In this document: positions 1 through 64,000 of the stretch, one piece after another
How positions within the stretch are numbered: position 1 is the first letter of the stretch
Layout of the letters: every line of letters begins with the position of its first letter
DNA from: Arctopsyche grandis
Taxonomy: Eukaryota > Arthropoda > Insecta > Trichoptera > Hydropsychidae
DNA length: 64,000 nucleotides
NCBI RefSeq assembly: GCF_051622035.1
Contig: NC_135360.1
Location: forward strand, 9,352,001-9,416,000
Direction of reading: 5' to 3'
Translations under genes and position numbers: made by a program
Notes under the pieces: model-generated
The model's database searches: none
Told to the model about the DNA's origin: nothing
What the model saw: only the letters and a program-made list of their open reading frames with translations

Positions 1-31
1 TTCTTTCAATTAAGTTCAATACGCATTCGAT

Positions 32-2445
32 ATGAAGCAGACAATTTTGACATTTGTATTACTCGTGCTGCACTCTTTCAATGTTTTGGCTTCCGGTGGT
101 AAGTATTCTTCATTAGTTTTGTTCCATATTGAGATAATTGGGTTTTGGTGTGAAGTTTATATTGCGATATAATCATTGAATGACCAAGGAAAAATTTATT
201 TTGTCTAAAATGGCGCCTATAATAATACACATGTCAAATTTACAATGTTACAAAATATATATATGTAGGATACAGATTCATTTAGAACTTATAATTTTCT
301 ATTAGCTAAACATTCTTCCACGTCATATCAATTCTTCAATTATATTGGCTTCAATTCTTATTCTTCACCCACGTGTTTATTTTTCTTAATCACTTGCTAG
401 GCCTAATTCACATAGAAATTTGGGCACAAAAGTCTCCATTATTTTGTGTGTCGTAGCGGTTTCTCCGACTTCTCAACCTGTCATAACACAATAATAATTG
501 GATGGGTTATCCTTTTGTTCGTTGCTGACTTTTGAGGACTCGATAAATATTAAGTAATGTAAATTATAATCACAACACTCATTTTAACGATGAACTTTAA
601 GATATAACCTTGAAATCACATTAAATAAAAGAAATTTTGGTTCAATAAAAAAATTTTAAAAATGAAGTTAAGAGATTTGTTGCTCATAAGGTCTATCATA
701 ATGCTTTTAGCTAAGATAAATATAAGAATACATTATATAAGCAGTGACACATCTGACAGCAAATCTCTCAGTGAATGCCCACCTCAAATTTATATAACAC
801 TATTTCACTCTCTTTAGATTAATAATTGACCAATTGCTTTTTAAAGTTTATTGTAAAGTCAAATAGTAGTTGGGTAAACACAACATTTTCCACATATGCT
901 AGATTATACATAACTCTATAACTCAATCGGCCAATTATTATAAGCTATTACCAGTCAATTCCTGTGGTTTTTCAATGATTTTGTGTTAGTAAATTTCCTT
1001 CAGATCGATTTTCAGTACACATCGTTCAATATAAGCTGAAAAATAATTTTTATTTGATAGAAAATGTCGAAATTGGGCAAATATCGGAGGCTGAAAAAAA
1101 GTTAGCCAATCAAATTCTGAAAATCTTGGAACACTACAAACAAGAAGATCCTGTTGGTGTTCCCGGTGCTGAAATACCTGATCCTATGCCAATTCCTAAG
1201 ATGAAGCATAGCTTCCCTGCCGCCACAATGACATTCAACGATGTCAATGTCTATGGTTTGAGTAAATTTCGGATTATGTATGTAAAGTCAGAAATTTCAG
1301 CTATGGAGGTACTGTTTTCCTTATCTGTATTTTGATTTTGTCACGTTCAAACTGATTTAAGAAATAATTAAAAATGTTTCCAGGTGAATGCGGCGTTAAA
1401 AATAAAAAATCTTCAAGTAATTGGTAACTATACTATGTCCACTTGGATCAGCAGATCTCAGGGTCCATTTGTTGTAAATTTAACGGATGTCTATGTACAA
1501 GGATTGGCAAATTTGGCCATCGAAAGAGACGGTCGTCTTCAAGCTCAAGATATCAACATGGATATAACATTTAGTAATATCGCCATGAAGTTCGATAATT
1601 TAGGCTTTATGGGGTCTATATTCCAGGGTATACTCAATTCAGTGGGAACTTTCCTTTTTGAATCAATCAAACCGTTCGTTTTGAAAGAGGCTTACACCAA
1701 GATCAGAGATGAAGTAAATAAAAACCTCGAAAACTTAGCTGGAGAGATGCGATTTCCAAATTCTCTATCGCCGCTAGACATGGTGATTGCTGACACTCGT
1801 ACAAAGGTACGACAGATGAATTTAGATCCGATGCTGATACCAGATTATAATCATGTTACACCGTTTTATAGAGCAGATTTGTCGCATACTTGGGTCACAG
1901 GAATTTCGTCATTTTATCGTATGGGAAATATATCACTGTCGGTCGAAAACCACACGTTGATTGCCGACTTTGAAATAGGAACGCAAAAGCTCGAAGGGAA
2001 AACCCATTGGGATTTAAGTTTCGTCGGCGGTCTCGTTTCAAGGGCTGGAACTGCTTCGTTTTCAGTAGATTATTTCACAGTTAGGGTGGTTTTGGCCCAA
2101 CCTCTGGATACTAGGAAACATCCTCAGTGTCGAGACTTGCAGTTGGAACTGGGTAACATCCAGGCGAGGTGCGACGGAGCGGGTACTATTGATTATGTGA
2201 TCGAATTTGTCGTTAATATATTGCCTAATTTATTGCGATATCAAATCATGGATGCCATCGAAGGACCAATAATGGAAAAAGTACAAGAAAAATTCGATAC
2301 AATCGAAGTGGAAACAATTATAAAAAGTAATCTTCTGAATATGAAAAATATTCAGATGCCTGATTTACCAATAGCACAGTTTCGAAGACCAGAACCACCT
2401 CCGGAAGAAGTTGTAGAAGACGATGAATTTTGGAAATTTGATTAA
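32..2445 (+). CDS. Secreted two-domain TULIP lipid-binding protein (group-7 allergen/JHBP-like)
   Basis: Exons 32..98, 1061..1308 and 1384..2445 join in frame to 458 residues. The donors are GTAAGT (99) and GTACTG (1309), and the acceptors are TAG (before 1061) and CAG (before 1384). Residues 1-20 form a hydrophobic signal peptide (MKQTILTFVLLVLHSFNVLA). The rest reads as two tandem units of about 210-220 residues. Each has alternating beta-type segments and an amphipathic helical end (around VNKNLENLAG in unit one, IMEKVQEKFDTIEVE in unit two). The C-terminus is acidic and Pro/Glu-rich. Takeout, JHBP and mite group-7 proteins share this elongated hydrophobic-tunnel fold, normally with one unit of about 200-250 residues, so this one is double length. 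The likely role is binding or carrying a hydrophobic ligand outside the cell; the ligand is unknown. AATAAA overlaps the stop region. Family assignment is by overall pattern, not by a search. Confidence 0.78.
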
Positions 2446-2660
2446 ATAATAAACGAAATTGTGAATGCGATTATATTGATATTCAGTATGTATGTAAAAA
2501 CTACTTTTAGAACACAATTGAATTTGTTTAATTCTCAAGCAAAATTGAATAATCTGAAATAGAAATATGTAAAAATTAATGATTGTTTCATTACAACAAA
2601 ATCGAATAATTGAAAATAAATCATACCAATTATATGTACATATGTATGTGAAAGCTAAAC

Positions 2661-4478
2661 TTAAGCGCCGATAAACTTTCCACAAAAAATAATATTTTCT
2701 TTGTTCATCAACATGTAAAAGAATGGATGACTAGCATAGAAAATGTTGTCCGGACCCATTCTTGTTTCAATTTTCATTTCTGTAATCATCAAATCATATT
2801 TTTATTGTGTAATTAAAAATTGAAATTATAGTGCTTTTATCATTTTAAGGCAACATACCACTGAGTGCACCAGCTTCGGTTCCTTGTTCATTGACCTCAA
2901 TAAAAGCTTTCTGTTTAGCCTCTGATATAAATACATTTTCATCACTTTTTAATATGCCTTTTAAATTGGCCACTTCACTTTTGAAAATAAGGCTAATCCC
3001 AAGCTAAATTAAAAATATATATACATACATATATTTGTATTTAACAACACAAAAGCAATCACCAATAAAATATTTTAACATGTAATACTTTTGGTAAAAG
3101 ATGTTTCAGATCAATCGATGATTCAATTTTAAACTTCGGAATGCCAATTTCCACTTCCTCAATTTTCATTTTGCTCAAAACGTCAGCAATATTTGCACTG
3201 CAAATTTTACTATCCAAATCATCAAGACCATTGACTTTATTAGGTAGAATTATAACTAAAGCCATTTCTTTCATTTCATAGGGTAATGCTATAATCTATT
3301 CGGGAAATATTTGGAGTTACATATTTTAATTAATAATTTTAAGTTAAATATATAATATTACTATTATTATATTATATTATTATTATTATATTTAATTTAA
3401 GTTAAATATATAATATTACTTTGGCTTTCCATTCTATTAAGTCGGCATATGGATAGTTGTCTGTCTGATACATCATATAGATGTCTACATCTTCTTCTTC
3501 GTTTATGTTGAATTTTCTTTTAAATATGCCATTCGGAACAAATTTCTTATTCCAAGTACCCTGCAAATATTGTTTAAATTATTTAAAATGCATAGGAATA
3601 CGAGTATTTTTTGTTGAATGTTACTATTAGATATACTTTATATTATGAGAAATACATACATTTGGCTTTGAATTATATTACATACAAAATAATGTGTATT
3701 ATTATTAATTAATGTACACCTGAAAATAAATTGCATTGATCATAATGATGCGAGTCTCTTTATCAAGTGTATCAGAAGTAACAAAGTTATGGATTTTGCT
3801 CTTTGTCTGATTTTCAACCTTAAAAAATGTTTTTAGTGAATTCAGTGGTTAACGTTAAATATTACATATGTACAAATATATAAAATATCAAAGGCATTAT
3901 AATACCCATTCATTTATAGTGTCAACGGCGTTTACAGTATTAGTAAAGTCAATATTTTGAATATCAGATGAAAAGTCCTCGATAGCAATATTTTTGAATT
4001 CAGTAGATAGATCAAATCCTTCACCATGTTTTACATACAACTTATTGGCAATGTTTAAAATAACCCCACGAATATTATTAATGTTTTCTATCGTCGATTT
4101 GAAAGTGGATTTGATCTAAAATAGTGAAACTTATATAAATTATGAAATGTTTGTCAATACATATTTTGTTTAATAAAAGGAATGTATGTATTTTTACTAA
4201 TTCTGAATCATTTAATTGAAGAGCATCATTCAATTCTTTTCGGGTGTCTCCTTCAGCACCCATGGACAAAAGTCCTAAGAGAATTTCAGACGATATTGGA
4301 GACACTATTAAATTCTTTCCGACATTTTGGTTTGCAGCTTCCTTCATGCAATACACAACAAAATGTATCAGTTATTATTTTGTTAATATAAGAAAAATTC
4401 TTCACCATGTAATAAATAAATAAATACTTTATAGAATTTTAATGAAAACTGGTTAAAAATATCAGTAATTTGATTCAT
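2661..4478 (-). CDS. Serpin A (inhibitory type, predicted P1 Arg), probably without signal peptide
   Basis: Reading the minus strand, exons 4478..4428, 4341..4198, 4115..3906, 3818..3720, 3560..3420, 3295..3089, 3003..2859 and 2779..2661 join in frame to 371 residues. The serpin signature is clear: NLIVSPISSEILLGLLSMGA near the N-terminus, the hinge EVNEQGTEAGALS, and the C-terminal block HPFFYMLMNKENIIFCGK. The small residues after the hinge Thr indicate an inhibitory serpin. Counting 17 residues from the hinge Glu places P1-P1' at Arg-Met, so a trypsin-like protease target is predicted. The first coding exon opens at 4524, but the first in-frame Met is at 4478. A plausible upstream exon (donor GTAAGA near 4606, minus-strand TATA-like motif near 4680-4688) has an in-frame stop and no ATG, so I start at 4478 with no signal peptide. 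An unseen alternative first exon could add one. It is the tandem paralogue of serpin B. Confidence 0.85.
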
Positions 4479-5374
4479 TTTAGTCGATATTGAAGTTACA
4501 TATATGTAGGATTGGATGAAAAAGCTAAAAATAGAAATTTGTAATTATTCATCTATTATTTTCATTCTATACTAAATATTTTGAATATACAAAGCAAAAA
4601 TTCTTACTCAACCTCAGTAGATTAGACTAAGTTGATTTATTTGCAAACGAAAAGTCAGAGCAAGCTGTTTGTCAAATTATTTATAAGACTGACATCGACA
4701 TCAAGTGTCGATAAAATAAAGCTCTGTTTTATCGTTATAAATGCTGAAATGTTTATTTTTTATAAAACGGTCATAGTTAATTTAGCGGTTATAAATAAAT
4801 TTAATAATATAACCATATAAATTTCTTGATTTATTAAAAAAAAACAATTATGAAATAGTTTTTATTTCATTATATGTATGTAATTTCAAAGCACGCTTAT
4901 ATATTTTTTCAATAGATGTCACTTTTCAATTGCATTTTTTTTTTACTTTAAATATTTTGTGTAGTAGCTTTTACCCAGAATTGGATGGTGCACAATGGCT
5001 TTAAATGATGATGATAATTCAATTAAATATGACTGGATCTTCAAAAAATCGGTCTCAATGATGTTTAACTTTATTCTAACATAAAAATGATTAAAACATT
5101 AATGTTTCCTTATTTCTCAAGAGTAAAATATATACAGTGTTGAAAATAGACGTAAATTTATAAATGAATACATTCAGAGGTATTTGAAATAAATATTAAA
5201 TAAATTGAAACTCATTTGTTTAGAAAGCTTGTATTGATTAGATTCATTGCAATGTTTATAAATGTATGTATTATAAAAAAATATAATTATAAATGCACAT
5301 CAATTGATTACGTATTGAAATCATTTTATTGTTAATGTTTATCTATTTAAGTGAGATCACTATCAGATTACAAC

Positions 5375-7146
5375 TTAAGCACCAACATATTTTCCACAAA
5401 AGAGGATATCATCTTTGTTCATCAACATGTAAAAGAATGGACGATCGGCAGTGAAGTATACAATGTTATCATTAAGAGAAGTGGGTACAGCTCGTAATTC
5501 TAAAATTAATATTTGATTATAGACAGGATAAAATAAAAGTATAATATTTATTGTTAATTGAAAATCATCTCTTTACCAGTTACAGCCGCAGCTTCTGTGC
5601 CGTGTTCGTTGACTTCAATGAAAGCCTTTTGTGTGCCTTCTGAGATATAGACTTGTTCACCGCTCTTCAATAAATTGTGTAAATCTGCTTTAGCTGAATC
5701 GAAAATAAGTTTGATTCCGAGCTAAAATGTTAAATAAAAATTCCATGATATATACATAATTAACAGTCGTTTAAGCTAATAGTATTATAATACATACTTT
5801 TGGCAAAATTTGTTTCAAATCAATTGTAGTTTCAATCATGAATTTCGGAATATTGACATTGACCTCACGTTTGGTCATTTTTTTAAAAATATTTGCAAAA
5901 TTGGCATCATAAATTTTCTCCTCCAAAGCCTTCAGGCCGTTAATTTCTCTTGGCAAAATTATGGTCAAGTATGTATCGTTGTTTTTATAAGGCAATGAAA
6001 GAATCTATAAATGCATTGAAAATATTATAGGAAAATTGTAATTAAACATATATTTTTGACAATTTAAAATGAATTGAAGTTAAATACTTCAGATTCCCAT
6101 TCCGGCAGCTTAGCATAAAGAAAATCTTCTGCTTGATACATCATATCCACATCAATGACTTCATTTTGATTTTTGTTAAATTTAGTTTTATGTACAAATC
6201 GTGTGTCAAACGGCTTTTCCCAATTACCCTACACATTATTAATAAAAGTATAAAATGTATTAGTAGTGCCTTAGCAGAGAACAATAGGTGTTATATAATT
6301 TTTTAAATGATACAAAAGTGATGAATAATTCAATCTAAGTATAAAAATAAATGATAATTGTGAATTTACCTGAAAATATATTGCATTTACTAATATGACT
6401 CGAGTTGCTGGATCAATTGATTGTGGTGATACAAAATTTTTGATTTTATTGTTTGTTTTACTATCAACCTTAAAATAAAGATTAGTGAAATCAGTGCTTA
6501 TAATGAAACAAAATCATACACGAATTGCAGAAACTACGTATATATATAATAATTTACCCAATTATTGATAGTGTTAGCAGCGCTGTCAGCATTCGAAAAG
6601 TCAACATTTTCAATATCGGAAGAAAAATCATCATTAGCAACAGCTTTGAAATCTGGGGCCAATTCAAAGCGTTCGCCATTTTTCACGTATATTTTATTGG
6701 CAATATTTAAAACTACTCCTTGGATGCTATTGATTTTTCCCATTTGCGATTTGAAAGTAGATTTGATCTGTGATAGTATTGGGATTAGAAATATTATTTG
6801 ATATTCACTATTTCAGTGTACATACATATGTGACTTTATTATTTACTATATCTGTATTTGGCAAGTGAATAGCATCGTTGATTTCCTTTTGAGTGTCACC
6901 ATCTGCACCAAAAGACAAAAGTCCCAAGAGAGTTTCAACAGATAAAGGTGACATGATTATGTTCTTTTCGGAATTTGAAGCTTCCTTCGAACAAAATTAA
7001 GTACAACTTATAAAATTTTAAACAATGTATTATAAGCGATTCAAAAATGATAAATACTTTGTAAAATTGTAATGAAAACTTGTTTATAGTGTTTTCTTCC
7101 ATTTTAGCTGGCGTCGATGCCACCGACACAGTGAGAAATAAAAAAG
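5375..7146 (-). CDS. Serpin B (inhibitory type, predicted P1 Thr), secreted, first exon not found
   Basis: Minus-strand exons are 7146..7058, 6984..6847, 6767..6558, 6468..6370, 6228..6088, 6004..5798, 5721..5577 and 5499..5375, about 384 residues in all. Five internal exons have exactly the lengths of serpin A (210, 99, 141, 207 and 145 nt), so the two genes arose by tandem duplication. The hinge is EVNEHGTEAAAVT and the C-terminal block is RPFFYMLMNKDDILFCGK. Counting from the hinge Glu puts P1-P1' at Thr-Ser, quite unlike Arg-Met in serpin A. The first recovered exon begins in phase 1 and encodes FLFLTVSVASTPA, the end of a signal peptide, so a short upstream exon with the ATG is missing. 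I examined several donors between 7300 and 7800 and none joined convincingly. As in lepidopteran serpin-1, an intron separates the hinge from the reactive loop, but only one loop exon is present per gene. Confidence 0.85.
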
Positions 7147-9549
7147 CTGAAAATATAAATACAAGATTGATTATAAATATTAAATAATGCAATAAATGGT
7201 AAAAAATGTATATTTTAAAATTGAAATCTATGTATGCAAAGATAACATACATTTAGTAGATTATTTATTCAAAGCGTTTTACATATATACATATTTCTGA
7301 AATTTAGCGTCGATTTAAAAGCAACCTACTTTATCGACATTACAACAATGAGAGGAAATTAATTTTCCATAAAATTTCCCTGAAATCTAGAATTTAACTA
7401 ATAAACTTACATGTCAATAGTTAACACTTTTAAAATATGCCAATATTGTGTTATGTAAATTTGGCATTGATAAAAATCTTTCAAGCTTTTTTGATCAATA
7501 TCATTAAATGATTTACTATTTTGTTTGTTAATGACCTTTTTAAGTAAAATATAGGTGTTTCGTTTCATTGCCTTTATTTATTTTTTATGCGAATGTGATG
7601 ACCTCGATTTTGAGGTCGTTGGCCATCCAATAATATTCTCATATATGAATTACATAAAGTCATGTAGGAAAATTTCACTTTTCGCATGAAATGGCGAATA
7701 GTTAGGACCCAATTAAATATAATCGGTGTATTACATATAAGAGACGTTGCCAAATTATTATATTTTTCTTTTTAATATAGTTTCTAACATCACGGAGTAA
7801 ATACATAACAAGATAAACCTGTTCTTTGACATGTATGTATGTCCTATAACAAGATAAACCTGTGTGTGTGTTTTATTATACAAAGTTTTTGGAATGCAAA
7901 TTTTAGATTTACATCTAAAATTTCAATTCTGATTGCATTTACTGTAAATAAAGCAGTATATATTTACAATAAATATCTAAATTCATTCGAAATACATATG
8001 GATTATGTATTTTTAGTACAAATCAGTAAATTAAAATTTTATTTTCATATTGATATTTAGTTTCAGTCACTTTAATAATTATTGTGTATATATATTATTT
8101 ATGTATATGTATATATAATAGTATCGAGAAATCATACCCCATTTAAATTCAAATGCAATCATTTTGGACGAGTTGTTATACGTTTTACCAACGGAATGAA
8201 ACTGATTACTGTTGTTCTAGAATGAACTTTTATCCCAAAACCAGATATTTTTTTAGTCAAGTCTTCTTGTTAGAAAAAAAACAGCATAGCACATGAAAAA
8301 CTACCCAAACTTCTTTATTGTGCAAATGTTTGCTTAAAAAAAGTTTCTTACACTTGACAACTCTCGGTCTTCTTTTTAGAAATAATTTTCATGTCGAGTA
8401 TGAATGTTTTTAATTTTGTTTATCACATTATAAATAAATCTTCTTTGTATATAAATAAAGACGGTTTAAAATAAATCTTCACAAGAAAAATTGTGAATTT
8501 CCAAATAACATATTTTGTTTACTATGCCCGCAAGAGATGAGATTCGTTCGGTTCGTATTGCAATCTCATACGACATTTTTAGAGAAGACCTTCAAAATAC
8601 GATAAAGAAATTTCATTCGGAAAAATTCTAATTTTATATTAAAATAAACTTAATATTCAATGTTGAAAGTGTCGTCATACCATACGAGTATGCAAATTAG
8701 ATGCTTTTTTTTTTCAACTGATCCATCACGTTGACCGACGATTTTTCCACGTTTGAAGCATCCAAAAATGTCGTCTCACATTCTCACACTCGCAGCGATA
8801 TACATATGTACATATGTAATGACGAAATTCAAATTTCGACGATGAAAATTTGGGAATATTTGGTAATGTGCCGGCCACATCATAGACATATCTAATGGAT
8901 GAGAGTAATTAACACATGTATGTACATACTACATATTATAATTAATGCAATACAGGTGTGTATTGAGAGAATATGCTCCTGCAAATGACATGATGTATTA
9001 GAACTAAGGCCGGTAGACAAGATGCACGATGGCTAAAAAAAATGTTTCACTATTGTTAACCATTTTTTTTGTACTCTCTGCTTTCTCGGACAATGGAGAG
9101 GTCTATTGTGATTTTATGGCGGCAACTCGACTACCGATCTCTAATTAGAACTACAAGTATACCTCATTTCAGTTAACTTGGCAGTAGGAAAATTCTAGAT
9201 TACGATTCCTATTACATGGATATATTTGAAATTTTCTATAAATCTCTAAATACACGATTATTTTTGGTCAAAACATCTTAGCATATCAATAGGAATCGCG
9301 TATTTTTTTTTTTCATTGTAAAGTAACTGAAATGAAGTACATATATGTAAGTAGGACTGTAGGGGTATGCTTTATGGACAGGCCCCAGCTTTTATTGTCC
9401 CCCTGGATAAAAATTCTTTTTGCCCCATTTTATATATTTTTATTTTAACCATTTTTAATGGGGAATTTTTGTAGGTGTTTTTAAAATGTAAAAACCTCAT
9501 AAAAATAAATAAAAAGTATATACAATGTATATAAAAATAACAGAAAGAT
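7147..9549. other. Intergenic AT-rich DNA
   Basis: This stretch should hold the promoter and the missing first exon of serpin B, near its left end. The rest is AT-rich with CATATGTATGTA-type simple repeats. Around 9354-9430 there is a GC-richer patch (GGCCCC, CCCCCTGG) that looks like a transposon terminus. I see no convincing gene. Confidence 0.4.
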
Positions 9550-9946
9550 AAAGATATCAGAAAAAAGTATATTACCCTTATACACCTCGTCGATTATTTG
9601 CAAATATCCGCATCGGTCTTTAGCGGCTCGGAACAAATCTTCGGCGCTCATATCTAATGTTGTAAAATTTTCTGTAATAATCTTTTGGAGAATATTCTCC
9701 AAACCGAGAATTTTCGAGAATATTCTTTTTTAGAGCATCTGGAGGGCTTCAATACTATTCCGTTGAAATTTCAAAAAATGGATAAAGTCATGTGAACGGT
9801 AAGATAAGGGAAGACATGAATAAAATTAATTAACTAATGCAAAAAACTAATTAACAATAATTTTCAACATTTTGCATTTCATGTGTACATAGAGAGGGTA
9901 AGCAAATGTGACTTTTGAGCAGTTGGCGAAACACAACAGAAATGTT
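9550..9946. repeat. Dispersed repeat B, copy 1
   Basis: This block of about 400 bp recurs, nearly unchanged by eye, at 41723..42124. On the minus strand it opens a short frame beginning MENILQKIITENFTTLD and ending EVYKG just before a GT. The other copy differs by only two conservative residues over that stretch. It is probably a fragment of a transposon gene. I do not recognise the protein family. Confidence 0.7.
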
Positions 9947-10809
9947 ACGTCTATTATGTAGTTTGTGTTAAAAGATTTAACGACTTTGGGGAAAAACTCA
10001 AAGCTTTATTTAAAGATCTGGAAGCAAAAAAAAACCGACTGAAATTTTAGTGTTAATGGTAACTCGCATTGTTTATTTACCAATTTTTATCGTTTCTAAA
10101 CTTGATAAATTTACGTTTTCATATTATGTAATGTGTTTTAAAAGTACGCACTTATTTTAAATAATAATTAAAATACCCGAACTCATACAAAATTTGTGTT
10201 AAAAAAATATGTATAATGTATTGCTTCCAGAGTTAATAAGCATTGCATTCCTGTGAGAATTTCGCGGAAAACGTTCATGGTGGTAGTGCGCGTATGTTAA
10301 AATGACGAAATGACCCATTCAGTGTCGTCAGAATGAAAAAATGTCATTCAAAATGCTCTCAGACATTCTAGAAAGTCCTATTTCTCTTATTAAGTCCTGA
10401 AAATATCCTAGAATCATCTAAAAAGCTAATAAACTATCTATGCATACTTCAAATGTTCGAGAGAGCATTATGCATGTTTTACTTTTAATACTTTTGAGTA
10501 CTGAGAAATTGACCGATCAAACGAAATTTTCGGAACCTTACAAACACTTTTTATTACTTTATTTTCATTGTCTACTAAATATGTGGATGGGAAAAATCGT
10601 TCATCATAATTAGCTTGTAAAAACATTCGGATACGAGATGGTGTTCAAAATCGAAAGCAGTCGAAGCAGTTCACGATTAATATGAGGACATATGTATGTA
10701 TATACATATGTACTTTCAGTTTTAAATATTATAAAATACAATCATAATTTTGCTAATTCACATTCACTTGCGACCCCATTATACTTTCAAATACACAATT
10801 ATAAGTTTC

Positions 10810-11027
10810 TTGAATTTTTAAATCTTTGGAATCTCATACTTGCTAAATGGTATAAGGTTTACACTGCACTTCAGCAGAAAGAACAGGATATTTATAGATC
10901 ATCGTTGTTAATTCAGGGGTTTGATAATGATTTTAGGGAGTTTCGAGAAAATAGTTTAGATGACATTTTTGTAAAAGTTACTGAACATTGCACTAAATTG
11001 AATTATAAAAATGTAGGACATTTATAA
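10810..11027 (+). pseudogene. Fragment of a ZMYM1-like hAT transposase (C-terminal part)
   Basis: The frame ending at 11027 contains FLNLWNLILAKWYKVYTALQ followed by QKEQDIYRSSLLIQGFDNDF and ENSLDDIFVKVTEHC. This resembles the helical segment of ZMYM1-like hAT transposases, in which a Trp-containing helix is followed by a pattern of the type ALQxKDxD, then leucine-rich helices and a F/WDxxxxKVxxFC-like motif. No catalytic residues or upstream part are present, so it is a relic. A GC-richer segment at 11335-11390 (AAGGGCGC, ATGGCTCCGG) may be the element's 3' end. The assignment is from memory of the family pattern. Confidence 0.45.
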
Positions 11028-11390
11028 TATAAATAATGATAATTGTATTATTAGTCATATTGCGATCGCCCAAAAGATAATTTTTGCCATGAAAATCGCG
11101 AATACGGAATATTTAGCACTCGAGTTCTCGTTAGTATGATAGACTTTTCGGCTGCCAGATGTTCCGTTATAGAGATCTTAGTGACTTTTAGTGACCAATA
11201 ATAATCACCGAACCATAAATAATACCCCATTTTTTTTTAAATGTTTGATTTAAATATTTCAATAAATCTTTATTTTTTATATGAAATAAATTCTTTAAAT
11301 CTAATGAAAAAATATTAAAGGGGCGAAAAATTTGATATTTGCCAAGGGCGCAAAAAACATCGCCATGGCTCCGGCTGTTGTTAATTTAGC

Positions 11391-12290
11391 CAGCAGCATG
11401 GCTCGGTGGTTGGGCTTTTGCCTAGCACCGAGAGGCGCCGGGCTCGATCCCGTGATTTGACCTCGATTGAAAAGAATTTATTCTGAGTATATTATCTGTA
11501 ATGCTGCCGGTCAGAATTGGATATTTGTGACTCCAAGTCGATCGTTTCCTATCAGAGTTTGCCTATCAGATTTCATTATTGAAACGGTTCCTCCATTAAA
11601 TTGGCTAAAAACCATCCTACCTACTTTGTCACAAATATTTTAGTATGATTTGTGTACAATAAAATTTATATACAAGTTTAAAATTCATAAATGTCTCGTT
11701 AATTTCGAGTTTTTCAATGTCTCGTAATTCAGCGAGCTATGTAATAAAAATGCTCCATTGTTTGTAATTGGCCAGGAAGGCGCATTGGGGTTTACCTGTT
11801 AAGAGGGCTGGACACCAGCGCCTTGTCCATAGAAACGTATTAGACTTCTCCCATCCTCAATTATGGCACTAGAGAAATTATTTTTTAATATGCTATGGAT
11901 ATCTACCATTGGGTTGCATCTATCGTTCTATTTTTTTGATTAGTTATTTTTTAAAGGAGCTAGGAGCTGCCAAACATCTATAAAATCGCCTCTTTTTTAC
12001 ACCCTCGAAAAGAGTCCAGCGTGCTTATTTAACGGTCGATTTAAAAAAAAATACGCGCATAGTTGCACAGAAAATATCTTTCTCATACTGATGATGAAAT
12101 TTTTTTAAAAATTGGTCCAGTTTTGGAGGAGAAAATAGGAGAATACGAAACCTCGATTTTGTCGATTTAAAATACGTATTATCTGGTCAAAGTGCAACTG
12201 TCGCATTCACTCAATATATATATCGAAGAAAGGAACGGCAACAAAATTAAGGTTTCGGGTGTACAGCCCTCTTAAGCCTTCCTGATATAT
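11391..12290 (+). mobile_element. tRNA-derived SINE (type I head), interrupted by a MITE
   Basis: The head has an A-box-like TGGCTCGGTGG (11399) and a B-box-like GGGCTCGATCCC (11440), as in pol III-transcribed tRNA-derived SINEs. A tRNA-unrelated core follows (GTCGATCGTTTCCTATCAGA near 11540, GAAACGGTTCC near 11580). The 3' tail begins CCAGGAAGGCGCATTGGGG (11772). Other copies end CCTGTTAAGCCTTCCTGGTAT; here the tail is split at its TTAA by the element at 11803..12271 and resumes at 12276 with GCCTTCCTG. Confidence 0.85.
11803..12271 (+). mobile_element. piggyBac-like MITE, copy 1, flanked by TTAA
   Basis: The termini are inverted: GAGGGCTGGACACC at the left, and GGTGTACAGCCCTC at the right. 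TTAA flanks both sides (11799..11802 and 12272..12275), and the SINE tail supplies one TTAA, so TTAA was the target. TTAA duplication is the hallmark of piggyBac-type transposition. At 469 bp it is non-autonomous. A decayed frame inside (TDDEIFLK, EEKIGEYETSILSI) is shared with the copy at 59705..60605 and may be a leftover of a parent gene. Confidence 0.85.
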
Positions 12291-13045
12291 ATGCATATAT
12301 GTATGTATGTAATAAGTATTTTTCCTTTGAATAAATTTGTAGATCTATTGTTAATCAATTCCATTATTAACTGATGATCGTCCTTTAAAATTATATCACT
12401 GAAGGATCGCCTATCTTCATAATTACCAAAGATTTCTTGAAAATGTACGATACCGTTGATGTCTGATTTTTTTTTTATAAATTTTATTTTTTCTCTAGAT
12501 CAATTTTTGCCCAGAAATCTGCCACTTCGGGCAGATGCCCGGCTTGCCCCCCTGTATTTGGCCCTGTTTATGTAACAGGAGGCCTCAGATTTAAGGTTTG
12601 GCAACTGGCCACACTTTAAACTTTTATACTGTGTGCGTGATTACAATATTTATTATGGCAAATTTGCAGATTTATGCAATGTCTTGTTACAAACAGCTCA
12701 CGCACCACTTTCCCCTACTGTTACTGAGCGTGTATGTCATTAGTGTTCACAGTCGAAAAATAAAAGTCAACGTGAAGGCATTTCTCTATTTAAAACTACT
12801 GTGAACTCACACACACACATAGGAATAGAGGCAAAAACTTTGCAAAACGCTTCTTTGAAAATCTTTTGGTCTCTAAAGTTTATTGATTTTATTTATTAGC
12901 CGTCTCGAAAGACTTCTTCCTACTACATATGAACCGAAATCAGCTATTGAATACGTAAACATACATATCACCATTTCATCCGACTCGTTACGAAACAGAA
13001 ACTGCATTGTGCAATAAAGTGGGTCGATTTTTTTACCCAAGTCGA
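12291..13045. other. Intergenic DNA, transposon debris
   Basis: A GC-richer segment at about 12510-12580 (CTGCCACTTCGGGCAGATGC, then GGCCCTGTTTATG) looks like the end of a degraded DNA transposon. The remainder is AT-rich. I see no gene. Confidence 0.4.
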
Positions 13046-13080
13046 CATAAAAGGTGGCCGAATGTTTGTAATGTCGTTAG
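13046..13080 (+). promoter_or_regulatory. Probable core promoter of the 13119 gene
   Basis: CATAAAAGG at 13046-13054 lies about 70 bp before the ATG, in the position expected for a TATA element. A transcript start near 13078 is inferred from spacing only. Confidence 0.45.
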
Positions 13081-13118
13081 AATGTATTGACACGTTCAAC
13101 TTCTGACAACAATTCAGC

Positions 13119-13873
13119 ATGAAAATCCACATAACGGTAAAATTTTGCACTTTCTTTCAAGTACCAATTTATGTGTGTTTACAAAGATTAATAACCACTG
13201 TCGATTTCAGTTGATATGCATCATTGGTTTGACTCTAACCCAAGCTAGACCATTTGGTTTCAAGCCGAAAGTGTTCGACGGCTGGTGGGACAAGTGGCAA
13301 TCGTTCCAATCTGCTCTAACGTTTGTACAAGCACTGGCATCTTTGGCGAGCCTTTCCTCAACCGCATCTAGGACAGAGCAACCTATGATCGATACTAAAT
13401 CTGAAGTGAGATTTTCAGTTGAAGATATAGCTATCACAACATCCACGAGTACAGCCGCACCTCCAGCTCCTGAAAGCATCTCAATACCAATACCCCAAGA
13501 TGAAAACGATGATTCGTCTCCGACGACCACTTCAAATCCAGACCCCGTGCCTCTTTCTATGTATGGGTCATATTTAGACCCGGTTGATGGAATGCTTCCG
13601 ACTTCGACGTTGGAATCATCTACCGGAAACGTTTTTCAAGCCTCGTCTTCTAATAACGAAGTACTCGACGCTGATCTGCTCAATCGTTTGACTCAAATTT
13701 TGTACCGAGACGAAGTTGAAAACAACCAATCAAAGCAAAACAGAATTGTAGGGGTTAATTTTGATGTTCCTGTTGCTTCCCTGAGCTATTCAGACCAGTC
13801 AATTCCAAGTCAAACACAAAACGTACAAAGTCAAGGATATTATTATGCAAACGGTAACTTAAATTCGGTCTAA
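13119..13873 (+). CDS. Secreted Ser/Thr/Pro-rich protein of unknown function
   Basis: Exon 1 is 13119..13136, exactly six codons (MKIHIT), with donor GTAAAA. Exon 2 is 13211..13873 after TTTCAG. The 226-residue product has a signal peptide, MKIHITLICIIGLTLTQA, completed by exon 2. The mature protein starts RPFGFKPKVFDGWWDKWQS, continues with a small helical Ala/Ser/Leu segment, then a low-complexity Thr/Ser/Pro/Asp stretch (TTSTSTAAPPAPES and onward), and ends with a Gln/Ser/Tyr-rich tail (SQGYYYANGNLNSV). I recognise no domain. The phase-0 intron after six codons is typical of insect cuticle and other extracellular-matrix protein genes and is shared by the genes at 21377 and 24422. A structural or secreted role is inference. 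AATAAA lies at 13987-13992. Confidence 0.75.
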
Positions 13874-15150
13874 GGCTATTCATATTATATTTCTTGAAAT
13901 GTAATATGAAAATAATTGTGATACGTTTACCTATACATATGTACCTTTATCAATTTTTATATTTTTAATAATTTATAAGTAAGTCAAATAAATTATACAT
14001 TAGGAGTGTTGAAGACTTTTTTTACTTAAAGTTTGAAAATCGGTGGTTTTTTTTTTATTTAAATAAGTAATTTTTATTGGATATATCAAATTATGAATTT
14101 ATAAAATTGAATAAATACATTATATTAAGAAATACTTGACAAGCAGTAAGTAAATTTGAAATTTCACAATTCTTGTGAGGTGCAATTTGAGATAAAACAT
14201 CTAATTGCACATATCAATACCAAAGTAATGAAATAAAGTTTTATTTTCATGCTTATGATAAAATATATATGTATGTATCTATGTATTTATGTATGAAAAA
14301 TGTAAATACAAATCTGTTCACCTGTTAAATTGAACGATATGACATTTCCACAAGTAGAAGTAGCTAAATATTTGGGTATGCATCTGGAAAAACATACATA
14401 TCTGGACATAACGTAAGCAATTAAGTATTTAACTCAGGAAGCACTGCTGGATAATCGGAAAGAACTCAACACTTACCACGGATTACAAACTTTTAGTACA
14501 TATACATACATATTAGGGGTGACCGTGAAAAAGTCGAAAATATTCGTTTATCATGCATACATATGAAAAACGGTTATTATATGTGCCCATAATTATGAAA
14601 GTGTTCGATTGTGTAATTATGAAAAATAAGAGTTCTACATAAAAATATTTAAAAAAATATTAGTGTATAAAATTTATTATTTCTATTACATGTAAAAAAG
14701 TTTCAGTCTGATCAGTTGGACGGTTGAGGAGATAATTGAATTCAAAAAATTAAAAAAGAGGAGATTATTAAGGTCATATAGTACCACTTCCGGTCAACCT
14801 AAAAATTTGAAAAAACTTTATGTCGTATCGATAAGCAATTCAGTAACCGATACTACAAAAGTTTCAGTTTGATAGGACTTACGGTGTTCAAAAAATCCCC
14901 AAAATACACAGACTCACATATACTAACAAACACAAATAATGCTTTCTAGATAATGATAACGTGATCAGTGATTGATTCTGGGTTCGAATCAGTTGTAATC
15001 TCGAGTTAGAATTTTCGCATGATCGCAAAACTTCTACTATTGTTACTAAATAAATACGTATGTATGTACATATATTTATGCAGTTATGCAGTTATGTGTA
15101 TGCAGTTATGTGTATGTTTATATGCATATATCTATTTTCATTTATGCATA
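13874..15150. other. Intergenic, repeat-like, leading into a LINE
   Basis: This holds the 3' UTR and poly(A) signal of the previous gene, then AT-rich sequence. A segment at about 14960-15080 (GAATTTTCGCATGATCGCAA followed by AAACTTCT) is also found, diverged, near 56225-56280, so it is a dispersed repeat. Low-complexity CAGTTATG repeats follow at 15080-15120. Confidence 0.5.
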
Positions 15151-15201
15151 TGGATATTTATATTTATATCAGTACGTGCTCTATCTACTTCCTTTTTTAC
15201 A

Positions 15202-18054
15202 ATGTCTTCTAATCGTCTTGTCATTTATTATCAAAATGTCAGAGGTCTCCGAACTAAATCTGACTCTTTTCTTCAAAATGTATTAGTTAATAATTATGAT
15301 ATTATCTGTCTATCAGAAACTTGGCTAAATGACTCATTCAATAATAGTGAGTTTTTTGATGCCAGATATCAGGTGTTTCGACGTGACAGAGATTATTCTC
15401 TTCATAACCAAATATTTGGTGGTGGTGTAATCATAGCTGTGAAAAATAATCTACCCTCTGTCATTCAAAATAATTGGTTAACTTCCACAGAAGACCTTTG
15501 GATTACTATTACCACTAAATTTTTTAAACTAAATATCTGTACTGTCTATATTCCTCCTGGTAATTCTCACCAAACTCTATTAGTTACCCATTTAAATAAA
15601 GTATCTGATCTAATAACCAATTATCCAGAGGATCGATTCATTTTACTCGGTGATTACAATCTTCCCACTATTGATTGGACAAAATACGACTCAAATCTGC
15701 ATCTATTTCCTTCCAATTGTATTAATTTTTCTTCCCTTTCCTTTACTCAATTCTTATCTTATAATAAACTTTATCAATACAATTATTTGTCAAATACTAA
15801 TAATCGTATTCTTGACCTAGCTATTAGTAGTTTCCCCTTATATATTTCTCGTGCTGACTCTACGCTAATCCATGAAGATTCTCATCATTTATCCTTTTGC
15901 ATCTCAATAATTTACAACAAATCTTCACCCTTGAATTATAATTATAATAAAACTTTCCTCTTTAGAAAAGCTGACTATGCTACAATTATTCCAATTTTAA
16001 GCGATATCAATTGGAATTCACTTTTGTCCAATTTAAATATTGATTTAGCTTGTAAAAAATTTTACGATACCTTACAAAATATTATTGAATGCCACGTCCC
16101 TTTTACTCTTAAATCTAAGCGTACCAAATATCCCCCTTGGTTTACATCGTCTCTTATTAAAATAATAAAAGAAAAAAACAAATTCCATAAAAAATTTAAA
16201 ATTTATTCAAATCCCTTAGATTATCAAAGTTTTTCACTATTAAGAGCTCGAATTAAAAAATATTCTTTAATCTGCTTTAGAAATTATATTTCTCTTATTC
16301 AAAATAATATTAAAACTAATCCCAAATCATTTTGGTCATATATAAATTCAAAAAAAAATACCTCCTCTTCATATCCTTCCGTAATGTATTATGGAAATAA
16401 GTCGGCTTCACATGGTTCTGAAATCTGTACCATTTTTGCTGACTATTTTGACTCCACTTTCAATAGTGATTCTACCATTAACCTTTCTATCTCTAATACA
16501 GATACTTCTTCTTGTAACTTATCTACTTTTCATTTTGACTTATCTACTGTACTCAGTCACATCAACTCTCTCAATGTTAATCTTGGTGCGGGTTGTGATG
16601 GTTTGCCTTCTTTTTTCCTTGTTAAATGTGCTGTCCCATTATCTCTTCCCATAACAATCCTTTTCAATCTTTCTATGTCGAACGGTAAATTTCCTGACTA
16701 TTGGAAATTATCTTACATCACCCCTATTTTTAAAAAAGGTGATAAGAATCTTATTGAGAATTACCGTCCTATATCTAAACTATCTGTCATTAGTAAAATC
16801 TTTGAAAAAATTATCTATAATTTCCTTTTCTCCAATTTCAAAAACTACATTATACCTGAACAACATGGTTTTTTTAAGGGGAGATCGGTAGAGACTAACC
16901 TGCTTAATTTCACTAGTACTCTCACATCTTATATGGACAAACGAATCCAAATAGACGTCGTTTATACGGATTTCTCTAAAGCTTTTGATAAAATCAATCA
17001 CAACCTTTTACTCAATAAACTTTGGTCCCTTGGAATCCGAGGAAATTTATTTCGTTGGATCTCTTCGTATATACTAAATCGTCACCAAATCATAATTCTC
17101 AATGGTTTTAGATCATCACTTAGACATATTCCTTCCGGTGTCCCACAAGGGTCGCATTTAGGTCCCTTATTCTTTTTACTCTATATTAATGATATCTCAT
17201 ACATCTTCAAACATTCCTTTATACTTCTTTACGCTGATGATTTAAAAATTTACAAACCTATATACACCATAGACGATTGTCATAAGATACAAGAAGATCT
17301 AGATAGATTCTCTATATATTGTTTAAATAATGATCTTTTTATTAATCTAGAAAAATGCTCTATTTTAAATTTCACTAGAAATAAGTCAATTATTACTAAT
17401 CAATATCAATTAAATCATTCAATCCTTAACACGTCATCTTCTATTAAGGATCTTGGTGTAATACTCAATAATAAACTAGATTTCTCTGAACATATTTCTT
17501 TTATTACCAACAAAGCATTTAAATCTCTTGGATTCCTACTCCGCTCAACAAAACCCTTTAATGATCCTTATGTACTAAAATTACTTTATTTTTCCTTTGT
17601 AAGGTCTCACCTTGAATTTGCCTCAATTATCTGGTCACCTTTTTATTTATCCCATATTAATTGTATTGAGAAAGTTCAACTTAAATTTATTAAATCCTTA
17701 CGCTACCTTTTTCCTACCTATACCCATTCTACTGTTTCCGACATTTTAAAAATCCTTTCTTTTAACAATCTTTCTGTCAGGCGACGACATTCTGATGCTA
17801 TATTCTTCTTTAAGCTCATAAATGGTTTCCTTGATTGTTCTGATTTACTGAATAAGGTTAATTTCAGAATCCCAGTTCGATACCCTAGACGCGTTACACT
17901 CTTTTCACTTGATCCTTTCAATACTAATTCCCAAAAATATTTTTATCTGCAGCGCGTTTATCGTATGTTTAACGGAGAGCTGAATGAGGTTGATCTGTTT
18001 GGTATTTCCCTACATCAATTCAGGTCTAACATCAAGAGAATCTTGACCGATTGA
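15202..18054 (+). CDS. LINE ORF2: AP-type endonuclease plus reverse transcriptase
   Basis: This open frame of 950 residues starts at MSSNRLVIYYQNVRGLRTK; the frame is open further upstream, but only through low-complexity sequence. The N-terminal 220 residues or so are an endonuclease/exonuclease/phosphatase domain: YYQNVRG, CLSETWL, GGGVIIAV, LLGDYNLP and DSHHLSF. The central reverse transcriptase shows ITPIFKKGDK, NYRPIS, YTDFSKAFDKINH, SGVPQGSHLGP and the catalytic LLYADDLKIY. A C-terminal region follows (SHLEFASIIWSP, SVRRRHSDAIFFFKLING). Such enzymes nick the target DNA and copy the element RNA into it. There is no stop or frameshift, so it could still encode active enzyme. Jockey/CR1-type affiliation is inferred from the SGVPQGSHLGP and YADD context. 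Confidence 0.9.
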   Translation: MSSNRLVIYYQNVRGLRTKSDSFLQNVLVNNYDIICLSETWLNDSFNNSEFFDARYQVFRRDRDYSLHNQIFGGGVIIAVKNNLPSVIQNNWLTSTEDLWITITTKFFKLNICTVYIPPGNSHQTLLVTHLNKVSDLITNYPEDRFILLGDYNLPTIDWTKYDSNLHLFPSNCINFSSLSFTQFLSYNKLYQYNYLSNTNNRILDLAISSFPLYISRADSTLIHEDSHHLSFCISIIYNKSSPLNYNYNKTFLFRKADYATIIPILSDINWNSLLSNLNIDLACKKFYDTLQNIIECHVPFTLKSKRTKYPPWFTSSLIKIIKEKNKFHKKFKIYSNPLDYQSFSLLRARIKKYSLICFRNYISLIQNNIKTNPKSFWSYINSKKNTSSSYPSVMYYGNKSASHGSEICTIFADYFDSTFNSDSTINLSISNTDTSSCNLSTFHFDLSTVLSHINSLNVNLGAGCDGLPSFFLVKCAVPLSLPITILFNLSMSNGKFPDYWKLSYITPIFKKGDKNLIENYRPISKLSVISKIFEKIIYNFLFSNFKNYIIPEQHGFFKGRSVETNLLNFTSTLTSYMDKRIQIDVVYTDFSKAFDKINHNLLLNKLWSLGIRGNLFRWISSYILNRHQIIILNGFRSSLRHIPSGVPQGSHLGPLFFLLYINDISYIFKHSFILLYADDLKIYKPIYTIDDCHKIQEDLDRFSIYCLNNDLFINLEKCSILNFTRNKSIITNQYQLNHSILNTSSSIKDLGVILNNKLDFSEHISFITNKAFKSLGFLLRSTKPFNDPYVLKLLYFSFVRSHLEFASIIWSPFYLSHINCIEKVQLKFIKSLRYLFPTYTHSTVSDILKILSFNNLSVRRRHSDAIFFFKLINGFLDCSDLLNKVNFRIPVRYPRRVTLFSLDPFNTNSQKYFYLQRVYRMFNGELNEVDLFGISLHQFRSNIKRILTD

Positions 18055-18118
18055 TTCATTTTTTCTTCTATTCTATTTTTCCAATATTTCCATTATTTTT
18101 ATACTTTAGTTTAGTTAT

Positions 18119-20272
18119 AAAGACGTTAGTGTTTTAAGTAAAGTAGATATAGGTAGCGATCACAGATTAGTCCGTGCCAAGATGGCCATTAATATAAATT
18201 GCGAACGTAGGAAATTAATAAAAGGATGCAGTAACTCTCCAGATTTCGCTCAACTAAGGTCTAGGAAAAAGGAATTCGAACTCGAACTTGGAAATCGATA
18301 CGGGAAATTAAACCCAGAAGCAGACATCGAGGAATTGAACACTGTAATTAGTTCGGTTCTAACCTCAACAGGTAAGAAATTAGGTGGATTCAGGAAACAG
18401 ATTAAATTAAGCAAAATTTCAGCGGAAACAAAAAACCTAATTAAGCATAAAAGGAATTTAGATAGGGATAATAATAAGCAAGAATACAATCTAGTAAATA
18501 AGGAAATTAAGAAGAGAATAGTCAGGGATATCAGGGATTTTAATAGCAAGCTAATAGAAAATACCATTAAGAATAACCGTAGCCTGAAAAAGTGCAAACA
18601 GGATCTTTTCTTAGGCAAAAACCAAATGATCGCAATCAGATCAGAGAGCGGAGTAATAATTAGGAATAGAGAAGAAATCATAGACAGAGTTTACACGTTC
18701 TATGCAAAACTATACGAGAACGACAACGGCCAATTCCCCACTCTGGAATCGACACACGGCCAAAGGGTTCCTGCAGTATTGCCTAGCGAAGTAGAGGCCG
18801 CGCTAAAAACTGCAAAGAATGGTAAAACCCCAGGGGAAGATAATATTCCCATTGACTTACTAAAATGTGGCGGCCCCCCCCTAATTAATATCTTAGCTAG
18901 GCTTTTCAGCAAATGCATCCAGAACCAAGCTATACCAGAAGGATGGAATAACGCAACTATCATTTTAATACACAAAAAAGGCGACAAAAGCGATATCAAG
19001 AACTACCGACCCATTAGTCTACTTTCAGCGGTCTACAAGCTCTTCACGAAGGTTATTACAGAAAGGCTGAAGAATATCCTCGACGAGAACCAACCTATAG
19101 AGCAGGCAGGGTTTAGGGCAAATTTCAGCACAATGGACCACCTCCAAGTAGTTGGCGAACTAATCGAGCGCGCCAACGAATATCAACGGCCATTGTGCCT
19201 AGGTTTCGTCGATTATGAGAAAGCCTTCGATACAGTTAGTCATAATGCAGTACTTAACGCTCTAAAAACACAGGGAGTGCCGGAACCCTATGTGGGACTG
19301 TTAGCTGCAATATATAAGAATGCCACAGCTTCGGTTAAAATTTTTTCAGGTACAGATAGATTTAGCATAGGAAAAGGAGTAAGACAAGGAGATACAATCT
19401 CACCCAAGTTATTCAATGCGGTGCTTGAGGGAGTTTTCAGGAAATTGGATTGGGATACAGCCGGAGTAAGCATCAATGGTCGCTTTTTGAGTCACCTTCG
19501 GTTCGCAGACGATATAGTTTTAGTAGCTCGTGATTCAGCTGACCTACTTATCAGACTAACACAGCTGGATAGGGAAAGTAGAAAAGTAGGATTAAAAATT
19601 AACGTAGATAAGACTAAACTAATGTTCAATAGTTATTGCATGCCTGATAGCATCCCCTTAGATGATAAACCAGTAGAAGTAGTAAATAGTTATTTATATT
19701 TAGGTCAAATAATTGACATGTCTGGTAGTAAAAATGAAGAGATAAAGAGACGTATGAAATTAGGGTGGAGTGCATTTGGACGGATGAATGCTGTTTTTAA
19801 ATCAAAAATGCCACTCTGCCTGAAGAAAAGGATCTTTGATCAATGCGTTTTGCCAGTGATGACGTATGGATGTGAAACTTGGACACTGAACGCCAAGATG
19901 CAAAATAAAATCCAATGCACTCAAAGAAGTATGGAACGCTGTATGCTTGGCATAACGAGGAAAGACAGGAAGCGGAACACGTGGGTGAGAAATATGACAA
20001 GGGTAGTGGACATAGTGAATAGAGTGAAGAGATTGAAATGGCAATGGGCGGGTCACGTAGCTAGGAGGATGGACGACAGGTGGACAAAAGAAGTGCTTGA
20101 ATGGTACCCGAGAGAAGGCAAAAGAGTAAAAGGAAGACCGCAAGGAAGATGGGTGAACGAAATTAGGAAAATGTGCGGAATGAGATGGATGAGTGTTGCG
20201 CAAAACAGAGACGAGTGGAAGCGTGTTGGAGAGGCCTTCATCCAGCAGTGGATGGCGAATGGCTGTAAATGA
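18119..20272 (+). pseudogene. RTE-type reverse transcriptase (nuclease domain missing)
   Basis: The frame is open from the insertion edge and begins with the last part of an endonuclease domain (VDIGSDHRLVRAK), so most of the nuclease is absent. The first internal Met is at 18182, giving 696 residues. Reverse-transcriptase motifs are complete: ATIILIHKKGDKSDIKNYRP, FVDYEKAFDTVSH, GVRQGDTISPKLFN and the catalytic LRFADDIVLVA. The C-terminal region typical of RTE-like elements ends with KWQWAGHVARR and GRPQGRWVNEIRK. It cannot retrotranspose alone without the nuclease. Shorter remnants of the same 3' end occur at 34967-35340, 45518-45798 and about 51400-51640. Confidence 0.88.
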
Positions 20273-20285
20273 TGATGATGATGAT
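18119..20285 (+). mobile_element. 5'-truncated RTE-clade LINE nested in the jockey 3' UTR
   Basis: The left edge is fixed by comparison with the uninterrupted jockey 3' UTR at 59761..60155: TTTAGTTAT, then this element, then GTAATGTGC. It ends in (ATG/GAT)n repeats directly after its stop codon, a common RTE 3' end. The left end begins inside the nuclease domain, so insertion was by incomplete reverse transcription. No obvious long target duplication is present. Confidence 0.88.
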
Positions 20286-20672
20286 GTAATGTGCTATTTA
20301 ATCATATTATAGCTTTCATTCCTTTCCATTTCATTTGTTTATTTTGTATTTACCTTTTTCATTTGTTTTTTATATTTGTAAATTTCAATTTCTTCTTATA
20401 TTCTATCTTATAACCTTTTCCAAATATTTTAATACTATAGTTTAATTATGCAATGTACTACATATTTTGTCATGCCTTTATTCTTTACTTTTTAATTTGT
20501 TTTCCTTATATTTATCTTTTTCATTTTTGTAAAAATCTATTATTGGACTCGGGTGTTACATATATTATTTATTTACTTTTTGTGTTTTTTATACCTATCT
20601 CTGTACATCCTGTCTGTTGATTTTTCAATTAATAAAATAAAATAAAATAAAAAAATAAAATAAAATATATAT

Positions 20673-21300
20673 GTACCTATAGATAAAGTTTATTTTATTT
20701 TAAATGCTTTTTATTATTACGAAATTATGTTCACAATACATCTTATATCTATTTTAATAGCTACTGATCTACTGATCATTTTCTATTTTACAATTTAATT
20801 TAATTTGGTTAGTAATCACAGTATTATATTATTCTAATGTTAGTCTACAGCATAATAGAAAAAAGAGCTCAAAAACCTATTTACAAATAGATAAAGTAAA
20901 AATGTACCGAATGTCCTAAAAAGGACAGATAGAATCATCAATAAAAATAAAATATAAGAATAAAAAAAGTTAATCAAATATATGTATATGTATGTATGCA
21001 TATACTTAAAAAAAGTATGTATATATGCACATAAAAAATGTAAGAATAAGTTTAAAGGCAAGCACCCACAAGCTTTCCTTGACCAGCACAAAATTATGGA
21101 AAGAAATAAATTAAAAATTTTGAGCACATTATACGAAACCAGACATTTATTATTATTTTTTCAGTATTCATTATATATCAAGGCATACGACATCATTCAA
21201 AGCAATACATGATTTTGAAATATATGTATATATATATTAGCATACATATAAACTCTGCAACGATAACCAATGATTTTAATAATCACGTATATATTATACA
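20673..21300. other. Intergenic, contains a dispersed repeat
   Basis: A block at about 20741-20960 (AATAGCTACTGATCTACTGA, later CATAATAGAAAAAAGAGCTC) recurs diverged at about 46010-46150. The remainder is AT-rich with TATGTATG-type microsatellite. There is no convincing gene. Confidence 0.5.
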
Positions 21301-21314
21301 CACATATACGGGCA

Positions 21315-21350
21315 TATAAAAGCAACAACTTTATTTTCTTGTGTCAGTTT
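21315..21350 (+). promoter_or_regulatory. Core promoter of the 21377 gene (TATA plus initiator)
   Basis: TATAAAA at 21315-21321 is followed 31 bp later by TCAGTT at 21344, matching the arthropod initiator TCAGT. The ATG is a further 31 bp downstream. Confidence 0.7.
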
Positions 21351-21376
21351 GTGGCGATATTCCAAGACGTTCAAAA

Positions 21377-22476
21377 ATGTTTTTCACAAAATACGTAAGT
21401 TCAATCACTTTATTTATTATTATGGAAAAAGTAAAAAAAAAACCCTTATAATGGCTTACCAAATATAATCGGTGGCCTTCACTGCATCGAAAGTGACTTG
21501 ATCGAAAGTCGAAAAACCAAGATTTTTCGCGATTTTTATGACAATATGTGAAATAGTCCGTTTACCATGCATACATATAAAGAGAGGGTAGTATTACCAT
21601 ACATATATATATAGGTACCGTTTACCATGCATACAATCTTTTCGATCTTTCAGCTTTTGACTTTCGATGCAGTGACCCAGACCCAAATATAATATATGTA
21701 TATATGTAATATTTATTTTATACCTCTTAATAGTATCCATCTGTATTATATAAAAATATTAAGAAAATATGCATTGTTTATATGTTGAAGAGATCATAAA
21801 AGTTGACCTAGTCTATAGTATTATAGTTGACAATTTGGATTTTGCATAGTGAAACGTGACCTTAAAAGTAGATATGATCTCCGTTTACTCCAAATATAAC
21901 ATGAAATATTTCAAATACTGTTTACTTAATCCAATTAAACAATTGATTACATAATGTAAATTGTATTTTAACTTTATTTAACAACTCTTTTTTCAGACCC
22001 TCTTTGCCGCTCTGGTATTCATTGTGAACGCCAGGCCAGATGTTAGCGAATTGAAACAAACAAATTCTTTACTCGCAATTGGTCCTGGATTTAATTCCGA
22101 ATCATCAAAACCAGTGGAATCCCAATCTGTACCAGCACTTGGTCCATCAGTTAACTTCCAAGTGCCCCCCTCTAATGAAAATTTAAATGCCATCGCAAAT
22201 ATTATAGACTCGGCGCCTCGAGGTGCAGTTCCCGTCGACACATTACCAATTCAATTGGATCCGGATATTTTTGGCAGGGTTCAATATGCTCTGGAAAAGA
22301 TAGATTCATCCAAGTTATATTTTCCAACTCCTTTGATTGCTGTCAGAGCATTGGAACTTCCAGTACCCGATGAAGCTGAGTATTTAAGACTTAGTCAAAG
22401 TTCCAAAGCTAGTGCTTCAGTAGCTTCGAAGCCCAAATACTTACCACCACCTGCAGATGATGGTTATAATTATTAA
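21377..22476 (+). CDS. Secreted small protein, cuticle/matrix-type gene structure, function unknown
   Basis: Exon 1 is 21377..21394 (six codons, MFFTKY) with donor GTAAGT. Exon 2 is 21997..22476 after a pyrimidine tract and CAG. The protein has 165 residues. Signal peptide MFFTKYTLFAALVFIVNA is split by the intron. The mature part is rich in Pro, Ser and Ala (GPSVNFQVPPSNENLN, VPVDTLPIQLDPDIF) and ends PKYLPPPADDGYNY. Tyr-Leu-Pro-Pro near the C-terminus is seen in several insect extracellular matrix and cuticle-associated proteins. I see no Rebers-Riddiford chitin-binding motif and do not recognise a family. The neighbouring genes at 13119 and 24422 share the six-codon first exon. A short inverted-repeat element sits in the intron (21468-21686). 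Confidence 0.75.
21468..21686. mobile_element. MITE-like inverted-repeat element in an intron
   Basis: The left end has CACTGCATCGAAAGTGAC (about 21479) and the right end has GACTTTCGATGCAGTGACCC (about 21660), which are inverted copies. An internal motif, GTACCGTTTACCATGCAT, is shared with the palindrome at 43.6-44.1 kb and the repeat at the right edge of the window, so these elements are related. Confidence 0.6.
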
Positions 22477-24330
22477 AGTCTAACATTACTAAGATTAGTT
22501 TTGTCCATATTAAAATATCCCACTTATAATTTATTGAACAAAGATGATAAAAATTGCAAATAAATAGAAGTGTTAAATTTAGGATGTTTAGAATTTAAAT
22601 GTGTGTTCTTGTTATATTACTTGTGATACAAAATTTCTGATATAGGAGTGTACATATTTTTTTAATAAAATAACTTTCATAATATTTTCCATGTGACTGA
22701 ATGAATAATAAGTACTAAATAATATTTACTATGTATTTGCACTGCTCTTTTACATCGATTAAGTGAAACAATATGATAAAATTTTTACTACATTTTGTAA
22801 AATATGTACATATACAATGTGTTCTAAATAAATAAATAAAAAAAAAATGCATTTCATTTGCATTTAAATAAAATGTCAATGTTTCAAAATATTATATTTG
22901 CAACAAGTTCACGTCCACCTTGACCTCTAAGATTATTAAAATAATTTGAAATCATCTATTTAGTTCCATATGATATAATCAATATGAAAATTATTCAACG
23001 ATGTACATACTTGATGACATTTGACACATTTGTTTACCAGTATTGATGTATTCATCTTAAAATCTCCAAAAGCATCTCTCTTGGAGTATGAATTAATATA
23101 TAACCAGGGCGATGAGAGGGGGAGGGGGAGGAAGCCAGCATAAAGTTCCAGGGCCCGGACTACTCGATGGACCGTCGGTCTGACTAAAATTGATATTTTA
23201 TATTGTTCTACATAAAAATACAAGTATTTATTTAATGCTAAATGTTAATTATTTTTCGATCCACGATTCTTTGTGTCCATGTAAAATCGTACCTATTATA
23301 TCATATATATTTTTGTTTGTCATAGGGCCTGAATTAATTTTTCCAGATCCCGAGATTTCTCTCGGCGGCCCTGTGTTTAACAGTTTCTAGCATTTTTTTG
23401 GTCCAGATATATTTACTATTATATGTATATGTAGGTTTATTTTATATATTTTGAATGTTTCTAATTTTTTTTAAATTTTCATATGAAAATAGTAAACCTT
23501 GAAAAAATATAAATATGCATTTATATGAAAGTAATATTTAAAGTGTCTTAAAAAATATGTGATTAAAGGGGATTGACTAAGACGAAGCTTAAAAGAATAT
23601 AATAATAAAATATTTAAAAAAATATGACTTTATACAATAAGGTATTTTAAATTGAAGATGGATAAAAATTTGATGTGATTTTGTTTTTTGCTCAATTCCG
23701 AAACAAATTTATTAACATGATGCGTCATTAAAAGAAAATTTATATCTTTTTCCATTGGCTGAATTTATAACATTATTTATAACTTCAGAGGTTGTCATTT
23801 TATTTACATTTAATCGATTTAATATTTTATTTGAACTTAAATTGTACTATTATAGTCCATCCCCTGTTGGAAAACACTCAAGGGTAGAAGACAGAAGTTA
23901 AAACGCATACGCTGTCCCTTACATCCCACCTTGACCAATAGCATTTCGCACGTGAAATTTTCTATTGTCTGTATGAAATGCTATTGGTTGAGGGGTGGTG
24001 TAAGGGACAGCATGGACGTTTTTCCTGTGTGTTTTTTTGCTATGGCGGAACAATTACAGTAATTAATCTAAAATACAGAATTATTGTAATAACTTAATTT
24101 CAGATTACTCCATAAAAGAAAATGGGGAGAAGTAATGTTGTTTGCAAAACATTAATTATATAAAGAATGTTCAAGGGAAGGTCCTTGAACTAATGCAGAA
24201 TATAATCTCATGGTCGAAAATTTAGCACTATATATTATATGTTCGCGAAATGGAAAAATTAGCGGTTGAAAATGCCCGAATTGATTGTTTAAATAGGCAC
24301 TGGTCGAGCTCTAAAACCGGTAGTTTCATT
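22477..24330. other. Intergenic DNA
   Basis: AT-rich, holding the 3' end of the 21377 gene. Two GC-richer patches (about 23105-23180 and 23325-23380) resemble degraded transposon termini. A strong hairpin lies at 23911-24011 and is listed separately. Confidence 0.4.
23911..24011. repeat. Foldback element with CCAAT-containing arms
   Basis: The arms run from GCTGTCCCTTACATCCCACC (23911) and end GGTGTAAGGGACAGC (24011). They pair over about 37 bp with a few mismatches around a loop of about 27 bp. Each arm holds a CCAAT/ATTGG motif. It is probably a tiny MITE. Confidence 0.75.
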
Positions 24331-24421
24331 TTACATATAAGCTAAAAAAACATAGGGCGGGACTTTAGTCACTTGACGAAATCATCTCGCTCAGCAAGTG
24401 GCTCCGTTGAAGTGTTACAAC

Positions 24422-26118
24422 ATGAAGCTTCTATATACAGTAAGTTTGCATTAAGTAAATATCATCAATTAATCATTGAAAAAGAAGTTTAGTTATTTAT
24501 TTGCATACTTGTTTTGTTTTGTTCATAACAGTGTCTACTGATCGCATCGGCGTCGACAGTTATTGCAAAACCCCAACCTGATGGCTACGATTATCCTAAA
24601 CCACCCCAGAATCAAAATTTCGGCCCTACAAAGATTTCCCTAGTATCCAGCAGCTCAGGATCAGCTATTCAATCGGGAATACACTCTGGATCAGCCTCAA
24701 TTCCTGACTGTAACCCACCCCCAATTCTTGCTCTTCCATCACCAGCTGCACCACCGATATTTTCCTCTAGACCACCTCCTCCCGTCTATTCACCACCGCC
24801 ACCCCCACCACCACCACGAAAGCCATCTCCAGTTTATCAAGCTCCAACTAACTTCATAAGTTCAAAACCAAAACCCGTTTATAATGGTCCATCACCATCT
24901 ATTAATTATGGACCTCCGGCTCCTGTAGTTTCGTCTGGGCAATCTTTTACTAATTTTGCTCCACAACAATCATCTGGTGCATCATATTCCAAACCATCTG
25001 CTAATTATGGACCTCCAGCTCCTGCAGTTTCGTCTGGGCAATCTTTTACCAATTTTGCTCCACAACAATCATCCGGTGCATCATTTTCCAAACCATCTGT
25101 TAATTATGGACCTCCAGCTCCTGCAGTTTCGTCTGGGCAATCTTTTACTAATTTTGCTCCACAACAATCGTCCGGTGCATCATTTTCCAAACCATCTGCT
25201 AATTATGGACCTCCAGCTCCTGCAGTTTCATCTGGACAATCTTTTAATAATTTTGCTTCACAGCAATCATCTGGTGGATCATATTCCAAGCCGTTCACTT
25301 CATATTCGGCACCTACATATTTCACTGGCACATCGCAAACCAAGCCAACATCGGTGAAATCCGTTTCAAACATTGATACCTTCACTGTCACCGTTATCGA
25401 ACTTGGACCTGATGGTAACGTGATCTCCAAAGATTCTTTAGGCGATAACGGAGAATCAATCAATTCCATTTTAGGTGGATCAAGTGGAAATTCAATTGGA
25501 GGTCTTTTCGGAGGAAGTTCAAATGGCAATTTCGGAGGTCCCAGTGCAAATTTTGGATCTAGTGGAGCTTTTGGAGGGGGTGGTAATGGACAATTCGATA
25601 GTTCTGTAGGAAATTTTGGATCTAGTGGAGCTTTTGGCGGTGGTAGTGGGCTCTTCGACAGTTCTGTGGGAAATTTTGGATCTAGTGGATCTCTCGGCGG
25701 CGGTAATGGGCAATTCGACAGTTCTGTGGGAAATTTTGGATCTAGTGGAGCTTTTGGAGTTAATAATGGGCAATTCGATAGTACGTCTGGAGATTTTGGA
25801 TCTAGCGGAACTTTCGGAGTAAATAACGGACAATTTGACAGTTCTGCAGGAAATTTTGGATCTAGCGCAAGTTTAGGAGGTGGAAATACACAATTCGGCA
25901 GCTCTACAGGAAATTTCGACATTTTAAGTGGAAATCTTGGTACGAGCGGCTTTGGTGGTATAAACGAACAATTTAGCGGTTCTAGTGGAAATTTTGACGG
26001 ATTCAATGGACAATTTGGAGGTTCCACCGGAAATTTGGGAGCTTCTAGCGTAAACTCGTTCGATAACTTTAATTCGATACCTTATAAACCAGCTGCTGAA
26101 TATGGTGTACCGTTCTAA
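24422..26118 (+). CDS. Secreted Pro-rich/Gly-rich repetitive protein (cuticle- or silk-like)
   Basis: Exon 1 is 24422..24439 (MKLLYT, donor GTAAGT). Exon 2 is 24532..26118 after CAG and stays open throughout. The 534-residue product has a signal peptide, MKLLYTCLLIASASTVIA. Next comes a Pro-rich part with runs such as PPPPVYSPPPPPPPPRKP. Then come about four repeats of about 31 residues (NYGPPAPAVSSGQSFTNFAP then QQSSGASFSKPS). A unique linker (SVSNIDTFTVTVIELGPDGN) follows, then a Gly-rich region of about 220 residues built on a 20-residue unit (FGSSGAFGGGNGQFDSSVGN). Such composition is typical of insect cuticle, eggshell or silk-associated matrix proteins; there is no recognised chitin-binding domain. 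The first half of exon 2 has no in-frame ATG, so simple ORF calling would miss it. A weak TATA-like CATATAAG lies at 24334. Confidence 0.82.
24898..25260 (+). repeat. Coding tandem repeat, about 93 bp unit
   Basis: Four consecutive units encode NYGPPAPAVSSGQSFTNFAP plus QQSSGASFSKPS. Neighbouring units are almost identical at DNA level, which suggests recent expansion or gene conversion within the exon. Confidence 0.85.
25540..26060 (+). repeat. Coding Gly/Ser/Phe tandem repeat, about 60 bp unit
   Basis: About six clear units contain AATTTTGGATCTAGTGGAGC-type sequence. Further diverged units follow toward the C-terminus. The unit encodes NFGSSG, then AFGGG or SLGGG, then NGQFDSSVG. Confidence 0.85.
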
Positions 26119-26612
26119 AAAATAAAATATTGAACAATCTCGTACTAATATGCAAATCCTCGAGGAAAATAAAATTTGTTTTTATATATAAAAAAAAAAA
26201 GTTTTATTTTCTTTCCCTTTCATATTACATTTATATACATATGTAGGTTTTTGTGCAATTTTTTTTTAACATTATTTAACACATTGAATCAATAATTATT
26301 TATTATTCAGTGAAGACGTCTGCGATATTTTCATAGTCACGGATGTAAATCTGTGAATTGATATAAACGAAAACGAGTTTTAAATCAAACACCTGGCACA
26401 TCGAGTAATTTTTATATTGACACAAGAAGACCTTGAGTGGGAAAAACCAATAGGACATCTTACTATGTTGCTCAAATACAATTAAATGATTACCATCTTG
26501 TAAATACATTTATGGTAATTACGACATAAAGATTAAAAAATTACACTACATCAAAAACAAAAGTAATAATTGCACGAAATTACGAGACCTTGGACCAAAA
26601 ATCGAGTATTGT

Positions 26613-26761
26613 GGCTACGACTACACTACCGATATATACACCCGATATTTACGAATTTTTCCATAACCAGTTCCTAAATAGCAACTACAAGTTGCAATAT
26701 GGGAACTGGATATGGAAAATTCGAAAATATTGGGTGTAGATATCGGTAATGTGACGTAGCC
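26613..26761. repeat. Near-perfect foldback element just upstream of the SETMAR-type gene
   Basis: Arm one (26613-26686) begins GGCTACGACTACACTACCGA. Arm two (26689-26761) ends TCGGTAATGTGACGTAGCC and pairs with it along about 73 bp with few mismatches, leaving almost no loop. It ends 95 bp before the ATG at 26857, so it lies in the promoter or 5' UTR. It looks like a MITE; no target duplication was identified. Confidence 0.8.
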
Positions 26762-26856
26762 GCTGTCAGTTCGTGATGTTTGACAGCTTGCATCCTAACC
26801 TCAAACGCATAGTAACTTTTGTTGCATGTACGTATTGTTACATTTGATCGATCAAG

Positions 26857-27675
26857 ATGGAATTTTGCGATAACTACTGTCATTTAAATCACACTATATA
26901 TTACACCCCAGAGAATATTCCATACGATGATCCAGAGGGGGAACAAATATTTTCCGATTTCATCACACAAATTAAACGTTGTATGTGCAAACGAGACATT
27001 TGTGACAGTAATTGTACGTGCGTTTCTGCCATTGAATCTGTCGAAGAACTTGCAAGGTCACCGTACTCATTCGACACATCCAAATCTGAATTAATTTTAT
27101 CAACCGCATACGCAGACCAAGACCTGCCTATATACGAATGCAACAGCGTATGCAAGTGTGGAACAACATGTAGGAGTAGACTAGTCCAATACGGTCCTAG
27201 AAAATCATTAAAAATTCACGAATACGGGTCTAAAGGTGTCGGACTCTTCACCGAAGCTAGTATACCTCAGGGTGGTTTCGTTTGCGAATATGCCGGTGAA
27301 ATTGTCACCAAGTCGGAGGCGGCAAAGCGCAATCGAGCAAACGAAGAGAGTGACTCGATGAATTATGTAATATGCGTCAACGAGCATTATGGATGTAATA
27401 GAATTCAAACGTTTGTCGATCCGAGTAAGTTCGGAAATATAGGGAGATATTTAAATCACAGCTGTGAGCCTAACTGTGTCATGGTCCCTGTAAGAGTAGA
27501 TAGTCCTGTGCCAAAATTATGTTTATTTGCAGACAAGGATATAGAGGCTGGTGTTGAACTTACTTTTAGCTACGGATCGGATACTAACATTACTGATAAT
27601 CATAATAGGAAAAAGTGTTTGTGCGGTAGTAAAAGTTGTTCAAAATGGCTTCCGAGCTCAGAATATGATTCTTGA
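26857..27675 (+). CDS. SETMAR: SETMAR-type SET-domain histone lysine methyltransferase
   Basis: This is a 272-residue intronless gene. A cysteine-rich pre-SET region (about residues 40-105: CMCKRDICDSNCTC, then CNSVCKCGTTCRSR) binds zinc. The SET domain (about 117-242) shows KGVGLFT (SAM site), CEYAGEIV, RYLNHSCEPN (catalytic core, 197-206) and ELTFSYG. A post-SET zinc cluster ends it (CLCGSKSC, 254-261). The order pre-SET, SET, post-SET and the short length match the SET half of SETMAR and its insect homologues, which methylate histone H3 (K4/K36 activity is reported for the human protein). No mariner transposase is fused, as expected outside anthropoid primates. All key motifs are intact. 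It would act on chromatin in the nucleus. It is convergent with ace-1, whose stop lies 6.6 kb downstream. Confidence 0.9.
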   Translation: MEFCDNYCHLNHTIYYTPENIPYDDPEGEQIFSDFITQIKRCMCKRDICDSNCTCVSAIESVEELARSPYSFDTSKSELILSTAYADQDLPIYECNSVCKCGTTCRSRLVQYGPRKSLKIHEYGSKGVGLFTEASIPQGGFVCEYAGEIVTKSEAAKRNRANEESDSMNYVICVNEHYGCNRIQTFVDPSKFGNIGRYLNHSCEPNCVMVPVRVDSPVPKLCLFADKDIEAGVELTFSYGSDTNITDNHNRKKCLCGSKSCSKWLPSSEYDS

Positions 27676-28800
27676 TGAGTACATGAGAACATTAATGGTT
27701 TTTAAAACCATACTTATTACAATACTAATGCTACATCATATTACTAAATTTTATAAGTTTGCTTTTATATTGGTCAGAATGTATTGACTCATTTATGGAG
27801 AATTCAGAAAGTAGCGGAAATACTTCACTAGGATCATCCAATTTTCTGGAGGTCCCTATATATGTATCATAGCCTAGGCATCAGGGGGACAGCCATGGCT
27901 CTAGCCCGGGGTCCCGGGTCACGAGGAGGCCCATCACCGAGATCAAATGAAACTTAGAAACAATCGAGAAACTTATGAAAATTATGAAAATATATGTTAT
28001 CATTTATCAGGTGATCCTCAATCTTATTACTCCTTAATGTGTATTGTGAAAAATATTGTTGAAATGATTTTAAATTTCAATTTTGAAATTTTTTAAGGGG
28101 GGGTTTAAACATTTTAGCCCAGGGGCCCAACTTGGGATGATATGTATATACAAAAATATACATGGCTGGGTTCCAAACCTACCCCTCCCCCCTCTCCTAT
28201 TACATGTAAAATATTTTCCAATTAAAATAGACATTTTTTTATATTGTATCATGTTTGTATGTATATTGTGCATGAAATATGTTAAAATTCCTATTTGTCA
28301 GAAACGCTAGCAAAAACTTAAGAATAAGCAACTTTGTAAATACTGCATAATCTGTTCAGTGAAGACCACGAAAAAGTAGAAGCTTCCCGAATGGAGACGA
28401 TAGGTGTGCTTAGTGCATTTTCGAAAATGCGTACGTGCACGCATAAATGCTCCCGTTGTATTATTATCGCCTGTGATATTTTGAGTAAACAATAAAAATA
28501 GTATTTGTACACCAAGTTCAAGGCGAGGATGGTGAAATTTCTGCTATAAATAAATACTGGCCAATCCGTGCAAATGTGGAACTTCTCAGAATTGTGATGC
28601 ATTTCAAACAAACGCTTTTCCCCTCAAAAAGTGATTCAACTTTCATGCTGTCGTATTGGATTGGTATAGAAAAAACTATAATAATTCATCAAAATATTAT
28701 TTTTAAAAATTGCTAGAGCCAAAATCAACTTAAATAAGATATTTGTAATATATGTATGTATGTATGTGTAATGTATTAGATCTAAATAAAAACAGTTATT
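27676..28800. other. Intergenic/3' region of the SETMAR-type gene
   Basis: A GC-rich patch at about 27850-27945 (CCCGGGGTCCCGGGTCACGA) and another at 28090-28195 (GCCCAGGGGCCCAACTTGGG) look like ends of a degraded DNA transposon. AATAAA lies near 28785. I see no gene. Confidence 0.4.
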
Positions 28801-31800
28801 TATTATTTACAAGCGTTTATTTAGTTTCTCATCATAATGCAATCATATTGTAGCAATCATCTTACAATGACACTTAACCAAGTAATAACACTCAACAGTA
28901 TGCATTTAACAAAGCAGTATAATAATATAATTACCATTTAATTATATAATAATAATAAATAACACATCAAACAAACGAGTAACATTTGAAAGTAATAATG
29001 TAAATAAATATATTTAATATGTATAATAATATAATATAGATTTAGGCCATTGATATGCAATAACTTAACGTGTGTGTGTGTATATGTTCATGTTTATGTG
29101 TTTGTTCATGTTTGTGTGTAAAATTTTGTGTGTATTTATATTCAATTCGAAAAAGAAATATAAATCGTACCGTTCGGTGGGATGGATTGTATTAATGATA
29201 ATTTTAAGAATTGAACGTTACATACACACGTTTGGTTGTTTTATATTATTATATTCGCAGAAATGAATAAATTTTCTTTTAAATGTCCGATTAAAAGCGA
29301 ATTGTATTTTTTTTCTTTGTAGACAATTCGGTGATTAAAAACTGCTTTTATTACAATAAATGCAAAAATTTTACTATGCTGAAAAGAAATATAGTATTTA
29401 TTGTGCATCAGCCTCTAAATGGCTTTTATTAACAATATTTTTCCTAGCGAGTATATTTATTTATTTTATATATTTTTGTAGTAATTGAGTTGATGTGTTT
29501 GTAATTAGGCCTATCATTGAAAGTAATTACGAATAGAATTAAATTTAAACATTTTTTTTATTAATCTAAATAATGTAAATTTGTAGATGATGCCTTTTCA
29601 TGGTTTTTTTTTTTTCACAAAAAGTTGTAATTGAAGCGTTTTATCAAATGACAAAATATTAAGTTTTTTTTTATTAATAAATATAATGTATAATACATAT
29701 TGAAACAAACACAATGAATTGCGTTCAATAATTATATTTAATATATAAGTTATCGTCGATTTTTTTTAAATTTTTTAATATATGAATGCATATTATTTTC
29801 TCAAATTCAAAATTCCAGAAGAGTGTACTAAATATGTATTAATAAAAAAATTATTAAAATGAAATAATAATAAATTTTCTATCAGTTATTAATTTTGTAA
29901 AAGTATCAAATTTTCATATACATGGAAGTTTACAAGATACAAGTTTTAAATATTGAAGAAATGTTTCACTTTTTATTATTTTTAATGCATTTTAATTCTA
30001 TTCATACTTATGTTTTTATATATTTATCAGAATTATGATTTAATAATATCTGACCGCTTACTAAAACACCATCAGTGAATATTTTAAATCCTTATTATTG
30101 AGCTAAATTTCCAAACTTATCCTACCATTTTTAGTTTTTATTTATTTATTAATGTTTTTTTTTTTTTGAAATCTTGTTATTTTACAATACGGCAACACTT
30201 TTTGTTGTTTTCAATACAAAACAAAAGACAATTTTTAATTCAACACGACAACTTTCAAACATGTTTAAGATATTTTTGTTTTTATTCTTATTGAACATTT
30301 GATAATTTTTTTGTACTAAATTTGGAACAAAATTTACTGTTTTTTTTATGTTATTTGTTTGTACGGGGATCCATCATGGAAAGACATCATAATCGTCAAA
30401 ACTCAACGTTAGTAATGCCCATTATACATAAACTCATACTTTAACAAAACATATATTAAATGAAAGCGAACACAATAAACATTTTCAATCACTTCTTTCG
30501 CTTTTAATATTACAATAATTATTCTAATACATTCAATTAATATTTTTTTAATTTTAATTTTAGGCAATATCTATAACGATGGACTTCAAATATTTAAAAA
30601 ATAGAAAAGTGACTAAGAGGCACTATATAGGTTTATGACAGGTAATCTACATAGCATATTAGAATATTTAAAGTCGTGAAAAATTATTGTTTTTTTTTTT
30701 AATTTTATTTTTTATTTTTCTTTTAGAGACCATGATTGTTACAGGCTAAGTTTAAATAATTCCTTAACAATATTCTCAAGAGATCAGTTAATTAGAATCG
30801 CAAAATATAATTCCTCTAAACGCTAATCAGATTCGCAAATCATTTTCAAACAAGTGAAAGTGTGTATGCAGTGCAATATTTACTGCATTTCCACATCCAA
30901 TATTTCACATTTGGGGTTTTTCCATAAGCAACATCGAAAACAATCGCTTCTTTTCAGCGACAACGTATCAAATCAAAGCCTTCCGTCGTTGTTCAACTGC
31001 GGACAAATCAAACGGGGAGCTGTCGCGTGAAAGCCTTAATTATATCACGTTTGTAACATATATTTTGCAGGTGAGCACACACACACACTTATAACACGAA
31101 TTTGATAAATACATGTAGTGAACGAAAACGAAGTGTCGAATACGATAACTTCTACAATTGACTGATTCAAAACGGTCAGGCTCCTGAACGCGAGAGTAAA
31201 TCACTAAAGCGATTCTACAGAAAAGTATCAATAGTGTACTTTTTTTGAGGCTTTAGCTAGTTAGGTATTCTTTCGGGCGTGGATCAAAAATTGACTTACA
31301 TATCACATTGCCGATTAAACAATCATCAAGTTTTAATATTTCGCCGAGTATCAATACACGGCTACATTGTACTGTTTATACAAATGAAATTGTACACACA
31401 TATAAAATGAAAGCTTCAAATTTTAACCCATTTGCTACTAATATATTTATTACATATATTTCTGTTTTTTTGTTGCTGCTAATGTACATATATTTCTGAC
31501 AGTGTTTCTTCAAAGCGATCCTAAGCAGTGTGTGCTTAATAAATATCCAATTATAAAATCATTAAACACTGAACGAACTGCAATTGAATATAACATAACG
31601 TTTCACTAAAAATCCAATAAAACGTCTAATCTTAAACAATTTGATCCCTTAAACTAAGTAATTCTCTTTTGAATCTGCATGCATGAATATAAAGTTACAT
31701 TTTTCTGTATATATGTACGTATGTATGTATGTGTTCATGAATTAAATTTTAAATTGCAATTATTTACTGAACGAACCTTTTTTTAATTCAATTTTAATTA

Positions 31801-31896
31801 AAGCATGAAACGATGATAATATATATTATATATTATATATATATAATTAATAGATATTTAATTCCTTCTTTCATTATAGATTATCATACATATGCA

Positions 31897-32002
<106 letters not shown>

Positions 32003-32287
32003 ATAAATTGGTTCTATGATCCTTTACATCATTCTTAATGTATATACAATTTGATGAATGCGTATCGCCATTATCAGAGTTGAAATTTACCATCATTAAT
32101 AACGATAGCCTAACCTTTTTTTTTCTTTAATTATAATACTGTAGTTGTTCATATAAACCGACTTATTGAAATTAAACACATACATATTAAACAAACACTG
32201 AGAGAACCCAAAAAAGGTTCACGTTAAAACAATCTCATCTACGCACATATAAATGTAAGTGATCATACATGTACATAACATATATCA

Positions 32288-32291
<4 letters not shown>

Positions 32292-32376
<85 letters not shown>
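32292..32376. repeat. (TA)n microsatellite, about 85 bp
   Basis: A second uninterrupted TA array, 290 bp from the first. Confidence 0.95.
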
Positions 32377-32382
<6 letters not shown>

Positions 32383-34063
32383 TTCTCCTATGTTGTATGT
32401 GCAAATTCTATATTTGTATTCGAAATGAATAGTCCAAGTTTGATCCAAAAAATTTGTGCATTTACCATTTATGCAATTCATCTGAACACCGTAAGCTATT
32501 ATAATAGTCTCGATAACATTATATGTAGATTACGCGCGTAAAACATTCGCAGACATTTTGAAAATTCAACAATTTATTTTTTGTTATTTTTAAATCGCTT
32601 CAATTGTTTTACGCTAGTAATTTAATATGTGTTATATTTGCATAGTAAAAAATACGTAATGCAAAAGCAACAGAGAATGTTTTAGTAATTACTAATTAAT
32701 TATAAGTAGACATTATTAACTATTTTTTTTTTAAATGTTATGTTACTTCCGTCAAATCGTTATTTTCTTATCATTAACAATAAAAGCTTACACCATCGAG
32801 ATGACACAGTATCGTTTCAAATGTTTTACAGTTACAATTTTGTAATGTTGAGCTGTCATTGCCGAAATGCTTTGCGAATGATGAACGATTTAAAAAATGA
32901 AATAAAACCAAAAACGTTGAACCTCTCACCTACAATGGTCATCTCCCTTAGATATACTTTTGAAATGATTAAAAAAACGATTCAAATATATACAGGGCGT
33001 CCCAAATTTGCACATTACATAGCTATAATTAAAATGTGAAATACAGTACATATTGTCAAAAGTTCTCCGAGAACAATACAAATATTATGAATGATGCATC
33101 TTTGAGAACACTTTGCATACTATATAATTATTTTTTAAATAATCATATATCATTTGTATATTTTTACATGATAAAAATGAATAAAAAATTAAATATAATT
33201 GAAATTTTTTCCGTTGACGATTTTATATGGCACACCTTTGACTCGGCCCTGATTCAGGGCATTCAAAAACGCTACAATTCAAAATAAAAAAATTCAATTT
33301 TGCATTTTCATACAATATCGATATAAACTCCCATTTGATCGTTAATAATCAAGCGCAATGTAGATACACATATAAATATATATTTACAAAACTTTATCTA
33401 TAATTTTCATTACATTATGACAATTCAAACGAAAAGAAAAAAGTCTTACATGATTATAGAAAAACATTAAAATTGTTTTTTTTTTTTAGTAACATGATTT
33501 TTTTTTACAATAGTTTTTAATGATTGCCCCCGAAAAAATCTATTCCAATTAACGCTAACAATTTAAGATTATTATATTTTTATTATTCTTCCATTCCGTC
33601 CGTTTTTAAATTTTCTCTATACATTAATTTTAAAATCCGCGCTCTGAACGATGAAGTGAAAATGTGTCGAGACGGAAACAGTACACCGATAGCGAGGAGT
33701 CAACCCTCGGGCGCTTCCCGTCTCGGAGTCGGCATTGACATTCCAACATTGCAACACATTCAGCAATTATCACTAAAATATTCGTGAGACCTAGAAAACA
33801 TTAATTACATACCTACCACGTTGGTTGACAGTAATTATTAAATAAACGATTAATTAAAATTACCTAACACCGATCCTAGGGTGCTTAAAGCTTGTATATT
33901 TAAAACAGTTCTATTAAACATATGCATATATAAATATATACATATGTATATAATTTCATATAATTATGAACTGTGGAATTTCTTCATTTAAATCATTACA
34001 TATATGTATATATGCATTGGTAGGTAAATATAATAAATGAATATTGATAATATTAGCAGCTTT

Positions 34064-34066
34064 ATA

Positions 34067-34122
<56 letters not shown>
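34064..34122. repeat. (TA)n microsatellite, about 59 bp
   Basis: A TA array with a single TATG interruption, about 200 bp from the ace-1 stop. Confidence 0.9.
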
Positions 34123-34127
<5 letters not shown>

Positions 34128-34320
34128 GTATTTATTTATATATCATACATGTGTATGTATGTATGTATGTAATTTAACTATTTTTATTTAGCTCTTTATT
34201 CGAAACGTTTTGATATGATTAAAATAGATGGCGTTCACATCGCCTATGCAACGCCGGGTCTACAATGATATGTTTCACAGGATTCCAAGATCCTCAGGTG
34301 GCTCTCCTCAGGCTCTTTGT

Positions 34321-39984
<5,664 letters not shown>

Positions 39985-40310
39985 TAGTGGTTTTACCCGG
40001 CTTTGCTCGGTATTTGTAACATAAATATTTTTTTTTGTAATGTATTTTATTATCTGTTCTGTTTTGATTTAAGACTGTTGGTTTTCCTTTTAAAATAAAA
40101 TAAAATAAAATAAGCCGCTTAAACATGGCTAATTAAATAGTAAACATTTTATTGAATTTATTTTAATATTCATTTGTTTTTTTTTTATTAAATTGAACGT
40201 CACGGATTCTACGAACCAACGATAGTTAATTTCGTAGAATTCGTGTAATAAATAATTTCTTCTAATATAAATATAATCTCTTTTGAAATTATATATTAGA
40301 AGATAGATAA
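39985..40310 (+). repeat. CCCGG-head repeat family, copy 1
   Basis: It starts ACTAGTGGTTTTACCCGGCT and TTGCTCGGTATTTGTAA, contains TTAAACATGGCTAA, and ends CTTTTGAAATTATATATTAG. The same start and end modules recur at 45127, 47545 and, inverted, at 54830-55285. It carries an internal insertion of about 70 bp with an (AATAA)n tail. I cannot assign it to a transposon class. Confidence 0.7.
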
Positions 40311-40429
40311 TATGCTTTCGTGCTAATAATATGTACTTCAATTAAATTATGAAATTTCAACTCCGACTACCATAATATTATACTATGTAGAGTAGAGTAC
40401 AAGTATTTATCCACTTAACGTTCTATTCG

Positions 40430-41250
40430 AAAAGGTAGTCACAAGCGCCGATTTTCCACAAGCAAGGTGAAAAAAAGAAAAAGAAAAAGAAAAGCACCGC
40501 GGAAAAGTCGTTTAGTGAGTTGCGTAGGTACGCTTTTAATCCTTTACAGCACTTTTCTTATCTTCCCTATTCAATGGAGGTTCGCTTAATGTTCGTTCAC
40601 GATGATGAGGCGAATTTTCACCTGAAAAACTCTGACGCAACACACAACACAGTTAATAAAATCCACCATCAAATTTTCAACACGAAATTAAATCAAGAGA
40701 GATAATACCGGAAAATGAGTTTGACCCTGACTGCAATCGTTTCGAATGAATAATACGGTGTTAGCTATCGGATCGCTGGAAAAGCAGCCGTGGGAAAATT
40801 CACTCGGTGATGGACTGGAATGTCTTTCGGGAAAAAATGGACATATGTCACAAGCGTCCGATGTGTCGCGAGATCGAATCGAACCGGTCGGATCGGAACC
40901 GGGTGATAACCGGTTCGTTCGTGTTCGCGGTCGTTTCGATCCCTATCGTCGGATTCGAAGTCGAATTTGTCCCCGGCGCTTTTCGCCTTTGAAATTTCAC
41001 GGTCTCGACACGCAACTCGGCGGGAAAGCGCGTGATTTTCCCACCTCCCCACTCCCACTGGTCCACTTTCTCGCTGATTAATTTCCCGCCGATCGCTATC
41101 GGTGCCGATTAATCCCGCCGAATTTCACCCGTCGGCGTCGTCGTCCGATTATCTCGACGATTAGAGAACACGGACACGAACAATGAATGCGACGTTAGAT
41201 GACCGGGTCACATCGCTGGACCCAATTATGGTGTCCTCGGAAGCGTCAAA
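40430..41250. other. GC-rich island upstream of ace-1
   Basis: Unlike its surroundings, this stretch is GC- and CpG-rich (for example 40880-40990, with GATCGAATCGAACCGG and CCGGTTCGTTCG). Short frames on both strands are not protein-like. The simplest reading is a promoter or untranslated first exon, perhaps of ace-1, whose leader exon is missing. That link is inference. Confidence 0.4.
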
Positions 41251-41460
41251 TAGATAGTCGGAACATTTGAGGACAAACCCTGAATCTACAGCACGAACTT
41301 CATATCGTAGTAGGTATATAAGATTAATGTACTAGTGAATGAATATTTTGTGAATAATTCTCGTTGAAGCTTTCTGTGAAGTCGTCATAGAGGGTCGAAC
41401 CAGTCAGAGTGCACGTGTACGTGCAAATATTTATTTTTATTTATTTATTTAAATAGGAAC

Positions 41461-42492
41461 GGGTTTGGTGCAAACGATCGACAAGCGCCAGACAGACTGA
41501 ACCACAGATTAACTGGATGGCTGCTTTAAACGCAATTCTCGACTTCACGAATGATAGATTGCGCATAAGATGACGAGTAACCTTTCGATGTGCACAGATG
41601 CAATTATTAAAATTGAGTTGGATTTTTCTGGCGAGTTGAATAAGGCAAAATTCGGAACTAAAGTATCAGAAGCACAGAACGTATACAGGGTAGGTATGTC
41701 GGGAAGATATAAAGATATTTTCTGATATAAAGATATCAGAAAAAAGTATATTACCCTTATACACCTCGTCGATTATTTGCAAATATCCGCATCGGTCTTT
41801 AACGGCTCGGAACAAATCTTCGGCGTTCATATCTAATGTTGTAAAATTTTCTGTAATAATCTTTTGGAGAATATTCTCCAAACCGAGAATTTTCGAGAAT
41901 ATTCTTTTTTAGAGCATCTGTAGGGCTTCAATACTCTTCCGTTGCAATTTCAAAAAATGGATAAATTCATGTGAACGGTAAGATGAGGGAAGACACGAAT
42001 AAAAATAATTAACTAATGCAAAAAACTAATTAATAATAATTTTCAACATTTTGCATTTCATATGTACATAGAGAGGGTAAGCAAATGTGACTTTTGAGCA
42101 GTTGGTGAAACACAACAGAAATGTTGGGTTTGGTGCAAACGATCGAAAAGAATCAGACAGATTGAACCACAGATTAACTGGATGGCTGCTTTAAACGCAA
42201 TTCTCGAATTCACGAATGATAGATTGCGCATAAGATGACGAGTAACCTTTCGATGTGCACAGATGCAATTATTAAAATGGTAATTATTAAAATTGAGTTG
42301 GATTTTTCTAGCGAGTTTAAATAAGGCAAAATTCGGAACTAAAGTATCAGAAGCACAGAACGTATACAGGGTAGGTATGTCGGGACTTCGGGTAGATTTC
42401 GCTTAGTGTAAGTGCGAGCAGTGCGCACGCATAATGTACACGTGTCGTTAATCTGTGGTTCAGTCTGTCTGGCGCTTGTCGATCGTATGCAC
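41461..42492. repeat. Composite repeat: 245-bp direct repeats around repeat B, with an inverted end
   Basis: A segment of about 245 bp (41461..41705, starting GGGTTTGGTGCAAACGATCG) is repeated in the same orientation at 42125..42385. The space between holds repeat B copy 2 (41723..42124), which matches 9550..9946. The beginning of the direct repeat also recurs inverted at 42448..42492 (ATCTGTGGTTCAGTCTGTCT). Copy 1 of B lacks the flanking 245-bp segments. Confidence 0.85.
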
Positions 42493-43128
42493 CGCATCGA
42501 TAGGAACACATATAGAATAAAATATAAAAGAAAGCAGTACAGTGAGACAAAAAATATAAATGAAAATATTATATTCCAAGGACAGTGAGCACCAAATGGT
42601 AATATAGAAACAAAACAAAAAAGAAAAATTACAAAAACATATTAAAATAATGATTGACAATGAAGGTGAAGAAGCAAATCAACCACATATTTGCTTCTTT
42701 ACCTTAGCCCTAAAAGTACTGGAAGAGCCAGCAAAAAGTTCGGGGCAATCATCCATACCATCGTAAAGACGGCATATACATACATATGTACATATATACG
42801 CGCGATTGCAATATTAAATGATGTGTTATGACAAATTGGTGGATAGAAAAGATTAGTACATCTGGTGAATCGGGCATTAATGTTAAAACTAATTTCGTTT
42901 AAAACAGATGTGTCAAGGACACCATTAACTATCTTATATAAAAGTAACAAATCAGTAACCTTTCTGCGGTGAGACAAACTTACGATCTTGAAGAAAGAGA
43001 GTCTGTCATTATAAGTTGGTAACAATCTTACAAGACCGGTCTTATGGGATAACTGGCGCAGAAAACGCTTCTGAATTGTCTTTAAATGATCTATATATAT
43101 GAGTTTGGTAATAAGGAGACCATATGAC
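42493..43128. other. Intergenic, no gene recognised
   Basis: AT-rich. A minus-strand frame (42699-43025) contains SHRRKVTDLLLLYKIVNGVL, which resembles the extreme C-terminal region of jockey/CR1-type LINE proteins. It is probably a decayed LINE fragment. Confidence 0.5.
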
Positions 43129-43666
43129 CAGTGGTGCAGTCGGGCCAGGTTGCCGACCTGGTACTTCTTTTTGAGTCAGGTCGCCGCCCTGGCACTTGAT
43201 TGATACAAACATTGTTTTTCGAGTACAATTAAAAAATATTTTGACTGAAATTTCATATAAAATTTTGTATTCCAAATATTGTGAGCAGACTCTCGTTCAA
43301 CACTCGATGACCACAATCGAAGAGTAATCTGAGCATATTCAAAACTTAAAAGACGTTTAATTAAATTTATTGGCTTTTTTTTTATCTAAAACCACCCAAA
43401 ACTTCGAAAGAAAACATTCTTTGAACAAACACGGGTTTTGCAAAATTTAAGATGTTGAAGAGGATGCATTATGGAAGTTTTTATAAAATATACCATAATT
43501 TTAACAAGTAAGAATATTTGTTAATTATTATTTGATTTTTTTTATAAATATTTGAAATACCAATATTAGGATACAACTTTTTTTTAGTAAGGAAAAAAGT
43601 GGGGTGGGGGGGGTCGTAAAAATTAAACACCGACCTAGTTCTTTTTTATTTAGCACTACACCACTG
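43129..43666. mobile_element. hAT-type MITE, 538 bp, perfect 8-bp target duplication
   Basis: The termini are CAGTGGTGCAGT (43129) and ACTACACCACTG (43666), a 12-bp inverted repeat with one mismatch. The flanks are identical: CATATGAC at 43121..43128 and 43667..43674. Eight-bp duplications and CAGTGG-type ends are diagnostic of hAT elements. No transposase is present. Its right part is included in the palindrome at 43593..44094. Confidence 0.93.
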
Positions 43667-44094
43667 CATATGACTAAAGCGGGTCTACCTCACGGGCCGG
43701 AATGAGAAACGCCCGAAAACGCAAATATCGGAAGGCAAAGATCCAAAATCGAAACATCAAAAAAAAGGGCGCACGGTAAACGGTACATACTCACTTAATT
43801 TGCGCGAGCAGGATACAACAGGAACAAGGGGAACAGGCTTTTCCTCCCGTATTCTGCGCGCGCACATTAAGTGAGTATGTACCGTTTACCATGCACCCTT
43901 TTTTTTTGATCTTTCAACTTAAGATCTTTCGATTTTCGATCTTTGCTTTCCGATATTTGCGTTTTCGGGCGTTTCACATTCCGACCCGTGAGGTAGACCC
44001 GCTTCAGTCATATGCAATGGTGTAGTGCTAAATAAAAAAGAACTAGGTCGGTGTTTAATTTTTACGACCCCCCCCCCCCCCCACCCCACTTTTT
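43593..44094. repeat. Large palindrome (arms about 215-240 bp)
   Basis: Left arm about 43593-43806 and right arm about 43857-44094 are inverted copies with a spacer of about 50 bp. Landmarks: GGGGGGGTCGTAAAAATTAA pairs with TTAATTTTTACGACCCCCCC; GGTAAACGGTACATACTCAC pairs with GTGAGTATGTACCGTTTACC. The arms include the right end of the hAT MITE and its target duplication, so the inversion is younger than the MITE insertion. Confidence 0.9.
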
Positions 44095-44109
44095 GTGTGT
44101 TCTGTTCTG

Positions 44110-44285
44110 TGCCTGTTCCTCTTGTTCTTGTTGTATCCTGCTCGCGCAAATTAAGTGAGTATGTACCGTTTACCATGCACCCTTTTTTTTTGATCTTTCG
44201 ACTTAAGATCTTTCGATTTTTGATCTTTGCCTTCCGATATTTGCGTTTTCGGTAATTTCACATTCCGGCCCGTCATGGAGACCGG
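44110..44285. repeat. Third copy of the palindrome arm unit
   Basis: It repeats the right-arm unit in the same orientation: TTGTATCCTGCTCGCGCAAA, GTGAGTATGTACCGTTTACC, then CGATCTTT-type motifs and CACATTCCGGCCCG. The opposite orientation appears at 63865-64000. Confidence 0.85.
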
Positions 44286-45126
44286 ACTGAAGCATACTCC
44301 ATATTACTGCGAACTAAACTGTTATCGGCAGATAAATCTTAAAGTTAAAACTTGAAGTTAAATAAATAAAAAGATTAAAACTTAATAAATACCTTCATAT
44401 TGATAAATTTGATTAAGAAATGAATACACAATATTATATTATATTTCTATTACGAAATGAAATTTATTTATTTATATATATAATATTTCAATAGATGGAA
44501 CAACTTTAAAATGCGACAGAATTCTACACATACATATGTACATGCACATAATACATACATACTTGTATGTACCATAGAGAGAAATAGTAATGTACGGGGG
44601 GGCCATAAAACGGGTCCTGCTGCGGACCACGGGCCTTGCATTGTTAACGTATGCCGTGTGCATACATTGTGCTGAAAGTGCACGTTGCAACTGCAAGTAG
44701 TGCAGCATGTCGTTGTATAAGTTTTTCCCCTAACGCTCCATTAGTTCGAAACCGCTGCATGGACGAAGAAGACTACCGCAACTCAACCGTTAAATAACCG
44801 CAACATTGTGCGATGTGTTCAATTTAATATACATATTATTCGATTTTTGTGCTATTTTCGGTCGTACTCTTTGTTCAAAATTTATATGAAATCGATCTGG
44901 AATTCTTCAAAATGATATTCCAATGTAAGAAAATATTGAATTGAAATTCGATACTTGTACCAATGATTTTACATTTCGTATTAAAATGAAAAAGTCGACG
45001 AAAATCTAATTGGATTCCAGATTTTTTTTTGCAATTGCGTATAAGACAATGACGATATATATTGGAAACGGAAAACGTGGGTGAGAAGTATTATATAATA
45101 TTTATTTATTTATTTATATTACACTA
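44286..45126. other. Intergenic; GC-richer middle
   Basis: The segment 44595-44830 is GC-richer (GGGGGGGCCATAAAACGGGT) and non-repetitive in this window. It could be an untranslated exon or regulatory DNA. No gene was recognised. Confidence 0.35.
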
Positions 45127-45510
45127 GTTGTTTTACCCGGCTTCGTTCAGTATTTGTAATATAAACAGCTTAAACATGGCGAATCTAATAGTAAATATAT
45201 ATTTTTTTTATTAAATTTATTTGAATTGAAAAAAAAATTCAACCAATCGAATCGTCATAGAAACTGACTTGTTTTCGATTTCCAACCAACTATTGTTACA
45301 AACTTACAAAGTCTCTTTCGAAATTATATATTAGATGTATTATATATTATACCAGAATCTGGCGGCTCCCCCGGTGCCCTTCGCCCCCGGCACCCCCGTC
45401 CCCCGCCCCCATGTCGTCATGGAAATTTTGACTTGTTTTCGAAGTTCCCAACCATTTTCCAACCAACAATATTTACTTACATATAAAGTCTCTTTCGAAA
45501 TTATATATTA
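45127..45510 (+). repeat. CCCGG-head repeat family, copy 2
   Basis: The head is TTGTTTTACCCGGCTTCGTT. Next come TTAAACATGGCGAATCTAAT, the module ending CTTTCGAAATTATATATTAG, then a GC-rich insert (45352-45415, ACCAGAATCTGGCGGCTCCC) and a second partial module with the same ending. Confidence 0.8.
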
Positions 45511-45517
45511 GATATGT

Positions 45518-45798
45518 ATATGACAAGGATAGTTGATATTGTGGAGAGAGTGAAGATATTGAAATGGTAATGGAAATTGGTGGGTCACATGGCTAGAAGA
45601 ATTAACAAAAGTGCTGGAATGGTGCCTGAGAAAATGTAAAAGGGTGAAAAGAAGGCTGCATGGAAGATGGGTAGATGAAATTAGAAAAATGTGTGGGGTG
45701 AGGTGGATAAGAGTTACGCAAAACAGAGACGAATAGAAGTGTATTGGAGAGGCATTCATCCAGCAGTGGATGGTGAATGGCTTTAAATGATGATAATA
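45518..45798 (+). mobile_element. RTE LINE 3' remnant
   Basis: It matches the last 280 bp of the RTE at 18119..20285: GAGAGAGTGAAGATATTGAA, later CATCCAGCAGTGGATGGTGA, then ATGATGATAAT. It has decayed, with frame breaks. Confidence 0.85.
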
Positions 45799-46244
45799 TC
45801 TTTAGCTCAAGACTTCTTCAAGTCAAAGATCTAAACCAAACAATACTTTGGTATTTTACGTTTATACCTAAAAAGTAATAATGTATATATGTATATACAT
45901 ATGTATGTAGATATATTGTTGTAATCACTGAGATTTATCATAAGTTTATGTTTTTAAAAACTTTTTGAAGGTCATACATACATACATATATTATAATCAA
46001 AATAAATCGTGAGTATATTCCAATAGCTATTGATCCAGTGATCATTATCTATTTTACAAATTATTTTTTCTGTTGTGATATTATCTTATTGTGAAATTAA
46101 GTGTTTGAGGTATAATAGAAAAAAAACTCAAAAGGCTATATATTATACAATTATTCTTAAAAGTGTTCATATTTCATAACCATAAGCCTCTTGTAAGTCA
46201 ACGATCTAATAGTGTTTTGGTAGTTTGTGTTAATACCTGAAGGG

Positions 46245-46446
46245 CACTGGCGGATTATCTTACAGACGTACTAGGCGCTTGCCTAAGGCTCACGATCCTT
46301 GAGGACCTCATAAATATCACGAAAATCATAATATATTGTTTAAAAGTTTAGTAAATATCTTTGAATGTCTGAAAAAATGGCATCATTTATTGGGGGTGGG
46401 GAATAAAACTACCCCTAAGACCCCCAATTGAGTCGATCCGCCACTG
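46245..46446. mobile_element. hAT-type MITE, 202 bp, perfect 8-bp target duplication
   Basis: The ends are CACTGGCGGAT and ATCCGCCACTG. Both flanks read CTGAAGGG (46237..46244 and 46447..46454), an exact 8-bp duplication. The surrounding repeat continues across once the element is removed. Confidence 0.93.
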
Positions 46447-46515
46447 CTGAAGGGTATAGACATCTTGTAATCTTCGAGACTTTTCAGTTTGTTAGTATAG
46501 TTGTATGTGTGTACG

Positions 46516-47145
46516 TAGGGATTGCATTACCAGTTTACTGATTTACCGGTAAATCGCTCAAATGTCGCCATCAGTAATTACCGGTTAGTACATATACAGC
46601 GAATGATGTACATATATACATATGTATACAGGCATATTAAATGATAATTTTTGAGCGGGTTGAAGTTTTTAGTCTAAACAGAATTTTCTAACAACTGGCA
46701 GCACCGCATTCCTGATTTCTACCGCTCGCTATAATACGAATAAGATATACAATTGCAAGGTGATAGTAACTCATTGTAATAAGTTGTGGTGAGTTGCGAA
46801 CCTTCTGTCAGTTTGACAGTTTTCTTGAGTGAGAGTGGCTAAATTGATGCATGCTTAAGAGTGGCAACACAGATCAACCAAGTCGTAATAAATGCCATCA
46901 GACGGTTCAATTGTGATTATTAATTATTACGAATGGGTTTTATGTATTTACATATATGAATTACATTATTACATTATTAAACTGAGATTTTTCATTATTT
47001 CAATCTAGGTTAAAGTTTTTAGAAATAGTAACTGCATATCTAATCCACGTAATTCATTTACCGGTAAAAACTGGTATACCGGTAATGGGATAAATTATTT
47101 ACCTTTTACCAGTAAATGGAATTTGACGGTAAATTGCAATCTGTA
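46516..47145. mobile_element. DNA element with TTTACCGGTAAA-rich inverted ends
   Basis: The left end, TAGGGATTGCATTACC, and the complement of the right end, TACAGATTGCAATTTACC, are similar. Both are followed by several TTTACCGGTAAA-type palindromes. I found no target duplication. A related end lies at 50495-50572. hAT-like termini are suspected. Confidence 0.55.
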
Positions 47146-47274
47146 GTTGTTAGTGATGCTATCACAGAATCTCCTGGTTAGTTTGTTAGTAATATCTACT
47201 GTAGTGTTTTCAAGTTATTATCATATATATATTTATTTATTTATTTATTTTAAACAGACCATTGTGGCATAACA

Positions 47275-47400
47275 GGAATTCCTAAAGTATATAATATCGC
47301 TATTCCGTTTGTCTGTCTGTCTGTGTAAGATAACGATTGCCGTACTATAAAAGTCGTTTCTATTCGACATACATACGTACGTCACTACTAAAACGTATAT
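47275..47400. repeat. Dispersed repeat, short
   Basis: TATAATATCGCTATTCCGTT, then TGTCTGTCTGTCTGTG and GCCGTACTATAAAAGTCGTT. It recurs inverted at about 61550-61635. Confidence 0.75.
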
Positions 47401-47544
47401 GAAGATATAATAACAAAAGAAAAAAACCTCTATATATACTAATCGTTACCAATCCTTCCGCTTGGCTGAAAATTTACCGTCATCACTTGAAAATTAATTT
47501 AATTCATTCATTCATTTTTCTATCGGTCTTTTATATTGTTTACT

Positions 47545-47975
47545 AGTTGTTTTATCCGGCTTCGCTCAGTATTTGTAATATAAACAGCTTAAACTTGGCG
47601 AATCTAACAGTAAATAATAATTTGTTTTTTATTAAATTTATTTGAATCGAAATATATCGAATCGTCATAGAAACCGTTTTGCTTACGAAGTTCCCAATCA
47701 ACGATACTAAGTCTCTTTCGAAATTATATATTAGATGTATAATATATTATACCAGAATCCGGCAGCCCCTCCCCCGGCACCCCCGGGGGCCTTCGTCCCC
47801 GGCGTCCCTCGGGCCGGGGGTGAATTTATTTGAATCGAAAAAAATATATATCGAATCATCATAGAAACCGATTTGTTTTCAATGTTACGAACCAAAATTA
47901 TATATTTACATACTTACATACATACAAAGTCTCTTTCGAAATTATATATTAGATATATATGTAGGTAGGTAGGTA
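47545..47975 (+). repeat. CCCGG-head repeat family, copy 3
   Basis: The layout is as at 45127: head with TTATCCGGCTTCGCTCAGTA, module ending CTTTCGAAATTATATATTAG (47709), GC-rich insert 47755-47822 (CCAGAATCCGGCAGCCCCTC), then a second complete module with the same ending (47935). Confidence 0.8.
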
Positions 47976-48039
47976 GTTTTTACCTTTTTTTTTCATATTA
48001 AACAATTAAATTAAATATATTTAAAAGGTATTTGAAAAA

Positions 48040-48165
48040 AAGTCGACCGCGTGGGGATAGAATACATGACTGACGACACATTTCTTTTATTTTTTTTTTA
48101 TTTATAACTTAATATGCCAACACCCATACGATGATATGTCATCGGGTACAACACTAGTGTGTAAA
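48040..48165 (-). repeat. Dispersed repeat shared with 59453-59550
   Basis: Read on the minus strand it runs ACTAGTGTTGTACCCGATGA, ATATCATCG, GGGTGTTGGCAT, later AAATGTGTCG and TATTCTATCCCCACGCGGTC. The plus-strand copy at 59453 has the same order. Confidence 0.7.
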
Positions 48166-48339
48166 TAGGCGTGCTGTAATTGATTTTTAATTGATCCAAA
48201 TGAAACGAGGATAGAAGTGGGAATGGACAATGACTTTGGTGAACCAAGCATAGAACATATCAACCGTCTGTCACGATACTACACACGATCCCATACAGAA
48301 AACTGAGAATGACCCATCAAAACTACACTATGCTTTTTC

Positions 48340-48850
48340 ACACAGCATGCTACCCCCGGGTTAATGGGGCGTTTGTTTATGCTGCATCTCTCGCGGGATA
48401 TCATTTTATTTTTCCGGCGGGCAGCCGCTACATAATTCCCGGGTAGGTACTGTGCATAGGTACCTGCCGGGTACTACATACTACATAGGTACTACGGAGC
48501 ACCCAACGACCCCCACAGTCCACACACAACTGCAAACGGGTCGATTTTGCCGTACCGGAACGTTCGACCCCTCTCGCTTCATTTGCATTCGTCTCGTGTT
48601 CGCAATTAACAGTTATCAAAACGGACGGGTTATCTGCGCGATCGAACGTCAGCTGGACCGGAAGTGAGCCCGAATCGTCTCGGTGGAAGCTGGTTTTTTC
48701 CTCCCCCAACCCTCGCTCCGGTCTCGGTTTAATCCGTCGCGAGAGGAGACAATATGGCGACAAACTGCCGCGCAACGCGGCCATGTTGAATTAATTATTC
48801 AAATTAGTTTCTTGTCAAGTGGCGTCGCGTAAAGTACACACAAACTTCCA
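48340..48850. other. GC-rich island, candidate promoter/first exon
   Basis: CpG-rich and outside the repeat mosaic. On the minus strand, CAACATGGCC (ATG at 48784) opens a 118-residue frame (MAALRGSLSPYCLLSRRIKP) that I do not recognise. A donor-like GTACCTATG follows CCGGCAG near 48465 on that strand. An untranslated exon (for example of ace-1) or a short novel exon are both possible. Confidence 0.35.
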
Positions 48851-50490
48851 ACGGGGGTCCCTCGGATAACTTTTTAATGCGTCCTTTAAGCACACACTTA
48901 TAATCGCATAAAACACTAGAGTACGTATATATGTACACAGGGCCGGCTCAAATGTGCAGCAGACTAGGCACATGCGTACGGGCGCCCTAATTTTTCTTTT
49001 TTTATTTACAAAATTGATAACTTAATTACTTAAAACAATTATAAAATCACAGCCAATCAGAAAAATATATGAAACTTTTTAAACCGTGAAGCAATAGATG
49101 AAGCTTATAATTACCACCACGGAAGTAAGACGAAGGATTCGAGCATGCATTAGAAACCGGCAATTGAAAACAAACATTAAATTACACTGTTCGACAAATG
49201 ACGTTATCAATCCACAAGAATAGTCGAAATATGATTTTATTGATTTTATTGGAATTTTATTTAATTCTTATATAAAGACAATTTAATATATTATCCCTAT
49301 TAATTCAATTCAGATTCGTGTTAATACGAGTAAATAATAGTACGAGTTTTTAGCTCGCAATTTTACCGTTTTAAAATTCAGCACACTTCCAATTAACCCT
49401 TTTAAACGAAAAAAAAAATTGTGTGGCCAGAACACTATCTCAATAAATATGTTTCAATAGAAAATACTCAATATAAAACAGTATAAACAGTGGGAAAAAT
49501 CCCAAGTGAAAATACGTACTTTTGACTTTTGATTTGAACTGGACGACTACTTAAAGAGATTTGAAAGCTGAAAAGTACTACAAATGAAAGATAAAATACC
49601 TGACTATAGATTCCAATATTCATTTTGAACAGGATAATGACAGATTTTGAGAAATTGACCGAACAACATATAGAAAAATCGCGTGATTTAAAAAACACAT
49701 GTATCTCCGAATCTCGAGCCAATTACCGTTTTTTATTACTAGATTCGTGTTTACTGAGCATAGATCTATAAGAAAAGTCATATCTCGTCTCTGAACCATT
49801 TTTCGTGTCAAACAGTGTTATTTTAACAATTTTTTTGTTTTATTTGACGTTGAAATTATTTGGCGTGCTCCCTCAATTAGGTTTTTATACCATAATTCTA
49901 ATAATTGGTAAGACATCTGTATGAGTGATACCTCAAATGAAAGGGAAAAAAGCAAGCATATTTTTGTAAAGGTTTGACCTTTTTAGGTAAATGCAGTTTT
50001 CTTAATACAAAAAAAAAATCACTTTTCTCCTACTTGACAAATTTTCGAAAAATTATCGTGCCTCTAGTATTTTTTTCTGTTGGCAAAGATGATTGGATTT
50101 ATTTTTATTTGATTGAATAAACATTAGATTACTGTATGTGGTTACTTTTCCTAAAAACGTTAACCCACATAAATTGAATCATGAATAATTAAAAACAAAT
50201 CTCAGGCGAATAATGTTATATAAATGCATTCAAGTAAATTCCTAAAAATAAATAAATTTCATTTTTTATTTTTAGCCAATCATATTTAACGTTTTGATCA
50301 TAGTTGAAACAACCGTCTGATCACAATAAAACTAAGTTTTGTTTTGCCAGTGAATTTATCAATTTGAAATAGCCACATTTAATACTGAAAAAAAAACAAA
50401 TTCCAGAAAACATTATTCACCATAAGCCATTAGTATTGATTTTTAATGTAATATTATGCAATCATATGCCTGTATATGCACTTAATTCTA
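48851..50490. other. Intergenic, AT-rich, transposon debris
   Basis: At 48938 CACAGGGCCGGCTCAAATGT looks like a hAT-type terminus. The rest shows no gene. AACCGTCTGATCACAAT near 50310 resembles part of the element at 46516, inverted. Confidence 0.4.
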
Positions 50491-50494
50491 GATA

Positions 50495-50572
50495 AAATAG
50501 TTTAACAGATGGCGAAATTTTGCCGATTTACCGGTAAACCGGCGTATCGGTATACCGGCACTGCAATCCCTA
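50495..50572 (-). mobile_element. Terminal fragment of the TTTACCGGTAAA element
   Basis: The complement of its right end reads TAGGGATTGCAGTGCCGG, followed by TTTACCGGTAAATCGG and TTTCGCCATC, matching the left 75 bp of 46516..47145. Confidence 0.65.
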
Positions 50573-52265
50573 ATGATTACATTGCATACAATTAATTTAA
50601 TTATTTATACGATAAACGATTTATAAAATTCGAATATATATGTAAATATACGAGTATTTCCATATATTACAGAACTAAGAGCTTCTATCGTATTGAAAAC
50701 ATAAACATTATATTCTACAGTTATTGTATAATGCATCTGTATTATATCATGTTCAAAAATTATTTTTATATTGCATTCCCATTTAATAGGGTTGACACAT
50801 TTTCCCACATCAGCATGTATGTATATACACACATATATGAATGATCTGAATATTTCTATTATCATATTAGCTAACGGAAAGCCGGTCCATGTTGATCGGT
50901 TGACATGTTTACCCGGTACAAAGTAACTTGCCGAAAACGATACTTAATATAACTCCTATAAAGTTCTAGGTATAGATGTATGTATGAATGTATACTTTCC
51001 ACGTTCTTCGGAGCTTTCTTTTTTGCCATCATTGGCATCCATTATGAGGGGGAGCTCTGTGCAAACATTTAAAAAGGAGATTAACATCGTCGTCAACAAT
51101 GCGAACAGTATCAGATGGTATACAACCACTACTACCACGATGACAAGATGTTTTATTATCTAAGTATACGAACCGTTTTCTCGATTTATTTCAGTTGTAG
51201 GACACTTGTGGGGCGCGAATGTGTTGACCCTACACTTGGAACAAAGTAATCTCATCTTTGTGACTAGCAATAATACTGAAATTGGACTGAATAAGTAGGT
51301 CGAACTTATATGAACTATAGGAAATCGGTAATATATATACATATATATGAATTTAATAGACTCAGAGTAAGAGAAATTGAAATGTTACGATAGATCGTAC
51401 GTGAGATAGACACAGTACTGAAATGGTACCCAGGAGAATGTAGAAGGAAAGCAAGGTAAGGTGCAAGAGTGTTAAAGTAAAAAAAATGCATGGAGACATG
51501 TATGTATGTATATACATATGTACGTATAGAAGAGTGTATCCTAGTTAAGGACACTTCAATTATTCTTGTTATAGGATTCCTAAAGTAAGAATAATGGAAG
51601 TGTATTGGAAAGGCCTTCATCCATCATGAATAATATATATGCTATATGAAAACCTGCGATGTGTATTATTTAGTAACTACTTGGTTCAGATCAGACGCGG
51701 CTCGTGACATTAAAAACAGGTGGGGCACGAGAAAGCTAAATATACATATTTTTTTTCAAAAAAATTGACTTAATATATTTTTAGTGACTTTTTTAAAGCA
51801 AATTATCGCCTTCGTTAATTATGTGTTCTAAAAAAATGTGATTAATTAAAAATATTTAATGACAAAAATTAAAGAATTGACATATTTTGATTGACAATTT
51901 AAGAATACCTTGCAAAAAATAATTAAAATATCTAAAAAAAAAACGGTATCGTGTATTTTTCGAATCGTATGGAAAATATAAACGACCGTAGCTGGCGCTT
52001 TCTGCCCCAAAGAGACCTTTACGCAGCCAACTAAAAGCGACCCTTCGTATACGGAAATATGGATCTTTCTTTTCTGCCTCGACTGATTTTCTACACTCTA
52101 AATCGAATATTATTCGCAAGTGCCAAAGTAGCAGGAAAATCGAAGCTGGTGACCACGGGACCACAGCAGATAAACGACTGCCCCGAACTGAATTACGAAC
52201 CGGCCCAACTCACCGCATGGTGAGCGGGATAAAGTAACACTTATTTATTTATTTATTACATTTAA
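50573..52265. other. Intergenic; includes an RTE 3' remnant
   Basis: Between about 51400 and 51640 a decayed RTE end is visible (CTGAAATGGTACCCAGGAGA; GGAAAGGCCTTCATCCATCA). A sequence at 51695 (GACGCGGCTCGTGACATTAA) looks like a DNA-transposon terminus. There is no gene. Confidence 0.5.
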
Positions 52266-52637
52266 TACCAGGAAGGCCTTACAGGTAAACCCCAATGTGC
52301 CTTCATGGCCAAATACAAACAATGCAGCATTGTAATTACACAAGTCACTGAAATACGAGACACTGAAAAACTCGCAAATTAACGAGACATCTATGAATTG
52401 TACATTAATCATACTCAAATAGTGGTGACATAGTAGGTAGGAAGGTTTTTAGTCAATTTTAATCGAGAACCGTTTCAACAATGAAATCAGAGAAATTGGC
52501 AAACTCGGATAGGAAACGATCGACCTGGAGTCACAAATATCCAGGTCTGACCAGCAACACTACAGATATACTCATGGAATCGAACCCGGCGCCTCTCGGT
52601 GTTAGGCAGAAGCTTAACAACCGACGTATGCTGCTGG
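52266..52637 (-). mobile_element. tRNA-derived SINE, type I head, minus strand
   Basis: The complement of the 11391 SINE: tail ACCAGGAAGGCC at 52267, core GAAACGATCGACC near 52505, B-box complement ATCGAACCCGGCGCC near 52578 and head end CATACGTCGG near 52620. It is nearly full length. Confidence 0.85.
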
Positions 52638-52848
52638 CTTCTCGACTCTTGATGAGTCACCGACAAAATACAATGTAGAAGAAACTTGTTGGAATAATAA
52701 GATCATACGAATTAACAATGACATAAGATACGCCCATTCACAGCTGGAGTCTATCTAGGCATGCCGTGCCGTACGATTTTGTGTGTCTGCGCTTTAAGTA
52801 TGCGAGAGATGGTCTCAGATTTATACTAGAAAATACATATATATATAT

Positions 52849-53232
52849 TGTTGCGTAGGGGTGGATGGAGGATCCAAGTAAAAGGCCAACAGTCGTTTCA
52901 CAGCATTTATTGATGATTCAGGAGATACAAGTATTGCCAGTGTTCAGTCCAGAATGAATTATATCGCCTACGTACCGCCTTATAAAGGGTAGATCTCTCA
53001 GGACGCCTAATCTGTTTACCTGTTGTATAGTCACGTATTCGGATATGTATTTCCAAGACATTGGGTCTTCCCGTACCGATTCTGAGAAATAACTAATAAC
53101 GGTCATTGTTTAGCCTAAATGCACTTAGAGTCCAGATATAATCTTTGGAAGTAAGTGCATGCATTTAGTTAATCCGATAACAGATATCCGTTGGTCTAAG
53201 TGCAATTCGCTCAATCCGCGGCATACGTAACA
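52849..53232. mobile_element. Solo LTR, 384 bp
   Basis: It begins TGTTGCGTA and ends TACGTAACA, so it carries TG..CA with short inverted ends. ATAT flanks both sides (52845-52848; 53233-53236), consistent with a 4-bp target duplication of Ty3/gypsy type, although the left flank is TA-rich. A TATA-like TTATAAAGG is at about 52980. No internal retroelement genes adjoin, so recombination between LTRs is the likely origin. Confidence 0.8.
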
Positions 53233-53240
53233 ATATTAAT

Positions 53241-53660
53241 CAGCAGCGTGGTCTAGTGGTGAATGTTGAATTATTTCATACTTGATGTTACGAGTTCGAT
53301 TCCCCGCTAAGTCTCGTTGTTGGCCAGACCTTGATTTGTCTGGGTCGATCGTTTCTTATCAGAATTTGCCGATTTTTCTGATTTTCATTGAAACGATTCC
53401 TGTAAAATTGGCGTTTCCTTCCCAATTTTCTGTTTCGCCATATTGCTCACCATAGATGTCTCTGTGGTTGTTTATCGAATATAAAATTCGTATTGTTACA
53501 TGAAAGTTATTCATCGTTATTTATCGTATTGATACGATGTTTGTAATATATGTATACTGACCATAGATGTCAGATAGTTAGATTTACATGTATCTATATA
53601 ATAATTATGTGGACCAGGAAGGCGCATTTGGGTTTTACCTGTTAAGCCTTCCTGGTATAT
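53241..53660 (+). mobile_element. tRNA-derived SINE, type II head
   Basis: Head A-box-like TGGTCTAGTGGT (53249) and B-box-like GAGTTCGATTCCCC (53292), resembling Asp/Glu/Gly-type tRNAs. The core GTCGATCGTTTCTTATCAGA and GAAACGATTCC is shared with type I. The tail CCAGGAAGGCGCATTTGGG to GCCTTCCTGGTAT forms a hairpin. Confidence 0.88.
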
Positions 53661-54829
53661 TTGTATATATGTACATATGTGAAAATATGTATGTAAAAAT
53701 AAAAATAAATAAATATATAGTTCTACATATGTCAAAACATGTATAGCAGCATTTCGTATTTATGTACAATGATGCACAAATAATGCAATCGTCTTTCGCA
53801 CACTTGCATACAAAATCGAATGATTTGGCAAATGTCGACCGAAAGAGTCGCTTGTTTTATTCAAGATGGCGTTTCTTTCCCGGCCTAAGGAAGTTTATAA
53901 GAATTTCAAATATTGCGTTGTCGCACTTGACTAACCCTGCTTTGCATACTTTTACGTCCGGGGTTTGGATGTCCGCAAATACGATTGTACGTCGGGGAAG
54001 AAGAATAAGATAAAAAAAAGTAGAGCGAAAAGAAAAAAAAAATAGGCAGAGAGAGGAGGAAGGGACGCGCGGCCTTCATAAAGAGAGGCTTCAGTTTTTG
54101 TTCATTTCTCTGGATGGGAGACGAAATTTTCCGACCTTGAGGCGAAGGAAAACGTCGAAAATTAAATATTTTCCAACCACTCCACTCCCCCCCCCCTTCC
54201 TTTCATCTCTTCCCCTCGTCGAGTCGTTGAATCTCGTCGAATCGCGGTTTCCCTTCACCCCTTTTCACAATTAACGTTGATTCTGTTTCATAAATGCAAT
54301 TTATTAAATGGTTACCCTCTTTTCCCCGCTTTTCACCCTCTCGTTTGGTGTAAAGTGAACCAAGTTTAATTCAATGAAATGTTTTCTTTTGGTTAACTTC
54401 GGGATGTAGATTGAAAGACGGTCGTTTGCTCTCGCGTTGTTGAATCTGATGGTCGCATTGAAAGTCTGATGGATAACATCAACGACACGAAATTCAAAGC
54501 AAAATAGGGTAAACGTACCAATGAACGACATCTTAGCGGAAGAATATTTTTGAAAACAGCAATTTTTCCAGTCATTTCATTACTTTATATAGAGTAAAGC
54601 AATAACTGTTCATGTCTTCAACTTTTGACATGCAAAATTACAGGCCATAATGGAAATGAAAATAAAAGAATTGCCGTTTTACAAAGATTCATCTATTCCA
54701 TCGCCATCACCATAGTCTTGTATATTTGTTTTACATAAATCATTATCATTATGACAAAATTTGACTCATTTTTCTCATAGCTTTGACGCAACACCGCGTA
54801 GATTAATTTGTTCTAAAGGTTTAAAATTC
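53661..54829. other. Intergenic; GC-richer block 53780-54330
   Basis: This block is non-repetitive and contains purine- and pyrimidine-rich tracts (54020-54060; 54180-54230). No frame looks like a protein. It could be regulatory or an untranslated exon. Confidence 0.35.
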
Positions 54830-55285
54830 GCTAGATAATCTAATATATAATTCCGAAAGAGACTTTGTATATATATTTATATGTATTGTTGGTTTGTAAG
54901 TCCGTGACGTCTCGAACAAATGATTCGATTTTTTTCGATTCAAAGGATTCGAAGTCCCCGGGGGTGAACGCACTGGGGGCGAAAGCGCTGGGGGGGCCAC
55001 CGGATTCTGGTATACATATAATTTTGATAGAGACTTGGTATATACATATGTTCGTTTGTTCGTGACAGTGAATTTAATAAAAAAAGCAAATGAGTATTCA
55101 AATAAATTTATATAAAATAAACCTATTCAATTAAATTTATATAAAATAAACCTATTCAAATAAATTTATATAAAATAAACCTATTCAAATAAATTTAATA
55201 ACATGTTTACTATTATGTAGATTAGTCATGTTTACGCGGTTTATATTACAAATATCGTGCGAAGCCGGGTAAAACCACTAGTTAA
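54830..55285 (-). repeat. CCCGG-head repeat family, copy 4 (inverted)
   Basis: It is the reverse complement of the 45127/47545 elements. It starts AATCTAATATATAATTCCGA, has a GC-rich insert at 54950-55010, then a local triplication of ATAAAATAAACCTATTCAAA at 55110-55200, and ends GCGAAGCCGGGTAAAACCAC then TAGT. Confidence 0.8.
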
Positions 55286-55341
55286 TTATTAGTATGTATT
55301 TAGAAGCAATCAAACATCACAATCAACATCAGAAAAATCAT

Positions 55342-55911
55342 CCAGCAGTATGGCTCGGTGGTTGTGTTTATGTTAAGCACCGAGAGGTTACCGGGTTCAA
55401 TCCCGTGCTAATATTTAATACTGCTGGTCAGACTTGAATATCTGTGACTCCAAGTCGATCGTTTCCTATAACTAGAGGTAGGATAGTCACAGTGCTATCC
55501 ATTGTTCCATCGTTGTAAATCCTTTGTAAAAAAGGTTCGGCAAACCTTTGACAATGCATTTACAACCTTTGAACAATACGCGGCACCTTCTGGGTCCGGT
55601 GACTACCTATAACAGTTTACCAATTCATCTGATTTCATTGTTGAAACGGTTCCTCCATCAAATTGGCAAAAACCATCCTACCCACTATGTCACCAATATC
55701 TGAATTTGATTTATGTGCATTATGTAAAAAAATAAGTACAAGTCTAAATCCATAGATGTGTCTATTGATTAATTCATTAATTAATTAATAGTTAATTTCT
55801 TGTTCCTTAGCATCCCGAAATTCAGCAATTCGTGTAATAAAAAATGCTGCAATGTTTGTAATTGGCTAGAAAGGCGCATTGCGGTTTACCTGTTAGGCAT
55901 TCCTTGTATAT
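55342..55911 (+). mobile_element. tRNA-derived SINE, type I head, interrupted
   Basis: Head TATGGCTCGGTGGTTG, B-box-like GGGTTCAATCCC (55393), core split by the insertion at 55473..55605, and a degraded tail (AGAAAGGCGCATTGCGG). Confidence 0.85.
55473..55605. mobile_element. Small DNA element inside a SINE, 8-bp target duplication
   Basis: Both flanks read CCTATAAC (55465..55472 and 55606..55613). The 133-bp insert starts TAGAGGTAGGATAGTCAC and ends CCGGTGACTA, with TAGTCAC/GTGACTA in inverted arrangement. An internal hairpin surrounds AAGGTTCGGCAAACCTTT. Removing the insert and one flank restores the SINE core. A hAT-type origin is inferred from the 8-bp duplication. Confidence 0.88.
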
Positions 55912-58057
55912 ATCTATGTAAATAAATAAATCTCACTATTGATTCCAATACTCACTTTTGGCACCGAATTATAGACTGCAAAAGCCAAAAATTGCGCTTT
56001 TTTTTAAACGTATATCTAATATATAATTTCGAAAGAGACTTTGTATATATGTAAGTTTTGTTTCGTAGAATCCGTGATGTTATCGAACAAATCAAAATTT
56101 CCATGACTGAATTTTCATGTTGAATATATTTTTTACATACCTCCTTTACGTTTCACTTACGATTAAAATTCAGAGGACTTTTTACCTCTTAAAGATTGTT
56201 TAGTTTCCGCACCGATAAGAAAACGAGTTCGAATTTTTGCATGATCACAAAACTTCATATATTGTTAATACGTACGTACATAGATAAAGTAAAAAAAGAA
56301 AATGGGTGCTTTTTTTGTTGCTCATTGTTATAATTAATATAAATAATTATTTTCAACGACGAGTATTTTAACCGAGCGATAAATAATTTTATATAGATAT
56401 AATTCAATATATGTACGTACATATGTTTTATTCAAAAGTATTAGAAATCAGTCACTCAAAAGTGAGGTGAGCATTAAGAATCGGCATACAATAGTAATGT
56501 GCGTGTAATTATTATTGCTACGGTTGTACAAATTAGGGGTCGTTAATTCGTCACAGATATCTCTTTTACACGCACACAATGGAAGATGGATGGATGCTGT
56601 GCGTCGTTATAACGACGATAAATAACACGTTGAGCGCCGTATCATTTTAATTAGTGATTTGTCAACTAATTGGTGACAGCTCGCGGCGTTCTGAAAACAT
56701 AATTAATTGTTTGTAAACATTGAAAGTCGAGATTCGCTCTAATAAACATATGTACACCCTTCTGCTACATATTAATGACGGAATAGACATATATCATCCG
56801 ACATTTATAACATCTCGTCAACTATAGTCAACAGCTCGGCACAACACTACACGGAAAAGACGTTTTCTATTCATACTATACAGCACCGCCTGTTTTCGGC
56901 ACGTTCATACTTGTTTTGGAGTAGTGCAAGGTTAAATCGACTTAAAAAACATACATTACAGGGTCGAGTCAATATTGTCACAATGTGAGGTTTGCGAAAA
57001 TAGTCATATGTATACTTTCGTTCGTTTGGGTGCAATTATGACGTCACGTCATGCGTAAAAATTTCTACAGAGGTCAAAGAAAGCCGGTTCTGCTTGATAT
57101 GTAAGTTTCGGTGGCATGTGCTGCTGTATAATGTTTATTTTCATTTATTCATTTAACATATGTATGTACTTAGGGGAGGTGGAATTTATTATTTAAAAAT
57201 ATCTCATTTGATTTCATTTGACAGTGGGAAGAAAAATATGCGACACCTATTGGTCAGCTAAGATTTTATGACTTTTGGAGATTCGCCAGTGCCAGAACCC
57301 ATCAACAAATAAGAATTGAGATCCTAAGTCTTCCTACCGCTAAGCCAATTAAAAACGGAGTATAGATTTTAGCAGATTTAAAAAAAAACGAAGTAAAAAC
57401 GATTCTTTTTCACAAATGCAAAGATAATCATATCCACGTGCGTAATATTTTAAATTAGCAAAAAAAAAAAAAACTGAAATTCACATGCTTATTTTCAAAA
57501 TCTTTTCACTTTATCAGTTCAGTTTTCACTTTTTCAGTTTCAATTAGATTGTTCAAAAGATTCATGTCGGAACAGTTGTCAAAATCATGTGGGTTTTTAT
57601 CATTATCATGTGGGTTGAATCTATGTTCCAAAAAGCTATATACGAAATCTTTGAATAATCAGCGAGTGCTAATTAGAAAGTTAATGTTGAATAAATTGTA
57701 CTTGGTTACCGTGTCGATACATTTTTTTCCAACAAAAATAAAGATAAAAAAACGAGATAGTTTAAAGGTAAAAACATACTAAATCATACAGCACGGACAA
57801 GTTTTTGGCCTCCTGTGGTGAAAAAGCATGTCTCACACCACAGGGGTTTTTTTCGACAAGTTTCTCCCACATTTCCTCAATTATGGTAAATACTGTATAG
57901 CCTATGTTAATACAAGAATTTACACAGCTTAGATATGATGTGCTAGCGTTTTTTTTTACATCTATAAACTATTAAAAAAAAAAGGAAACAGGTGCCGTGC
58001 ACCTCTCTGTGTGTCTGCGCCATAAAAAGTGTCTTCGCACGAGACTTGTTTTTAAAC
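55912..58057. other. Intergenic, mixed
   Basis: A CCCGG-head family fragment (inverted end CTAATATATAATTTCGAAAG, 56014-56170) comes first. The stretch 56450-57120 is free of recognised repeats and holds several homeodomain-type TAATTA/TAATTG sites (56650-56710). No gene was recognised. Confidence 0.4.
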
Positions 58058-58500
58058 CAGCAGCGTGGTCTAGTGGTGAATATTGAATTATTTCGTACTT
58101 GAGTTCGATTCCCGCCAAGTCTTCCTGTTGGACAGACCTTGATTTGTCTAGGTCGATCGTTTCTTATCAGAATTTGCCAATTTTTCTGATTTTCATTGAA
58201 ACGATTCCTGTAAAATTGGCGTTTCCTTCCCAATTTTCTGTTGCGAACCTTTAGTTATTGTTATATCTTAGGTTTCGCCATATTTCTCACCATAGATGTC
58301 TCTGTGATTGTTTATCGAATATAAAATTCGTATTGTTACATGAAAGTTATTCATCGTTATTTATCGTATTAATACGATGTTTGTAATATATACTGACCAT
58401 AGATGTCAGATATTGTTTAGATTTACATGTATCTATATAATAATTATGTGGACCAGGAAGGCGCATTTGGGGTTTACCTGTTAAGTCTTCCTGGTATATT
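58058..58500 (+). mobile_element. tRNA-derived SINE, type II head, full length
   Basis: CAGCAGCGTGGTCTAGTGGT head, GAGTTCGATTCCCGCC B-box region, shared core, CACCATAGATGTCTCTGTG body, hairpin tail, then an A-rich (AAATAAAT) end. Confidence 0.9.
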
Positions 58501-58594
58501 TGTAAAATAAAAAATAAATAAATTAACGTATATTGATGACCAAAATGAGCAATATGGCAAAGTATGAAAACGATCGGATAAGAGATATTAATAC

Positions 58595-58730
58595 GATGTT
58601 TTTAATGTATACTGACCATAGATGTCGGATATTGTTTAGATTTACATGTATCTATGTAATAATTATGTGGACCAGGAAGGCACATTTGGGGTTTACCTGT
58701 TAAGTCTTTCTGGTATATTTGTAAAATAAA
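58595..58730 (+). mobile_element. 5'-truncated SINE type II tail
   Basis: It repeats only the last 130 bp of the preceding SINE (TGACCATAGATGTCGG to GTCTTTCTGGTAT) with its own (AAAAT)n tail, as expected for truncated reverse transcription. Confidence 0.85.
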
Positions 58731-59452
58731 AATAAAAATAAAAATAAATACGATCAACTTTATAATTGGATATTTGCAACCGGAAAATTTCAACTCAATC
58801 CACTTGCCCCAATGTAAACAATCAGCCGAGCTCGAAAGATGTATCTTACAATCAAAAAGTGGACAGTTGTAGTTGATCAAAGAAGACTCGTAAACACGCC
58901 GATAGTAAAAAGCAAAGCAGGTGAAAGAGAGGGGGGCGCCAGGTGTTCAGCGAAGGGGGGGCAAAGGCGCCCTTGAAACTTTCCATCGTCAGATAGGTGA
59001 AGTCGGCAGTACGTGAAAATTAGAGGGCGAGGGGGGCTGTCGGGGGCGCGAGCGGGGATCGATATGAGGACGCGGCCGGGCGGAGCCTGCGGGGGCGCAA
59101 GCCACCCCCTCTGTACATCGGACACCCTATCGATCCTCGAGGAAAAAAAAACAAATAAAAAATAAAAGGGGCGAAAAAATAAAACCGCAAACAAAATATA
59201 AATAAATAAATAAATAAAAATGATTGCAGCGATAAGTGCGGCTCTGTCCCGGGCTCCCGGTAACTCGATACACAAAGGTCAGGCGAACCGCATGAATTGA
59301 TAATGAGGAGCTCGTGCCCGACCTTGCCGCTAACGCGACGTGCTTTATTCCAGAACTTATATTTCCTTATGTATGAGTTCATGTTTTTCTATGTACATAT
59401 GTATGTGTACTTGCATAGGATTCGGTATGGGAATATATATACATATGTATGT
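58731..59452. other. GC-rich island 58880-59340
   Basis: It contains G-rich runs on the plus strand (GAGAGGGGGGCGCC, GCGGCCGGGCGGAGCC). No conserved protein was recognised in any frame. A promoter or untranslated exon is possible. Confidence 0.35.
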
Positions 59453-59550
59453 ATACTAGTGTTGTTCCCGATGAAATATCATCGCAAGGGTGTTGACATA
59501 TTAATAAAATGTGTCGGTCCTGTATTCGATCCGCACGCAGTCGGATTGTT
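59453..59550 (+). repeat. Dispersed repeat, second copy of the 48040-48165 unit
   Basis: ACTAGTGTTGTTCCCGATGA, ATATCATCGCAAGGGTGTTG, then AAATGTGTCGGTCC and TATTCGATCCGCACGCAGTC. Confidence 0.7.
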
Positions 59551-59704
59551 TTCAAATACCTTTTAAATATATTTAATTTAATATTTATATTTAACTAGCT
59601 GAACCTGACATGCGTTGCAATACCAGAATAAGGCATGCAATTCCCGTTCCCGTTTCTCGATGTGTTTCGATAAGTGAATGTTTCAGTTTCAAATTAATAC
59701 TTAA

Positions 59705-60605
59705 GAGGGCTGTACACCTGAAATCTTAATTTTGTTGCCGTTCCTTTCTTCGATATATATTTTTTTATTTTATTTATTGAAAAATCAATAGACATCAGGA
59801 TGTTGATATGTATAAAAAACAAATAGTAAATATATAATATATGTAACATCCGAGTCCAATGCCAGATTTTTACAAAGATTATAAAAAAAATGAAAAAGAT
59901 AAATATAAGGAAAACAAATGAAAAAGAAAAGAATAAAGGCTATAACATGACAAAATAGAACATTGCATAATTAAACTATAATATTAAAATATTGGAAAAA
60001 GGTTATAAAATAGAATATAAGAAGAAATTGAAATTTACAAATATAAAACAAATGAAAAAGGTAAATACAAAATAAACAAATGAAAAGGAAAAGAATGAAA
60101 GCTATAACATGATTAAATAGCACATTACATAACTAAACTAAAGTATAAAAATATTGAATGAATGTATATGTTGAGTGAATGCGACAATATATATCAATAT
60201 ATATATTGAGTGAATGCGACATTTGCGCTTCCACCAGATAATACGTATTTAAAATCGACAAAATCGAGGTTTCATATTCTCCTATTTTATCCTCCAAAAA
60301 TGGATCTATTTTTAAAAAAATTTCATCATCGGTATGAGAAAGATATTTTCTGTGCAACTATCGGCGTATTTTTATTTTTTTAAGCACGCTGGACTCTTTT
60401 CGTGGGTGTAAAAAAGAGGCGATTTTATAGATGTTTGGCGGCTCCTAGCTCCTATAAAAAATAATTAATCAAAAAAATAAAACGATAGATGCACTCCAAT
60501 GGTGGATATCCATAGCATATTAAAAAATAATTTCTCTGGTGCCATAATTGAGGAAGGGAGAAGTATAGTACCTTTGTATGGACAAGGCGCTAGTGTCCAG
60601 ACCTC
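59705..60605 (-). mobile_element. piggyBac-like MITE, copy 2, carrying a LINE insert
   Basis: TTAA flanks both ends (59701..59704 and 60606..60609). Inverted ends GAGGGCTGTACACC and GTGTCCAGACCTC match the MITE at 11803..12271, to which it is inverted. A jockey 3' fragment occupies 59761..60155. Confidence 0.85.
59761..60155 (-). mobile_element. Jockey-type LINE 3' end fragment
   Basis: This is the reverse complement of the 3' UTR and (AATAA)n tail of the LINE at 15151..20672, without the RTE insertion: TTTAGTTATGTAATGTGCTA is contiguous here. It is severely 5' truncated. Confidence 0.88.
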
Positions 60606-60957
60606 TTAATAAACAAATTAAATTACAGTAATGAGAATTTGTCGGAAAAATGCAGGCGGCGAATAACCGTGTCGTCAGGCGACGAAAGCTGTGTCGTCAT
60701 AAACCAACTGGTAACGTGGTTAACAACGAACACATTTCCTCGACTACACAATGGCGCTTCAAACTTTCGCATCGGTAAAATCGTAATTACGAATATTATT
60801 ATTGAGAGGTTTTTTCTCGTTTTTTTTTCACAGAAAGCTTCCCGGATATGCATACAACAAATCCTGAAAGTTTCATCGTAATCGGTTAAGTGGCTTAGGA
60901 GCCCTATACGAGACAGACATACAAACAGATATTAATTTTTATATCTATAGATAAACA

Positions 60958-61085
60958 TCCACAGAGACATATATGGAGAGAAACCTGAGATATAACACAA
61001 TAATTCCAGATTTCCAGATTTCGCCAGAGAAATGGGGAGGGAAAGCCAATTTTGCAGGAATCGTTTCAATAAAAATCCGAAAAAT
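60958..61085 (-). mobile_element. SINE type II body fragment
   Basis: The complement reads GAAACGATTCCTGCAAAATT, then GGCTTTCCCTCC and GGTTTCTCTCCATATATGTC, as in the SINE at 63122. Confidence 0.75.
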
Positions 61086-61244
61086 ATAAAGATTGTTTAA
61101 TATGAAAAAAAGGTAAAAACTGCCTACCTATCAACATGTAAACAATATAAAAATGAATGAATGAATTAATTAATTAAATAAATTTTGAATAGACGGCGGT
61201 AAATTCTCTGCCAAGAGGAAACATTGGTAGCAAATAGTATATAT

Positions 61245-61457
61245 CAGCGGTTTCCAAACTGGGAGGCGCGGACTATTGCCAGGGGAGGCTGGCAATAGTC
61301 CGTCTATCTATTGTAGCCTCAGTATCTTTTTTTAAATAAAGGTTTATTATTTCAAACGTTTCTATATTATTATATCTATAGAAAAATAAAAAGTAGGGAG
61401 GTGAGGAAAATAAATTGTTTTAGGGAGGCATAGTAGCATAAAGTTTGGAAACCGCTG
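61245..61457. mobile_element. hAT-type MITE, 213 bp
   Basis: The terminal inverted repeats are CAGCGGTTTCCAAACT at the left and AGTTTGGAAACCGCTG at the right. The flanks, GTATATAT and GTATAAAT, are an 8-bp duplication with one mismatch. An internal hairpin GGACTATTGCC/GGCAATAGTCC is present. CAGCGGTTTCCAAACT-type ends are common in hAT MITEs. Confidence 0.9.
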
Positions 61458-62739
61458 GTATAAATATAAGTTTTTTTATTTTGTTATTGTATTGTATATA
61501 CGTTTTGGCAGTGGCTTAGCTGTGACGTACATATGTACATACATACATATATCAAATCGAAACGACTATTATAGTACGGCGAGCGTTATCTCAAACAGAC
61601 AGACACACAGACAGAATAGCGATATTATATATACATATGTATATATATGATATGATGTTACCTATTGGAAAACTTGCGTCGTATCAAGGAAACGTTAAAT
61701 AAAATATATGTATAGTTGATTTTAAGCAATGTCCTATGCCTCCAACTAATCGATTTGTCACGACGAAAAATTCGAAAAAGTGGGTTTAGCATATATGTAT
61801 CTACTTTTTTAGAATATTTTCGATTTTTTTATTATTTAAAAATAAATAAACGCTCAATGTTTACCTATAAAAATTTATCTGGGTCGATTATGATAAGTTT
61901 TGACTGATTAATGAAAGTCCAAAGTCGCTGTTTTGCCCCGAAAGTCCCCGTACAAAACACGCCGCGCTCGCAATAGGTGTTTGTATGGGGAAGCGTTATT
62001 TTCAGAAAATAGTCATTTTTACAGCAGCTCGTAATAATTACTCGATATGTGCGCAATATGTTTTTATTCTATTTTATATGACGATTAAATATTGGGTATA
62101 TTGAAGCCTTACCACGTATCGCCATGCGGAAAAGTTTTGATTTGAAATCAGACTGTAATATGAGTTGTTGTGATATGTAGTAGATGTATGTATATTTAGG
62201 TAAGTATATTTTTTTACATTCTTGGAAATAGTCATTTATTCTAAAGATCAAGGTTAACGAGCAAAAGTTTTTGAATGGCTTGCCGTAGCGATGGATTCTA
62301 AGAAGAAGACGGCCCTCGTAATACGTATCTAATAATTCTGATTTTATAGCTCAGCATGGAAAAGTTTTTCCGAGAAATTGTGTCGAGACATTTAATTTCC
62401 TGTAAGAGCGGTAATAATATACATGTATAAAAAGCTTTTTGATTTTTAAATGTACACACAAACATATTTTCATATACAATAATATATTAAGTCACCTGTA
62501 CTTTGATCTTTGAATAAGTGCATTACATGATATCTTTGTATATGTATGTATGTACATATGTACATTCATATATATGTACGTAAATACGAGTGTTCCAAAG
62601 CTGAAACGTTTTGATACTCTGAATCAGGGTAAAACAATGATTTGTGAGTGTCTCTACATATGTATATAATTAAAAATATTGTATGATTACTTTTTCAAAA
62701 CTACGTACTATTTTTTGATTATAAAAATAAATCAGCACG
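61458..62739. other. Intergenic, AT-rich
   Basis: A dispersed repeat at about 61550-61635 (inverse of 47275-47400) comes first. The rest has TATGTATG microsatellite and no gene. Confidence 0.45.
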
Positions 62740-63060
62740 TCAGCAGTATAGCCGGCAGTATAGCACGGTGCTTGCGTTAATGCTAACCATCAAGTTTAAG
62801 CCCTGAGTTGACCTGATCAAAATATGTACACATTTTTCTATTTCATCCACACCAGCAGTATATATCAGCGGTAATCATATATCAGTCACATATCCATGGC
62901 CCGGTGCTGCTGGCCAGACCATGGATATGTGACTCCGGGTCGATCGTTTCCTATCAACATTTGCCAATGTATCTGATTTCATTGTTGAAATGGTTCCTTA
63001 TATAATTGGCAAAAGCCATCCTACCCATTATGTCACCACAATTTGAATATGATTTCAAAT
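62740..63060 (+). mobile_element. Diverged SINE, type I-like
   Basis: Degraded head (GTATAGCACGGTGCTTGCG), core GGGTCGATCGTTTCCTATCA and TGATTTCATTGTTGAAATGG, body CATCCTACCCATTATGTCAC. It holds a 13-bp perfect inverted repeat, CACATATCCATGG/CCATGGATATGTG. Confidence 0.75.
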
Positions 63061-63121
63061 TTATATATGGACAATTTTGATATTATAAATGTCGCTCAGG
63101 GCATCATGTGATAATATAAAA

Positions 63122-63860
63122 CGGCAGCATGGACTAGTGATTAGCATGTCTTGCTATGGTCAGTGTGGTTGTAAGTTCGAGTGACATTGGTTGCTACTGA
63201 CCAGACCTTGGTTTGTAACCAGGTCGGTCGTTTCTTATCAGAGTTTGACAATTTTTATGATTTTCATTGTAACGATTCCTGCAAAATTGGCTTTCCCTCC
63301 TCATTTCTCTTGCGAAATCTTGAATTATTGTGTTATCTCAGGTTTCTCTCCATATATATCTATAGATATAAATTTGAATGTCTGTCTCGTATAGGCTCCT
63401 AAACCACTTAATTTAACATTCCGATTACGATGGAATATTCAGGATTTAATGTATGTATGTCCGGGAAGCTTACTGTAAAAAAACAACGGGAAAAAACCTC
63501 TTAATAATAATATTCGTTATTACGATTTTACCGACGCGAAATTTTGAAGTGCCATTGTGTAGGCAAAGAAATGTGTTCGTTGGTAACCACGTTACCAGTT
63601 GGTTTATGACGACACGGCGTTGAAGAGATATTAAAACCATCACTTGAAACGGGAAAGGGATTCGCTTCCCTTTTTCTGACATTGCAACGCATGCCGGACT
63701 CAGTTAGTTATATAAAAATTCATATTGTTACATGAAAATGTTATTGGACGCGTATTGTATATGATGTTTAGTGATCGTATTGTATACGATGTTTGCAATG
63801 TTTGACCATAGATGTCATGTATGTTTTCGATTTGTGTAATAAGTATGTATTAAATCGGTC
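63122..63860 (+). mobile_element. SINE type II, interrupted
   Basis: Head GGCAGCATGGACTAGTGATT, core GGTCGTTTCTTATCAGAGTT, body to about 63354. After the insert at 63355..63712 the SINE resumes with ATTCATATTGTTACATGAAA and GACCATAGATGTCATG. The tail hairpin is missing. Confidence 0.8.
63355..63712 (-). mobile_element. ACTAGCTGAAC-head repeat element, short copy
   Basis: This is the reverse complement of 59593..60955 without the MITE. It begins TCTATAGATATAAATTTGAA with GTCTGTCTCGTATAGGCTCC and ends GCAACGCATGCCGGACTCAG then TTAGTTA. Confidence 0.75.
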
Positions 63861-63864
63861 TCCG

Positions 63865-64000
63865 TGACGAGCCGGAATGTTAAATTACAGAAAACGCAAA
63901 TATCGGAAGGCAAAGATCGAAAATCGAAAGATCAAAAAAAAAGGATGCATGGTAAACGGTACATACTCACTTAATTTGCGCGAGCAGGATACAACAGGAA
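63865..64000. repeat. Palindrome-arm repeat unit at the window edge
   Basis: It matches the left arm at 43690-43830 in the same orientation (GACGAGCCGGAATG, GCAAATATCGGAAGGCAAAG, GGTAAACGGTACATACTCAC, GCGCGAGCAGGATACAACAG). It is cut by the window end. Confidence 0.88.

Follow-up and report, generated by a model that had tools for sequence, protein, structure and literature searches.

Results

Eleven SINE insertions in the window

The window, that is, the whole 64-kb stretch of DNA analysed here, contains 11 SINE insertions, seven of which bear a core of about 100 bp and four of which are partial. Six of the core-bearing copies are referred to by name, with their positions in brackets: I_a (11391), I_b (52266, minus strand) and I_c (55342) for type I, and II_a (53241), II_b (58058) and II_c (63122) for type II. 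The copies, their parts and the elements nested in them are as follows.

11391..12311, plus strand: SINE type I copy I_a; head 11391-11502, core 11503-11606, then body
11770-11802 and 12272-12289, plus strand: I_a tail in two parts, split by a TTAA-flanked element
11799..12275: nested element of 473 bp in the I_a tail loop, TTAA-flanked, not part of the SINE
35126-35178 (plus strand) and 35178-35239 (minus strand): two tail-only pieces, tail-to-tail
52242..52637, minus strand: SINE type I copy I_b; core 52451-52557, tail hairpin 52265-52310
53241..53700, plus strand: SINE type II copy II_a; core 53317-53412, tail hairpin 53612-53659
53249 (A box) and 53293 (B box), plus strand: promoter boxes of II_a
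55342..55931, plus strand: SINE type I copy I_c; core in two parts, 55421-55472 and 55606-55667; tail 55864-55910
55473..55613: insert of 141 bp in the I_c core, not part of the SINE
58059..58525, plus strand: SINE type II copy II_b; core 58125-58220, tail hairpin 58451-58498
58066 (A box) and 58102 (B box), plus strand: promoter boxes of II_b
58586..58742, plus strand: 5'-truncated type II copy of which the 3'-most ~157 nt remain, hairpin and A-rich end included
60934..61085, minus strand: type II-like copy, 5'-truncated, retaining the body and the end of the core and continuing into an insert shared with II_c
62746..63115, plus strand: old copy resembling type I; core 62906-63010, head decayed and carrying an insert, tail absent
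63122..63860, plus strand: type II-like copy II_c with a probable third head; core 63193-63291, no tail
11537, 53344, 55454, 58152, 62939 and 63223 (plus strand) and 52505-52524 (minus strand): sites of the core 20-mer GTCGATCGTTTCYTATCAGA, at up to 3 mismatches

The type I-like copy at 62746-63115 does not appear in the list of copies given by the initial annotation of this DNA. The 5'-truncated copies have the same 3' end as the others, and the tail-only pieces at 35126-35239 sit in a decayed LINE-like reading frame. As to the nested sequences, the element at 11799..12275 has 18-nt inverted ends that include the TTAA, the I_a tail resuming at 12272, and is presumably a piggyBac-like MITE; with the insert in I_c, the 8 bp CCTATAAC stand as direct repeats at 55465 and at 55606; and the body of II_c is interrupted at ~63365-63713.

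A core and a tail common to both types

The initial annotation had described two SINE subfamilies that differ in head and middle body and share a core, with a GAAACGRTTCC site following it, and a 3' hairpin. The shared core is borne out: the 20-mer GTCGATCGTTTCYTATCAGA occurs at seven places in the window at no more than 3 mismatches, three of them exact, and in six of the seven a GAAACGRTTCC-like site (at most 1 mismatch) lies 24-28 nt further on. At 55454 that distance is 169 nt because the 141-bp insertion lies between. We judged similarity between the types against dinucleotide shuffles, 500 per pair. A core and tail no more alignable than chance had been named as the outcome that would speak against the proposal; instead, none of the 500 shuffles equalled the observed similarity in any of nine type I by type II comparisons of the core (z 13-19) or six of the tail (z 12.8-16.3). 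The core consensuses of the two types disagree at 15 sites out of 97 aligned.

Most copies were said to end in the hairpin, and five of the seven core-bearing copies do have a tail (11391, 52266 on the minus strand, 53241, 55342 and 58058), while those at 62746 and 63122 lack one. Tails also stand on their own in three further pieces (58586-58742 and the two in 35126-35239). The four tails that were folded form a hairpin with z scores of -4.0, -3.8, -2.7 and -1.95 and a loop of ~22 nt, and clear AAATA/AAAT-type repeats follow six of eight tails, the exceptions being I_a and the minus-strand piece at 35 kb.

The core may likewise be a folded RNA domain. Its RNAalifold energy is -13.1, as compared to -3.9 +/- 2.2 for column shuffles (0/300), and the fold is 89.8% paired, against 27-46% when slid. 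Of 21 pairs in the core helices, only one shows a change on both sides; pairing is no better than in letter shuffles (139/500), and the covariation score was reached in 25/500. With one two-sided change and no gain over letter shuffles, we do not offer this structure as proof of an RNA function.

Bodies, head interiors and promoter boxes

That the middle bodies differ between the types is confirmed, with none of nine type I by type II pairs rising above shuffles. Head interiors align within type I (3/3 pairs at 0/500) and between II_a and II_b (0/500); between the types the best of nine pairs was equalled by 24/500 shuffles. The interior of II_c is at chance with II_a (240/500) as well as with II_b (407/500) and aligns convincingly with none of the other heads. 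The two head types of the initial annotation stand in so far as the interiors of I and II differ, but the copy at 63122 is not type II-headed and the heads probably number three.

It could be argued that II_c is a one-off chimera or bears a decayed type II head, leaving only two real heads. The third head is seen once, its boxes (TGGACTAGTGA and AGTTCGAGTGA) are decayed and the copy carries a nested insert; against this, its box-to-box interior is 32 nt, the length found in II_a, and it keeps the 5' arm, CGGCAGC, in position, which makes the head complete. We consider this account possible, though somewhat doubtful.

The boxes of II_a and II_b match exactly the Pol III consensus TRGYNNARNNG / RGTTCRANTCC, as quoted in PMC9191728. 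In a scan of the window for box pairs II_b and II_a rank as the top two with a score of 17, which no pair reached in 10 simulated windows. Those of I_a and I_c have one or two mismatches per box; at their score of 15, type I box pairs do not stand out from chance (9 observed, 3.2 expected). The scan is not passed by I_b, II_c or the copy at 62746; the first of these had been assigned to type I, to which it does belong, although its A box has decayed (TACGTCGGTTG). An unrelated box pair at 28115 scores 16 in the same scan.

Head I may resemble tRNA-Ala(AGC) and head II tRNA-Glu, an identity supported by neither ARAGORN nor Rfam: ARAGORN called no tRNA in the heads at default settings and 2-4 of six when relaxed, at which point it made 98 matches across the window, and the Rfam tRNA model gave no match at E <=5 in the three regions tried. 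With boxes present and no tRNA match, the promoters are of tRNA type while a tRNA origin of the heads is only presumed.

The same results bear on the proposal that these are short internally deleted LINEs (SIDEs), consisting of the 5' and 3' ends of a LINE and having acquired tRNA-like boxes by chance. Heads that do not score as tRNA would be expected of such elements, and CR1-derived examples have been reported from Lepidoptera (PMC6740152). The exact boxes of II_a and II_b, at tRNA-like spacing unequalled in the 10 simulated windows and at the element's 5' end as in SINEs, make this very improbable.

A helix that encloses the head

Types I and II alike begin with ~8 nt, CCAGCAGC, whose pairing partner is GCTGCTGG where the core starts, so that the variable head is enclosed by a closing helix (P1). 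With the register set by hand from landmarks, 7-10 of 10 positions are paired in six copies, and in four of the six P1 is the sole place in the element that pairs so well. Since these first ~8-10 nt are shared as well and pair with the core start, exchange does not lie simply at the border between head and core. Head replacement around a conserved core, as originally put forward, therefore needs amending: module exchange fits, the replaced part leaves out the first ~8-10 nt, and the heads are probably three.

Target sites, partner LINE and searches elsewhere

A target-site duplication is suggested in one of five copies (I_a, 10/11 bp, p about 0.003, 300 shuffles); for II_b, the p of 0.03 stems from a match that lies within the neighbouring copy. 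A profile search of the window with the tail at E <=1 found no further tail, and the window has no LINE carrying it. Two candidate partners within the window were rejected: the LINE frame at 18110-20272, like its relatives near 35 and 45.7 kb, ends in TGATGA-type repeats without the SINE tail, and the sequence at 20273-20700, which resembles a 3' UTR and has a relative at 59756-60130, lacks the hairpin and finishes in AAAAT repeats.

Exact core patterns and tail patterns had no occurrence in collections of viral contigs and prokaryote genome contigs. The bare palindrome pattern occurred in four viral contigs, in one of which (L001) the hairpin is a G+C-rich repeat, and blastn of ten window pieces against the four gave no match at E <=0.01. 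Rfam gave no match at gathering scores across the whole window. Weaker matches in three sub-regions, to microRNA, snoRNA, riboswitch and sRNA families, were taken as chance, the best being mir-1277, which lay in AT-repeat sequence and scored 27.2 bits (E 0.0065) where the cut-off is 81. Core and tail pieces searched as text led only to three unrelated papers, by way of one 13-mer, in a search whose scope excluded supplements, figures and subscription journals.

Discussion

We favour, with a probability of roughly 70%, a single SINE family with tRNA-type promoters, in an insect-like genome, that is spread by a LINE recognising the 3' hairpin and whose heads have been exchanged between source lineages. 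The A and B boxes of the head would direct a Pol III transcript of ~370-440 nt, up to the end of the hairpin. Its first ~8-10 nt would enclose the head by pairing with the core's beginning, and its end would form the hairpin with the ~22-nt loop, followed by the AAATA/AAAT-type repeats. The reverse transcriptase of the LINE would recognise this hairpin and copy the RNA into new sites, early stops giving rise to tail-only copies; the LINE itself would be predicted to end in the hairpin, CATTGGGGTTTACCTGTTA and AAATA-type repeats. Between source lineages core, tail and 5' arm would be kept while the body and the head interior, in two versions and probably three, were replaced, perhaps by template switching or recombination. 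A common core and tail beside unalignable bodies and head interiors fits such module exchange around a conserved domain.

Alternatively, types I and II might be old, diverged subfamilies between which nothing was exchanged, the head interior and body evolving fast and the core, tail and boxes being held by selection for retroposition. The 5' arm is common to both types, and whole heads, with arm and boxes included, rise above shuffles in three of nine type I by type II pairs (0/500, 3/500 and 11/500), so one head may have diverged deeply; the 15 differences between the core consensuses indicate time enough for this. Yet type I interiors remain alignable (3/3, 0/500) at core differences of 12-18%, whereas those of II_a and II_b against II_c are at chance at 13-14%, and the bodies are at chance in all nine comparisons. 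We regard this alternative as unlikely.

Returning to module exchange, we speculate, with low confidence, that the elements belong to a SINE superfamily whose domain lies outside those described, in which the swapped unit is the promoter-bearing head interior between the CCAGCAGC and GCTGCTGG strands, and the 5' arm, core and tail form one RNA scaffold that has received three or more promoter cassettes. Where such cassettes can be exchanged is suggested by the enclosing helix.

In kind these elements are known, and the family is a new example: core and tail are shared, there are at least two and perhaps three promoter-bearing front ends, and one anatomical detail is unusual. A domain common to SINEs with different heads or bodies, by which a highly-conserved-domain SINE superfamily is recognised, is found here. 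Those described include V, CORE, Deu, Nin, Ceph, Inv, Pln, Snail and Meta (PMC8010984; PMC6887750), and V (about 120 bp) and similar domains are, as here, shared by SINEs that otherwise differ modularly, according to the same reports. The domains so listed span distant taxa, while the present core is known from one window and is set beside them by description only.

Insects offer close parallels. HaSE1, HaSE2 and HaSE3 of Helicoverpa armigera are described as having a central domain, or else body and tail, in common and as differing by the exchange of another module; for instance, HaSE3 places a 5S rRNA head on the body and tail of HaSE1 (PMC3272025). Like the present family they include 5'-truncated copies, and the 3' end of HaSE1 is given as LINE-related; by description only, the HaSE tail differs in ending in TGA repeats shared with an RTE LINE rather than in a hairpin and AAATA-type repeats (PMC3272025). 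In Plutella xylostella, PxSE1/PxSE2 and PxSE4/PxSE5 are likewise reported to share central domains within one insect species, with bodies that differ from known domains according to the authors (PMC8010984). Again by description only, the heads of PxSE1 and PxSE2 are nearly identical and their 3' ends are not alike, whereas here the tail is shared and the head interiors differ (PMC8010984).

The 3' stem-loop is a feature in common with the stringent L2-type LINEs ZfL2-1 and ZfL2-2, in which it is reported to be needed for retrotransposition and recognition to be decided by the loop more than the stem (PMC4176376); the present tail is known from SINE copies alone. Why some SINE domains stay conserved while other modules exchange is treated as an open question, with tail exchange, module exchange and host benefit among the proposals (PMC6887750). 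In II_a and II_b as compared to II_c the core differs by 13-14% and the body by 28-29% (p 0.011 and 0.0036), and among I_a, I_b and I_c, a few copies only, core and body have decayed to a similar degree (p 0.58, 0.047 and 0.74). A core conserved between source lineages that decays like the body among these few type I copies would suggest that its role lies in the spread of the element itself, not in the host.

Copies of the family in the window

Profiles of the core, the tail and both SINE types recovered 11 insertions, and the core sequence that the initial annotation had held common to the two types recurs as a 20-mer at seven sites when up to three mismatches are allowed, three of the seven being exact.

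SINE insertions and other features (window positions)
11391, type I copy I_a, core-bearing
52637, minus strand, type I copy I_b, core-bearing
55342, type I copy I_c, core-bearing
62746, type I-like copy x62, core-bearing
53241, type II copy II_a, core-bearing
58059, type II copy II_b, core-bearing
63122, type II-like copy II_c, core-bearing
61085, minus strand, 5'-truncated type II-like copy with part of the core
58586, tail-only piece
35126-35239, two tail-only pieces
11799-12275, plus strand, TTAA-flanked element whose inverted ends are 18 nt long, in the tail loop of I_a
60190-60609, minus strand, second copy of the TTAA-flanked element
35696-37852, minus strand, acetylcholinesterase-like open frame (718 codons), matching acetylcholinesterases in PDB over residues 233-718 (best 5ydj, E 1.7e-257)
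24529-26118, plus strand, low-complexity frame with internal repeats of 99 bp and 60 bp

Three of the seven core-bearing copies are interrupted: I_a by the TTAA-flanked element, which looks like a piggyBac-type MITE; I_c by an insert that has CCTATAAC on each side; and II_c by about 350 bp within its body (63365-63713). We note that the II_c insert has a counterpart at about 60685-60952 (minus strand), joined to a type II-like body at the identical point, and this common fusion point suggests either that an insert-carrying SINE was amplified or that a local duplication occurred. Another repeat, at 43601-44296 and 63844-63944, consists of adjacent direct and inverted copies and abuts the broken 3' end of II_c. 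The paired tail fragments near 35 kb are joined tail-to-tail within a decayed LINE-like reading frame.

The window (G+C 33%) looks like insect DNA from its open frames, and the best PDB entries for the acetylcholinesterase-like frame are presumably mosquito enzymes. Its other frames include one that matches JHBP and group 7 allergens, one SET-domain frame and two reverse-transcriptase frames; a Pfam search of the low-complexity frame gave nothing at E up to 0.001. LINE frames lie at 15010-18054 and 18110-20272, and the sequence immediately following the first has a relative past the second, which suggests that one LINE of this region (15010-20700) inserted into the other.

Shared and divergent segments

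Segments of I_a, I_b and I_c were each compared with those of II_a, II_b and II_c, with 500 dinucleotide shuffles as the control; this set excluded x62 and the partial copies. The common core and tail proposed initially were upheld, at 0/500 shuffles in all nine core pairs (z 13-19) and all six tail pairs (II_c has no tail), as was the difference in middle bodies, with none of the nine body pairs above chance. Whole heads were nominally above chance in three of nine pairs (0/500, 3/500, 11/500), aided by shared first nucleotides and promoter boxes. Head interiors, between the boxes, are alignable within type I (3/3 pairs, 0/500) and between II_a and II_b (0/500), whereas the best of nine between-type pairs reached 24/500 and the II_c interior aligns with neither II_a (240/500) nor II_b (407/500). 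These comparisons make two distinct heads well supported and a third, in II_c, likely; the proposal of two heads survives for type I against type II, and the assignment of a type II head to 63122 probably does not.

Core and body of the three main type I copies decayed much alike (12-18% versus 13-22% difference; Fisher p 0.58, 0.047, 0.74), and the differences were insignificant in the three pairs with x62 (p 0.25, 0.72, 0.11) and between II_a and II_b (5% versus 2%, p 0.16). Against II_c, II_a and II_b differ by 13-14% in the core versus 28-29% in the body (p 0.011, 0.0036), and between types no alignable body is left. This pattern fits constraint on active source elements with neutral decay of inserted copies, although the copies are few and the pairs non-independent.

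Structure and promoters

Two structures can form in the core, the helix CGTTTC/GAAACG that surrounds ATCAGA/TCTGAT and the hairpin GACC(T)/(A)GGTC, with 89.8% of cells paired versus 27-46% when slid. Double changes occur in 1 of 21 pairs; the pairing does not exceed that of letter shuffles (139/500) and may therefore reflect sequence conservation. Folding of four tails, I_b among them and I_a, I_c and the 35-kb pieces excluded, gave an 11-bp hairpin in three and an interrupted hairpin in I_b (z = -4.0, -3.8, -2.7 and -1.95 over the four).

The first 10 nt of the element pair with the 10 nt leading into the core at 9, 10, 10, 9, 8 and 7 positions (I_a, I_b, I_c, II_a, II_b, II_c), in a register set by the analyst. 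Nowhere else in the element pairs so well in four of these six copies; in II_b 4 places and in II_c 14 pair to this degree, this one included. I_c carries a C-G to T-A double change here. We read this closing helix as a putative acceptor-like stem around the variable interior, which would make the shared part 5' arm, core and tail. Head replacement around a conserved core, as first proposed, agrees with the unalignable bodies and interiors and needs amending in that the 5' arm is also shared and pairs with the core start. That the family carries an additional conserved domain, beyond those already named, and exchanges promoter cassettes inside the closing helix, we consider rather unlikely.

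The A and B boxes of II_a and II_b, TGGTCTAGTGG and AGTTCGATTCC, exactly match the consensus given in PMC9191728, and are the top two box pairs of the window (score 17; none such in 10 simulated windows). Outside the family, the pair at 28115 reaches a score of 16, with 0.1 expected per window at 16 or more. The pairs of I_a and I_c reach 15, a score seen 9 times against 3.2 expected, and so are not significant alone; tRNA programs detected no tRNA in the heads.

Proposed mechanism and known systems

We favor, at a probability of about 70%, a SINE family with tRNA-type promoters, copied by a LINE recognizing the 3' hairpin, whose heads were exchanged between source lineages; our confidence was lowered slightly by counting the adverse scan and pairing controls in full, and all results on the family come from this one 64-kb window. 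The element's transcript would come from Pol III, its 3' hairpin would be bound by a LINE protein, and target-primed reverse transcription, with which 5'-truncated copies sharing one 3' end agree, would insert copies; heads and bodies might be exchanged via template switching between SINE RNAs. Target-site duplications, suggestive in one of five copies, are the weak point of this mechanism.

Core and tail pieces searched as text appeared in no relevant paper of those searched, a weak negative given that such consensus sequences are usually presented as figures or supplements, and passages of PMC11121367 and PMC6327564 likewise contained no domain sequence. The plan of promoter head, shared domain, LINE-like tail and exchanged modules is of a known kind. 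For zebrafish L2 LINEs, PMC4176376 describes a required stem-loop whose recognition is decided by the loop more than the stem. Head exchange on a common body and tail has an insect precedent in HaSE3 (PMC3272025), in which the HaSE1 body and tail are joined to a 5S rRNA head.
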